Source: Prosapia bicincta
Lineage: Eukaryota > Arthropoda > Insecta > Hemiptera > Cercopidae
Direction of reading: 5' to 3'
Length of the DNA stretch: 64,000 nt
Assembly (NCBI GenBank): GCA_036971475.1
Contig: JBAIZL010000002.1
Location: 169,778,024 to 169,842,023 of the forward strand
Shown here: positions 1 through 64,000 of the stretch, in pieces
Layout: each line of letters begins with the position of its first letter
How positions within the stretch are numbered: position 1 is the first letter of the stretch
Notes under the pieces: generated by a model
Databases searched by the model: none
Seen by the model: only the letters and a program-made list of their open reading frames with translations
What the model was told of the DNA's origin: nothing
Position numbers and translations under genes: made by a program

Positions 1-1034
1 TGAATTTCAAACTATGTATGATCCCTTTTAGAGGTAGGATCAAAGAACGGACGTAACGTAGATAGTACTGGGTATAGGGGAATTTTATTGCCAGGAAGGC
101 TGACTAATCTGAAATATAGACCTACTTGCTCTGAAATAAAAGGGACATCATTGGCAGCAGCTACAAGGAGAGCTACAAACAACCAATTTCACCTGTTAAT
201 GGTTATTAAAAAATGGTAATTTGCGATGTTTAGAAAACGTTTTTCCGATAGTTTGTTTAAATGAAAAAAATCTTTCTCTTCAATCTTTTAAACTTACGCC
301 TATTATATAACTTTATAGATATAAAAAAGTTCTGTTTTAAAACATAAATATTTTTATGACAATTTCAAAAAAACTATTTTATCTAATATTTTCGGAAAAT
401 AACAAAAATAGTAATTATTTTAATCAAATGTAAAAATAACTGAACTTTAAATATACCTGTGTATAACAATCTAAAATATTTTTACCACAAGTTGTAAGTT
501 GAAGTTTCTATCAATACTTACTGATGATGACTTTGTCATTGAAATGCGTTTGATTGAATTAATTATTACTTTCTGAGATTGTGTACGTATTTTATTTGTT
601 ATTATGTATAAATATGATAAATTTTAAAATTAAAAATATAAAAGTTTTAAAAATAACTAGGACGATGTTTGGTATTGAACGACTTTTATCTATTAACTAC
701 ACCATGGAACATTACAATATAAGATAAATATCCATGAAAATTTAACCAATAAAGACATTTGGTTGTCATAGATGTGTTAATGATTTTAGCTACATCTATT
801 TGCACTATGAATAAAATTATTTGAAATTTCCTTTCTATCGGCAACCTAAAGACCATTGTATTTTTTGTGGTTTATGTATTTTCCGGTGTAAATTATGAAT
901 TTTGCCGCACTGTTGAAAGTTCTGCTATGCTATAAACTCAGTCTTGCACTATGTTTACTACGCTATTATGTATACTTATGTGTTTTTTTATAATAAAGCG
1001 TAATATGTTTACATAAACCGACTTTCTTTTCAAA
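1..1034. other. AT-rich non-coding DNA
   Basis: No gene, RNA gene or full mobile element is recognisable here. At about 505-560 there is a decayed relative of the family A hammerhead-bearing repeat seen at 8.5 kb: CTGATGA at 521-527, a TGAC/GTCA hairpin and GAAA at 541-544. One TGA unit of the core appears to be lost and the stem I strands are not adjacent, so it is treated as a dead copy. Confidence 0.5.
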
Positions 1035-1446
1035 TTACAGGTGGGTGAACCGATTGGTTGAGTGACGTAACAGGTTCGTATGACGATCTCTTACACTGTG
1101 CAAGATCCTCAAGCTGCAAGTAATAGCTGTAACGGAATAAAAACTAATTTTAAAGGAAAACACATTATAACGGATGCGATGCAAACATGCGGCATGTTTC
1201 ATAAATGAGACATTAACGCTAGGTCGGGATATAAGTCTAGCCTCGTTAATTGATAGAGAGAGGCTTGTATTATCGGTAGTTATAGAACCAGACGCGCCCA
1301 TTAGAATATTAAACAGGTCTAGCCACTCGAAGCTTCGTGACCACACCATCGGCGAAGCTTTTTCAATGGAACTCGCCATTTATATTCTAATGGCCCCTGC
1401 CACAATTTGTTTAGAGCTGCTATTTAAAAACAAATTTAAAAATTAA
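1035..1446. other. Unassigned segment open on both strands
   Basis: This stretch has a higher GC content than its flanks and is open for about 90 codons on the + strand (from 1174) and 114 on the - strand. Neither translation matches a family I recognise. A short inverted repeat is visible, with CATTAGAATAT near 1308 and its complement near 1383, which could mark a decayed element. It may be an exon of an unrelated gene or a repeat fragment. No splice evidence decides between these, so no coding call is made. Confidence 0.25.
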
Positions 1447-1860
1447 ATTTTATAGGGACTTTTTAAACTTGCAGTAAAGATCTTATTAGCGGTGTGATTT
1501 CTTCCTTGCCCAGCTTTTCTGTCTCTCATTACATTCTTGACGTCATCGCGACATTCCTACAACGCTTTGTCCTAAGTTACCTAGGAATTGTCGATAAATA
1601 AATTATCCTATAAACGGGCTAGTGATATTTTACAGATGCTTTAATATACAATTTTATGGTTTTAAATTTCAAGTTGAGAAAATTTTTTAAAATCAAGTTT
1701 AAACCTTTATAACATTCTGATTTTGTTACACAAAATCCATGTTCTATATTGGCTAGATTGCCAATAGAAGTGAAAACTTTTATTGCCTCGTATACAGAAA
1801 TTTTTCATTAAACAAAATTTAATTTAGCAGAGAAATTTTAATAATTATATTACAAAGGGA

Positions 1861-2035
1861 AATACCAATAAGAGAGAGAGAACGAGAAAGAGAGGGAGAG
1901 AGAGGAAAAAAAGAGAAGGAAAGTGAGAGAGAGAGGAAGAGAAAGTAAGTGTGAGAGAGAGAAAGAGAAAGAAGAAAAGCGAAACAGAGAGGGAGAGAAA
2001 GAAAGTGAGAGAGAGAGAGGAAAAGATAAAGAGAA
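1861..2035. repeat. Purine-rich GA/GAAA low-complexity tract
   Basis: About 175 bases are almost entirely A and G on the + strand, built from GAGA and GAAA units. Both strands stay open across it, but only as low-complexity Arg-Glu-Lys or Ser-Leu-Phe runs, so it is not coding. Confidence 0.85.
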
Positions 2036-2209
2036 CATACAAAGAGAGAAACTGTTATAAGAAATTACCTACATATTTGTTATCAGACGCTTATAAGAAT
2101 GTTTGTATTTCAAAAACTGAATTTAAAAATACATAACCTCTTACTATCGTTATATTAGATTATTTGTATTGAAATATAATAAAATTTAAATAAATTAAAA
2201 TATTTATTA

Positions 2210-2420
2210 AATGACCAAAACTATTTAACAATAACCTTCTTCCTTATAATGTTCAACAAATAATGTAACATAACCTATGTGTAAAACAGTTGCTTTACAA
2301 CATAACCTGTAACATAAAATCAGCTCATATATGAAATCATGTTATCTTTTAATTCACTTTCATGTGACTCATAGCGTAACCTGACAGATAAGAACAGATT
2401 TGGGGCATTTATTTCAAAAA
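2210..2420 (-). repeat. Partial copy of interspersed repeat R1
   Basis: The stretch shares the characteristic double block of R1: a segment with TAACATAACCTATG next to a CAGTTG/CAGCTG-type hexamer, followed by TAACATAAAATCAGCT. It is the reverse orientation relative to the copy at 47.2-47.6 kb. The rest of the repeat, including the TA microsatellite, is not seen here. Confidence 0.5.
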
Positions 2421-2494
2421 AATTTTACACAAAAAATAAAACATATTTAAAAATAATATGAAAAATTACAAATTTATTTGAAAAAATAAAATAC

Positions 2495-3345
2495 TTATTT
2501 AACTAGGGAGGCTGCTTCCGCTTCTCTCCGTCGTTGCCTTCGCCATGCCCGCTGCTTGTTCCGCCACCGGCGTTTAGTGCGGAGCTCCTTCTCAACATCG
2601 TCCATCATAAGTTCTTCGTAGAGGCCGATGTTGACAGCGGCGAAAATCGATTTTCACCCCCGGAGCAAGAACGAGCTCAGTAATTTCTTTGGCTGATGTC
2701 ATGAGCTCGTCGTCCGGAGTCACCTCAGTGCTGGTTTTGTCCGCTTCTTCGGAGTCCCAGAATGGATACTTCTCCTTCAGCTCCCCCACACGGGCCGGCG
2801 TGGTCTTGAGCCGACGGTGGTGACGACAGACTCTCTCCCAGCCGGTAGCCACAGCAGCGGGGTCCTCCCTGTACTCGGTGTTGCGGTACTTCCTCTTACG
2901 AGGGGTAGCAGTCTTCTTGGATACCGCAACAGTATCCGGCGGCAACGACGACGACGACGACGACGCAGCCTCTCTGCTGTCCGCAGGTGTTGGCGGCAGC
3001 ACTTTGGGGTAGACTAGAGGTCCCCCGAGGACCTGGCGATCGCTTCTCGGTGCGGGCGTCTGCTTCTGCCTCTTCTGTCGGCGGGGCCGGGACTCGTGCT
3101 TGGGACAGCCGCCGTACCGCTTGGACGCATGTCCAACGGTCCCGCAGTCCTTGCACTGGCCGCTCCGAGTCGTCACCCTTGATGTCCTGACGGTGACGAC
3201 ACATCTGAATCCGCTGCGAAGGCTCTCCTGCAGTTCGCCAAAGAGACGCTGAAGGTCCTCTTCGCAGGCCACTAGAACGGGCAGGTAGTCCTGGCGACAC
3301 CTGACTTATATATCCAATACGTTTTTTTACTATAGAAGTTTTCAC
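2495..3345 (-). pseudogene. GC-rich zinc-knuckle ORF remnant, probably from a transposable element
   Basis: A GC-rich island in an AT-rich window. The main frame (3272 down to 2592, 226 codons) encodes a basic protein with one CCHC-type knuckle at about residues 40-56 (CKDCGTVGH then C), a Lys/Arg-rich stretch, a Ser run from a GAC-type triplet repeat, and a Lys/Arg/Glu-rich C-terminal half. The frame ends in an unrelated-looking tail. A second frame, from about 2650 to TAA at 2495-2497, continues with highly charged sequence (ELMMDDVEKEL and then Arg-rich), which suggests a one-base frameshift near 2640-2660. CCHC knuckles next to basic regions are usual in retroelement Gag/ORF1 proteins, so that is the favoured origin. 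No reverse transcriptase, LTR or poly-A tail was found, and the family is not identified. A host nucleic-acid-binding gene exon is a less likely alternative. Confidence 0.5.
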
Positions 3346-5086
3346 TTAAAAACAGCTATGAGCGTATGTTAGATACGTTCACTCGATGTATAAAGGCTCG
3401 TATGCCTAGAAATAACGTTAAAATCGTGGAAATAACTAAAACATCATTATGAATGTAACATAACCTTTTAAAAGACTTTAAGAGTTGACTTTTTTTAGAT
3501 AATTATAACGTATTCTAACGTTCTATGGGAAAGCCATGAAACTAATTACAGAACTAAAACTAATCTCATTCATTGTTAGACTTATAACCTAAAACCTTTA
3601 ATTTTAATTTTACAATTATCAAATTTATAAACCTTTAAATTTTCTATTCGAATTCAATTAAAGGCCTTTATAGCTTACCGTAGTTAGTAATTGTAGATTA
3701 GTTAATTGTGTTTCTTTATTAAATTACTTTACAGTTGGCGTATTTAGAGACACTCATAATACACTTCTACGAAACTGCTAATTGTACATCTCAGAAATTA
3801 AAAAAATTACTAGTTACATGAAAACATACGCTACCACATAATTTAATCACTTATACAATATTTCTACATATTATGTAAATTTTAATTTAAAATGATTTAA
3901 AAATATCCTCCAAACAGTGTATAGAAAAAGACGAAAACAGATTTAGGTGCCATGTTTTGCATTCGGAAATCTTCGGGACAAATTCGTTGATATCCGGTTT
4001 GTTACGCATTCTCGTAGAGATTCCTGAGCAATGATTTCTTCCGATTCGTGCGTTACAATTGTTTTGAAGTTATGCTTCCGAATAAATATGAATTGTTCTA
4101 ACGCTAAAACTTCCTGTTTTACTGCGTAAAAGTTAATTTTTTTTATTATGTAAATAATTAGCAGATTGGCATAAATTTTAAGTTACAACATTTACTACAC
4201 TAATAAGAAACCAATTCTTTTATTAGCATCAGTCAATACCCCAAAAAAGAAATTATAATTTTGTCAAAGATATTATTTAGTTCTTGTAACTATAAGTGAG
4301 TTTAGCCTATATTTTAGAGCTAGTACGGTATAAAATGGCGAACACGTACATACATTGTAAGTTTTTAACATAAAATTATTCTAAATTTGTATTTAAAACT
4401 ATTTTTTAAAAAAACTAACTTTTGTATGAAGAATAAAAGATTGTTATTTTTACCAAAACAACTGCTATAAGCTTTACCTTGCATTTGGGATTTAATAACT
4501 AAGTTTTCCCACTTTCAATAACAAACCTTTTTATTGGCAGGCTCGTCCTTTGTGTGACGTAGTTTGTATTAGGACATAACAGAGTTTGACAAAATCTGTT
4601 CACACTGGGGACCTCACAAGGTGTGATCACGCAATCTGTCCATCTATTTCTCACGGCTACGGAATGTTTTCACCAAAGTCTTGGTGTTTAGGCGTGAGAG
4701 AGACGTACACACTTACTCCCTGTTGAAATCCAACAGGTAATTGTTCTGCGTTGTTTGTTAGGGCTCGCTTATACAATGCCTTCATCATAAAGTGTAATAT
4801 TCAAACGCAGGAAAAACTTGTTGAAGGCGTATTTTTTGGCTTTTATTTAAATTAATTTCAGTGATATTATTAATAGAAACGTCCTAGGTTGTACCCTACA
4901 AACCCTAGTAAGTTAACTTATTTCATAATTTGAGCTATTTTTAACTTTGGAAACCTAACAACTTATTGTGTATTTGTATATTACTTAACTGACTGAACCA
5001 AATAACTAAAGCTGGGAAAATCCGAAACTCTACAATTTATAACCTTATCCACATTTCTTCGGCACAAATTAACATGCTAAAAGAAT
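3346..5086. other. AT-rich non-coding DNA
   Basis: Nothing recognisable: no long frames, no repeats beyond short A/T runs, no terminal inverted repeats. Confidence 0.5.
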
Positions 5087-5087
5087 G

Positions 5088-5186
<99 letters not shown>

Positions 5187-5242
5187 CTCACTCATACTCA
5201 GACACACACACACACACACAAACACTCACTCACTCATACTCA

Positions 5243-5284
<42 letters not shown>

Positions 5285-5500
5285 AACTCACTCTCTCTCA
5301 CACACACACACACATATACACACAAACGCACACACACACACACCAACTCACACACACACACACCAACTCACACACACACTCACTCTCTCTCAGACAGACA
5401 TATACACACACACTCTCTCTCACACACACTCTCTCTCACACACACTCACTCGCTCTCTCTCACATATACAGATACCCACACACACTCACACACACACACA

Positions 5501-5542
<42 letters not shown>

Positions 5543-5543
5543 G
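5087..5543. repeat. Compound CA/CT microsatellite
   Basis: About 460 bases of (CA)n interrupted by CTCACT, CTCTCT and ATAC units. Long His-Thr and Ser-Leu frames across it are low-complexity artefacts of the dinucleotide repeat. Confidence 0.95.
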
Positions 5544-5875
5544 ATTATCCCTTTCGAGTTATAATTAGTTTTTACAAAAACAATTTGGTAATTTCTTTCG
5601 CTACATTTGCACACTGCGATATAAATAATTGTGGAAACATTTAGGTAAAGCAGCGATTTGTTTTAATGAGAACAGAGAGATGTGTCAGATTAAAAAGTGA
5701 GAGACACACTGAAATCGCCGACCTCATTCAATCAAAAAATAAGTGTTACTATAGTGAAGTGCGCACAATATAATATAGGTTAAAGCGTGTGTGTGTAAAC
5801 TAGTAACGCAAAGCGAAGACGGAATAAAATATTATTATTTTAATAGCTCTGATCTCTTTTTTTTCTATTTGTTCT

Positions 5876-5877
5876 CA

Positions 5878-5969
<92 letters not shown>

Positions 5970-6385
5970 CTTGTTAAATTTGTCAATCGTAATAAAATAC
6001 GTTTTATTCATCTATTCAAGTCAAGATACGGTTTTTTAAGCTTTTAGTAGATGAAACTTGATGTTAATAATACAGTTTTTTCAACTCTTATTTAAAATGA
6101 AATAATTTTAGCGTTACAGGAGATAAAAACTTTCCCAAAACGGCCAAGTTATGCAGTATAGTTATTTCGTTCCATTAAAATAAGTTAATTAATTGCTTAA
6201 AATAAGTTATAACGAAAGACTTCATAAAACTCCTGGATTTATGTTATAGGTTATTTGGTGAAACAGCTGTTTTGATGCTAGGTTATGTTACTTTATTTAT
6301 AATAATTGTGGTTATTTAATAAAAAGTAATACAAATAAAATTTTTCTTTGTTGACTAATTTTGAATTGACTTTAAAACATTTTTG
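5876..6385 (+). repeat. Interspersed repeat R1, copy with CT/TA microsatellite
   Basis: It starts in (CT)n then (TA)n at about 5880-5970, followed by the R1 body: AATAAAATAC-like sequence, a GATGTTAAT segment, GCAGTATAGTTATTTCGTTCC, then two CAGCTG-type subrepeats and TTTAATAAAAAGTAA. It ends near 6375 with TTGACTTTAAAAC. The same order is found at 27.1, 29.4 and 47.2 kb. No coding capacity. Confidence 0.7.
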
Positions 6386-6999
6386 TTCAAGTTATTGGTT
6401 TCTCTCCGAATTAAATATAAATTGCTTCACCTTTTTTAAACTACAATATTGAAAATTCACTGCTCATCTACGAGAGTTCAATATAGTACTGAACGCACGT
6501 ATAAAGTTACATTTCTCTATTGATATTCAGAGACTCTGGTGGTGACAAACTTTGAAACCATTGCACCATAGATTAGCCAGACCGACTAACCTCTTTGGCA
6601 TCTGCGGCACAATATAGTTTATAGTGTTTTTATTGCTATAATACGATACACAAAAATATTTTTAAAAAAAACAGAAATAATATAAGTAGAATTATAAAGA
6701 CAAAACATAAGATTTCAAGGGGCAACTTTAGAATCAGCTGAAAATCACGCGATGTTTGTTATAGCATCCTGCAATGCAGGAATATGCAAATAGGAGCACT
6801 ACCTGTGTGGCAAGGGAACAATCGGTCGTAAACCAAGCCCCGGCCGCTCCGTCAGAGTTATGCATTTCTTTAGCCTTTATTATTTTTTGAAGACGAATTT
6901 GTACAACTTCTTTGTACGTCTAATACGTTTATGCAATACAGCTGTTCATATTCAGTCGAAATCTATCGTGTGTAAAGGCAATCTTGAATCAAGTAATAT
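6386..6999. other. Non-coding DNA, nothing recognised
   Basis: A short GC-richer patch at about 6750-6860 has no identifiable gene or element. The rest is AT-rich and featureless. Confidence 0.4.
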
Positions 7000-7004
7000 C
7001 AACA

Positions 7005-7470
7005 AATCTTTTTAAAGTCAATTCCTACGTTCGTCAACAAAAAAGCTTTTATTTTATTCCCTTTTTATGAAATAATTACACTTAACATAAATAGAGTAAC
7101 ACAACCTATGCGTTGAAACAGCTGTTCTACCACACAAATTATAACATAAAGTCACCCTTTTTTATGAAATCGTGTTATCACTTATTTTAAGCCAAATGAG
7201 GCAAAACAACTTTATTGCATCCCTTGTCCCTTTTGTAAAACTTTTTTTTATATAAAACCAAAACTAATTCATAAAATTTTTTTATGAATTAGGATTTGAA
7301 AAAAACTGTACCAACATCAATTGTAATCCATTACAAATTTTAAAAAATATATTTTATTAACGATTGAAAATTTGAACAAGATATATAAATAAGAAGAAGG
7401 TGAACTAATAGTCATGGTTGGAAGTTTGTATATTGTAAAGACGGTTTATAAAACCGCGTTGATTTGTGAG
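7005..7470 (-). repeat. Interspersed repeat R1, reverse copy
   Basis: This is the reverse orientation of R1: TTAAAGTCAATTCC at the left end, TTTTTATGAAATAATTACA, AACCTATGCGTTGAAACAGCTG, then the ATCAATTGTAATCCATTACA block and GATTGAAAATTTGAACAAGATATA. It lacks the long TA microsatellite of other copies. Confidence 0.65.
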
Positions 7471-8270
7471 TGAGAAAGGGCAAATATAGGAAAAGGAAGG
7501 AAAACAAATAAAATTTCTAAATTGAAAAACGAGGATAGGTTAAATGGAGTATTAAGAGAGACAACCGAAGTAAGAAGGGCCTAACAATAAAAAAGAAGTG
7601 GTATTGGATTGTGTTGATGCCATGGGGGAAGTGGATCATTTCCTCAATTATGTTTTTAATTTTCTTTCTCTTAAGCACAAGATTTTGGTGAATCTGTTCA
7701 TTTAAGTGATTCCCCTCTCATTCTTGGAACATCCGTTCATTTTTTGTCTTCATCTTATTTTAAAAACTCTAGAAGAAGGGCTTTGTGCTAATTCAAACTA
7801 TTTCTCTTATATGTCTTTCTTTAACAATGATCATACAAAATATGCTGTTTTTTAAAATGTTCTCTAAATTTGATTGGCATTGCCAATTTTACTTTCCAGA
7901 GTCGAATATAAATTGTCAGTGCTTACTATATTTACAACTCTCTGGGCAATCACTCCTTAATCAGAAACCTAAATATTACGGGATCGAGGTCGGCTAAACC
8001 GGCCAGAAATATCTTGAGCAAAATACTCATTAACTATAAATAATCATAGGCTTAATGATGTTTGCATAAACAGAAATACATTTGCAATATAAACGTAATT
8101 TATTATTAATAAATCCCAACAAAATTAGTTAGTGGCTCTCAACAGAATTGATAGATTTAAAAATTGTTCTTAATAAATATTTAAATAGAATTTATCAAAC
8201 TTCATTAACTACAGTTAATAATAAAAGAATTTAGGTATTAGAAAACCCCTATTCGAGGTTAACATTTTTA
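7471..8270. other. Non-coding DNA, nothing recognised
   Basis: The 70-codon frame near 7785 shows no family resemblance and low-complexity composition. No repeats were matched elsewhere in the window. Confidence 0.4.
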
Positions 8271-8514
8271 TGAATAAAAAAAGTTGATAACTATTATGTC
8301 GATATTTAATGTACGTTTTTTAAAGTTAATGACAGATCACAGACCAATTCATGTTTTTACAATATCCTACGTTTCTAATTTCTTTCCTACATTTTTTTTC
8401 AAGAGCTTAATTTTATTAATCTAGTATTCAACCATAGCTTACAGTTTATAAAACTCATAACAATACATTAAAAAATTAAAACATACACAAAACTCACAAA
8501 TTATTCATTTATTT

Positions 8515-8557
8515 ACTCATACGCGTTTCAATGACCAAGTCATCATCATCAGTGAGT
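8515..8557 (-). ncRNA. Hammerhead ribozyme-like motif A2
   Basis: Read on the - strand: stem I strand ACTCA (8557-8553), core CTGATGA (8552-8546), one extra T (8545), stem II GATGAC/GTCATT around loop TTG (8544-8530), then GAAA (8529-8526). Stem III is the self-complementary ACGCGT (8526-8521), followed by A17 at 8520 and stem I strand TGAGT (8519-8515). All core residues of the hammerhead consensus are present. The extra nucleotide before stem II departs from the standard form. Function is inferred, not shown. Confidence 0.65.
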
Positions 8558-8584
8558 GTTACTACTACAAACTCTAACTTACAA

Positions 8585-8622
8585 CTGATGATGATGACTT
8601 GGTCATTGAAACGCGTATGAGT
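8585..8622 (+). ncRNA. Hammerhead ribozyme-like motif A3
   Basis: Core CTGATGA at 8585-8591, extra T at 8592, stem II 8593-8607, GAAA 8608-8611, stem III ACGCGT 8611-8616, A17 at 8617, then TGAGT. The upstream partner for TGAGT is changed (TTACAA instead of ACTCA), so stem I is weakened compared with motif A2. Confidence 0.5.
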
Positions 8623-9069
8623 AAATAAATGAATAATTTGTGAGTTTTGTGTATGTTTTTATTTGTTTTTAACATAACCTCACAAGCTAAGCTCAAAGAA
8701 TATTTGTTTAATACATTAAACATAATAGAAACCAAACAATACACATTTAATAAATATTCACATTTACACATCAAATTTATTATCACAATTAATGCATACA
8801 AATCACAGATACAAAATTGTTATGAGTTTTATAAATTGTAAGCTATGGTTGAATACTAGATTAATAAAATTAAGCTCTTGAAAAAAATGTAGGAAAGAAA
8901 TTAGAAACATAGGGTATTGTAAAAACATGAATTGGTCTGTGATCTGTCATTAACCTAAAAAATTTAATAGCTATTAACAGACGTTAAATAAAATGTTAAT
9001 GTTATTTTGTCACTATTTCTGGTTTGCGACATTTACAATTTACATAACTCAATATATTAAAACTTATCG

Positions 9070-9073
<4 letters not shown>

Positions 9074-9112
<39 letters not shown>
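9074..9112. repeat. TA microsatellite
   Basis: About 20 TA units directly abut the left end of the foldback at 9113. Confidence 0.95.
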
Positions 9113-9115
<3 letters not shown>

Positions 9116-9200
9116 AATATGATGATATGTTTTCTTGTGATATAGTTAATAAATTAAAAATATTTCAAAAACAAGAATACTTTTAATAAATATATTTATT

Positions 9201-9245
9201 TAAAGCTTTTCGCCGATAAAATAGTACCAGCATCTTCAGGAAAAT
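9201..9245 (-). ncRNA. Hammerhead ribozyme-like motif B1
   Basis: - strand: core CTGAAGA (9239-9233), extra T (9232), stem II GCTG/CGGC (9231-9228 with 9215-9212), GAAA (9211-9208), and self-complementary AAGCTT in stem III position. CTGAAGA fits CUGANGA, in which position 7 is free to vary. Stem I pairing next to the core is poor, so activity is doubtful. Confidence 0.45.
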
Positions 9246-9401
9246 AATTATCTAATAAAATATTTTTACAAAATTAAATCATATGTGCTACAAACGACCA
9301 TATAGAAAAAATTACATAAAGTGCAATACTTATAAACATATGGTCGTTTGTAGCACATATGATTTAATTTTGTAAAAATATTTTATTAGATAATTATTTT
9401 C

Positions 9402-9440
9402 CTGAAGATGCTGGTACTATTTTATCGGCGAAAAGCTTTA
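9402..9440 (+). ncRNA. Hammerhead ribozyme-like motif B2
   Basis: Mirror of motif B1 in the right arm: CTGAAGA 9402-9408, extra T 9409, stem II 9410-9413 with 9426-9429, GAAA 9430-9433, then AAGCTT. Stem I is weak, as in B1. Confidence 0.45.
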
Positions 9441-9510
9441 AATAAATATATTTATTAAAAGTATTCTTGTTTTTGAAATATTTTTAATTTATGAATTATA
9501 TATATATATA

Positions 9511-10126
9511 CACCTTATATTAACTAATAAAAATATTGAATAATGCAATTTCAAATGGATAATACAATAAACAGCTGATTTTCAACATAGCCTTAAAATT
9601 AAAATCAACTGTTGTATGCAGTTATATCTTATCACTTAATTTGAAGTAAAATATTTATTGACGGATGAGATACCGCGTAAAACAACAATAGGAAAAGAAG
9701 TATTCAGGTAAGAAGGGCTTACTTAAGGAAGTAATACACTGTGTAGAGTTATAATGGAACAATATTCGATGAAATGGTTTTGGCCGAGAGCTTTCAGTAC
9801 GGCAATAATTGCGTCTTGCGAACTGCTACCGTCTGCATTGCGTGGCAACCCCTCATTGGAAATGCTTTAGAGCTCTGGGCGGTAAGAGTTTTTCATTATA
9901 ACTGGCAATATTATTTATCTACTTACGGCCAGGACTAACACATTTTGTATCTGTACCGCCATTCTCCGCTACGTCTGCGTAATCGATGAGTTCGATTCCA
10001 TCTACTTGAAGCATTTTTTTATTAACGTTTGAAAATTTGGTTTATGAGTATATAGGGGGAGTGTCAGCTAATGGGGGGGGATTGATAATTAAAACATTTC
10101 CTCATGGAAAGAGTAATATATTAAAA
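9511..10126. other. Non-coding DNA, nothing recognised
   Basis: Mixed composition with a GC-richer patch at 9770-9900. No gene or element signature. Confidence 0.4.
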
Positions 10127-10808
10127 CTTTTTAAAGTCAATTTCCACTTGGAGCAACAAAGAAACGTTTTATATTAGTTACTTTTTATTAAATAAATACA
10201 AATAATACAAATATGTATATTCATATGACAGAATCGCAATATTAAGTGGCAATATGGAAAACGAAAATCCTTGCAATTTTTTACTGTCCTTTATATAACC
10301 GTGGGCTCTTAGATTCTGCTTCTTTTTCCTTGGCCCTTTTTGTCTTGCTCTAATCGTCGCTAGTTTATTCTCGCTTTACTCTCGCATTGTCCGTTTGTGA
10401 ATCATGGTTCGATGCCGTTAATCCAGTTTGTTTGTTTATTTTATTGTTTTCACTCATTTTTAATCATAGAGCATTAATTATGATATTGTGTGGTAACCAT
10501 GGCAACAATTTAACGTTATACAATGGAGTTTTCAACGACAACCACTTGTGGATCAAAAAAATGTACATCTTTAAAAAAATATATTTCTATCTATGTAAAG
10601 CTGGCTTAGCGCCAAAGTGTTGGATTTCAAACATGTAGTCATTCAATTTGAATCCGACCCAGACATCAACGTTTTTAAATGTTTAATTAATTAATAGATA
10701 TTTGAAAAAATGCATTTACACCAATTGTCATCCACTACAAGTTTAAAATGTATTTGAACTTGAGTGAATGAATAAAAAGTATACTATTAAAGATTGAAAA
10801 TTCGTACA

Positions 10809-10871
<63 letters not shown>

Positions 10872-10895
10872 GAGTGTGAAGTAATAGAAGGAATT
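10127..10895 (-). repeat. Interspersed repeat R1, interrupted reverse copy with TA microsatellite
   Basis: The left part (10127-10230) matches one end of R1 (TTAAAGTCAATTTCCACTT and TTTTTATTAAATAAATACA). The right part (about 10700-10895) matches the other end, including CACCAATTGTCATCCACTAC, (TA)n at 10810-10868 and GAGTGTGAAGTAATAGAAGG. The roughly 470 bases between do not match R1 and may be an insertion or divergent sequence. Confidence 0.55.
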
Positions 10896-11515
10896 GAATA
10901 AAATGAGATAAAATAAAACCTTACAACTGTTTCGGTACTGTTTATTTTGGCGCCTACAGTACCAATGACGCCACTTTATAAGTAGTCAGTAACTACCCAG
11001 CCATATATAACGGTTTATCGCTGCCTTCTAGACACATTGGATAGATGAGCGACGCTCGGGGCTTGGCTGTGATACCGAAACAGATTCTAAGAAAAGACAT
11101 TCGATGCAAAGATGCCGTAAAGTCTAGTTCTTGGAACACGCGCATTGAGTATCGGGAGTGTGCGCCCGTGCTTGGACGCAGCGTTACCGATTAGTTAACG
11201 TCTGGTCTATTGTCCAATGTAAAGTCGTTAGTGACTATTGGAGGCTGATAGGGGGTGTCTTATTGAAACCTGTCACAATGTAGGCGGTAAGTTTACTTGG
11301 ATTTTGTTGCCATGGCAACCGAGGAAACATTTACGTATGATGATTTTACCCTGGCCAAAAAATTGTCATTCATAAATTTATTTTATTTATAAGTTCGATG
11401 ATGAGCTGGTATTTTATTTAAATCAAACGTAAGTATTAAATCAAAATACATAACGTGAAAACATTATAATTGTATATTTGTTTGCTTTTTACGGATTCCA
11501 GCAAAGCTCGCTATC
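10896..11515. other. Non-coding DNA, nothing recognised
   Basis: It includes a GC-richer stretch (10930-11280) with CGGTACTGTTTATTTTGGCGCC. A related short phrase, GTACTCTTTATTTTGGAGCT, occurs near 15818, so a low-copy repeat may be present. Confidence 0.35.
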
Positions 11516-11519
11516 AGGA

Positions 11520-11955
11520 ATATGAATAAGTATATAAACATTTAATGTAAGGTTAAAGACAGATCACAGGCCAATACATTCTAGTACAAACACACTACGT
11601 TTCCATTTTCTATTCTAAAATCCTTTTCAAGAGCTAAAAATTTATTAATTTAATACTAAGCCATTGCAGTTTTTTAAATTCATAAACATACTTTTAACAC
11701 CACTAAAGTCAAATATTGCATTACCCTTAATGAATAATAACATTTACAAGTGAAATTGCAACACTAGACAAGTCAAACATTAATTCATAATATTTGATTT
11801 TAATTATGTCAAAAGTGTTGTTTATGAATGTAAGATCCGTAAATTATGATTTAAGCTTTTAGCTCTTGAAAAGGATTTCCTTATAGAAAAACGAAACGTA
11901 GTGCGTTTGTGTTAGAATGTACTGGTCTGTGATCTGTCACTTAAATACAATAAAT
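11520..11955. repeat. Foldback element with family A outer arms
   Basis: Inverted arms at about 11540-11625 and 11855-11945 share GACAGATCACAGGCCAATAC, CACTACGTTTC and CTTTTCAAGAGCTAAA. The same outer sequence flanks the element at 8.3-9.0 kb. The central 230 bases differ and carry no hammerhead-like core. Confidence 0.7.
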
Positions 11956-12835
11956 AGATATTAACAGACATTAAATAAAGTTTGAGTATATAAATATTAT
12001 GAAAAGGGTTATGAATACAAGCGTTTTTAGGGACACAAAGCCCTCTGGTAGGGAGTATAGGGGGATAATAAATAGTACCGCATTGCATAACCGAAATGTA
12101 CCTTCTCTCTACGGGGTACACGTCGGGGTAGAAAGTAAAGCTGTCAGAGTTAGGTGGAAGGGATATAGCGCGAGGGGTAGCGGGGAATGGTACCGGAAGT
12201 CACATGATCTCTAACGGAGTCAAGGAAAGCTACCATTCCCAAGTGTATATATCCCATTGATAGTTTATTGAATGTGGCGTGTTTGTGTTGTTTTGGCTGA
12301 GTGGAGAGTAGCAAGGAGCGCTAAACCACTGAAGCGAGGCTCGGCTGATCCGCTAGACTACATTTAGCGCAAAATTCTAAAGAATTATGTCAGGTGGACT
12401 CGTATATAGGCCATTAATTAGTAAACGGATCTTATTGGAGCAATTCAATACTGTCTGTCCGTTACGGGAGAGGATTCGTCCTTCTACTACCCGGATATAA
12501 ACGTTCAGAGGCTGTGCATCAGGTTGCACGACAAATTATTTTTGAGCCCTATGCGAGCGAACGTTTTTGAAACGCACGATATCTGAGTGGACGGAGTAAA
12601 GAAGACCTCCACAGCTCTCTTCCCACGGGCAGACAGTGTATAAGCTTCCGCCTTCACTCGGGGAGGTTTATTAGCATTAAATATACCTCGTTGATTCAAA
12701 TAAGGTGTTAATAAGTGTGTAGTCAAGAAATATTCCCTAACCTCACGCCTGACAATGGTGTAACGCCTGCAGTAACAATGTGTACTTTTGGTTCTTTCAT
12801 TACTACTTATAAACGATCAAAACTTGTTCAGTTCG
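11956..12835. other. Non-coding DNA, nothing recognised
   Basis: GC-richer than average at 12120-12700, but short frames on both strands resemble no known protein. Confidence 0.4.
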
Positions 12836-12838
12836 TAG

Positions 12839-12913
<75 letters not shown>

Positions 12914-12945
12914 ATGGTGTGGTGTGTGTGTGTGTGTGCGCGAGT

Positions 12946-12992
<47 letters not shown>
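12839..12992. repeat. Compound TA then GT microsatellite
   Basis: (TA)n at 12842-12894 runs directly into (GT)n with GCGAGTGCGTGCG interruptions to 12992. Confidence 0.95.
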
Positions 12993-12996
<4 letters not shown>

Positions 12997-15900
12997 ATGT
13001 TAAATTAATAAATAATCCTTACATTTGAATGACTTCAGTGGTTTTTGTTTAATATACAACAAAACATATTTTTTATTTACGTTATATATTTTTTTTATTA
13101 TATTATATATACTGTATAAAAATATTAATAAAATATATATGTTATATACATTTATAAAATATAAATAGGCTTATATGCAAAATATCTAATAAAAGGACTA
13201 AAACTGAAGAAATTAGGATCGTCCATCGTATTACATTTGAGTAATATCCGATAAATACGTTTATATTGGACGACTTGCAAATTGTGAAGGTTTTCTGTAT
13301 GTTTACACAGGAGCCCATGTACAGACTGGACGCAGAGGAGAAACGATCCCCGGAGAAGCTTTTGCGTCACGATTTCTTGCGGTGAACCTCAAGCTTCAGT
13401 ATTAGGGCCCGCGTTTCTATTTCTCTCTAAAATAATATTTTCTTCAATCACAGAGTTCTTTGTTTGACTAAATTGTTTATCATTCAATCTTCCATTAGCG
13501 CACATTCTCCTTTTATATATCCTGTTTAAGTTTTAGGAAGGGAGTTGTCTAAGTTCTTTTCTGTTAGGAACATTCTATATTTATGTTGAAAAGGCTCAGC
13601 AAGCGAGAAAGATGGTGCTTTGACAAGCTTTAGAAAGCGATGGTCAAAAAATAGTTTCATGAGGTTACTTATGTCTGGAATTGTTATTAAAATCTTGTGT
13701 AAGATATTAGCTTGATTAGTAACCCTCCCCCTTCTGTTATTTGTAATGTGTTTAGTTAATTTAAACAAAACCTTTTCTCACATACAAATTATTATTTATA
13801 CTTTAAAAATACTGGGTCAGATGTTTAGATTACCGACTTGACTTAGGCAGTATCGCTGTCTACTCAAAGTGCTCAGAATGAATTGCAGTTTACATTTAGA
13901 TTTTCAAAATGGAGATTTAATTTAAACAATATTCATTAAAAATTACACTTCAAAAACCTTGGAAAATATCAATTTAAATTAACTAAAAACATTACGTTTA
14001 ACCGGGGTGAGAGGTTACAAGTGAATTTCTATTGAAAATTTGTTTTATTATGTGTGTCCATAAGATTTGCTAACCATCCCGTGGCAAGGATTAGGGCGAC
14101 GTATCGACCTTGTGTCCCCATTTGTTGTTGAGTGTCTCTGATATTTGTCGCACTCTAATGAAACTATTGTGCCCTTAAGACTGTATCTTTCACGAAAATA
14201 TTAAGAGAACGGTTGAGATTATAGCGTAACCGATAAGAGCTGCCCTGTAAAGCAGCATATGGTGTGAGGGCACTATCGTCGGAACATCTGTTCGCAACGT
14301 AACCTCCGTCACGACTTCCCCATGACACTGACCTTCAGTGCCTTCACAATCCTGCGGCGCCTCGACCAATAATTTCTTGTTACCAAGAGCAACAAAATAC
14401 CGTATGCGCCAAAGTAAACAGTTATAGATTTTATTTTGTTTTATTTTCATTGTTTTACAAACACATACAAGTAAAAAGAAGCTAAATCGGTTAAACTCGG
14501 ATATAAACATGTTCTATATGACCTCCGTGCAATTTGAGTCAACACTCTACAGTTCTCGAAGGTTTTGCATCATTTTGGAAGAGGTTTTGCATTATTAAGG
14601 GGTGTGTTTCCTGCTTGTTATACGCATAGTTATTTTTTCATGTAGTTGGACGATGGTGGTTGGTGGGTCATCACGGAAAACTTTCTCGTCATTCCCTAGA
14701 CGTAGGCGTCAGGTGGTGTAAGGTCGGGGGAGTGGAATGGGTAAGGAAAGTTTGTTCTAAGGGAGATGAGGCGGTTGCCACAAGTTTCTTGAAGAGAAGC
14801 AATGTTTTCTGAGTCAGCGTAAGTGGTTGAGCAATCTCGCTAGAACCATAGTGAACGAAATTCCAGGTTTTTCAGGTATTTTTTTTTAAATAACTGTTCG
14901 CACATATTTCTTACTAATAAATTTTATATAAAGAAATTGATGATTTTATTTACTTTTAAGGTTTTTTTTACAACTTGTAAGTTGTTTGCGTTCCCTCACT
15001 CTTAAAAAATGTTTTTGAGGGTTTACTTTGGAAACAAAAGCAGATAAATATATTTTACATTAGAAATAACGAAGTGGGGTAAATATTTCGTAACATTTCA
15101 ACTAACAATCAAAATTTAAGTTTCGTAAAAAGTTACGCAAAGAAATTTAATATTTCATTTTCTAAAAATAAACACATTAAAGGCTATGTTTATTTATTAA
15201 AAATTGTAGGAATACAATTTTAGAAGAGAAATAAAAAGTTTCCCATCACATTTTGTGGTATTGTAAACCGAATTCTATGATTACATTGAGTCATGTGTGA
15301 GGAAAAGTTGAACGTTACCAAAGACCAGAAGAATCTCTGGGGACCGGAAGAGAGGAAGACTGATGGAGCAGGTGGGTCTTACCCCCTTGTACTGAGCATG
15401 CGCGAGCTGATCCATCTTAAGATGCCGTACTGTTCGAGGTGTTAGCTGCCAACACGATGATGTGTTCAACTCCTCCTGTTGCAGCTGCCTTGCCAGACTA
15501 CGCGGTCACTCTACCAATCAGCATTTCTAACTTAGGCAGTGTCTAACCTGTAGATATTTCCCTAATTAGTGGTTTTGATTATCAGTCATCTTCTTAACGC
15601 TCCTCTATGCGTTTATTTCCTTTTTGACACTACCGCAGGCGTCAAAATAAACAGTATTGCAGAAGTTGTAAGATTTTATTTTATATACAAGGTTTTCTCT
15701 GAAGTAACACCATGTCAACCTCAACTAACCTCAAATGAAATGCGTCAACACTAATACGTAGCAACAATCAAAAGTCGTAACAACTGATTGAGAAGACAAA
15801 TACAGCTAATTTTGTTTCTGTACTCTTTATTTTGGAGCTAAAGGTGTAAGCAGAATAAAACTGGAATATGATTCTACGAAACTGAAAAGCATTAGAGGGT

Positions 15901-16080
15901 TGGGGCCTCGTCACCGATTAGCAGACCAGAGGATCTTTGTTCACAATTAGAAGTCGAACTCCAGTCTGTCAGTCAGAAATATATAAATTGTTTATAAGTT
16001 GGTTTTAGTTGTTATATAACATTTGCTTAAAGCAAAGTTCAAATTGTTTATAAATTATGCTTTATGATAATTAAAATGTA
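12993..16080. other. Non-coding DNA, nothing recognised
   Basis: About 3 kb of AT-rich DNA with scattered short frames of no recognisable family. No terminal repeats or long open frames. Confidence 0.4.
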
Positions 16081-16087
16081 ATTATAG

Positions 16088-17925
16088 TTGCTACAACTTG
16101 TTGAAGTAACATGTCCCTATATTACGAGGGATATGTGATCTATTGTTTTCTTAAACTTACATGCTTCAACTTGTGGAAGTAACATGTCCCTATATTACCA
16201 TGGATATGTGATCTATTATTTTCTTAAACTTACGTGCTTCAACTTGTGGAAGTAACATGTCCCTATATTACCAGGGATATGTGATCTATTATTTTCTTAA
16301 ACTTACGTGCTTCAAATTGTGGAAGTAATATGTCCCTATATTACCAGGGATATGTGATCTATTATTTTCTTAAACTTACATGCTTCAACTTGTGGAAGTA
16401 ACATGTCCCTATATTACCATGGATATGTGATCTATTATTTTCTTAAACTTTGCTTCAACTTGTGGAAGTAACATGTCCCTATATTACCAGGGATATGTGA
16501 TCTATTATTTTCTTAAACTTACGTGCTTCAACTTGTGGAAGTAACATGTCCCTATATTACCAGGGATATGTGATCTATTATTTTCTTAAACTTACATGCT
16601 TCAACTTGTGGAAGTAACATGTCCCTATATTACCAGGGATATGTGATCTATTATTTTCTTAAACTTACGTGCTTCAACTTGTGGAAGTAAAATGTTCCTA
16701 TATTACCAGGGATATGTGATCTATTATTGTCTTAAAACTTACGTGCTTCAACTTGTGGAAGTAACATGTCCCTATATTACCAGGGATATGTGATCTATTA
16801 TTTTCTTAAACTTACGTGCTTCAACTTGTGGAAGTAACATGTCCCTATATTACCAGGGATATGTGATCTATTATTTTCTTAAACTTACGTGCTTCAACTT
16901 GTGGAAGTAAAATGTTCCTATATTACCAGGGATATGTGATCTATTATTGTCTTAAAACTTACGTGCTTCAACTTGTGGAAGTAACATGTCCCTATATTAC
17001 CAGGGATATGTGATCTATTATTTTCTTAAACTTACGTGCTTCAACTTGTGGAAGTAACATGTCCCTATATTACCAGGGATATGTGATCTATTATTTTCTT
17101 AAACTTACATGCTTCAACTTGTGGAAGTAACATGTCCCTATATTACCAGGGATATGTGATCTATTATTTTCTTAAACTTACGTGCTTCAACTTGTGGAAG
17201 TAAAATGTTCCTATATTACCAGGGATATGTGATCTATTATTGTCTTAAAACTTACGTGCTTCAACTTGTGGAAGTAACATGTCCCTATATTACCAGGGAT
17301 ATGTGATCTATTATTTTCTTAAACTTACGTGCTTCAACTTGTGGAAGTAACATGTCCCTATATTACCAGGGATATGTGATCTATTATTTTCTTAAACTTA
17401 CATGCTTCAACTTGTGGAAGTAACATGTCCCTATATTACCAGGGATATGTGATCTATTATTTTCTTAAACTTACGTGCTTCAACTTGTGGAAGTAAAATG
17501 TTCCTATATTACCAGGGATATGTGATCTATTATTGTCTTAAAACTTACGTGCTTCAACTTGTGGAAGTAACATGTTCCTATATTACCAGGGATATGTGAT
17601 CTATTATTTTCTTAAACTTCCGTGCTTCAACTTGTGGAAGTAACATGTCCCTATATTACCAGGGATATGTGATCTATTATTTTCTTAAACTTACGTGCTT
17701 CAACTTGTGGAAGTAACATGTCCCTATATTACCAGGGATATGTGATCTATTATTTTCTTAAACTTACGTGCTTCAACTTGTGGAAGTAACATGTCCCTAT
17801 ATTACCAGGGATATGTGATCTATTATTTTCTTAAACTTACGTGCTTCAACTTGTGGAAGTAACATGTCCCAATATTACCAGGGATATGTGATCTATTATT
17901 TTCTTAAACCCTCGTGCTTCAACAC
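16088..17925. repeat. 73-bp satellite array
   Basis: About 25 head-to-tail copies of a unit of about 73 bp. Each contains GTGCTTCAACTTGTGGAAGT, then ACATGTCCCTATATTACC, AGGGATATGTGATC and TATTATTTTCTTAAA. CCCT/AGGG around ATATTACC can form a small hairpin in each unit. Most units are nearly identical; the first and last are more divergent, as expected at array edges. A variant unit with AAAATGTTCC and TATTGTCTTAAAA recurs at 16691, 16911, 17204 and 17497. Confidence 0.95.
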
Positions 17926-18583
17926 GTAATTAGAGATACATATTTAAGGTCATGTTATTTAAGGTAATATCAATAAAACAATTAAAATTATGAATTTATG
18001 ATGCAATACCAAATCCAAAACACGATCCAGCGTGAGTTTATTGATTATTATTGTTTTATGACTTTTAAAATTTACAACTCCGAGAGTTGCGCGCATACGG
18101 CATTACGGTCCAATTCTAATGCCACGGCCTGCATGATTTACACCCTGCAGACACCACGGTTTATTCACCTAGACCGTCTCCTTGTAATCACTTCAATCTC
18201 TGACGCAAAAGTTCTACGATTAAAAGAGACTTGATTCACGACTGTGCAGATAATCGATTGCCCACTATCGAATAAGAGCATTACGGCCTTCCACGAAATA
18301 GTAAATCATTTATCAGGCTCAAGCCGAAACCCGATTTAGCCGGCTTAAAGATCACTAAACCCTGGCACTATGCCGCCCGTCTAGATCACATAATAATATA
18401 GATTCAAGCTAAATCTGTGACATAAATCTTTTATTGCTTCTCATTCAACCTATAACCTAACAGTCCTACGAGTGAACTCCCTCATGTTATTTGAAGAGTT
18501 ATTTCAACTGTTTCTATTAATTTATATGAATGGCGAAAACGTAATGCTATATAATATAATATTAGAATAAAGGAGGTTTTATA
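17926..18583. other. Non-coding DNA, nothing recognised
   Basis: No feature beyond a 78-codon frame near 17998 that matches no known family. Confidence 0.4.
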
Positions 18584-19420
18584 CAGCAGTCCCTCGCTAT
18601 TCCGGGTTCTCTTCTTCGCGGTTAGCAAAATCACAGCATTTCCCGCTAATACGTATCGTATTTAAAAACAAAGGCAGCAACTTATAATTACTCTGCAGGT
18701 TGTAGGATAATGTGTTATCGTCTTCACTATTTTGTTCAGTGATCTCTCGTAGTTAGAATTGTGATGATGTCGACAATCTTCTGAAAAGTGCGAACCAAGG
18801 TTTGACGCGAAAAGAACTGGAAGAACTAAACCGAACCTGTGCCTATCTCGGACAACAAAGACGAAGAAATCTTAATAAAATGTAGCGCCGAAGTTAACAT
18901 AAAAATCTGTCAATGATATCTAAGTTTAGGGATACAGTTAGCTGCATCCGTTACTGAAATTGATCCTCTTTAGAATGAGCGTTAAAAATTAGCTGGGAGT
19001 AGCACTATTGCCATATAAAGAAGTGATTTAAAAAAATGGAAACAAATAGCGCACAAAGTAAAATAACAGGCTTCTTTAAAATCAAATTAACAGTGTTTGA
19101 AAGATTATTTTTCTAAAATTAGGTGTTTAAAAATTTAGTAGATAGTGTATAACCATAAAGAATACGTGTGTGTGTGTGTGTGTGTAATAGAATTTTCGTG
19201 TTTTCTGATTGAAGGAAAATGTAAGTAAACAATACAAAATATGTATGTAATTGTGTATTACGTAAATATGCCATACCTTATTATAAGTGTAGAGTATAGT
19301 TATAATTAATGTTAACATTTTTTATGTGGAACGTAACCCTCCCCTTTCCATATACAGTGGGTTTTAGTTTTCGCTGTAAGTTCGAGGAGCGTACTCCCGG
19401 CGAATAATGAGGGATCGCTG
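18584..19420 (+). mobile_element. Tigger/pogo-type DNA transposon remnant
   Basis: The ends are imperfect terminal inverted repeats: the left reads CAGCAGTCCCTCGCTATTC and the right, reverse complemented, CAGCGATCCCTCATTATTCG. TA flanks both ends (18582-18583 and 19421-19422), as expected for Tc1/mariner-superfamily insertion. Inside, + strand fragments read DDVDNLLKSANQGLTRKELE (from about 18764) and METNSAQSKITGFF (from about 19036). These resemble the acidic C-terminal region and the terminal K-x-S-x-FF motif of pogo/Tigger transposases. The catalytic DDE region is missing, so this is an internally deleted, inactive copy of about 840 bp. Confidence 0.75.
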
Positions 19421-19422
19421 TA

Positions 19423-20269
19423 CTAGAAATTTTTCTTCGTACGACGGAAAGGTGGTATACATTTAGCTGATTATTTCACACAAAGGCTAATATTTCCAAA
19501 TATTAATTGCTAGACTTTCCCTTAAAATTGTTTAAGATTTTTTTTACACGATACATTTACAAGTTATTATTACTTTCGAATCTGTCTTGTTACTTTGAAA
19601 TTAATATCCTGGAAAGAATGATGTGTGTTTGCAAATACTAGTTCGTATGGAAAACATTCGAGCAAACAAATTCGTCTTGATGTAGAGGGCTTTAAATTTA
19701 TACCATACTACCCTAACATTACTGTTAAATTTCATATCTCTCAGAAATATTTTTCTCCTATAACAACATCCATTCGTTTTGCTTAACATCTGTTTTCCAA
19801 AGTTTAAAATAAAGATTTAAGTCTATTACTTCCTTGCATACAAGGTATTTTGCAAAAATAATGCCTTAGAATAGAACCGTTGTGGAATTTAAACTTAGCT
19901 TTGTAGATATAATTTGGGAAAGTTTAGATAAACGAAAATCCAAGGTCCAAAATCTTTTTAATTTCTAAAAGAGACAACAATTGAATCCACTGTTGCGTTA
20001 ACCTTGATTGAGAGGAGGTAGCAGGTGTTTGCAAGCAAGGCCAAGGTACAACAATAGCGGCCAATCAGCCCGACAACAATGACATGAGCCAGCCACGTAA
20101 TAATGGAAAAGTAATGAATTCGCAGTGACGGAAATAATCTGCACGATCTTGCGGGAAATCTTCAGCACTAGTGACCATCAGTGGGTCGGGATAATTCTGT
20201 TAATTCCGTCAGAAGGGACATGGTCGCTTCATCTGTGAAACTTAATGTTAAATATAGGAAGTAATATAA
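19423..20269. other. Non-coding DNA, nothing recognised
   Basis: A GC-richer patch at 19990-20220 shows no gene signature. Confidence 0.4.
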
Positions 20270-20696
20270 ACAACATATAAAAAATTAAATTCATCCTTAG
20301 GTCAACCAAGAAACTTTTATTTTAGTTACATTTTATTAAATAATTACAATTAAAGTAACATAGCCTATGCGTCAAAACAGCTGTTCTACCACACAACCTA
20401 TAACATAAAATCAGCTGTTTTATGAAACCATATGTTGCCTTTTATTTCAAGCCAAATGGGGCGAAATAACTATATTCCATACATTGCCCCTTTTGTGAAA
20501 AGTTTTTCCCTCATATAAAACTAAAATTAATTAGTTTAATTGAATCAATGAATAATAGTGTGAAACAACTGTATTAACAAAAAATGAAGTGTGACCACCA
20601 CAATTTTGAAAAAATGTGTTTGAACTTGAGTGGGTGAATAATAAGTAGTTTATTAAAGATTGAAAATTGAACAAGATATATAAATATATATATATA

Positions 20697-20746
<50 letters not shown>

Positions 20747-20780
20747 TATTAGAGTGTGAACTAATAGAACGAATTGAAAA
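20270..20780 (-). repeat. Interspersed repeat R1, reverse copy with TA microsatellite
   Basis: A nearly full reverse copy: GTCAACCAAGAAACTTTTAT, TAACATAGCCTATGCGTCAA, AACAGCTGTTCTACCACAC, then a poorly conserved centre, (TA)n at 20685-20744 and GAGTGTGAACTAATAGAACG at the end. Confidence 0.7.
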
Positions 20781-20984
20781 CGAAATTTATTATTCTTCAG
20801 GGGGAGTGTTCTGCCCTTAAATGGGTGCATATAATGGCGGTGAGATGTTTGTTTCAACCCATTTATGATATTGATTGTGATATTGAGATCAACAATTTAA
20901 TAGTTCCACAGGCGCATTTATTAAACGTGGTATACTGAATTATAATATGATGATTTTATATTAATTATATTTTCAGATATTATT

Positions 20985-21140
20985 TCATTAATTAAATTTA
21001 ATTAATTGCTTTTTTTATTTGTATATGGGAGATTTACAAAAGGGGCAAAGTATGCAATATAGTTATTTAGTCCCATTTGGCTTGAAACTGATAACATATG
21101 ATTTCATAAAACATCTGATTTTATGTTTTAGGCTATAGGT
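20985..21140 (+). repeat. Interspersed repeat R1, truncated copy
   Basis: Matches the middle of R1 (TTTACAAAAGGGGCAAAGTA, CAATATAGTTATTTAGTCCC and the ATGATTTCATAAAACA block). It stops about 60 bases before the exon at 21203. Confidence 0.6.
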
Positions 21141-21202
21141 AATGATAGCTTTGTTCTCTGTAACAAGTTGGCGTATACAGCTTAATGCTTGTGTGATTGC
21201 AG

Positions 21203-21426
21203 GTGATGGCGGTGAGATGATGCTAGACGCGATGGCAGGAACCAATGTCTCCGCTGCGAGACTGGAACTGACCACGGAATACTTCTTTGTTCCCAGCCCC
21301 AGCACCACGCTTCCGGTTCACCGCATACCCGTCACTCCTCAGTCCGGCATCCTCCGCAGAGACACCTGGGTAGCCCCTCTTCTTATATTCTCTTCTCTCA
21401 CCATGATACTCATTGCACTTTTCGAG
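21203..21426 (+). CDS. Class C GPCR, exon with pre-membrane region and start of TM1
   Basis: First visible exon of a family 3 G-protein-coupled receptor. The acceptor TTGCAG precedes 21203; the donor GAG|GTACGT follows 21426. The frame enters at codon position 2 and leaves in phase 0. It encodes about 74 residues: an extracellular segment with an N-glycosylation site (NVS), then a hydrophobic run (VAPLLIFSSLTMILIALFE) that begins transmembrane helix 1. The next exon continues the same helix in frame. The N-terminal ligand-binding part must lie in upstream exons, which were not found in the 21 kb to the left. The receptor may belong to the insect orphan class C group (boss-, CG32447- or mGluR-related); which one cannot be settled from memory. 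Confidence 0.85.
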
Positions 21427-21920
21427 GTACGTATCCAATGCAAGTTAATACTCACTGTTATAAACTGGTAATTATATCTAACAATTATAATTTATATTAT
21501 TGAGGAATACTGAACTAATAACAGCTCCCTCTAATAATTCGTAGGCTCTTGGAATGAAATTTTATTACTTTAGTATTTATTTTTAAAATATTACTTTTCG
21601 TCATTAAAAACATTTATGCTGTCTTGCGCCTGGCCAACAGAAGTGGGATAACGTGTCAGCATAGAAGTTAAACCATTACTTATTAAAAACATTGGCTAGC
21701 AAATAGAATTGATCTTGGTTTTTAATAATGGTTAAAAACGCCTGGAGAACGTTTCCCCCCAAATATTGGATATATTATCCTTATACTTTAAGAAAATGTC
21801 ATTCCCTGAAGTGAGATTTATTGGTATCAATTAAAAATAAATGACAATGTGTAAAAAGATTCTAACTTAATATATGGGGCAGAGAGAAACATAATCTAAG
21901 AATAACCAAACAGTTAGGCT

Positions 21921-22020
21921 AGTGTGTGTGTGTGGGTGCGAGAGTGTGTGTGTTGTGTGTGCGCGCGTGCGTGTGTGTGTGTGTGTGTGCGCGCGCGCGC
22001 GCGCGCGCGTGTGTGTGTTG
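21921..22020. repeat. GT/GC alternating purine-pyrimidine tract
   Basis: (GT)n flanks a GCGCGCGCGCGCGCGC core. The alternating purine-pyrimidine composition is favourable for left-handed Z-DNA. Confidence 0.9.
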
Positions 22021-22539
22021 TGTAAATTAAATTAATTTTTTTTAAAACATACCTTCAAATAACCTCTAAATTTAAATGAAAACCGACCCCACTATAAGCT
22101 CCTTGTTTTCTTTCGCAAATCTTCGGGAAATTACGTTCATATTCGGAAACTTAAATGAAAATGTTGTTTTAACTTTAACTTAATGTGTTTTTCTCCATCC
22201 CAGAAAAGTCAGATGAGTCTAAAGAAGTTTTCACTTCTAAACCACAAGTGCATAGCTGTAACCTCAAAAATGATAATCTCTTTGAAATAAGGTCTTTAAA
22301 AGTTGCAAAAACCCATCAACAACCCATCTTAAAAAGTAAATTGCTAAAAATATAATTTAAATTGAAACGATTAAAAATATATAAATAGCCTACACAAAAT
22401 AATATTGTAATAATAAAAACAGTATACAGACTACTTAAGTAAAATAAAAGAACCTATTAAGCAAATAAGCTATTTTAACACAAAAGCAATAGAAAAAACA
22501 GTAGCGTTATTATAATTAATTAATAATTATAAACCCATC

Positions 22540-22690
22540 CTGCTAATACTTACACAACGCTATGTACATTTAGCTAATACAGTCAGAAAGTTAATTTGTA
22601 ACCCTCTGATGATGCTAAATGTGTTAGCGAAATGTACAGAACGTTGTATAAGTATTTGTAGCAACGGTTTATAATTGTTTAATAGTTAAA
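22540..22690. repeat. Small foldback with a hammerhead-like motif
   Basis: Inverted arms (about 22547-22600 and 22604-22675) share GCTAATACTTA/TAAGTATT, CAACG, TGTACAT and GCTAA sequence. The right arm holds CTGATGA (22606-22612), an extra T, stem II GCTAA/TTAGC (22614-22618 with 22624-22628) and GAAA (22629-22632). The left arm has lost part of stem II. Stem I does not pair well, so this is a decayed member of the hammerhead-bearing repeats. Confidence 0.6.
22606..22640 (+). ncRNA. Hammerhead ribozyme-like motif B7 (partial)
   Basis: The core, extra T, 5-bp stem II and GAAA are intact. Stem III (ATGTACA) has lost its closing U16, and stem I is not supported. Confidence 0.4.
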
Positions 22691-22884
22691 CTAAATTAAT
22701 TTAATTTCAATACAATTTTTAAATAAGTCGGTAAGTAGAATTATTTCATGATTTCTTTGCTCTGAACTTTTAGTACTGGCTTCACAGTCTTCATACTTTA
22801 ATAAACTTTTAATGATAATATTTTTACTTTAAGTTGTCACAACTAAAAACACACACTATTTTCGTTTAAAATTATTGTTTTTAC

Positions 22885-25296
22885 TAGGGATGGGCCGATT
22901 CCGATTCCGATTCCGATTCTAAAATTTTCTGTTCGATTCTCGATTCTTTAGTCGATTCTCGATTCTCGATTCTTTCAAGTTATATTAGCTTACATTCTAG
23001 TTCTCTAACAATTAATTTAGTTAACATCTTGGTCATACGGCAAAACCTTTTAAAAGTTCTGTTTTAATGTAATAGGCTACACAAAACCTTCAACCTTGAT
23101 TTATCAATAGGAATTTTTTTAAAAATAAAAATATATCAGATTAAAGTAATGACTTATTTTAAAGTTTAAAATGTGAACTTTACTTATTTTATGATGTTTG
23201 AAAAAATTCCTAAGCCTATTTACATTGTCTCCCAAACAAAACAAAAATTAAAAACAAACGAACAACATAAAAAGTAAAAAATTAATACAAATAGGATAGT
23301 TTTTAATATTTAAAATTCAGCCAGGTAATGTACATTTCTGTTTAAAAAACACAAGCATTCACACGTTGTGGGTCAATCTAGTTTCATCGCTAGTCACATA
23401 TAGCTCCTGAAGTTGAGAAAGGTTTTTCAGAAAACACTGTCGCGAGTGGGCAGACAGGTATTTTATTGTCATTGCATTTAAATGAGGGTATTTGGCACTT
23501 TGTACTGCCAAATACTTCCCAACATCACAATCTGGACTGGCTAATGGTTCCCCCAGATAATTGTTTACTTCTTCTTCTACTGTCAATTCCCCTTGGGTAC
23601 CTTCTTCCTCAACATTCTGGATTAGTGGGGCACACCTGGTGGGACCTTTTATTCTGCAGGTGTTTGGAACAAGTGCAACTGATTCAGGCCTATTTTGTAT
23701 TTATTACTCAATCCCAGTTGATTTTTAACCGACTATCACTTGTAGTTCCTGTGTCTGAGGATAAAGATTCTTCAAGTATAGATCTTTTTTGTTGATAAAT
23801 TTGGGCAAAATGAATGTTGTTGAAGTGCTTTTTTCATATTTGATATATTATGTGGTTTTCCACCGTCAGTTTCTGTTAACCGTCATCGAATTGACGTGAC
23901 GGCCAGTACCCTGAACCGAATACCGTCGGGCCTCTTAACGCTTTATGTTTATTAGTACTACTCAGCTGGTGTTGCTACTTTTGGAAAAATTAAGGCACAG
24001 TATTTAACAACAAGCTTCACACTACTTACAGATGTAATTATGATGGTTTTTGTTTGATAGATAAACGCCGACGGGATTAAAAATATGATGTTATTCTAAG
24101 AGCTTTTTGTCCGTAGTTACGGGCCGACACACATATTTGTTATAACGTATTGTAATGATTTTCACTACTGTTTTCAAAATTTCACAAAACCTTAAAAGTA
24201 AGTCGGAAATATTGACTAAATATTTAGTTGTAAAATAATCCTTTAAAACGGACTTTGTGAAAGTTAAGTACAAACATTGATACACTTAGATAAACTCATC
24301 CTTACTAGGAAGTAAATTATAACGTAAATTCCTTAACAAGTAAATTATTTTGTGTTAAAACTTTTACTTAATATGAATCTTGGATAGTATTTGCTGGACC
24401 TGTAGCATTACTTATCAGAGAGAGAATATATTACACTTTAGTTCTATATTCAAAATATTTATAAACTCACAAATCAATCACATGTGACACGTTTACGTGT
24501 CTTAGTGATAGGCGCCAAAACACTTTTATCACCAGTCAATTTATTATTTGGGTAGCCGGGACATGAAATTATGGTTTTGTTGTTTCTTGCTAACACAAAA
24601 CACAAAAAATATCAAAACAGTGTTGCACAGATAATAAAATTTAATTAAATCAAAAACAATGTCGGGTAAATTGGTCCGACGGAGTTTATTTACGTTTCAT
24701 TTACGGTAGGAAAAAACTATGTTGGGCTAGTTGGTCCGACACGTATTTTTATAAATATTATGATGGGAAACGTATATTCATACTTAGATATGATAGGGGA
24801 ACAAAGTATAAGAACACATGATTTAAAAATGAGCTTAAAATATTTTGGCAATTCTTTATGAAAACCCGATATTGTGGCAGGCAGCTAAAGTATTAAGGTA
24901 CAGTGACGCGTTCGCTTTGTTTGTTAAACTACACGAACTATTTCACCTGTAAGTTTATATTACTGTACCGTATTTTGCTACATTTGTAGCTACTGTGCGG
25001 ATCTGTTTATCATGTAATAAATAGTTTCATTTGCTATTACAATCATGTTTATTTTCTTTTCGCTCCGAAATATATTACATTACTGTGAGAGTGATATCTG
25101 TCTATAATATAATTTATTGAGGTTAAGTTTCGGAGGAATAATACGGTGTTTCTGTTATCCGTCTATTCGCTCAACCATCATGGCCACGGTTAATCGAGTT
25201 TTTACTGTACTTTTTTGTGTTTTGTTCTGACATCTATAAATCAGTGGCAGTAAGACACGTGGGGAAGAGAGAGAGAGAGTATCGAACCCGCTCTAG

Positions 25297-25333
<37 letters not shown>

Positions 25334-25641
25334 CGAGCGATGTCAAACGACCAGAAATGGTTACGATCTTGATTGCTGTTGCTTCATAAATAATAATATT
25401 TTCGTTATATTTTCGTTTACTTTAATCATTTAATTCATTCAAATCAACCAATACATAAATAAGATATAGTTGGTAATTAATTATTTTTCCAATAAATTAC
25501 TCCACACACATATCTTAATAGTTAACAAAATAGGAATCGGAATCGACACTTTTATGATGAAGAATCGAGTATCGACGATTCCTCGATACCACCTAGAATC
25601 GACGATTCCTGGAATCGAGAATCGGAATCGGCCCATCCCTA
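22885..25641 (-). mobile_element. hAT-superfamily DNA transposon, 2.76 kb
   Basis: The terminal inverted repeats begin TAGGGATGGGCCGATTCCG and end with the complement CGGAATCGGCCCATCCCTA. They are followed inward by repeated GATTCCGATTC and GATTCTCGATTC subterminal units. A perfect 8-bp duplication, GTTTTTAC, flanks both ends (22877-22884 and 25642-25649). The 8-bp duplication and a C-terminal dimerisation-domain remnant on the - strand (23359-23590) place it in hAT. No intact transposase remains. A GA microsatellite lies at 25265-25332. It sits within the intron between the 21203 and 29942 exons. Confidence 0.85.
23340..23800 (-). pseudogene. hAT transposase C-terminal (dimerisation domain) remnant
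   Basis: - strand reading gives VEEEVNNYLGEPLASPDCD, then AKYPHLNAMTIKYLSAHS. This is the E-x-YL...P...W...YP-L...A..YL pattern of the hAT C-terminal dimerisation domain. The expected S-x-ERxFS segment that follows is disrupted. Upstream on the same strand, fragments near 23700-23800 are in other frames, so the gene is frameshifted and inactive. Confidence 0.65.
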
Positions 25642-25913
25642 GTTTTTACATACTACTTAACCTTAAATGCATGATTGGTTTCCAACTTCGGCTTGAAACT
25701 CTATAGGATACATCTCTACTTTAGCTTTCAGATCTTTCAGGATATTAAATACTACCAGATACCCCCCCCACCCCATCGGCTACTGTTTGGATAGGAGGGT
25801 CTGAGTAGTCTTGACGATCACTAGCATTGGATGTGAGCTAACGGATTGGAAAAAGAAAACAATCTGACAAAATAATAATTTCTTTTTAAATTTCTTCTAT
25901 TAGTTCACACTCT

Positions 25914-25954
25914 CCCCCCCCCCATACACACGCGCTCGCGCACACACACACACA

Positions 25955-26010
<56 letters not shown>
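25914..26010. repeat. CA microsatellite with R1-like edge
   Basis: It is preceded by TTCTTCTATTAGTTCACACTCTCC, which is one end of R1, then a C run and (CA)n to about 26008. Confidence 0.85.
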
Positions 26011-26014
<4 letters not shown>

Positions 26015-26126
26015 TCTTGATATTTTACGTTATCCATTGTTTTTCCGTTGCACTGACTTTATGAAGTTAATATATTACTATTGTAAGTAATTTTATCCAC
26101 CATTAAGTGCAATGATTTTACCATGT

Positions 26127-26168
26127 ATGATAAGGTGCCTTTCGGTCACTTGACCATTGTCGAATCAC
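26127..26168 (-). ncRNA. Hammerhead ribozyme-like motif D1 (U3/A8 core)
   Basis: - strand: stem I GTGAT (26168-26164), core TCGACAA (26163-26157), extra T, stem II GGTC/GACC around AAGT (26155-26144), GAAA (26143-26140), stem III AGGCACCT (26140-26133), U17, then ATCAT, which pairs with GTGAT. Compared with CUGANGA, C3 is U and G8 is A. Activity is uncertain. Confidence 0.55.
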
Positions 26169-26555
26169 TCTAAATCACTCGGACTCACAAAACTAACACT
26201 TACAGTAACATGATAAATAAAGCAATAAAATACACACAGGATAACAAAGAAAAATTAAATGAAGAATTAGATAACATTACAAAAATAGCAATAGAAAATG
26301 GATACAACAAACACCTTTTAAAAATATATACAATAAATTCACAAAAAACCTAACCTCAACACAACACTACAACCGGAACACAAAAATAATAAAAATAAAA
26401 CATCTACCTAAAATATAAATACACCAATAACAAAATAGAAAAAATAAATATATACAACAAAGAATACTACACTCCAACACAAACCAAACAACAAAATAAT
26501 AAAATATCTTAATAACACAAACCACAAAACAAATTCAGAAAAACATAACCTATCA

Positions 26556-26720
26556 GGAATTTACAAAATTACATGTAACAACTGTAACGCATTTTACATA
26601 AGGAAAACAACCAGATCATTTAAAATAAGATTTGAAGAACATTATAGAGCATTCAAAAACAAAAATTCAAAAGTATCAAATGTTGCCGCACACCTAATAT
26701 CAATAAACATGAAATAACAA
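26556..26720 (+). pseudogene. GIY-YIG endonuclease domain of a Penelope-like element, decayed
   Basis: Translation from 26556 gives GIY, then C-x2-C, FYIRKTTRSF and RFEEHYRAFKN, the usual order for Penelope-like GIY-YIG domains. The glycine of the YIG motif is replaced by arginine, and the flanking frames contain stops, so it is not functional. Confidence 0.7.
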
Positions 26721-26964
26721 ATTACGAAAATAACCTAACCCTACTTGAAATAAATAATAACCCATTAGAACTAAACTCACTAGAAAAATACCACATTTAT
26801 AAAAACAAACACAACAATTTAATGAATCTACAAACAACATATACAGAAGACATACTATTAAAAAACATTATACAAAAGACTCAAGAGGAAACGTGTATGA
26901 CGTCAATAAGTACCAACACGACGGACCGGACATCCACACCAGAAAAATTGAGAAAAAGTAATCA

Positions 26965-27006
26965 GTGATTCGATATTGGTCAAGTGACCGAAAGGCGCCT
27001 CATCAC
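26965..27006 (+). ncRNA. Hammerhead ribozyme-like motif D2 (degenerate core)
   Basis: Stem I GTGAT/ATCAC (26965-26969 with 27002-27006), stem II GGTC/GACC (26978-26989), GAAA and self-complementary stem III AGGCGCCT (26993-27000) are all intact. The core reads TCGATAT instead of TCGACAA, so this copy has lost A9. Confidence 0.5.
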
Positions 27007-27067
27007 TCAAGGTAAAATCATTGAACTTAATGGTGGATAAAATTACTTACAATAGTAATATATTAAC

Positions 27068-27159
<92 letters not shown>

Positions 27160-27560
27160 CAAATATTCATTCGTTAATAAAATACTTTTTATTCATTCAC
27201 TAAAGTTCAAATATATATTTTTTACTTGTTGGGGATGACAATTGATGTTAATACAGTTTTAAAAAAATAATAATTCATTAATCATTAATTTCAGGAATTA
27301 TTTTAATTTTATATGGGAGAAAAACTTTTACAAAAGGGCAACGTATGCAATATAGTTATCTCGTTCCATTTGGTTTAAAATAAGTCACAATCTCGTATGA
27401 TTTCATAAAACAGCTAATTTTATGACATAGGTTATGTGACATAACTGCTGTTTTAACGCATAGGTTATGTTACTTTATTTATGTTAATTGTAATTATTTA
27501 ATAAAAAGTAACTAAAATAAAATAAATTTCTTTCTTCTGAGTAGGAAGTGATTGTAAAAC
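27068..27560 (+). repeat. Interspersed repeat R1, copy with TA microsatellite
   Basis: (TA)n at 27070-27157, then the full R1 body ending with TTTAATAAAAAGTAACTA and TTTCTTTCTTCTGAGTAGG. The TA run is shared with the right end of the family D element, so one may have inserted into the microsatellite of the other. Confidence 0.75.
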
Positions 27561-27564
27561 CTTT

Positions 27565-27870
27565 ATGTTCATATTACTTGTTTATTCCACTGTTACGATT
27601 TTGGATAAAGTATTCGCGCACCAGTTGCTTCGCTCTATTGGGCACACATTGCTCATCGCAGTCTTGAGTGGAAAGAATCGGAGTGCGACGGTTGAAGCAC
27701 TGTTCGGAACTGTGGACAAAGAGGGATATGGTTTTGCAGGAAAATACTGTCACGAGATATATGCAACAGTGGGACGCTGGGCAGCCTTTCGTACATTCCC
27801 CGGCGTTTCTTTCCTGGATAAAGTGAAAATGCCTTCATTACATTTCCAAACAATCGATGAGTGAGGCGAT
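27565..27870 (+). other. Unassigned open segment of higher GC
   Basis: About 99 codons are open on the + strand, and 81 on the - strand in the same place. Composition is more balanced than the surroundings, but neither product resembles a family I recognise, and neither has clear splice sites fitting the receptor gene phases. It could be a decayed element. Confidence 0.25.
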
Positions 27871-28134
27871 AGCTTTGATTGTTAAAACCCAAAAGCAAAA
27901 ACCATGATGGGTTTGTTTTACCGGTAAATATAGAAATAAAGCTTGAAGATGGTAAATGAACGTCTTGATGGACTTATAATTAAAATAAATTTATAAAACA
28001 ATTAGCGAGTCATAACGTTTTCGATCCAACTAAGCTATCTTTATCTGACACTGGCGCAAATTGATTCTCAAAAGCGTTATCTCTAAGTATAATTTCTATA
28101 AATTTACTTTAAAACAAGTAATATTTAAAAAAAT

Positions 28135-28202
28135 AATCTAGTAAATTCTTACTTAGGTCAAAAAAAATTACTTTATTACTTTTTATTAAATAATTACAAA
28201 TA

Positions 28203-28262
<60 letters not shown>
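28135..28262 (-). repeat. R1 end fragment with TA microsatellite
   Basis: CTTACTTAGGTCAAAAAAA and ACTTTTTATTAAATAATTACA, followed by (TA)n at 28204-28260. The rest of R1 is absent. Confidence 0.6.
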
Positions 28263-28639
28263 GGATGGGCCGATTCCGATTCCATTGATTAAAGTCTCGA
28301 TTCCGATTCTTGTTTTTTAACTGTTAAAATATATTAATAACTGGTGTAATTTAAACGAAATATAATTAAGCTATATTAAGCTAATTAAGCTAACGCTCCT
28401 TTGAATGAATTTATTTCAAATACTCACTTGAAATCAAGAAAATATTATTATTTATGACGCAACAACAACGAGTAACGGAGACACTTCTGGTCCGTTTGTC
28501 ACCGCTCTTTTCGCTCTTCTATTACACTCGAGAGGGCTCGACACTCTCTCTCCCGTCTCTCTCTCTCTCCCTCCCCCTCTCTCTCCCTCCCTTCTCTCCC
28601 CCTCTCTCCCTTCCCCTCTCTCTCCCTCTCTATCTCCCT

Positions 28640-28698
<59 letters not shown>

Positions 28699-28995
28699 GT
28701 CATAACAAAACACAAAGGAAAGGTAGTTCCAATTTCTCCAGTTATACAAACTGAAATGCCTTTTACTGAAGTTATATTAAAATTATGAACTGAAGTTCAC
28801 ATTTTAATCTTAAATAAATCATTTCTTCTACCCGATGAGTTTGTCGTGCTCAGAAAAGCCTATTTATAAACCAAGGTTGGACGTTTTGTGTAGCCTGTTA
28901 CATTGGAACGGGACTTCTAAAATGCTTCACCACGCGAAAAGATGTTAACTAGATTCAGTATTAGAGAATATCTTGTAGATCTGTATAACTTAATA
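28263..28995. mobile_element. Deletion derivative of the 2.76 kb hAT element
   Basis: It starts with GGATGGGCCGATTCCGATTC, the TIR of the element at 22885-25641. It continues with sequence complementary to that element's right part (GACGCAACAACAACGAGTAAC region, then a CT tract matching the GA tract at 25265). The far end near 28990 (GAATCGAGAATT) is a truncated subterminal unit. The transposase region is missing. Confidence 0.65.
28541..28697. repeat. CT-rich microsatellite
   Basis: CTCTCTC and CCCTCCCT units lie inside the hAT deletion derivative and correspond to the GA tract of the longer element. Confidence 0.9.
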
Positions 28996-29129
28996 GAATC
29001 GAGAATTAACGTTGCCTGCAGGCGACCTAGTTAAAGTGCGCCCGAGTGGCGCGGGATCCGTCTACTGAGGCTGGCCAGTCTGCTCCGTTGGAGATACAGC
29101 GAACCAGTCCCGTTACTTATTGAATGGAC

Positions 29130-29171
<42 letters not shown>

Positions 29172-29174
29172 ATG

Positions 29175-29228
<54 letters not shown>

Positions 29229-29296
29229 ATATGTGTGTGTGTGTGTGTGTGTGTGTATTACACACACACGCGCACGCACACACACGTACGTGCGCG

Positions 29297-29361
<65 letters not shown>

Positions 29362-29362
29362 C
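29130..29362. repeat. Compound TA, GT, CA microsatellite
   Basis: (TA)n, (GT)n, ACACGCGC units, (CA)n and (TA)n follow one another over 230 bases. (GT)n next to (CA)n gives strong hairpin potential. Confidence 0.95.
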
Positions 29363-29374
29363 GTATATATACAC

Positions 29375-29790
29375 ACATAAGATCTTCAAATTTTCAATCT
29401 CTAATAAAAAAATCTTTTTATTCATCCAATCAAGTTCAAATACATACTTTTAAGACTTGTAGTGGATGGCATTTGATGTTAATAAAGTTTTTTTCAGATA
29501 TTAATTCACTGATTAAATTTATTGAATCAATTTTAGTTTTGTATGGATTGTATGGGAGAACAAACTTTTCACAAAAGGAGCAAGGTATGAAATATAGATA
29601 TTTCGTCCAATTTTTCTTAAAATAAGTAATAACATATGATTTCGTAAAACAGCTGATTTTATGTTATAGGTTATGTGATAGAACAGCTGTTTTAACGCAT
29701 AGGTTATGTTACTTTATTTATATTAATTGTATTTAATAAAAAGTCACTACAATAAGTTTTTTCTTTGTTCACCTAAGTAGGACATTTTAA
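29375..29790 (+). repeat. Interspersed repeat R1
   Basis: A nearly complete body: TTTTCAATCTCTAATAAAAA, CTTGTAGTGGATGGCATTTG, ACAAAAGGAGCAAGGTATGA, two CAGCTG subrepeats, and TTTAATAAAAAGTCACTAC. It ends about 150 bases before the exon at 29942. Confidence 0.75.
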
Positions 29791-29941
29791 AATTTGTTTT
29801 TATACTGTTTTTGTTTAAAAAACATTAACTATACAGCTCGTTCTGAAGTTTTTTGAAATCTATTTAAAGTAGGTAATTTCTACAAACTTAGTATTAAATT
29901 TTGCTAGTATAAAAGAAAACAGCTATATTATGTATTGGCAG

Positions 29942-30280
29942 GTATTTGTGCTGTTAAAAACGTGGAGGACCACGCCAAGCAGGCGGCATCTCTTCCTGGG
30001 CCAGATGTTGCTGCTCGGGCTGTTCCTATGCGCTGCAGTGGCCGCCCTCCTCAGCGCGGAGCCCACAGTACTAACCTGCGCAGGCGTGCGGCTCGGAGCA
30101 GGCCTGGCCTATAGCCTCGTCTTCTCTACGCTTCTGGTAAAGTGTGTCTTCCTAATATCGCTAAATGGCGGAGTCTACCTGCCTGCCCCCTACCAGGCTC
30201 TGCTACTCTTCTTCGCCGTCCTCATTCAACTTGCCATTGGCGCGCAGTGGCTCATCAACAACCCTCCCAAAGTTATACAA
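29942..30280 (+). CDS. Class C GPCR, exon with TM1 end to TM4
   Basis: Acceptor TTGGCAG before 29942, donor CAA|GTAGGT after 30280, phase 0 at both ends; 113 residues. It continues TM1 (VFVLLKTW), then intracellular TTPSRRHLFLG, TM2 (QMLLLGLFLCAAVAALL), an extracellular loop, and a cysteine in TVLTCAGVR at the position of the conserved TM3 cysteine. TM3 (AYSLVFSTLLVKCVFLISLN) is followed by NGGVYLPAPYQ, and TM4 is ALLLFFAVLIQLAIGAQWLI. GC content is far above the flanking introns. The topology and the positively charged first loop fit class C receptors. A longer donor at 30284 would shift the frame and is rejected, because the next exon reads on in phase 0. Confidence 0.92.
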
Positions 30281-30599
30281 GTAGGTAAACATCTGAAATT
30301 CATTTATTTATAATTATTATTAATTTATACCACGTTTAAGTGTTTCTACGTTGTTCTATATTATCAATTACATATTATTAAAACCATATAAATCAGATTC
30401 TTTTTCACTAAAAAGACACAGAGCACAGCAGAGATTAATTATTAATGTTGTCTTATGTTGGACGTTCCATACAAAAAAATACTCTAAAAAAATAAAAACA
30501 AAAATAATTTTCATCATTTTCGGCGTAGGCGAAGACAGAGTCTATAAATGTTGCTTTTTCCATCTGAGTTGTATATAATTATTTCTAGCTTAGTGAAAA

Positions 30600-30991
30600 T
30601 AAAATGTATAATATATACACCACGACTTTATTCAATATATTATACACCTAGTGTATTTAAAAAAAATAATACCAACCCTTTATACAATTTAGTAACTACG
30701 TATTTATATAATATATACACTAAGCATTAATACAATATATACATTTGGCTTTTATATAATATATACACTCAGTAATTATAAAAATATGGATACTAAGCAT
30801 TATACAATATATACACTAAATGTTTATACAACATATAGAATTAGCTTTTATACAATGTATACTAAGCCTTATACAATATATACACTAAGCCTTTATACAA
30901 TATATATACTAAGCCTTGATACAATATATGTACTAAACTTTTATGTAATATATACACTTAGTAATTATACAAATATTGATACTAAGCCTTA

Positions 30992-31040
<49 letters not shown>
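30600..31040. repeat. 24-bp minisatellite block 1
   Basis: Diverged tandem units of about 24 bp built on ACTAAGCCTTTATACAATAT and ATACAC, ending in (TA)n at 30995-31040. The same unit forms the much longer array at 32.5-35.3 kb. Confidence 0.8.
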
Positions 31041-31041
<1 letters not shown>

Positions 31042-32325
31042 TGTATATATTATAACGAAATTCATTAAATTAGGAAAACTGTTTGTAAAATATTAGAGCT
31101 TGTGAGATCGAAGCACACTGTCGCTATCTGATAAAGGGTAGTCTATTGTTAATCTTACGGCTAAAAACTATTACTGTAAGCACCTGTAAGCCATAAATAT
31201 TAATATACGTCGAATAGTTACATTGTAGGTAAACCAAGACGTTACTCGTCACTGGAGAAGCGCTTTACTTGGACATCGAGGGACCATGCACATTTAAGGT
31301 GAACAATCTATGAAAATGCAGAAAAAGCACGTCAAGCGGACACCTGCACCTTCGGAAAGTTCGAGAAGTTCCCAAACAAGCCAAAGGGAAAGCGATGAGG
31401 AATTTTTTCTGATAGGTTGGAAACATTTTGAGCGCCATAAGGAAGCCAATCAAAATTGAAGAGGGGATGATATCTGTACGGAAACGATCTAAAAGAGAAA
31501 CACGAAAGTCAATCAATACTCAGGACTCGAAAGGGTCAAGTTCTAGGACTCGAGGCAGAAATACGATAAGTTTCAGTAAGAAATGTTAAATTCAAATAAC
31601 GTAACGTCACATTGTAAAGTATTAAGTGAGGTATAGGGGGGTTGAGTGAGTATTAATAAGGGAGATAATTAAATAGAACGTGATGTTAACGAGGGAGATA
31701 AAAGGGTAATAAGTGAGATTAAATAAGGGAGATGAATGAGTAATGAGTTAAATTAATTGAGGGAGCTAATTAAGTAATAAGTGGAATTAAAAAGGAAGAT
31801 GTTACAAAAATAAAGTAGGTTAAAGCATAGAAGCATTTCGAGTGGTTAAAGAAAGTGAAATTGAAGGGAAATAATAATAAGTGAATTTGTTTCAAGTGGA
31901 GTGAAACAGGGAACTATGCAAGCCATAAGAGTACACATCTATAATTATAAATGTATCTTAAATATAAAGCCAACTCTTTAAAGTCAAAAATATTAGGAAC
32001 TTTTATTAACTCTTTAAACAGTAATAAGTCTTTCAAGTACAAAATTTATCAAACCAGCTACAGTAACCTTTACACACCCAAGATAATTAAGGACAGTTTA
32101 ATAGAATTGTTAATTTTATAAAAAATTATAAGAGTCTTGATGCCTATTGGCAACATTAAAGTTAGTTAAAACTAATCATAGATAACTAAATATAAATGCT
32201 AACGTTTGAAGTCAGGATTAAAATAAATCAATTATTGTAAAAGCTAATAGCTCCGTTATTAATTAGATTTTCTAAGAGTCAAATATCCTGAAAGGCGATT
32301 AGAGTAGCTACGTTATATTATATAT
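31041..32325. other. Intron DNA, mostly unrecognised
   Basis: Between about 31625 and 31800 there are loose repeats of GGGAGATAATTAAGTAATAAG-like and GAGATTAAATAAGG-like sequence, suggesting a decayed short tandem array. The rest shows nothing recognisable. Confidence 0.4.
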
Positions 32326-32515
32326 ATATATATATATAATACGTTTTCTTGTTTAATAATTCAAATTAATAAATATTCTTGTATTTGAATAACCTATGTT
32401 GTTTTAAAATATATATATTATAAAAGTATTCTTGTTTATGAAATATTTTTAATTTATTAACTATATTACAAGAAAACATATCACCATATTTAATATATAT
32501 ATATATATATATATA
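32320..32515. repeat. Degraded family B foldback between TA microsatellites
   Basis: The inverted segments ACGTTTTCTTG...TATTCTTGTATTTGAA and AAAAGTATTCTTGTTTATGA...CAAGAAAACATA match the arms of the element at 9.1-9.5 kb. The hammerhead region is absent. TA runs lie at both ends. Confidence 0.6.
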
Positions 32516-34487
32516 TACTAAACGTTTATACAATATATACAATAAATGTTTATACAATATAGGCCTATACACTAACCCCTTTTACAATATATACAATAAA
32601 TGTGTATACAATATATATATATACTAAATGTTAAATATACTAAATATACTAAATGTAAATATATACTAATATGTATATACTAAATGTGCAATATATGCAC
32701 TAACCCTTCATACAATATATACACTACGCTTTTATACAATATATATAAAGTATTCATACAATATATAAAATAAACATTTACACATATTTTCACTAAGCCT
32801 TTACACAATATGTACACTATTCCTTTATACAATATTCACTTAGCCTTTATACAAAATATACTAAGCCTTTATACAATATACACTACGCCTTTATACAAAA
32901 TAAACTTGACCTTTATACAATATGTACACCAAGCCTTTATACAATAAACACTAAGCCTTTATACAAAACACACTAAACCTTAATACAATATACACTAAAC
33001 CTTTATACAATATATTCATTTATCCTATATAAATTATACACTAAGCCTTTATACAAAATACACTAAGCCTTTATACAATAAATACAATAAGCCTCAATAT
33101 AATATATTCACTCAGCCTTTATACAATATGTACACTAAGCCTTTATACAATATGTAGACTAAGACTTATATAAATTCATAACTTGTATGAATTGTATATA
33201 ATATACAGTATAAACACTAAGCCTTTTTACTAAATTTACACAAAGCCTTTATACAATATATATATATATTTAGCATTTATACAATATATAATAGGGATTT
33301 ATACAATATATACACTAAGCCTTTATACAATATTAATAAGCAGTTGTACAATATATATACTAAGCCTTTATACAATATGCACACTAAAACTTTATACAAT
33401 ATAAAAAACAACATTTATACAAAGCCTTTATACAATATATACACTAAGCATCTATACAAATACACAACTTACCCTTTATACAATATGTACACTAAACCAC
33501 TATACAATATATAAAAAGCATTTTTACAATATATACACTAATCCTATATGCAGTATATACACCAAACTTTCATACAATAAATACACTAAGCCTTTATACA
33601 ATATACACAACAATCCCTTAAACAATATGTACACTAAGCCTTTATTCAATATACACTAAGCCTTGAGACAAAATACATCAAGACTTTATACAATATACAC
33701 TAACCCTTTATACAATCTACAATAAGACTGTATACAATATATGCACTAAGCCAATATAAAATATGAACTTCAAGCCTATATAAAATATACACTAAAAATT
33801 TATACAATATATACACTAACCCTTTACACAAAATTTATACTAAGACTTTATATAAAATACACTAATTCTTTTAAATTATACAAACTGACCCTTTATACAA
33901 TATACACTATGCCAACTGCCAATATATACACTAAGCTTTTAAACAATATATACAATAAGAATTTATACAAAATATTCACTATGCCTTTATATACACTGAG
34001 CTTTAATACAATATACACACTTAGCCTATATACAATATACACTAAACCTTTATACAATATATAAACTAAGCCTTTATACTAAACCTTTGTACAAATGTAC
34101 TCTAAGCCTTTATACAATATATATTCTAAGACTTTATACAATATATACACTAAGGCTATATACAATATAAACACTAACCCTTTGTACAATAAACAATGAA
34201 TCTGTATAAAATATATACACTTTGCCTTTACGCAATATATTCATTACCCCTTAATACAATTTATTCACTAAGCCTTTATACAACATACACTAAGCTTTTA
34301 CAATATATACATTTAGCCTTTATCCAATATACACTAAGCCTTTATACAGTATATACACTGAAACTTTATACAATATATAGACTAAGCCTTTAACAAAATA
34401 CACATTAGGCCTTGATACAACATGTACACTAAGCCTTTATACAATATATACGCTAAGCCTTTATACAGTATGTACACTAAATCTTTT

Positions 34488-34545
<58 letters not shown>

Positions 34546-35336
34546 CTATTTATATCATATAAAATAAGCATTTATACAATATATACAATACGCCTTTATA
34601 CAATATACACCCTCAGCATTTATAAAATATATAATAAGCATGTATACAAGCATTACACTAAGCCTTTAAAAAATATACATTCTAAGCCTTTGTACAATAT
34701 ATTTACTAAGCCTTTATACAATATACTCTAAGCCTTTATACATAATATACTCAGCCTTTATACAATATATACACTAAGCATTTATACAATATGTACTCTA
34801 AACCTTTAAACAATATGTACTCTATGCCTTTATACAATATATACTTCAAGATTTTTTGCAATATATACACTAATCCTTTATACAATATGTACTCCAAGCC
34901 TTTATACAATATGTACTCTAATCCTTTATACAATATGTACCCTAAGTTTTTTTTACAGTATATGCACCAATCCTTTATACAATATGTACCTTAAGATTTT
35001 TTACAATATATACACTAAGCCTTTATACAATATGTACTCTAAGCCTTTATACAATATGTACACTAAGATCTTTTACAATATATAAACAAATCTTTTATAC
35101 AATATATACACAAGCATTTATACAATATATACACTAAGCCTTTATACAATATATACACAAGCCTTTATACAATATGTACTCTAAGCATTTATACAATATA
35201 TACACTAAGCCTTTATACAATATATAAACAAGCCTTTATACAATATATACACTAAGCCTTTATACAATATATACACTAAGCATTTATACAATATATACAC
35301 AAGCCTTTATACAATATATACACTAAGCCTTTATAC
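32515..35336. repeat. 24-bp minisatellite block 2
   Basis: About 2.8 kb of diverged tandem repeats with consensus close to TATACAATATATACACTAAG plus CCTT. A (TA)n stretch at 34492-34542 interrupts it. Units are more uniform at the right end (35090-35330) than in the middle. Frames up to 67 codons here are repeat artefacts. Confidence 0.93.
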
Positions 35337-36299
35337 CTGTCATGTTTTTAGCAAATCGTACCTATAATGCTTCTTCCAATTCTCTAAAGTCATTAAAACT
35401 ATATAATACATCACTTCCCAGAATTAAAGGTACATCGCACATACATCATCTCCAAATTATGTGAAAGTGTTTAGTGATGAGATTTCCAAGAGAAAACCCG
35501 TTAAGATTTGGGCAATTAAATTCGAGAGTTGTAAATGAGAAGGTCATACAGATTAATTACATAGTAATAATTGTCAGTAATTATAAAAGCCCATCTGACC
35601 AAACCTTCTTCATGTTCGTAGGTATTTAGCATGGCCATAAGCATTTGTTAACATGTAAATAATGCACATACATATAGCTACACTAGTGTCACACACACTC
35701 AGATGTATCTAGAATGTTCTGTTAAAATAAGATTTACTTATCCATAACACACATCCAAACCAGCAAGTGTGGTGTATACACAGCATGATTGTTACAGAAG
35801 TGTATTATTCTGGTGGATTTTGTCATCTGTCTCACATAATTAATTATTAACTTTATTAATTTTTGAAATCTTTAAAAAAAAAGTCTGCGACTTTAACTTT
35901 TGCTAACCGATCGTAAAATTATTCATATCGTTCTACAATGTTGTAGGCTTACATTATTTGGGATTAATTTTCGTAATCCACTTTTACGGAAATATTCTTG
36001 CCTCTATTTTTTATTTAGTGTGTGGTACTACTGTATTTTAAAAATAGTAATGATTGAAAAATGTGTTTAAACACTTTTTGTTTCGTCTATTTCATGTAAT
36101 AATCACTATGTATATTATATATTCATTTTATTTCAAATATTTAAATATATGTTAGGATATCAAATTAATGATGGTGAAGTTATTAAACATTTCCATTTTC
36201 TAATTAGATGAAAATTAATCTATCAAAATCATTTGCAATATAAGGGGAGATACAAGTTATGCACTTTTGAATTTGAATATAAATAAATAAATAAATAAA

Positions 36300-36300
<1 letters not shown>
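35337..36300. other. Intron DNA, nothing recognised
   Basis: AT-rich with no frames or repeats of note apart from a short (AAAT)n at 36279-36300. Confidence 0.4.
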
Positions 36301-36302
<2 letters not shown>

Positions 36303-36338
<36 letters not shown>

Positions 36339-36479
36339 TATTATATTAAATATGGTGATATGTTTTCTTGTAATATAGTTAATAAATTAAAAATATTTCA
36401 AAAACAAGAATACTTTTAATGAATATATTTATTCTATATATTCATTAAAAGTATTCTTGTTTTTGAAATATGTTTAATT

Positions 36480-36537
<58 letters not shown>
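36303..36537. repeat. Shortened family B foldback between TA microsatellites
   Basis: (TA)n at 36303-36334, then inverted arms (about 36380-36425 and 36440-36480) with TTCAAAAACAAGAATACTTT and its complement, then (TA)n at 36484-36537. The central hammerhead part present in the 9.1 kb copy is deleted. Confidence 0.75.
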
Positions 36538-36541
<4 letters not shown>

Positions 36542-36936
36542 TGGTAACAATAGTTTCGGAGGACCAATAATTATTACAATTATATAAATTAATAGATTGT
36601 ACTTACGTGCACCGTGGAATACACACTTATCACACTCGCATATTAAATAAGCGATTTCTGGCCAGAAAACTTGTTCGTATTCCACGCACTGGTCACATTC
36701 GGTATAAAAATTAATAAAATAGTTACATTCACGTATTCTAGTACCTAAGGTACGGAGATGGAAAAGTATAATAGTATACTAGAACGTAGGGGTATCGGTC
36801 TACACTCCCGAAAGGTCTAACTTGCTCTGCCGGTTCAAACCGCAGAACCAACCTTATCACGGGTGAGCTTTGTCTGACTTTGGCGGCGGGTTTAAAATAA
36901 AAGAAATGAGTCTATATTAATTTTAAATACGTAACA
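36538..36936 (-). repeat. BEL/Pao LTR, 3' copy in element orientation
   Basis: 399 bp, beginning TGTTTGGTAACA and ending TACGTAACA on the + strand. It differs from the other LTR at about six positions, one of them a single-base indel. Confidence 0.92.
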
Positions 36937-37079
36937 TACCGGGGGCCTTGAATCCTTCTAGGATTTAAAGAGAACTAACACAAATATAATATGTTGAGAG
37001 TTTATAAAAATAAAAAGTTCATAAAGGAAAATAAAAATATCTCTTTTACAAAAATTGAGCGCACTATGGCGCAAGTTCA

Positions 37080-38024
37080 TTATGAGCGTAGAGGTAGAGG
37101 GAAAACCTTGTGAGCAGGTCTTGTCAAGGTTCCCTGCTTTGTCTTCAAATGAACCACTCTTACTACACCATCCTTTCCTGGAGAAACACTACTTATCCTA
37201 GCCAGAGGCCATGCGAGAGGTGGTGCAGGTTGATGCACTAACACGAGGTCGCCGACGCGCAGGTTGACAGTTGGCACGTTCCACTTCCCCCGTTGCTGAA
37301 GAGTATGGATATATTCTAGATGCCATCTCTTCCAAATACGCTGGTGAAAGGCCTTGATTAGCTGCCAGTGCTTGAGTCGGTTGGCAGGAACGTTGAAAAG
37401 ATCCTCTTCTGGAACTGAAACCAATGAAGATCCTATTAAGAAGTGACCCGGGGTGAGTGCATTGAGGTCTGAGGTGTCGTTTGAGAGAGGTGTGAGAGGT
37501 CTCGAATTCAAAATAGCCTCTACTTGAGTTGTGAGAGTGGAAAATTCACATAGAGTTAAAATATGTTCACCGATGACACGCCGGAGGTGATGTTTTGCAC
37601 TCTTGATTGCTGCTTCCCAAAGACCACCTTGATGAGGAGCTGCAGGCGGGTTGAAATGAAAGTTGATATTGTGTTGTAATGAGAATTCAGCAAGAGGGGT
37701 TCGGCCTGAAGAGATGATGAGATTTTGTAAAGCATTATTCGCTCCAACGAAATTCGTTCCACAGTCAGAATAAATATTTGTGCAAAGACCGCGTCTAGAC
37801 ACAAATCGGGTGAGAGCGGCAATAAACCCATCTGTCGACAGGTCCGATACTACTTCAATGTGTACAGCCTTTGTCACAAGGCAAACAAAGATACAAATAT
37901 ATGCTTTGGTCAAGCGAATCGAGCGAAAATTGTGCATTTTGATGTTAAAAGGACCTCCGTAGTCAATTCCGGTGTTGAGAAACGGACGAGAAGGAGTTAA
38001 TCTTGCTTTTGGTAAATCACCCAT
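37080..38024 (-). pseudogene. BEL/Pao polyprotein, integrase part
   Basis: Third open segment of the interrupted polyprotein, in the same frame as the two upstream segments. It contains the integrase catalytic core: TKAVHIEVVSDLS, YSDCGTNFVGA and a glutamate in PHQGGLWEAAIKSAKHH, which supply the D, D and E positions. It is followed by the C-terminal domain typical of Pao-type elements (LRVGDLVLVHQ). The stretch just upstream (38111-38025) is open in the same frame and carries the C-x2-C half of the zinc-binding motif (FQCVVCFRH), but it is cut from the preceding segment by a TGA at 38112-38114. Confidence 0.9.
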
Positions 38025-38111
38025 GAGCGGAGATTTATTGTGAGGCTTGTGTCGGAAACATACAACACATTGAAAAATGCGAGAGCGTATTACACTTCGG
38101 GCCGAGAGTAT

Positions 38112-39092
38112 TCACACATCCTGTGCAAGAAGTGATTGAGTCAATTGAGCGCCCGAGTGTAAGTATTTTCGATGATAAAAATCAATAAGAAGGTTGACGA
38201 CATGATGTCGTTTGGGCAAAATCAAAGGATGTTGCACATCCGTAGGAAGTTTTAAAGCGTTGAGACGTCCTCCCACTCGTAGGATATCATCCTTGTCGAG
38301 AAAAGGAGAGAGTCGGCGGAGTTGTGACGAGGCAGGTGTAGTTGGATCCTTCTTCATGGCAACGATGTAGTCTCTGAACGCTGATTCTTGAACCATCTTG
38401 AAAATTGCCAGTCTTGACGCTCTCCTTTCCAGAGTGTTGAGAGGACCATCGAGCTTTCTTGAATGACGAGCGTTATGAGTAAATCGCAAAATATAAGCCA
38501 TCACACGCTGGAGTCGGCTAAAGTGTGAAAACTGAGCGAGGAGCTCCCATTCATGAGGAGCAGTTGATATGAGAGATATAGGTGGAATGGGTTTCTCTTC
38601 TCCTGTGTCAGTAAGTTTTGCAGGAATAAAATGAGATACAGGCCAGTTATCATTAGATTTTTGTAGCCAAAAGTGGCCGTACCACCATAATGAGTGCTGT
38701 GGTAAATCTTTAGGAAGTAACCCACGCGACGCGCAATCAGCAGGATTACCTTCACTCGCTAAGTGTCTCCAGTAATAAGAAGGCACTAACTCTTGTATCT
38801 GGGCTACCCGGTTGGCGACAAACGTCTTCAATCGATGAAGAGGTGTTTGTAACCATGTCAGTGTTACTGTCGAATCACACCATAGAAATACAGAAGAAAA
38901 TTCCACCCTTTTTTCAAAAAGAGAGATAACATATCCCACTAGTTGGGCGAGTAAATGAGCTGCACTTAGCTCTAATCGAGGTACCGTGAGCCTTTTCAGA
39001 GGGGCTACCCGAGTCTTCGATATTACTTGCCGAATTAACACAAAGTCGTCGCTAAGTTGGCATCTCAAGTAAACGACGGCGGCATAACCGTT
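38112..39092 (-). pseudogene. BEL/Pao polyprotein, RNase H end and integrase zinc-binding part
   Basis: Middle segment between the stops at 39093-39095 and 38112-38114. It holds the C-terminal part of RNase H (VPRLELSAAHLLAQL, WCDSTVTLTWL, NPADCASRG) and the histidine half of the integrase zinc finger (LLIDFYHRKYLHSG). It is in the same frame as its neighbours, so nothing but the two stop codons separates them. Confidence 0.9.
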
Positions 39093-42000
39093 CTAGGAAG
39101 CATCTGAGAAACCGTGTATCTCAAAGTTTCTCGAGTGTGTTCGTAATGCACGAGGAATTACAATTTCTCGTAGAGTGTTAGCCGAGTCTGTAAAGGTTTG
39201 CCATAATTTCAATTGTTCAGATGGAAGTGGTTCACCCCAGTTCAATCCTTTGATCCAGAGTAGTTGCATAAAACGCTTGGCCCACATAACAATGGGTGAG
39301 ACAAAGCCACAAGGGTCGTAAATCTGGGCAATGATACCGAGAATTTGACGTTTAGTCCTGGAATTGTGAGGAAAATTCAAATTATAGGTAAACTTATCGG
39401 TAGAGGGTGACCAGTGAAGACCTAATATAGTGAAATGTGGTTGTTTACTGCCTTGAAGGAATACAGGGGTCTCTAAATGAGCATCAGGTAGATCTTGCAG
39501 CAGTTGACTGGGGTTAGATGTCCATTTGCGTAGTTCAAAGCCTCCGCGAGCCAGGAGCGAGATGAGTTGCTTACGGAGGCTCAAAGCCTTTTCTTCAGAG
39601 TCAGCTCCAGAGATGATGTCATCTACGAACGTCTGCGTGCGTAGAATATTTGCAGCTTCAGGATAGGAGTCACCTTCGTCTGCAGCGAGCTGATGTAAGG
39701 TTCTAATGGCAAGATACGGTGAACAATTCACACCGTAAGTCACTGTCGTGAGCTTGTAGATTAAAGAGGGCTGATCTGGACTTTCACGCCATAAGATCAT
39801 CTGATAGCACTGGTCATCAGGGTGCATTTTTACCTGTCTATACATTTGACGAATGTCACAAGAAAAAACAACGTTATGAATCCGAAAATTTAGTAATAAA
39901 TCACAAATATTCGTTTGCATCTTTTTGCCTGTTAATAAAATATTATTAAGAGAAATACCATTAGAGGTTTCAGAACTAGCATCAAATACAGTACGTAAAC
40001 GAGTTGTGCAGCTAGACTCCTTTAAAACACCATGGTGAGGAAGGAAGTAATGGGGTACAGTTAGATCAGTATTATGAGCGTATATCATGTGACCAGAGGC
40101 TATGTAGTCAGCCATAAAATCAGTATATAGGGATTTAAATTGAGGTTGAGCACTAAATTTCTTCTCTAGAGAGTGCAATCTTTTTTCTGCATTTAAACGA
40201 GATTGACCCAGAGGAGGATGTTCAGTCTTGAATGGTAGTCGGACGCAATATCGGCCAGATTTGTCCCGAGTATGAGTGGCGAGAAAGTGATCTTCACATA
40301 ATGTATCTTCTTGAGAAAGCTTAGACACAGCAGGGGGTTCTTCCTGTTGCCAAAACCTTTGTAGTGAGTAGTGAAGGTCAATGTCGTTGACAACTAGAAG
40401 TGTAGTTGATAATTGAGAGCTGGAGTTACTATGAAGTTCACTGCCAGATAGACATGGTGCGTTACCCATTACTAAAAAGCCAAAGTGTGTGCCTATTAGC
40501 CTAGGTAAACCAGGTCCGAGGTTATAAGATTCTTGAGTAAGTATGAGTGGAAATAAAGCACCACCAAGAAGAACGTCTATGCCTCCTGGCAAGTGAAACG
40601 TAGGGTCTGCCAAAACATAAGGACGAACCTTGGAAAGAACTTCAGAGTCTACTTGTGTGCTTGGTAGGTTAACACATATTTTTTCCAATATTAAAAATCT
40701 TTCATTAATTGAAATAACCTTGCCCCCAAGAGTTTCAACAGCAACTGAGGTGAGACCTTTTGAGCGTAGGGGTACCTGAGACAATCCTACCACACTATGA
40801 GTGGTCTTAGTACGAGGAGCACACAATAATTGAGCAGCACGCTCGGTGAAAAAACAAGATTGACTGCCAGAGTCAACAAGAGCACGAAATACATGAGTAA
40901 TACAGTTAGACGAGGTACGCTTAACAAGTAGAGTGCCTAAGAGAACAGTATTAGAGATTTGAGACGTATTCTGCGTTTCTTGACAGGTCATAGTGATTGG
41001 AGAAGGAGTTATTTCCTGTTGAAGTGTCGGAGAGTCTTGACGCGAAGTTTGAGGTGTGGTCCGTTGCAGCGTAGAGTAATTTTCAAAATGTAATAATGTA
41101 TGATGATTTTTGTGGCATTTGTAGCAACTAAACTTTGACCTACAGTCGTTAAGATGGTGAGTATCTAAGCATGAGGTACAACGCCCCTTTTCCTTTACAA
41201 TTTTGAGACGGGATTTGGCGTCCTGACTCTTGAAGTCCGGACACGAATATACCTTATGGTCAATTTTATTGCATATAAAGCATGGATGAGGTTTAACTTT
41301 AATGGAGGAGCCTTCTCCATAATTGTAGGACATCAGTGATACTTTTTGTTTAAAGTATTTATTTTGGGGACCAGAAGGGGTGCGTGATCCAGACGAGGAG
41401 GGTTTCGAGGTGAAAGGAGAATGAAGATTGGCATCTTCAACTTCATTACATTCTTTACTTAAAAGCTTAATAATTTCCGCTGCATCAGGTATTGTAGTGG
41501 AGTCAACTCTCTCTTGAGTAACACTTGATGAACGGAAGTTTTCAAAACGGTTCCTAAGTTCACTATCCATTTTTCGTAAAAGCATAGCAGATAACAAAGG
41601 ATTTTTACTAGTGATATCGATGTCAAAACCTTTAAGAGCTTGTATATTTTCTGAGTATAAATTTACAAAATTTCTCATTTGTTTAGGCGTGTTGTTTACA
41701 GAGGGCAAATCTAAAATTTGATTGAGGTGTAAAGTAACTAACCGCCTCGGCGAGTGATATCTTTCTTTTAATAAGTCATAGGCCACTTTATAGTTAGCGT
41801 CAGAAATAGGGAGAGATTTAATTAAATTTAGCGGTTCTCCTGAGATAACGCTCAATAAATATTGAAGTTTAGAAACTGCTGGTAACGATGCATTTTCATG
41901 AATGCTAGCGTTAAATATATTAATGAATGACATCCATTCGAGAAATTCACCATCGAAATGCTTGAGTTCAAGCTTAGGCAGTCGTATATGTAACTGAGGA

Positions 42001-42215
42001 GTAACTATTTCACATTTAGGCCTTGTTGATGACATCTTACTTTCTATCGAATATACGGTAGAATTAATATAATCGACTAACTCGTTGATGCTGTTAAGAG
42101 GAGCGTAGTTGGGTTGAAAATTCGGGTTAGCCTGTATTTCTAGTTCATGATAAATGTCTAAAATATCAGAAAATTCTTCACGAAGCCTATTTATAGATTT
42201 AGCGCGCACCAACAA
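39093..42215 (-). pseudogene. BEL/Pao polyprotein, Gag to RNase H part
   Basis: 1,040 codons open. Gag-like region at about residues 78-170 (LPKLELKHFDGEFLEW). Zinc knuckles at about 312-330 and 345-376 (CFICNKIDHKVYSC, CTSC, CYKCHKNHH). Aspartic protease near 448 (LVDSGSQSCFF). Reverse transcriptase at about 735-880 with CDIRQMYRQ and FVDD (FVDDIISG). Then the region RQILGIIAQIYDPCGFVSP, ending at HGFSDAS before a TAG at 39093-39095. There is no ATG at the open 5' end. An ATG at 42327 opens a short frame in another register that stops before this one, and a run of nine A lies between, so the N terminus has probably decayed by indels. Confidence 0.93.
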
Positions 42216-42692
42216 TTTTTGCAGAATTGACTTATCAGATGTTTTTTTTTGTTAGATCAAAAATCTCTTGAATTTAACTAAATATATTGTTTTTCTTTGA
42301 TTTAATAACTGCCAAAGATTTTGCCATGATTAAATGATGGTTTTATAGCAGAAGATGAGATAACTGCTTTAATTTTTAAATTACAAAATGTTTTAAAGAG
42401 ATTAGGCCTATGAGCGTATATGTTTAACGGAGAAATAAATAAGCCTAAGTAAACAACAAATCGACGTAGGCTCAATGAGATAACCTTATATAAACAACTG
42501 AAATCACCTTTCATAAACTTTTACAATTAATTTAAACCAACATGTTAATGCACGCCAAAGCCAAACAAAGATGAGAGAGGTATCAGCTGTTTCATATACT
42601 ACGACATGAAACTAGTTTTCCAGTGTTTGCATGCACAGACAAAGTTTGAAAAAACTTGTAGAAATTGTAGAATAAACACATATAATGAATTG

Positions 42693-42730
<38 letters not shown>

Positions 42731-42767
42731 TCTTAAGGCTCAAGATCCGGCCCGGCTGGACCAAATT

Positions 42768-43165
42768 TGTTTGGTAACAATAGTTTCGGAGGACCAATAA
42801 TTATTACAATTATATAAATAATAGTTTGTACTTACGTGCACCGTGGAATACACACTTATCACACTCGCGTATTAAATAAGCGATTTCTGGCCAGAAAACT
42901 TGTTCGTATTCCACGCACTGGTCACATTCGGTATAAAAATTAATAAAATAGTTACATTCACGTATTCTAGTACCTAAGGTACGGAGATGGAAAAGTATAA
43001 TAGTATACTACAACGTAGGGGTATCGGTCTACACTCCCGAAAGGTCTAACTTGCTCTGCCGGTTCAAACTGCAGAACCAACCTTATCACGGGTGAGCTTT
43101 GTCTGACTTTAGCGGCGGGTTTAAAATAAAAGAAATGAGTCTATATTAATTTTAAATACGTAACA
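42768..43165 (-). repeat. BEL/Pao LTR, 5' copy in element orientation
   Basis: 398 bp, about 98.5% identical to the LTR at 36538-36936, with the same TG...CA ends. The high identity points to a recent insertion. Confidence 0.92.
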
Positions 43166-43400
43166 TATATAGTAAATAATATTCGTGCAAAATAAGTAAA
43201 CAAAAATAATGTAAAATAAGTAAAAAATAGTCATGTAGTATAAATAAACAATGTTCATGTAACAGGAAGTAAACATTATTCATGTATTATAAGTAAACAA
43301 AACTCATGTAACATTAGCAAACAATACTCGTGTAGCATAAATAAACAATACCCATATTATAAGTACACAGTAATCGTGTAACATAAGTAAACAACTACTC
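43166..43400 (-). repeat. 24-bp minisatellite, reverse orientation block
   Basis: Diverged tandem units with CATGTAACATAAGTAAACAA and TACT. The same unit, on the opposite strand, forms the block at 43.6-44.9 kb. Confidence 0.75.
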
Positions 43401-43574
43401 ATGGTTTATCTTATGCAAAATGTGATCCAGGAATTCCTGAGACTTATGAGATTAGGTCCTAAGCTTTTCAATTCCAATGGACACGAAAATCCGTGATTTG
43501 GGATTTTACATACGTATTGTTTTCTAAAAAACAAGAAAAAAAATATTTTAAGATTTAAAAAAATGTATATTGTT

Positions 43575-43633
<59 letters not shown>

Positions 43634-43640
43634 GGTATTG
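43401..43640. other. Spacer with TA microsatellite
   Basis: Unrecognised sequence then (TA)n at 43578-43629, lying between two oppositely oriented blocks of the same minisatellite. Confidence 0.6.
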
Positions 43641-44925
43641 TTTATTTATGCTACATGAGTATTGTTTACTAACGTTACATGAGTTTTGTTTACTAATGTT
43701 ACATGAGTTTTGTTTACTTATAATACATGAATAATGTTTACTTCGTGTTACATGAACATTGTTTATTTATATTACATGATTATTTTTTACTTATTTTACA
43801 TGATTTTTGTTTACTTATTTTGGACGAATATTATTTACTTATGATAGACGAATATTATTTACTTATGTTACACGAATACTGTTTACTTATAATATGGGTA
43901 TTGTTTATTTATGGTACATGAGTATTGTTTACTAGTGTTACATGAGTTTTGTTTACTTATAATACATCAATAATGTTTACTTCGTGTTACACGAACATTG
44001 TTTATTCATATTACATGACTATTTTTTACTTATTTTACATAATTTTTGTTTATTTATGTTACACGAGTATTAATGAGTTACAATACTTATGACACATGAA
44101 TACCGTTTACTTATTTTTTATGTTGATTGTTTACATCAATATTGTTTAATCATGTTACATTAATATTGTTTACTTATAATACATGAAGAATTTTTACTAA
44201 TGTTACATGAATATTGCTAAATTATGTTATATGACATACTGTTTTCTGTTTACTCATTTTATATAAATATTGTTTATTTGTGTTACATGAGTACTGTTTA
44301 CTTATGTTACATATATATCGTTTACTTATAATACAAGAATTTTGTTTACTTATGTTACATGAGTACTGTTTACTTATGGTACATGCGTACTGTTTACTTG
44401 TAGTACATGCGTACTGTTTACTTGTGTTTCAAGAGTATTGTTTACATATGTTGCATTAATATTGCTTACTTCTGATAAACGAGTATTTTTTATTTAATAC
44501 TTATGTTGCATGAATATTGCTTACTTCTGATAAAGTATTGTTTATTTAATACTTATGTTGCATGAATATTGCTTACTTCTGATAAACGAGTATTGTTTAT
44601 TTAATACTTATGTTGCATGAATATTGCTTACTTCTGATAAATGAGTATTGTTTATTTAATACTTATGTTGCATTAATATTGCTTACTTCTGATAAACGAG
44701 TATTTTTTATTTAATACTAATGTTGCATGAATATTGCTTACTTCTGATAAAGTATTGTTTATTTAATACTTATGTTGCATGAATATTGCTTACTTATGAT
44801 AAACGAGTATTGTTTATTTAATACTTATGTTGCATGAATATTGCTTACTTCTGATAAATGAGTATTGTTTATTTATGTTACACTGACATTGTTTACTTAT
44901 GTTTCACGAATATGTTTAACTTATC
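43641..44925 (+). repeat. Minisatellite with 24-bp and 55-bp periodicity
   Basis: Units of about 22-24 bp (TATTGTTTACTTATGTTACA plus TGAG) to about 44450. From there a higher-order unit of about 55 bp, containing TTGCATGAATATTGCTTACT and TTTATTTAATACTTATG, repeats about seven times to 44860. Confidence 0.88.
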
Positions 44926-45027
44926 ATAGACCTCAAAATCCACAGGAGAAGTATAAACCATTTGTCTCATAATCTATTTAATAAAATGGATTTCTAATAA
45001 GTATCTCTGTATACTCTACTGTTGCAG

Positions 45028-45228
45028 ATAGGGCTATACCAAGCGTGCCACACACCATACCACCACCTCCTCTTATCTTTGGTATACGCAGTCTTTCTAA
45101 TAGTCATTGTAGCAGTGTTAGCAATAAAGTCTCGAGGAATTAGAGATAACTACAGGGAAGCCACTTTTATCGGACTCGCTGTAGCCTGTGTCATCCCAAT
45201 ATGGATAGGGTGGGCACTTTGTGGCCTG
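45028..45228 (+). CDS. Class C GPCR, exon with TM5 and TM6
   Basis: Acceptor TGTTGCAG before 45028, donor CTG|GTAAGT after 45228, phase 0 at both ends; 67 residues. It begins IGLYQACH (extracellular loop 2 with a cysteine). TM5 follows (LLLSLVYAVFLIVIVAVLAI), then an intracellular loop with charged KSRGIRDNYREA, then TM6 (FIGLAVACVIPIWIGWALCG). The spacing of loop, N-x-EA motif and TM6 tryptophan resembles class C receptors, in which the third loop is short and conserved. The preceding intron is about 14.7 kb and contains the BEL/Pao element and the minisatellites. Confidence 0.92.
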
Positions 45229-46050
45229 GTAAGTCATTACATGCAAATTATATCTTTCGACTGGATTTGATTTCTAACATAATATTGTATAATTAATAGA
45301 TGACCTGCCATAAAATACAAAAATCAAACACTATTTACTACCGATCTATTAAACATGCATAAAAATATGTTTTATGGTCTCAGCTAGGTTTTTATTCAGG
45401 TGGATTTTTTACTAGTTTGGAATTCAGTAACTGTGAGGGAAACTTCTGGGAATTCAAGATAAAGCACAATCAAACATGTTTAATAAAACCAGTGTTGGAA
45501 ACTTTACAAACATAACCGCCCAGATCCCTACCTTACTTTCTTATAACTATTTTAAAATAATTTTAATTTTTAGTTCTGCTCCAAATTTTAGGAGGTTCTA
45601 ACCCTCCTCCTGCTAGATACAGCACTGATATTGTTTTAAATCAAACAATAGAGAACTTTAATTTCACGCTAAACAAAATTTCAATCTTTTAAAAGTATAT
45701 GTTTGTACAAGTTTGTAGATAAACGAAAAATTAATTTTTAAGTTCATATTCTTCACAAACCAAATTGGAAAAATTATATCGACTATTTCCAACAATTTTA
45801 TATGTTGTACGCAATGTATTTTTTGCCATCCTACTAATCTACTTAAAACTTGTATTAATTTTTATAATGGTTCAGTAATTCTTGGATTTAGGTGATATCC
45901 ATTTTCTGTAATAGACATGAATATTTGTTGAATTTCATGGCATTCATTTGTTTTTAAATTTTTGTATGTGCTTATCTGTGTGTGGGTGTGTGTGTGTATG
46001 TGTAAAACGTTTTGAAGTGCGAGTTAAATGGTATTGGGTATATCTCATCA
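45229..46050. other. Intron DNA, nothing recognised
   Basis: AT-rich with short (GT)n near 45980. No element signatures. Confidence 0.4.
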
Positions 46051-46052
46051 AT

Positions 46053-46055
46053 GCA

Positions 46056-46118
<63 letters not shown>

Positions 46119-46171
46119 ACACACACAGACACACACACAAACTCACACACACACACACACACAAACAAACA

Positions 46172-46205
<34 letters not shown>

Positions 46206-46206
46206 T
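46053..46206. repeat. CA microsatellite
   Basis: (CA)n with GACA, AAACA and ATACA interruptions. The long His-Thr frames across it are artefacts. Confidence 0.95.
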
Positions 46207-46214
46207 ATCAAAAA

Positions 46215-46410
46215 CATATGAGGTTATTTAATTAAAAGAAATTTTACTAATTTTTATTCAGAGCTTTTCATTGGTAAACAGCTCCAACACCATCAGGAAA
46301 TAATAATTGATTGTATTATTCATTTCTGATGATGTTGGTACTGTATACCAACAACAAGCTTTGAATAAAATTAATAAATAATTTTTGTATTTGTAAAACC
46401 TCAGTCGTTT
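46215..46410. repeat. Family B-like foldback with decayed hammerhead motifs
   Basis: The inverted arms (about 46235-46305 and 46312-46385) share TTTATTCA/TGAATAAA, AAGCTTT/AGAGCTTTT, GTTGGTA and CATCAG/CTGATG. The right arm has CTGATGA (46326-46332), an extra T and stem GTTGG/CCAAC, but AACA instead of GAAA. The left arm has CTGATGG on the - strand. Both motifs are therefore mutated at invariant positions. Confidence 0.7.
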
Positions 46411-47035
46411 TATATTACCCAATTATAATCTATTTATAATAAATTATAACTTTTTTATAATCTAAATTACTGTCTTACTTTAAATAAATAAAACTCACAA
46501 AATTTTGGTTATAGAAACACATTTCTAATTTAAGGACTAACGTTACTGATAAAATTTTAAAAGTAACTCTTTTAAAGCAAAGATATATTATTAAAGAAAA
46601 GTCAATTATATTTGATGATTTTAGAAATCTAATTAGAATTTCTAATCATTATCATAGAGGGTATAACATTTAGAAGCCACAACTAAACTATTGTGTTAAT
46701 GAATTATATTATTTCCTACAAATTTTATAGCAAGATTCTTCAACAATTTTTGTGCTTCAAGTTTTGAAGTTGGAAATGATTATCAACAAAACGTATCATT
46801 TAGCTTCAACATTGTTTCAAATTCCCAGCAGTGTAATCATTTGTGTATTGTAATGAATGTGAAATTAATAAACGTGGGAAAATACATTCAATTGTTATTG
46901 GAAGAAGACCTGGCGTCTCTTGAGGATTGTTAATGTTGAATAATTATGGATGTAAATCCGACAGGGCGGAGGATCAACTAGACATGTGGACTTGGATCAG
47001 AATGCTAATCTGTTGTGTAATACAGGACCATTCAC
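46411..47035. other. Intron DNA, nothing recognised
   Basis: No frames or repeats of note. Confidence 0.4.
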
Positions 47036-47101
47036 TCACACACACACACACACACAAAGAGAGAGACACATACACACACATGCTCGCGCACACACACACA
47101 C
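47036..47101. repeat. CA microsatellite with GAGA interruption
   Basis: Short (CA)n blocks at 47037-47056 and 47070-47100. Confidence 0.9.
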
Positions 47102-47189
47102 ATTTAACAGATTTATCATTTTATTTACTTATTTTCAATTCCATAGCAAATTGCTTTTATTTATATAAATTTATATTTGTATACTAGGT

Positions 47190-47660
47190 TGAGTTATTTT
47201 TAAATTCCTTCTATTAGTTCACACTCTCCTTTTATATATGTTGTTCAAATTTTCAATCATTAATAAAATACTTTTTATTTATCCACTTGAGTTCAAATAC
47301 ATTTTTTTAAAACTTGTAGTGGATGACAATTATTTTCAATTCAGTTTCTTCAAATATTAACTTATTAATTAAGTTGATTGAATTAATTAAATTTTTTATG
47401 CGTGAAAAACTTTTCACAAAAGAGGCAAGGTATACAATATAGTTATTTCGTATTATTTACCATAAAATGAGTTATAACATATGATGTCATAAAACAGCTG
47501 ATTTTAGGTTATAGGTTATGTTGTAAAACAGCTGTTTTATTGCTTAGGTTATGTTATTTTATTTATTTTAATGTAATTATTTATTAAAAAGTAACTAAAA
47601 TAAAAATGTTCTTTGTTAACCCAAGTAGGGATTGTCTTGAAATATTTTTGTTTATATTAC
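47190..47660 (+). repeat. Interspersed repeat R1, the most complete copy
   Basis: It starts TTCCTTCTATTAGTTCACAC, TCTCCTTTTATATA, then TTTTCAATCATTAATAAAAT, CACTTGAGTTCAAATACAT, AACTTGTAGTGGATGACAA, ACAAAAGAGGCAAGGTATAC, two CAGCTG subrepeats each followed by TAGGTTATGT, then AAAAAGTAACTAAAATAAAA and TTGTTAACCCAAGTAGGGATTG. This copy lacks a long TA run. About 470 bp, non-coding, class unknown. Confidence 0.8.
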
Positions 47661-47916
47661 GTTTTTATTCATACTACTATTATATTATTTTTGTAATGGT
47701 TACACCAACAAAATATAACTTGACCATACAGGTGCTATAAATGAATATGTCTGCCAAGTTAGTTACCATATTTGCCATGTTTAAGCATTTATTAAAGAAC
47801 TAAAATGTGTAAAAATTTCCATAATAATTTTTTTTACAACTTGCCATTGAATTTTCGTAGTTTTAAAGAATGGTGGTTTTGTATTTTATTTGAATTATTA
47901 AATTTCTTATTTACAG

Positions 47917-48178
47917 GTAGTGCTTGAACGTAACCGAGATGCGTGTTTAGCGTTTGGTCTAAGTGGAAGCTCCCTGATTGTGTTCCTCATAATGTTTATG
48001 CCAAAAGGGAGACAGCTCGCAGCGATGGGGAGAGAAGGTATGTATGTCGAAGACAGAGAAGAGAAGTTTTCCTCTCTCAGCAGGGCGGCATCGCCTTCGT
48101 TCTTTCATTTTAAACCAATGAAACAACAACCACACTTGAACACATTTGGAGGAAGCTACTCACACTCAAGAACAAAAA
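47917..48178 (+). CDS. Class C GPCR, exon with TM7 and start of cytoplasmic tail
   Basis: Acceptor TTTACAG before 47917, entering in phase 0 (VVLERNRD). TM7 is CLAFGLSGSSLIVFLIMFMP, followed directly by the cytoplasmic KGRQLAAMGREG, a charged segment (YVEDREEKFSSLSRAAS), and a Ser/Pro/Lys-rich tail. The F-x-PK after TM7 is a class C hallmark. The donor A|GTAAGA after 48178 leaves in phase 1. Reading on past the donor gives an artefactual continuation that ends at 48231. Confidence 0.92.
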
Positions 48179-48626
48179 GTAAGAAATTTTTCCTAATAAA
48201 AAATATCAAAAAGCTAATGGATACAGATTAATGATATATGAAATGATTTATTTGTAGGTATATTATGTAAAAAACATATTTCAAAATAGAAAGATATACA
48301 ATTTATGCAAAAAGCATTAACTCAGCTGCTTTATTACGCTTATGCTTCTTAGTATTAGACCTATAATTTGGCGGTATTTTTAAAATGTAAAAAAATATTT
48401 ATAGCTGTAGTAAAATGCAATATATACTTTAGAAAAGATGTATAAAATGTATAAATGATTATGTAATAAATGTATAAAATGTACAAATGAAAACAAAAAG
48501 CATGTGTATAAATCAACACACACGCACAAAAAACAAGTAAATGCCCATTTCAATCAAATATTGTAAGTTAATATTATTGCTTGTAGTTTTTGTGTTGTAT
48601 ATCTTGAGGTTTTTTAATTTTACTAC

Positions 48627-48905
48627 TATTGGTGTCACTTGGAAAAAACCACTACTTCATGATGTTTTTCAGCAAACGCATTTTGCACTAGATCAGTCCA
48701 TTGTTTAATGTTGTGAATCACAGACAACACTGTTGCTCAGTTGTGTTGTATTAGTCTGACTTGTACACTGTTGCACTCATCAGAGCAAAAGTCTTGTCCT
48801 TGACTCACGACTTTGAACAATGCACTTGATGTAGTGTGAAATGCGCCGGCTGAAAAATATCAGTAAGTAGTGGTTTTTCCAAGTGATAACCAATAATAGT
48901 TAGTA
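48627..48905. repeat. Foldback element, family E
   Basis: Inverted arms of about 120 bp: TGTCACTTGGAAAAAACCAC at 48631 and GTGGTTTTTCCAAGTGATAA near 48875. Matching TTTTCAGC and GCATTTTGCACTAGAT-type segments lie further in, and the centre is near 48760. A half copy lies at 63.65-63.80 kb. No hammerhead core fits cleanly and no coding sequence is present. Confidence 0.75.
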
Positions 48906-49063
48906 TTGTTGTTGCATTGTATAATGTTGTTTTGTTTGGGGTTATTTACTCAGTATGCAGGAGAGTGAGAGATGTAAAATGTAAATTTGTTGTTTTGTTT
49001 TATTAACAGGCGATAGGTTTGAAAATGCTCTGGTTTAATCAAAAACAGTTTATTCAGTTTCAG

Positions 49064-49144
49064 ATTGTGTGGCGTTGGTTGCACCGCCTCCTAGTTATGG
49101 CCACCATTACTACCCTTATTGCTACTACCCTAGAGCCATGGCAG
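49064..49144 (+). CDS. Class C GPCR, small cytoplasmic-tail exon
   Basis: The exon enters and leaves in phase 1, encoding CVALVAPPPSYGHHYYPYCY and then YPRAMA. It is a Pro/Tyr-rich segment of the C-terminal tail containing a PPPSY motif of the kind bound by WW domains (family knowledge, not shown here). Two in-frame acceptors six bases apart (CAG before 49058 and before 49064) would add or omit two residues. The donor GCAG|GTACTT follows 49144. The exon was chosen because its phase fits both neighbours and its composition is clearly coding-like against the AT-rich intron. Confidence 0.75.
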
Positions 49145-49615
49145 GTACTTCATCATTACTGTAAATATTGTATTTAGTGTGTAAATATCATATATTAATA
49201 TATTAAACGCATTTGGGTTACTGACTACTTTTTAAAACTTTTATTAGTATATTTTGGAGTATTTCTTTTCATACATAACAAACATAACTATTATTTAGGC
49301 AAGGTTTTTTCAAAAAATATCTTAACCACTGACATTACTCTAACCATATCTGTACGTCATGATGAGCAATTTTATTTATTTTGGTGGATGCTTGAACAAA
49401 ATTGTATATAAGTGTATTATAAATATATTACGTAGCTGTAGAAAATATTAAAAATGATAAAGTAGAAGAAATTATGGTAATCATAGGAAAAGTCCTTTTA
49501 CTTTTGTTTTGAATATTTTACATTGTTAAAGGTTCCAAAAATATACAATGTATCCCCATTTAGTATAACCAAATCTAACTAAAAAAATTATTTTTTTAAA
49601 AAATAAATCAATTTT
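49145..49615. other. Intron DNA, nothing recognised
   Basis: No repeats or frames of note. Confidence 0.4.
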
Positions 49616-49617
49616 TA

Positions 49618-49815
49618 TTATTTCATTCCATCTCTGCTTGAGCTACTTAAGGTTTACACTAAAAACACTTGAACTTATTTTAGTAAGTTACACTTGCCTA
49701 TAGTAGCTTATTTGACTTCCTTATTTGAATATTGAGAACAGCAGTTTCGGGGGATGTGTTCTATTGTCAACTCAAACCGTAACTGAGCTCTTGGTTGTTT
49801 TAGGTGAGGGTGGAA
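49618..49815 (-). repeat. Diverged terminal segment of the family C Penelope-like element
   Basis: Matches the ends seen at 50.2 and 51.8 kb: TTCCATCTCTGCTTGAGCTA, CTTGCCTATAGTAGC and CAGTTTCGGGGGATGTGTTC. On the - strand it retains UGAG, UUGACAA and GAAAC of the hammerhead-like motif, but stem II has decayed. Confidence 0.65.
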
Positions 49816-50256
49816 GAGGTTAGGAATATTAGATGATTTTTCCGAAAGTTTGGGGGATATGATTTTAGTGCAACATCATACAGACGCTAATGTTTTTTTA
49901 ATGACTAAAATACTTCTTAAGGGTAAATTAATTTATATGAATCTAATAGCATTTAATGATATTTGTTGAAACAATTTGCCACTTTTTGCAAATTTATTAA
50001 AATCAATATAAATCTATTAAATTCATTTGTCTAAGTTTATTTTTTTTAAAATGTATTACTACATTATTTTTCATTTAGGTTTTCATTTTAGTGACCAGTC
50101 GCACAACGTCCGAGTGTTCTTATCTACTAGGACTATTGTAGAATTTTTAAAAAAATTTTAGCATTTGTTGATTCCATCTTCGCAAGAGCTACTAAAAATC
50201 ACTTACACTTTTAAAAAATGTTTCAACTTGCCTATAGTAGCACTTACTTTGCTTGT

Positions 50257-50298
50257 TGAGGACGGCCGTTTCGGGAGATGTGTCCCTTTGTCAACTCA
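50257..50298 (-). ncRNA. Hammerhead ribozyme-like motif C2 (U3/A8 core)
   Basis: - strand: stem I TGAG (50298-50295), core TTGACAA (50294-50288), extra A (50287), stem II GGGA/TCCC (50286-50273), GAAA (50272-50269), self-complementary stem III ACGGCCGT (50269-50262), C17, then CTCA (50260-50257), which pairs with TGAG. The core departs from CUGANGA at positions 3 and 8 together. Confidence 0.55.
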
Positions 50299-50329
50299 GA
50301 CCGTAACTGATCTCAAGGTTTAGTAGGTT

Positions 50330-50877
50330 AGGGTGGGGTGGGATATTTTGGTGGTGTGGGTGTATTTTGTGTGTATTAGGAGTTATGATGTCAAAAAGTG
50401 AGTGTGAGTTGTAATGTAATTGTGTATTGAGTATGTGTGTAGGGTGTAGTTTGAAGTGCCTATATATTTCGTATTGTTCGGTTGTGTAGCGTTGGTTATT
50501 TCTGTGTTGTTTATGAAGAATTTGTAGGTTAGATGTTATGTCTATGTTGTCATGTTTTGTGGAGTTGAGATAATCGGCGAAGTTTGATTGGTAGTTATTG
50601 TTTTTTAGTGCTTTTATATGTTCTTGGTAACGTTTGTAGAATGACCTCCCTGTCTGGCCTATGTAAAAACTGGGGCATGAACTGCAAGTTAGTTTGTAAA
50701 CTCCAGTGGTGTTGTAAATGTCGTTGATTTTGCTGTTGGGTTTAAATTGTTTATTGAGAGTGTTGTGTGTGGAGTCAGCTATTTTGTAGTTGTATTTTCG
50801 TAATGTGTTGGTTAGATTGTGGGTTTTGGATGATCTGTAAGGTATTGATAAGTATTTTATGGGATTGTCATCTTGTA
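50330..50877 (-). pseudogene. Penelope-like GIY-YIG domain, inverted-arm copy
   Basis: The - strand translation mirrors the + strand domain at 51331-51711, including the C-x2-C and FYIGQTGRSFYTRYQEH-type motif. It lacks the reverse transcriptase part and begins abruptly at the inversion junction near 50877. Confidence 0.75.
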
Positions 50878-50880
50878 ATT

Positions 50881-51711
50881 AAACAGACAGGCAAACAAAC
50901 ACATAAATTCAACATATACCGAAAACCCACCAGCACCAATACGACCATACACAGTTCCTCAAACCACCCACACCAACACAAACTAGCTGCTTACAATACC
51001 ATGATATATCGCCTCCTTAAAACACCACTAGACAAAGATGAACACTACCAGGAGTTAAACACCATAAAATATATAGCACAAACAAACGGTTACAACCCAA
51101 CAATGATAGACAAATTATACAACCGCCTAAAAAATAAACATAATAACCCAAATACAAACACACAAGATGACAATCCCATAAAATACTTATCAATACCTTA
51201 CAGATCATCCAAAACCCACAATCTAACCAACACATTACGAAAATACAACTACAAAATAGCTTACTCCACACACAACACTCTCAATAGACAATTTAAACCC
51301 AACAGCATAATCAACGACATTTACAACACCACTGGAGTTTACAAACTAACTTGCAGTTCATGCCCCAGTTTTTACATAGGCCAGACAGGGAGGTCATTCT
51401 ACACACGTTACCAAGAACATATAAAAGCACTAAAAAACAATAACTACCAATCAAACTTCGCCGATCATCTCAACTCCACAAAACAGGATTACACAGACAT
51501 AACATCTAACCTACAAATTCTTCATAAACAACACAGAAATAACCAACACTACACAACCGAACAATACGAAATATATAGGCACTTCAAACTACACCCTACA
51601 CACATACTCAATACACAATTACATTACAACTCACACTCACTTTTTGACATCATAACTCCTAATACACACAAAATACACCCACACCACCAAAATATCCCAC
51701 CCCCACCCTAA
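50881..51711 (+). CDS. Penelope-like element: end of reverse transcriptase plus GIY-YIG endonuclease (5'-truncated)
   Basis: Open from the inversion junction to TAA at 51709-51711, about 276 codons of element sequence. The first part (HKFNIYRKPTSTNTTIHSSS, HKLAAYNTMIYRLL, YIAQTNGYN) is the C-terminal thumb region of a Penelope-like reverse transcriptase. The linker is Asn/Lys-rich. The GIY-YIG domain starts at 51334 with GVY, followed by LTCSSCPSFYIGQTGR, R in YTRYQEHIKAL, then a His-rich end. GIY-YIG nickase domains in these elements make the target cut for reverse transcription. The frame extends artificially upstream to 50767 through inverted-arm sequence. It lacks the catalytic fingers and palm, so this copy is not autonomous. 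Confidence 0.85.
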   Translation, partial: KQTGKQTHKFNIYRKPTSTNTTIHSSSNHPHQHKLAAYNTMIYRLLKTPLDKDEHYQELNTIKYIAQTNGYNPTMIDKLYNRLKNKHNNPNTNTQDDNPIKYLSIPYRSSKTHNLTNTLRKYNYKIAYSTHNTLNRQFKPNSIINDIYNTTGVYKLTCSSCPSFYIGQTGRSFYTRYQEHIKALKNNNYQSNFADHLNSTKQDYTDITSNLQILHKQHRNNQHYTTEQYEIYRHFKLHPTHILNTQLHYNSHSLFDIITPNTHKIHPHHQNIPPPP

Positions 51712-51741
51712 CCTACGTAAACCTTGAGATCAGTTACGGTC

Positions 51742-51783
51742 TGAGTTGACAAAGGGACACATCTCCCGAAACGGCCGTCCTCA
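51742..51783 (+). ncRNA. Hammerhead ribozyme-like motif C3 (U3/A8 core)
   Basis: Stem I TGAG/CTCA (51742-51745 with 51780-51783), core TTGACAA (51746-51752), extra A (51753), stem II GGGA/TCCC (51754-51767), GAAA (51768-51771), self-complementary stem III ACGGCCGT (51771-51778), C17 at 51779. It mirrors motif C2 in the other arm. Confidence 0.55.
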
Positions 51784-51976
51784 ACAAGCAAAGTAAGTGC
51801 TACTATAGGCAAGTTAAAACATTTTTTAAAAGTGTAAGTGAAAATTTTAGCTTTAGTTACCATATGATGAATAAACCAATGGTAATTCTATACAACTATT
51901 ATTTGAGCTTAGCTTGTGAGGTTATGTTAAAACAAATAAAAGACATACACAAAACTCACAAATTAATCATTTATGG

Positions 51977-52019
51977 ATTCATACACGTTTCAATGACAAA
52001 GTCATCATCATCAGTGAGT
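51977..52019 (-). ncRNA. Hammerhead ribozyme-like motif A4
   Basis: - strand: ACTCA (52019-52015), CTGATGA (52014-52008), extra T, stem II, GAAA (51991-51988), stem III ACGTGT, A17 (51982), then TGAAT. There is one mismatch in stem I relative to motif A5. Confidence 0.55.
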
Positions 52020-52065
52020 GTTACTACTACAAACTAAGTTGTAAGTTAGAGTTTGTAGTAGCAAC

Positions 52066-52108
52066 ACTCACTGATGATGATGGCTTGGTCATTGAAACGT
52101 GTATGAGT
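52066..52108 (+). ncRNA. Hammerhead ribozyme-like motif A5
   Basis: Stem I ACTCA/TGAGT (52066-52070 with 52104-52108), core CTGATGA (52071-52077), extra T (52078), stem II GATGGC/GTCATT with loop TTG (52079-52093), GAAA (52094-52097), stem III ACGTGT (52097-52102), A17 (52103). The cleavage triplet would be GUA. All canonical core positions are kept. Confidence 0.65.
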
Positions 52109-52175
52109 CAATAAATGATTAATTTGTGATTTTTGTGTACGTCTTTAATTTGTTTTATTTTTGTTTCAAAAATTA

Positions 52176-52885
52176 AAAAAAGATTTAATATACTAATGTT
52201 TTATAAACTAAATTATTATCCATGTTTATTTTGTGTGTGTACATAGAATGAAACTATTGGAGCTATCTACATAGGCCTAAAATGTGGATTAATCTGTATA
52301 TAGTCTGCAATTTACAAATAGTTTGTATTTATATGTGAATATGATAGTTTGTATTTATATGTGAATACGATAGTTCGTATTTATGTTTGGTATAGATTTT
52401 AAAGTTAGGAATTATTCTGAATATTCTTTAAGGGTATAATACCTCAAACTATCTCTATAGTTATTTGTTTAACTCTGACGTCCCATCTCTATGTCTCCCA
52501 AACCTTTTGATCTCTCCCCACTCCTCTATATATTCCAGACTCCCCAGATTCTAGGTATTCTTCTAATGGCTAGTGCATTGTCTGATCAGTGTACAGTTGG
52601 ATGCTTCACGTGTTTTATGTAAAAGTTACAACAGTTTTCGTCAAAGTTACTATGTCTGTGGAACGTATAGGTGGGTTACCAAGTTAATTTTATGTTCGTC
52701 TCTGTGACGTAGAGGTGGGAATTAAGCTGTATATTTTATGATTAATCAATTAAAACAGACGAGTATAATCTCTCACAAAGCAAATTGATGTGTGTGTTAT
52801 AATTAACGGTTTTATATAATTAAATTTACTAATTCTAAACTCACAAAATTTAAATATTTGAAGAAGTTTTTTATATAACGATGAA
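52176..52885. other. Intron DNA, nothing recognised
   Basis: A short local triplication of TAGTTTGTATTTATATGTGA-like sequence occurs at 52318-52385; otherwise featureless. Confidence 0.4.
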
Positions 52886-53562
52886 CAAATATTAAAGAAG
52901 TTGGAATTATTAGAAGCCAGTCTAGACTCATAGATGAATTGGAATCAGATGTTGAAGGAGAGGGTGGCCCAAATGATGACCCTGAGAAAGAATTAGATTT
53001 TGATTCAGACGTCTCGGGTGAAGACCCAGATTATGAGTCGCCTGATGTGGATGTCAATGATCTAACACTGGATGATATTATTCAAGACGTTTAGGGCAGG
53101 AATGAAGGGATTTTTGTAGCATACTATCCTATAACATGCTGAACATTGCGTCCATCAATTAATTTCCAATGGATCTACACAATAACTAGAAAAAGCCAAA
53201 TACAAGGGCATGTCAGGAGAAAACCAGTTCAACGTTTCTATTTCTTTGTAGAGTTGAGCAAACAGCTGATGGTAAAATGGATGAAGAATGTTTTGGCATC
53301 TGAAAAGATCTCAAAGGATCTGAAAGAATTCAATGAAAGGTGTTTCTTCGGCAAATAAAAATTTACAATGGGATACTACTGCTAAAACTACTGTTGCAAC
53401 TGCTGTTTTACCTTCTACGGGTGATCAAGAGAAGAAAAAAAATACTGCAGCTGTTATAACGACAAAAAAAAGAAAAATGTCGGAAATGAGATGTAACTAT
53501 TGTAATACCAATATATGTGGCGAACACAAAAAAACATTATGTTCAGATTGTTGTAAACAATT
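52886..53562 (+). pseudogene. piggyBac-type transposase remnant
   Basis: The left part (about 52930-53094) encodes an acidic segment (DELESDVEGEGGPNDDPEKE, then DDIIQDV and a stop) typical of piggyBac transposase N termini. The right part (53146-53560) encodes HVRRKPVQRFYFFVELS, then a Lys/Thr linker and CNYCNTNICGEHKKTLCSDC, which fits the C-terminal cysteine-rich finger of piggyBac transposases. The catalytic DDD core between them is deleted and the frame changes near 53340. It ends in (TA)n at 53569, at the edge of a family D foldback. Terminal TTAA sites or TIRs were not recognised. Confidence 0.65.
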
Positions 53563-53564
53563 AT

Positions 53565-53846
53565 TTAAATATATATATATATATATATATATGAAGTTGA
53601 TATATTACTATTGTAAGTAATTTTATCCACCATTAAGTGCAATGATTTTACCTTGTGGGATGAGGCGCCTTTCGGTCACTTGACCATTTCACTGAAAAAG
53701 TAATCAGTGATTCGACAATGGTCAAGTGACCGAAAGGCGCCTCATCACACAAGGTAAAATCATTGCACTTAATGGTGGATAAAATTACTTACAATAGTAA
53801 TATATTAACTTCATAAAGTCAGTGCAACGGAAAAACAATGGACAAC

Positions 53847-53850
<4 letters not shown>
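53565..53850. repeat. Foldback element, family D
   Basis: The inverted arms (about 53593-53680 and 53715-53810) share GAAGTTGATATATTACTATT/ AATAGTAATATATTAACTTC-type ends and ATTTTATCCACCATTAAGTG. TA microsatellites abut both sides (53569-53592 and 53851-53920). These are the same ends as the Penelope-like remnant at 26.0-27.1 kb, with the coding part gone. Confidence 0.85.
53707..53748 (+). ncRNA. Hammerhead ribozyme-like motif D4 (U3/A8 core)
   Basis: Stem I GTGAT/ATCAC (53707-53711 with 53744-53748), core TCGACAA (53712-53718), extra T (53719), stem II GGTC/GACC (53720-53731), GAAA (53732-53735), self-complementary stem III AGGCGCCT (53735-53742), C17 (53743). The mirrored left-arm copy has lost its core to the foldback loop. 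Confidence 0.6.

Positions 53851-53920
<70 letters not shown>
53851..53920. repeat. TA microsatellite
   Basis: About 35 TA units following the family D foldback. Confidence 0.95.
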
Positions 53921-53924
<4 letters not shown>

Positions 53925-55295
53925 CTTTAAATACTATATTTACAGCAAACAGATGTAAGTACAGTGAAGCATTATAAAATACTGTAGAAATATATTGTGA
54001 ATTAAGACAGGGTTATTTTAATAAATTGTTAAATTATCCATAATCATGGAGTTACATGTACAAAAGTCAAAGGTTATAAATTATAAATAGGTAGCAAAAG
54101 GGTTGAATGAAAAAGAATTCCAAGAAGCATACGCATAAGGCAATTGAACAACCCCGTATGAAAGAGAGAAGTAAGCCTAAGGCCTGAAAAGAAAATTGAA
54201 ACAGTTGGCTTGACAAAATATGATGGCATTGAATCAGAATTAAATACTTTTTAAGCAAAAATTACAAATACCCAAAAAGAAGACATCAGATTTACAAAAG
54301 GCAACAGAATAAAAGGTCTGGGTAACAGACAAAATATGACTCGTCTATCATCCTCAAGAAGGTAAAAGAAATGATGTAATAAAGAAATATTCTGGGAACA
54401 GGAGCTAAGCTTGTGAGATGAAAATGATATATCCAAACCAAAGAGAGAAAAATACAATATGTGGATGAATAGAAGCAAAAGGTTTGAGTTACTTCCACTC
54501 CTAAAAAGGGGCAAAGTACAGCTTAAAAGATCAGTGGAAGATGCTGGTACTCATAGCTTAGACCTGAGGAGGTGGTTTAATTGCTCATCTACAGATATAT
54601 TTCATGCTTCGGTGTCCAGAGCTACAATTTCCTTTTGGATCACAACTTTCGGCAAGAGACCGTGCCTTGATAAAAGAATAAATTAATTTTTTCAATGAAC
54701 ATTGTATATTTCAAAATTATAATGTTCATACAGTCTCCAACCCCTTGCTAAATTATGTTGTAATATTTTTAAAGTTTACTTACATATTTATAAAACAATT
54801 TCACAATAAAATTATGACATCTTTCAAAATTAATGAAGTTACAAAAAACAAATATTCTCCACCGTTTTTTACTCTCCGTTCTGTTTTTCTGCTCCATCAC
54901 AAACTGGACAGCAAAAGAGTATGCCCATTGCTGAGAAATTCTGTTATTCAAAAAAGCATAGTGCTTCTTCTGTATGGGTTATAACTTCCTCACATTATTA
55001 TTTCATATTGTCTTCTAGTTTCTTCCTCACTTTCACACATCTACAGTTTCATAATCAAATAATTTATTGGCATTATCTTAATTCGTCCACTCTTCTATGT
55101 CAACTCCAAAGGATTACATACTGTATTTTCTTCTACCAAATTGGATTAATACAGGGTTGTTTTTATTTTAAACCTGAATACTTCAGTTTAAAATAATTCC
55201 TTTTAGTTCTGGAATTCCTTATTTCTTGATTTATCAAGTACTCTAAAACTTTTCTGCAATACAGCAGAAGGGTAGTGAATTGAAGCTGTTGCATA
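53921..55295. other. Intron DNA, unassigned frames
   Basis: Several frames of 60-90 codons exist on both strands at 54250-54690 and 54745-55196. None resembles a family I recognise, and composition does not favour either strand. Possibly the decayed body of an old DNA transposon, given the piggyBac remnant next to it, but no motif supports this. Confidence 0.3.
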
Positions 55296-55297
55296 AG

Positions 55298-55765
55298 TAG
55301 AAAAACAAACAAATCAAATGTTGCATGGAATAAACAAATCAAATGTTACGTGGAAGAACAAACAAATCAAATGTTGCATGGAATAGCAAACAAATCAAAT
55401 GTTACATGGAATAACAAACAAATCATATATTCCATGGAATAACAAAGATATAATGTTCCACGGAATAACAAACAAATCATATGTTCCATGGAATAATAAA
55501 CAAATCATATGTTTCACAGAATAAAAAACAAATCAAATGTTCCACAGAGTAACAAACAAATCATATGTTACATGGAATAACAAACAAATCATATGTTCCA
55601 TGGAATAACAAACACAAATGTTCCATGGAATAACAAACAAATCATATATTCCTTGGAATAACAAACAAATCAAATGATCCATGGAATAACAAACAATTCA
55701 AATGTTACATGGAATAATAAACAAATCATATATTCCTTGGAATAACAAACAAATCAATCTCTTTA
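55298..55765. repeat. 28-bp minisatellite
   Basis: About 16 diverged head-to-tail copies of a unit with consensus CATGGAATAACAAACAAATC plus AAATGTTC. Variants are ATATTCC and ATGTTAC. Confidence 0.9.
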
Positions 55766-56374
55766 ATCTCTCTTTGTTCTTATATTCGAATAAACATGAT
55801 GAATTATACTGTATACATGATGACTTTGTCATTGTATATCATTAGTTTAAAATTTTGTCTATAGTTTGGAATATTAAAGTGATAAATCTAAATAATAAAC
55901 TTTAATCTAATTTTTCCATGTTGTAAATACTCAACAACTGAATGAGCCAACTCATGAGGAATGTTTCTGGGAGATAATTTTCCCTTGAAAAGTTTTTAAC
56001 TGAAGTAAGAAATAGTTTCTGAAATCACTTTTTGAAACTCAAATATCCACCTAAGCAGTATCTATTGTTAGCTAGATTCTTTTACAGGTTCATTTATCAG
56101 CAAACACAGTTTCTGACTTCGCTGTGTGAATTTATCTATCATTTATCGGCAGAATGATTCTGCATTATTGCTACGATCCACTTACACAACTATAAATTCT
56201 ACTTAATCTATTGTTTTAAATATTAGTAGAAAACAAGACCTGCTCATAAAACAGATCCTGAATAAGAGTGATTTCTGTCAACATAAATTATTGAAAACCA
56301 TCTGTAATTATTGCATAACTGAGTGAATACTTTAGAACTTCAGTTCAAAAGTAATAACTTAGTTACATAATAAT

Positions 56375-56375
<1 letters not shown>
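55766..56375. other. Intron DNA with a decayed family A fragment
   Basis: At 55812-55838, ACATGATGACTTTGTCATTG resembles the stem II region of the family A motif without its core. The rest is unrecognised. Confidence 0.4.
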
Positions 56376-56437
<62 letters not shown>

Positions 56438-56479
56438 AACAAAAGCCTAAATACAAATACAAGAATTATAATTGAATTT

Positions 56480-56527
56480 ACAATTCAAAGCTTTTTGTTG
56501 GCTAACAGTACCAACATCATCAGGAAT
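56480..56527 (-). ncRNA. Hammerhead ribozyme-like motif B5 (G12 lost)
   Basis: - strand: CTGATGA (56523-56517), extra T, stem II GTTGG/CCAAC, then AAAA where GAAA is expected. The change removes G12, the general base in known hammerheads, so this arm is probably inactive. Confidence 0.5.
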
Positions 56528-56552
56528 ATTAAACAATTATGAATTGTTTAAT

Positions 56553-56597
56553 ATTCCTGATGATGTTGGTACTGTTAGCCAACGAAAAGCTTTGAAT
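56553..56597 (+). ncRNA. Hammerhead ribozyme-like motif B6
   Basis: Stem I ATTC/GAAT (56553-56556 with 56594-56597), core CTGATGA (56557-56563), extra T (56564), stem II GTTGG/CCAAC (56565-56569 with 56579-56583), GAAA (56584-56587), self-complementary stem III AAGCTT (56587-56592), U17 (56593). All conserved core residues are intact. Confidence 0.62.
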
Positions 56598-56680
56598 TGT
56601 AAATTCAATTATAATTCTTGTATTTGTATTTAGACTTTTGTTCTTTATTAATACACAAGAAAACATACTGCGATATATAT

Positions 56681-56896
56681 ATTCTTGATATTTAACGTTA
56701 TCCATTGTTTTTCCGTTGCACTGACTTTATGAAGTTAATATATTACTATTGTAAGTAATTTTATCCACCACTACCAGACCAGAAAAATATCTGTGATTTG
56801 ACAATGGTCAAGTGACCGAAAGGTGCCTCATCACAACAAGGTAAAATTATTGCACTTAGTGGTGGATAAAATTACTTACAATAGTAATATATTAAC

Positions 56897-56950
<54 letters not shown>
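56681..56950. repeat. Foldback element, family D, with TA microsatellite
   Basis: The left arm is short (about 56687-56771: ATCCATTGTTTTTCCGTTGC, AATTTTATCCACCA). The right arm (about 56790-56898) holds the hammerhead-like motif and the same end sequence. (TA)n at 56899-56948. It abuts the family B foldback on its left and the family C foldback on its right. Confidence 0.8.
56793..56834 (+). ncRNA. Hammerhead ribozyme-like motif D5 (U3/A8 core)
   Basis: Stem I GTGAT/ATCAC (56793-56797 with 56830-56834), core TTGACAA (56798-56804), extra T (56805), stem II GGTC/GACC (56806-56817), GAAA (56818-56821), stem III AGGTGCCT (56821-56828, one G-U pair), C17. The core is identical to that of family C although the arms are unrelated. 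Confidence 0.6.
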
Positions 56951-56953
<3 letters not shown>

Positions 56954-57200
56954 TGAATCCATCTTCACATGAGCTATTAGTTTTTACTAAAACACTTGAA
57001 AATATTTACAAACTTGCCTATAGTGGCACTTACTTATATTTGTTGAGGACGACCGTTTCGGGAGATGTGTCCCATTCAGTTACAGTCTGAGTTGGCAATG
57101 GGACACATCTCCCGAAACGGCCGTCCTCAACAAATATAAGTAAGCGCTACTATAGGCAAGTTTGTAAATATTTACAAGTGTTTTAGTGAATTGCTTATAG
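56951..57200. repeat. Foldback made only of family C Penelope-like ends
   Basis: The inverted arms (about 56958-57076 and 57084-57192) match the outer ends of the 50.2-51.9 kb element: CATCTTCACATGAGCTA, CTTGCCTATAGTGGCACTTA, TTGTTGAGGACGACCGTTTC. All coding sequence is absent, so two ends are joined back to back. Confidence 0.85.
57088..57129 (+). ncRNA. Hammerhead ribozyme-like motif C5
   Basis: Stem I TGAG/CTCA (57088-57091 with 57126-57129), core TTGGCAA (57092-57098, A6 changed to G), extra T, stem II GGGA/TCCC, GAAA (57114-57117), stem III ACGGCCGT. U3 and A8 are kept. Confidence 0.5.
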
Positions 57201-57845
57201 TTTAAACAGTGAATTCAAAATGAATACAATAAGCAACTTTATTAAAAACCATCTCATTGTTTTCATAATCAATATTGTTCCTTGTTTTACTTCCGTTAAC
57301 ACTGAGTAGTTATTTGAGTCACTATTGTAATCCATTCAAAAAGTATTGTTTACACGTAAATTATTTTTTTAAAAATATTCTTTAATTTATTTGGGTTTGT
57401 GAGACACGATTTTGGGAAAAAAGTTTTTAATTATAATTTAAAATAAACATATAACAAAAAACACAAAGAGACCTCGTTTTTGTATGGGACTGCTATATAG
57501 CTTACAATTGGCAAACAAAAATTAAAAAAGGTACAAGCAAAACATTTTATTTAATTATTTATTAACAATAATAATTAAATATATTGTAAAAATTTAAACA
57601 TGTTTTTATTTTAGAAGTACTAGGTTCCAACAGCTCCAGGATAAATAATCTAATGTGCTATTTTTAAAGAAACATCTTCTAGGAGTCCCATATTTTACAG
57701 GAGGTAATTCAATAGAAACAAAAGGGGGAAAGTAATAGGATTTTATTGTTAAAAGAGTAATGTGTGGATTATTTTAATAATTATGAATTTAAAAGATATT
57801 TACTAATGTTTTGTAGAATGTGTTAATATGACTTTAATTTTGTAG
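57201..57845. other. Intron DNA, nothing recognised
   Basis: AT-rich, no repeat matches. Confidence 0.4.
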
Positions 57846-57964
57846 TTGGAGGCAATGGAGCTCTAGACACAAGTATGTACACTTCTGTTGTGGAGCCTAC
57901 AATGTCGACAAACCCCAATGTGTTTTTCCATCGTAGTGGCGTACATCCTGGCATGATGTACTGA
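57846..57964 (+). CDS. Class C GPCR, last exon with stop codon
   Basis: The acceptor TTTTGTAG before 57846 is entered with one base carried over from the 49144 donor. It encodes VGGNGALDTSMYTSVVEPTM, then STNPNVFFHRSGVHPGMMY and TGA at 57962-57964. This is the end of the cytoplasmic tail, with no membrane segment. The in-frame join, coding-like codon use and the polyadenylation signals just downstream support it as the terminal exon. The intron before it is about 8.7 kb and packed with foldback elements. Confidence 0.8.
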
Positions 57965-57975
57965 TTCAATCAACC

Positions 57976-58022
57976 AATAAACACTCTGACCAATATATCA
58001 TAGTGCTGTGTCAGTGAATAAA
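57976..58022 (+). terminator. Candidate polyadenylation signals of the receptor gene
   Basis: AATAAA occurs at 57976-57981 and again at 58017-58022, 12 and 53 bases after the stop codon, with a TTTTTT-containing stretch near 58031 downstream. Either could be used; in AT-rich DNA the hexamer alone is weak evidence. Confidence 0.5.
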
Positions 58023-58264
58023 ATTTGACAGTTTTTTACTGTGAAGACTTTAAGTAAAAATATAACAAAAATAAAAAGTATTTCTGTATAAATTGTTAAT
58101 AATAGAACTTTTCAGTAATGTTAAATACAATTAGAATTAAGAGAAAGATTGTGCCTGTTACCAATATTTGTAACACTTTCTAAACTGTTTTTTGAAAGAG
58201 CAAAATATCTTGCAACTACAGATAATTGATTATGTTCTAATACAACGAAATGTAAAGTCTAGGA

Positions 58265-59048
58265 CAGGGATGGCCAACTGGTGGCCGGGGGGCCCCATAC
58301 TGCTCGTGACCTGGTTTTATGGGGCCTCAGACGAATGTTGAAAACATTACTATATTGATTTATTGATAAATGTAAAATATAAAAATTATAGATTGGTAAA
58401 GCTTGAACACGGCCCTTACCCCCAGTGAGAGCTCTGTTGCTTGCAAAGTGAATCATTTTTTTAGAAAAGGTCAGATACTGGTGCATTTTGGAGTCAAGTG
58501 GCTGAGGAGAAATATCCCAAACTATGTGTCTTCGGTAGGAAAATACTTTCAAAGTTTGGAAGCACATACCTTTGTGAGTGCACCTTTTCAACAATGAAAT
58601 TTATAAAATCAACTCACCGCAACAGACTCACAAGCAATCTTCTTCGAGTGGCACCTGCTAAAGGTTGCCACCACTTCAATTCAGATTGAATTTTATAAAC
58701 TGTTGAACAATTGTGCCCGCTGTTATTGTTCTCAGTTAAGCAAAGTAAGTAAATACTTATTGATGATTCTAAATTTGAATAAATTAGAGTCTTTTTCCAA
58801 TATTGTGTTTCAATCTATTATTATGCTTATTTTGTTCCTTTTGGCATTGACCTTGATATTAAATGTATATGAAAATATTTTACGTAGCGTTTATGGATTT
58901 ATATTATTTCATATACAACGCATACTATACTATATATGTAATGGCTACATTTGGCTTATTGACGAATGTGTGAAATTAGTTCTGCAGCCCTCGTCTTCAT
59001 TGAAAATATTGAAGTGGCCCTTTAGGGTTAAAAAGTTGATCATCCCTG
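58265..59048 (+). mobile_element. hAT-superfamily remnant, 0.78 kb
   Basis: The terminal inverted repeats are CAGGGATGGCCAACTGGTGG on the left and, reverse complemented, CAGGGATGATCAACTTTTTA on the right. The 8-bp flanks GTCTAGGA and GTTTAAGG agree at five of eight positions, suggesting an old duplication. Inside, the + strand encodes a fragment of the hAT C-terminal domain. The rest of the transposase is deleted. It is a second, older hAT family, distinct from the one at 22.9 kb. Confidence 0.75.
58400..58690 (+). pseudogene. hAT transposase C-terminal remnant, ZBED-like
   Basis: Reading from 58498 gives AEEKYPKLCVFGRKILSKFG, then STYLCECTFSTMKFIKSTHR and RLTSNLLRVA. This follows the YP-L...FGSTYLCE-xFSxMK-x-K-x-xR-x-RLT pattern of ZBED/hAT-type transposase C termini. 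Upstream, SSVACKVNHFF and HFGVKWL lie in another frame, so at least one frameshift is present. Confidence 0.7.
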
Positions 59049-60690
59049 GTTTAAGGGTTTGTTAATTGAGTTTTATACATTTGTGATAATAGTTATTCAA
59101 TTAGAATGTATGGATTTAGAAGCAGTTGCTCAAAATATTTATAAACTTGTACAGTAAACATTTTATTGGAATTTGTTTTATTTTAAATTTTTTTCTGATA
59201 AACTCATTGTTATTTTAAATTATCAAGTAATGAAGAAGTAGGAATGTGTATAGACAAAAACAGGAATATGAGTTTTAAAATTGTACCAAATTCATTACCA
59301 TTCACTAATAAAACGGTTAACTTCAAAAGAAATTAATTTATATTTTAGAAAACAATTAATAGTTATCAGACTGAACAAAATATTTAGAGATACATTTAGA
59401 GATCCATATTTAGAAGTATTAATAAGTAAATGTGTTTTCATAACGATCATTTACAAGATTGTTTATTTATTTTAAATTTGTTGTAATCAATATTTTCTTA
59501 AACTCCTTATAATAGATATTAATAGGCTGTTGAAGCTATTGTAGATAGTTTTTTATTTAAAAATTCTAAATAAAAATATATTTCATTTTAGTTAAACAGA
59601 GACACCAAAGTGTGATAAGTGTCTATTTTTTAACCCTTTGGAAATGAGGAATATCAAAATGCAATACAATTTTCAGAGTACAGTATAATACTGGTGATTT
59701 TATCTTCTCAGCCAATAAATTATACTAAAGGGATAAACATATGAGTATTATCTCTAACCTTAAAGTCTTACTCTAAATAACCAGTCTCTTTTGTGCTGTT
59801 ATCAATGATTTAGTCGTCTAACAGAAAAAATTACACTTTATTTTAAGATTGTATGACTTCATTTAAGGTTATTTGTTATTTAAGATTGTTTGTATAGTTT
59901 TACTGTAAAAGTATACTTTTAGAGTCTTTGCTTGATACCCTTTGATGTGTTAAATATCAGGCAAAGAATAGCATTTTAAAAACACTCAATATTAAATTAA
60001 TATTCTCTTCAACCAATGACTTTTTACCTGGAGACTATTACAGGTAGTAACAATAAATTAGTTTGAATTCAAGTAAATTTTAAAAGGTGTTGAAAGTTAT
60101 TACCATTTAGATTTTAATTTGTAGAATAAAATTTAAAATTGTTTTTAAAGTTTCCTGGGTTAATTTATAACTAATAAGGGAAATAAATCCCAGCGCTCTG
60201 TTAATATGCTCAACTTTTATACTCCATGGTTAAATGTTGGACCCATCTAAAATTCTGAGTCTGCGCCACCATTAATGACACAGTTCTCTCTATAATTATA
60301 AGTAATTATTGTGTATCAGAGTAAAGACTTTTGAACTTAGTGACTGGCGTGATTTTGTACATATACTTTTCAACTGTACGTATTCCGTTATCTCAAGAGA
60401 GATCCAAACAGTTGAGGTCAAAAAATGGCAAGATATTCTTCTCAAGAAAAAATATTGACCAGTAGCAGATCGACTTATCGTGGACATCGGGATATCGGCT
60501 ACTCCTAGAGCTGGACACCTGTACGAAGAAGTAACAAGATTTTGAAACAATCCATTCATTGATAAAGGTGACCCACTGCTGCTGGTGATCCCTCAAGATT
60601 GCAGGCGTAGTTCAGCTTAATGAAACTATTGTTTCAAAATCCGTCAGCAAGTAAGTTCAAAAGATTTCACTCAGTTACCCAATAACTTAT
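59049..60690. other. Downstream non-coding DNA
   Basis: AT-rich with small unassigned frames (59281-59475 +, 60296-60596 -). No family resemblance or repeat match. Confidence 0.4.
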
Positions 60691-60790
60691 ACATATATGT
60701 TGGTTCCATCTTCACGTGAGCTACTAGTTTTCACTAAAACACTTGTAAATACTTTACAACTTGCCTATAGTACCACTTACCTATATTTGT

Positions 60791-60832
60791 TGAGGACGGC
60801 CATTTCGGGAGATGTGTCCCATTGTCAACTCG
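60791..60832 (-). ncRNA. Hammerhead ribozyme-like motif C6 (U3/A8 core)
   Basis: - strand: stem I CGAG with CTCA (one mismatch), core TTGACAA (60828-60822), extra T, stem II GGGA/TCCC (60820-60807), GAAA (60806-60803), stem III ATGGCCGT, C17. Confidence 0.5.
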
Positions 60833-61127
60833 GTTCGTAACTGATCTTAAGGTTTTCGTAATTTAGGGTGGAGGTGTGGATGAGCATTAGGAGTTATGAT
60901 GCCAAAAAGTGTGTGTAAGTTGTAATGTAATTGGGAGTTGAGTATATGTGTAGGGTGAAGTTTGAAATGTTTAGATATTTCGTATTGTTCGGTTGTAATT
61001 CGGTTGTATTTCTCTATTGTTTATGAAGAATTTGTAGGTTGGATGTTATGTCTATATGGTCATGTTTTGTGGACTTGAGATGTTCGTCAAAAATTGATTG
61101 GTAATTATTGTTTGTTAGTGCATATAT

Positions 61128-61290
61128 ATATATATATATTCTTGATATTTAACGTTATCCATTGTTTTTCCGTTGCACTGACTTTATGAAGTTAATATAT
61201 TACTAAGTAAGTAATTTAATCCACCATTACTCAAGGTAAAATTATTGCACTTAATGGTGGATTAAATTACTTACTTAGTAATATATTAAC

Positions 61291-61322
<32 letters not shown>
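61128..61322. repeat. Nested family D foldback with TA runs
   Basis: (TA)n, TCTTGATATTTAACGTTATC, arms with TTAATCCACCATTA and its complement, TTAACTTCA, then (TA)n. The hammerhead region is deleted: the arms meet at ACTCAAGGTAAAATTATTGC. It interrupts the family C arm at a TATATG site. Confidence 0.85.
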
Positions 61323-61326
<4 letters not shown>

Positions 61327-61888
61327 TTTGGTACTGTGTGTAAAAAGACCTCCCTGTCTGGCCTATGTAAAAACTGAGGCACGAACTGCAAGTTAGTATG
61401 TAAACTCCAACGGCGTTGAAAATGCCATTGATTTTGTTGTTGACTTCGTTGACCAATACACTACGAAAATACAATCACAAAATAGCCTACTCCACACACA
61501 ACACTCTCAATAAACAATTTAAATCCAACCACAAAATCAACGGCATTTACAACACAGCTGAAGTTTACAAACTAACTTGCAGTTTGTGCCCCAGTTTTTA
61601 CATAGGCCAGACAGGGAGGACAAGTACATATAAATGCTTTAACAAACAATAACTACCAATCGAACTTTATAAACAATACAGAAATAACCAACGTTACACA
61701 ACCGAACAATACAAAATATACAAACATTTCAAACTACACCCTACTCACATATTCAACACCCAATTACAATTTAACTCACACACTCTTTTCGACATCATAA
61801 CCCCTAATGTTCACCAAATACACCCACACCCCAACCTAATATTACACCCCCCTCTCAATCTACAAAAACCTTGAGATCAGTTACTGTC

Positions 61889-61930
61889 TGACTTGAAAAT
61901 GGAACACATCTCCCGAAACAGCCGGCCTCA
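61889..61930 (+). ncRNA. Hammerhead ribozyme-like motif C7 (decayed)
   Basis: TGAC, core TTGAAAA, extra T, stem II GGAA/TCCC, GAAA, CAGCCGGC, CTCA. Several pairs are lost, but U3 and A8 remain. Confidence 0.35.
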
Positions 61931-62005
61931 ACAAATATAAGTAAGTGCTACTATAGGCAAGTTGTAAAATATTTACAAGTGTTTTAGTAAATTACTTGTA
62001 ATTTA

Positions 62006-63640
62006 CTCAGGGAATTCAACTGAGTACAATAAGCAACTTTCTCTCTAAAATGCTGAGATGCCCAATAGTGTGGTATGTGTTACAATGGACATGTATGGGA
62101 GTTACATTGTTTTCAAATTTTTGTTAAGTATATTTAAAATCTATTCATTCTGCAACTGAAAGAGCATCATTCAATAAAATTTTGAGTAAAAATGTTTTAA
62201 AAATTATATACATAAGACGGCCACATATTTCAAGATCACTCATTCATAAAAACTTGGATTAAAAATTTTTTATACAAGCTGGGTACTTATTGAAGAACTA
62301 AAATCATGAGCTTGGCTTTGTTTACATGATAGTACAGTGGCAAGGGACTTCCTTAGCAGTATAATTGCTGGTGACAAACCTTCTGTAGCTTATAACATCT
62401 TTGAACTAAAACTGCTATCAATGGGATGGAGACACATAATACCTACAAAGAAAATAAACACACAGATGTTGATGCTACTATTCCGAAGTGGGGATACTAG
62501 CAGCACTATATCTATGATACGGAGAGGCGGGGAAGCACCAAATCTTAGCCTCCCCTACATCCTCATTTCATGTACAACTACAGACAAGAGATTCCCAGCT
62601 GCTAGTTACTACTATTGGGAATAGCCTATGATATTTCTTACTGGCACAGATTATGTTACAATAGGCTATTAACTAATTGTTATCAGCAACTAATGTAGAA
62701 GCTTTCTACCTTCCTAACCTTACAATATTTTTTCCTGTTGACACGCTTCAGAATGACTCCACAGGGTATCAAAAAATGATTCGAAATATGCTACACATTT
62801 GTTTAATGAAATACACACAGCAAGAAATGAAAAATACAATGAATATTTTATGTTATGTTAATAAAAAAAGTTTAAATGCTTTAGAACATTTAGGAATATA
62901 TAAAGTAAGGTTAAAAAAGGAAAATGTAATAAACAAACAAATAAATACATAGTCGAACGTTACATTTAAAAGTTTGAAATTAATAAGTAGTTAGACACAA
63001 GGAGTGAGAGTAGGCTTGCACCAATAAGAAGTAAGGTCTGCAAGTGGTGGGGGCATAGCTAACAGCATATAAAGACAAACTCAAATTTTGGGCAAACTGT
63101 ACGATTCAAGTTTTGAGAATGGAGTCATTCCAAAACTCGCCAACAGAGGTAAATATTGTAAGGATAGGCAAGGCAGAAAAATGTACTCAAATATATATAA
63201 ATAATATAATAGTTTATAAGTAAGAATATTTTTGTAGCGAAATACAACTCAATTGACGTTGGGAACTATTTCGTTCTCGCTAGTGTCTTCGGCTCACATG
63301 GAATTAGATCAGCAATGGGTTAAAAAGTGAGATAAGTAAAATTTTTAAAGATTTCCCTTCAATCTAATTAATTTATTTGAAAATCATTTCACCATTTGAC
63401 AAAAAACACTCAAAATTTCATAAAGAGATCTTCTCAAAAACATAAATTTATATAAATATTTTTATAATTGAAATAATCACTGACTTACTGATATTTGTTA
63501 GCAAAATTGTATATACAAGTTCTGAATTAGTATTAAACACAACTGCTGAGAAAAATCAATAAGTGATTTTCGTCAATAGATTTGTGATTTTATGTGGTTT
63601 TATATTTCAGTTTAAATAGGTTAACCACAAAAAAAAAGTT
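62006..63640. other. Downstream non-coding DNA, unassigned frames
   Basis: Frames at 62337-62624 and 62677-62952 on the + strand have no recognised relatives. Short AT-rich repeats only. Confidence 0.35.
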
Positions 63641-63644
63641 TTAT

Positions 63645-63800
63645 TATGGATTGCCGCAGACTCACAAAAACACAACACACCTGAGTACAGTCTTCTCTGT
63701 GACTCACAGCATTGAACAACGCACAGATCTAGTGAGAAATGTGTCTGCTGAAAAATAGCAGTAAGTAGTGGTTTTGTTGCCAAGTGATATAAGAAAGTTT
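63645..63800 (+). repeat. Half copy of foldback family E
   Basis: GAACAACGCACAGATCTAGTG, CTGCTGAAAAATAGCAGTAA, TAGTGGTTTTGTTGCCAAGT and GATATAA match the right arm of the element at 48627-48905. The left arm is absent. Confidence 0.6.
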
Positions 63801-64000
63801 CTTTTTAAATCTCAAGATGTACAACACAAAAGCTGCAAATTTTTATATAAGTGGTTTTAAATTATAAAGTATAGCAAAAATAAAAACTTCAAGATGAACA
63901 AAATTATATATTATTAAAATTAACTGTTATTTTTTATACCAGACATTTATAAAACCATTTTGTGAATAAATTATCTAGATTTTATACATTTGAGGATATA

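Follow-up and report, generated by a model that had tools for sequence, protein, structure and literature searches.

Hammerhead-like motifs with U3 and A8 in two families of Penelope-like elements within one 64,000-nt window

Two repeat families, C and D, in a 64,000-nt stretch of Prosapia bicincta DNA (the window) are probably Penelope-like elements (PLEs) which carry a small, dimer-acting candidate hammerhead of type I with U3-A8 and an extra A or U after A9. The motif, U3 and A8 in every copy seen and the link to a GIY-YIG open reading frame (ORF) were observed directly, a dimer fold was predicted for four of the ten copies, and we infer ribozyme cleavage and a role in processing for C and D. 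All counts for C and D, as well as for the comparison families A and B, were taken from this single window, in which the copies are few and related.

In 5' to 3' direction the C/D motifs (Table 1) consist of stem I, a core of the UYGANAA type, one extra nucleotide, a 4-bp stem II, GAAA, a 6-nt palindrome or near-palindrome suited to dimers as stem III, U-H and again stem I. The original prediction had named seven positions, at all of which the described motif was present, and a gapped scan of the window added three further full motifs (C 49733-49774(-), C 61889-61930(+) and D 26965-27006(+)) as well as two inverted arms (57044-57076(-) and 53659-53688(-)), both truncated so that the 5' half of the core is missing. 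The arms were excluded from the counts, leaving ten full copies (C, 6; D, 4) and, together with A and B, 17 scored rows. The A/B rows at 516, 8584, 51979 and 46322, which are partial or gapped, stand outside the pair counts; CTGATGA is visible in 516, 8584 and 46322, and the aligned piece of 51979 does not contain that half.

Table 1 Coordinates of hammerhead motifs and Penelope-like ORFs in the window. The last column gives the expected pairs recovered in the predicted dimer fold.
Feature	Position	Strand	Remarks	Dimer fold
C hammerhead motif	50257..50298	-	U3/A8, complete; extra A after A9	24/24
C hammerhead motif	51742..51783	+	U3/A8, complete; 42 letters identical to 50257; 30 nt past ORF stop	24/24
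C hammerhead motif	57088..57129	+	U3/A8; core A6G; within foldback	8/24
C hammerhead motif	60791..60832	-	U3/A8; outermost stem I pair missing	18/24
C hammerhead motif	61889..61930	+	U3/A8; decayed, with G in place of U16.1 and stems I, II and III mismatched	0/24
C hammerhead motif	49733..49774	-	U3/A8; most diverged C copy; stem II 1/4 pairs	0/24
C truncated inverted arm	57044..57076	-	Without 5' half of core	
D hammerhead motif	26127..26168	-	U3/A8, C4; stem III centre mismatched	14/26
D hammerhead motif	26965..27006	+	U3/A8, C4, A9U; downstream of decayed GIY-YIG ORF	26/26
D hammerhead motif	53707..53748	+	U3/A8, C4; every stem intact; within foldback	26/26
D hammerhead motif	56793..56834	+	U3/A8, consensus U4; stems pairable; dimer prefers different hairpin	8/26
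D truncated inverted arm	53659..53688	-	Without U3 to C7	
Family A hammerhead motif	52066..52108	+	Standard C3/G8; internal comparison	
Family A hammerhead motif	8515..8557	-	Standard C3/G8; internal comparison	
Family B hammerhead motif	56553..56597	+	Standard C3/G8; internal comparison	
Penelope-like C-terminal ORF, family C, GIY-YIG part	50758..51711	+	Stop-to-stop	
Inverted second copy of family C ORF	50291..50878	-	Stop-to-stop; frame enters motif 50257-50298 by 8 nt	
Decayed C-type ORF piece	61464..61847	+	Upstream of motif 61889	
Decayed C-type ORF piece	60850..61121	-	Upstream of motif 60791	
Decayed Penelope-like GIY-YIG ORF piece	26472..26941	+	Upstream of D motif 26965	

GAAA was kept in all ten C/D copies and U-H in nine, and with three stems round the core and the open end at stem I the motifs have the features of a type I hammerhead, with exceptions from copy to copy. 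The standard core CUGANGA was found in none of the ten copies, which carry the UUGANAA or UCGANAA type in its place, and by-eye inspection gave no alternative core register with CUGANGA in C or D. Since a published natural variant shares the U3/A8 part (see below), C and D were assigned to the variant hammerheads. The predicted core (UUGACAA or UCGACAA followed by one extra nucleotide) was borne out as a UYGANAA type with the extra nucleotide, from which 57088 (A6G) and 26965 (A9U) deviate; besides, C4 replaces U4 in three of the four D copies. The statement that all named helices pair applies to 92/100 stem positions in C/D (65/70 in A/B) and fails where 49733, 61889, 60791 and 26127 have lost pairs. 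Stem sequences differ by family yet pair, II.2, for example, being G-C, A-T, T-A or C-G and I.2 A-T, C-G or T-A. The extra nucleotide after A9 was U in 8/10 and A in 2/10 C/D copies (the latter two identical), and either A or U in all 17 scored rows.

A structural scan, designed after the motifs were known so as to permit C4 and the extra base, identified seven motifs in the window, and 200 dinucleotide shuffles yielded no such motif; as the scan was written post hoc and the copies are related, this result is taken as supporting only. Rfam searches returned no hammerhead family at E<=5 for the whole window or at E<=10 around 51742, a silence which is uninformative for the C/D motifs because the canonical A copy at 52066 was missed likewise. 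Every match that Rfam did return lay below the gathering score, most of them being to microRNA families at foldbacks and dinucleotide repeats.

Positions 3 and 8 were U-A in 10/10 full C/D copies, including the three newly found ones, and C-G in the seven scored A/B rows of the same window, with no mixed state (C3/A8 or U3/G8) among the 17 rows. This confirms the original prediction in two respects, namely that no copy of C or D seen in the window has the standard C3/G8 and that the linked change is common to all such copies of both families. The letters at the two positions permit a Watson-Crick pair in all C/D copies and in 17/17 rows overall, and by analogy with published hammerhead structures a physical U3-A8 contact may be expected in C and D. 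Both families could owe U3/A8 to one change in a common ancestor and need not have acquired it twice.

Covariation of C3 and G8 to U3 and A8 was described for several natural hammerheads by Perreault et al. 2011, who state that U3-A8 pairs had previously been active in vitro (PMC3088659). In these variants, as in C and D, both C3 and G8 are replaced jointly; their sources are unnamed in section 8 of that paper and may even be PLE hammerheads, and C and D differ in that the pair occurs in every copy seen of two PLE families and is accompanied by the extra base after A9. A literature search under the wording 'U3-A8' and 'hammerhead' gave no match, though the same fact is printed there in other words (PMC3088659). 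The predicted variant class rather than plain decay is thus supported in part: plain decay is disfavored for family C, whose most diverged copy, 49733, also has U3/A8, but the class is not new, having been published in 2011. As a class the U3/A8 hammerhead is already known; C and D add PLE families to it, and the combination is not claimed to be unpublished. For the in-vitro activity of U3-A8, Perreault et al. cite Przybilski and Hammann 2007. Minimal hammerheads of PLEs are said to have been described by Cervera and De la Pena 2014 and by Lunse et al. 2017, with cleavage as dimers according to the title of the latter.

In the description given in PMC6155905 minimal PLE hammerheads, like those of C and D, adjoin the PLE ORF and have a reduced stem III, and the hammerhead of the Anolis element PAc has C3/G8, unlike the U3/A8 of C and D (PMC11167929). 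An unpaired extra nucleotide immediately after A9 is likewise found in the plus-strand hammerhead of chrysanthemum chlorotic mottle viroid, as a single A, whereas the PLE families C and D have mostly U or else A. In the viroid this extra A itself moderately slowed trans-cleavage, and changing A10 to U raised trans-cleavage 3-4-fold, C or G being harmful (PMC3705267). The hammerheads of Aedes aegypti repeats resemble C and D in that stem III and loop III are palindromic and suited to dimers and in that they lie in interspersed repeats of an insect; the legend of Figure S8 is silent on U3/A8 (PMC3088659). With respect to chemistry, the prediction had named G8 as the proposed general acid; the acid is described as the 2'-OH of G8 and not its base (PMC6155905; PMC11300833), so that A8 need not impair the acid function.

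The ORF of family C gave 23 homologs at E<=0.001, among them a Periplaneta americana protein with 47% identity over 78% of the query. All of these homologs except P0019, P0022 and P0023 were aligned with the ORF of the window (alignment A1; 20 homologs, 21 members in all), and Pfam at E<=0.01 detected GIY-YIG (PF01541) in nine and RVT_1 in five of the 21 members. The ORF piece of the window itself gave no Pfam match at E<=0.001, only DUF2746 at 0.0088 being obtained below the cut-off, and its Penelope-like assignment consequently rests on the homologs. Of the PLE protein with reverse transcriptase (RT) and GIY-YIG parts expected beside the motif, only the C-terminal GIY-YIG region was recognized, via homologs, and a tblastn search of the window with the ORF homologs revealed no complete RT. 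The inverted pLTRs often seen in PLEs are present as inverted copies (50199-50876 and 51162-51841) and as the D foldbacks; a full-length element flanked by direct pLTRs on both sides was not marked out in the window. Searching viral_contigs with the C-family protein gave seven stretches that fit the pattern, none of them confirmed as relatives, and with alignment A1 four weak loci (L001-L004, 29-49% identity), in which the scan found no hammerhead-like motif. No relatives were found in genome_contigs.

The C motif was more alike than its 3' flank in 13 of 15 copy pairs, which are non-independent, and in 49733 the 3' flank was merely 34-40/60 identical to the other C copies. In family D there are indications that constraint is relaxed: three of four copies have C4 instead of the conserved U4, one has A9U, and the motif surpassed the flank in conservation in one of six pairs, being no better in the other five. 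This feature of D, and a full dimer fold lacking in 6/10 copies, would suit fossils of an early source copy that lost its activity by C3U and G8A, the families then spreading without needing cleavage; moreover, hammerhead mutants of Anolis PAc left insertion in vitro unchanged, the hammerhead thus being dispensable for this step (PMC11167929). We regard this explanation as improbable, since in both families positions 3 and 8 changed jointly and again make up a Watson-Crick pair, without a mixed row, the C motif is better conserved than its flank and U3-A8 hammerheads are reported as active in vitro.

Unconstrained folding gave the full double hammerhead for two of the six C copies (same sequence) and two of the four D copies, and failed for the remaining six. 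For these four copies, two of them identical, the predicted dimer has the long palindromic stem III that characterizes dimeric PLE hammerheads; in the shuffle control (500 each) at most 8 pairs were recovered for 51742 and at most 10 for 53707. The stretches 57044-57129 (-62.4 kcal/mol) and 53659-53748 (-68.3 kcal/mol) form near-perfect foldback hairpins whose predicted fold retains no hammerhead, as if the hairpins mattered as foldback DNA or double-stranded RNA rather than as ribozymes. This is very unlikely, because inverted pLTRs and palindromic junctions are already typical of PLE insertions (PMC3846280), and because the GAAA and U-H kept in the copies are unnecessary for a foldback. Independent decay of each copy from C3/G8 by C-to-T and G-to-A, although both are transitions and no other type of mutation is as frequent, is hardly credible, being contradicted in the window by the presence of both changes in all ten copies, 49733 with its diverged flank included, none of which is mixed or standard.

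For the favored dimer-acting U3-A8 hammerhead we propose that in C and D the motif lies on or close to that edge of the pLTRs which faces the ORF. As stem III is only a short palindrome, the working form would be a dimer of two motifs; transcription of copies arranged fully or partly in tandem would supply such dimers, and cleavage after position 17 may process the transcripts into units. The likely route from C3-G8 would lead through the wobble pair U3.G8 to U3-A8, i.e. by two transitions before the spread of each family. Whether an insect PLE lineage has stably fixed, under selection and beside standard-core families, a dimer-only U3-A8 hammerhead with A or U after A9 is a more tentative matter, which we consider possible but somewhat doubtful.

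If cleavage does occur, C and D would offer a natural multi-copy case of the swap from C3-G8 to U3-A8, previously reported as several examples (PMC3088659), and the known chemistry would be unchanged by the swap because residue 8 is proposed to act as general acid through its 2'-OH. In elements that spread with both, one could then measure what the exchange of the core pair costs and what the extra A or U is worth, and hammerhead searches fixed on CUGANGA could overlook whole PLE families.

All seven C and D copies named in the original prediction were found, and a gapped scan with the motifs of the four families as queries added three further full copies and two truncated inverted arms, which completes the tally in the window at six copies for C and four for D (see Table). 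Read as hammerheads, 10/10 carry U3 and A8, confirming that no window copy of these two Penelope-like element (PLE) families shows the standard C3/G8. The additional nucleotide 3' of A9 is U in eight copies and A in two. A strict structural scan, built after the motifs were known (either core pair, stems I and II of at least 4 bp each, a self-pairing stem III and U-H), gave seven matches in the window (A 2, B 1, C 2, D 2), which effectively count as four families because copies within families are related; on 200 dinucleotide shuffles of the window it gave no motif.

Table. C and D motifs (by start, or full range for further copies), palindromes of the C3/G8 families A and B, and stretches in which D copies lie inside or border repeat runs.
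Feature	Position	Strand	Core	Source
C	49733-49774	-	UUGACAA	gapped scan
C	50257		UUGACAA	
C	51742		UUGACAA	
C	57088		UUGGCAA	
C	60791		UUGACAA	
C	61889-61930	+	UUGAAAA	gapped scan
D	26127		UCGACAA	
D	26965-27006	+	UCGAUAU	gapped scan
D	53707		UCGACAA	
D	56793		UUGACAA	
A/B palindrome	8470-8667			
A/B palindrome	9198-9443			
A/B palindrome	46256-46395			
A/B palindrome	51928-52157			
A/B palindrome	56432-56648			
D copy at (AT)n/(CA)n run	26009-26169			
D copy at (AT)n/(CA)n run	26952-27165			
D copy at (AT)n/(CA)n run	53562-53901			
D copy at (AT)n/(CA)n run	56673-56953			
D copy at (AT)n/(CA)n run	61122-61323			

For comparison, C3/G8 was present in 7/7 scored rows of families A and B, a set that includes identical arms (9198 and 9398) and leaves out four partial rows from the gapped scan. 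Their additional nucleotide is U in all seven, as in most C/D copies; exceptions elsewhere in the motif are A9 to G in 46256 and AAAA instead of GAAA in 56483. The latter belongs to B on the minus strand, and its twin 56553(+) keeps GAAA. Both families are located in palindromes (~140-250 bp) whose two strands each carry hammerhead motifs, full or partial. Positions 3 and 8 are pairable in 17/17 rows (10 C/D and 7 A/B). Stem sequences differ from family to family with pairing kept, while variation inside any single family is mainly one-sided or pair-breaking; consequently, stem covariation among the window copies is supported between families and not within them.

Stem III of C and D is a 6-nt palindrome or near-palindrome, which would leave no loop space if all six bases were paired. 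Monomer folds of C 51742, D 53707 and D 56793 contained no hammerhead, whereas unconstrained two-motif folds of C 50257/51742, D 26965 and D 53707 contained every expected pair in stems I, II and III; 500 shuffles each of C 51742 and D 53707 reached at most 8/24 and 10/26 expected dimer pairs, respectively. In these copies, two joined motifs are predicted to form the hammerhead. Newt and viroid hammerheads are published cases of dimer action (PMC6155905); for Aedes repeats it has been proposed (PMC3088659, Figure S8 legend), and the title of Lunse et al. 2017, a paper on hammerheads of PLEs, names it as well. The remaining six copies fell short (0 to 18/24 for C, 8/26 and 14/26 for D), and these predicted folds fit decay in several of them, except for D 56793, whose stems are pairable yet whose fold prefers another hairpin. 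Furthermore, 57044-57129 (C) and 53659-53748 (D) are near-perfect hairpins with the hammerhead core as a one-sided bulge. In both, the inverted arm lacks the 6-7 nt of core preceding (A)ATGG, approximately U3 to C7; self-priming or repair at the palindrome centre could explain this common break, as could chance.

The window has a high AT content (32% GC), with numerous dinucleotide repeats and retroelement ORFs of animal type. It also holds a satellite array (16089-17923, 73-bp unit, 25 copies, 96% matches) and, on the minus strand, three adjoining open frames resembling one LTR retroelement (37080-42251), presumably of BEL/Pao type.

The link of the C/D motifs to PLEs was corroborated by their neighbours. 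A homology search with ORF 50758-51711, which stops 30 nt before C 51742, gave 23 proteins at E<=0.001, including one from Periplaneta americana (47% identity) and one from Pyrocoelia. Together with the animal-type elements, these two matches suggest that the genome is that of an insect or something insect-like. Among aligned members the PLE domains GIY-YIG and RVT_1 were detected in 9/21 and 5/21 (E<=0.01); the ORF piece by itself had no Pfam match at 0.001. C 60791 and C 61889 each lie downstream of a decayed piece of the C-family ORF, and D 26965 downstream of a decayed GIY-YIG piece (26472-26941; 49% identity to the C protein across 53 residues). The segments 50199-50876 and 51162-51841 are side-by-side inverted copies, 98.1% identical, and the reading frame of the inverted copy extends 8 nt into its own C motif; they resemble the inverted terminal repeats (pLTRs) described for Adineta vaga Penelope elements (PMC3846280). 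D copies lie inside or border (AT)n/(CA)n runs, consistent with the preference for AT-rich targets reported for PLEs (PMC11167929).

The proposed novelty fails, because U3/A8, the extra base and PLE hammerheads were all known beforehand. According to section 8 of PMC3088659, several natural hammerheads show covariation of C3 and G8 to U3 and A8, and pairs of this kind had already proved active in vitro. The chrysanthemum chlorotic mottle viroid hammerhead carries an extra A after A9, where the window's families have A or U in 17/17 rows; this A moderately slows trans-cleavage, its replacement by U raises it 3-4-fold, and C or G is harmful (PMC3705267). Hammerheads in PLEs are likewise described (PMC6155905, PMC11167929).

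A variant rather than plain decay was nevertheless upheld, the case being firmer in C than in D, as judged from ten copies within a single 64-kb window. C 49733 has diverged far from the other C copies (34-40/60 identical in the flank, 34-35/42 in the motif) and shares U3/A8 with them, which must therefore be older than the spread of C. An Anolis PLE with mutated hammerheads still inserted in vitro (PMC11167929), which weighs against a need for cleavage. Judged by sequence conservation, family C looks constrained, since its motif is better conserved than the flank in 13/15 non-independent copy pairs; in D this holds for 1/6 such pairs, and the family, with C4 and A9U, may be drifting.
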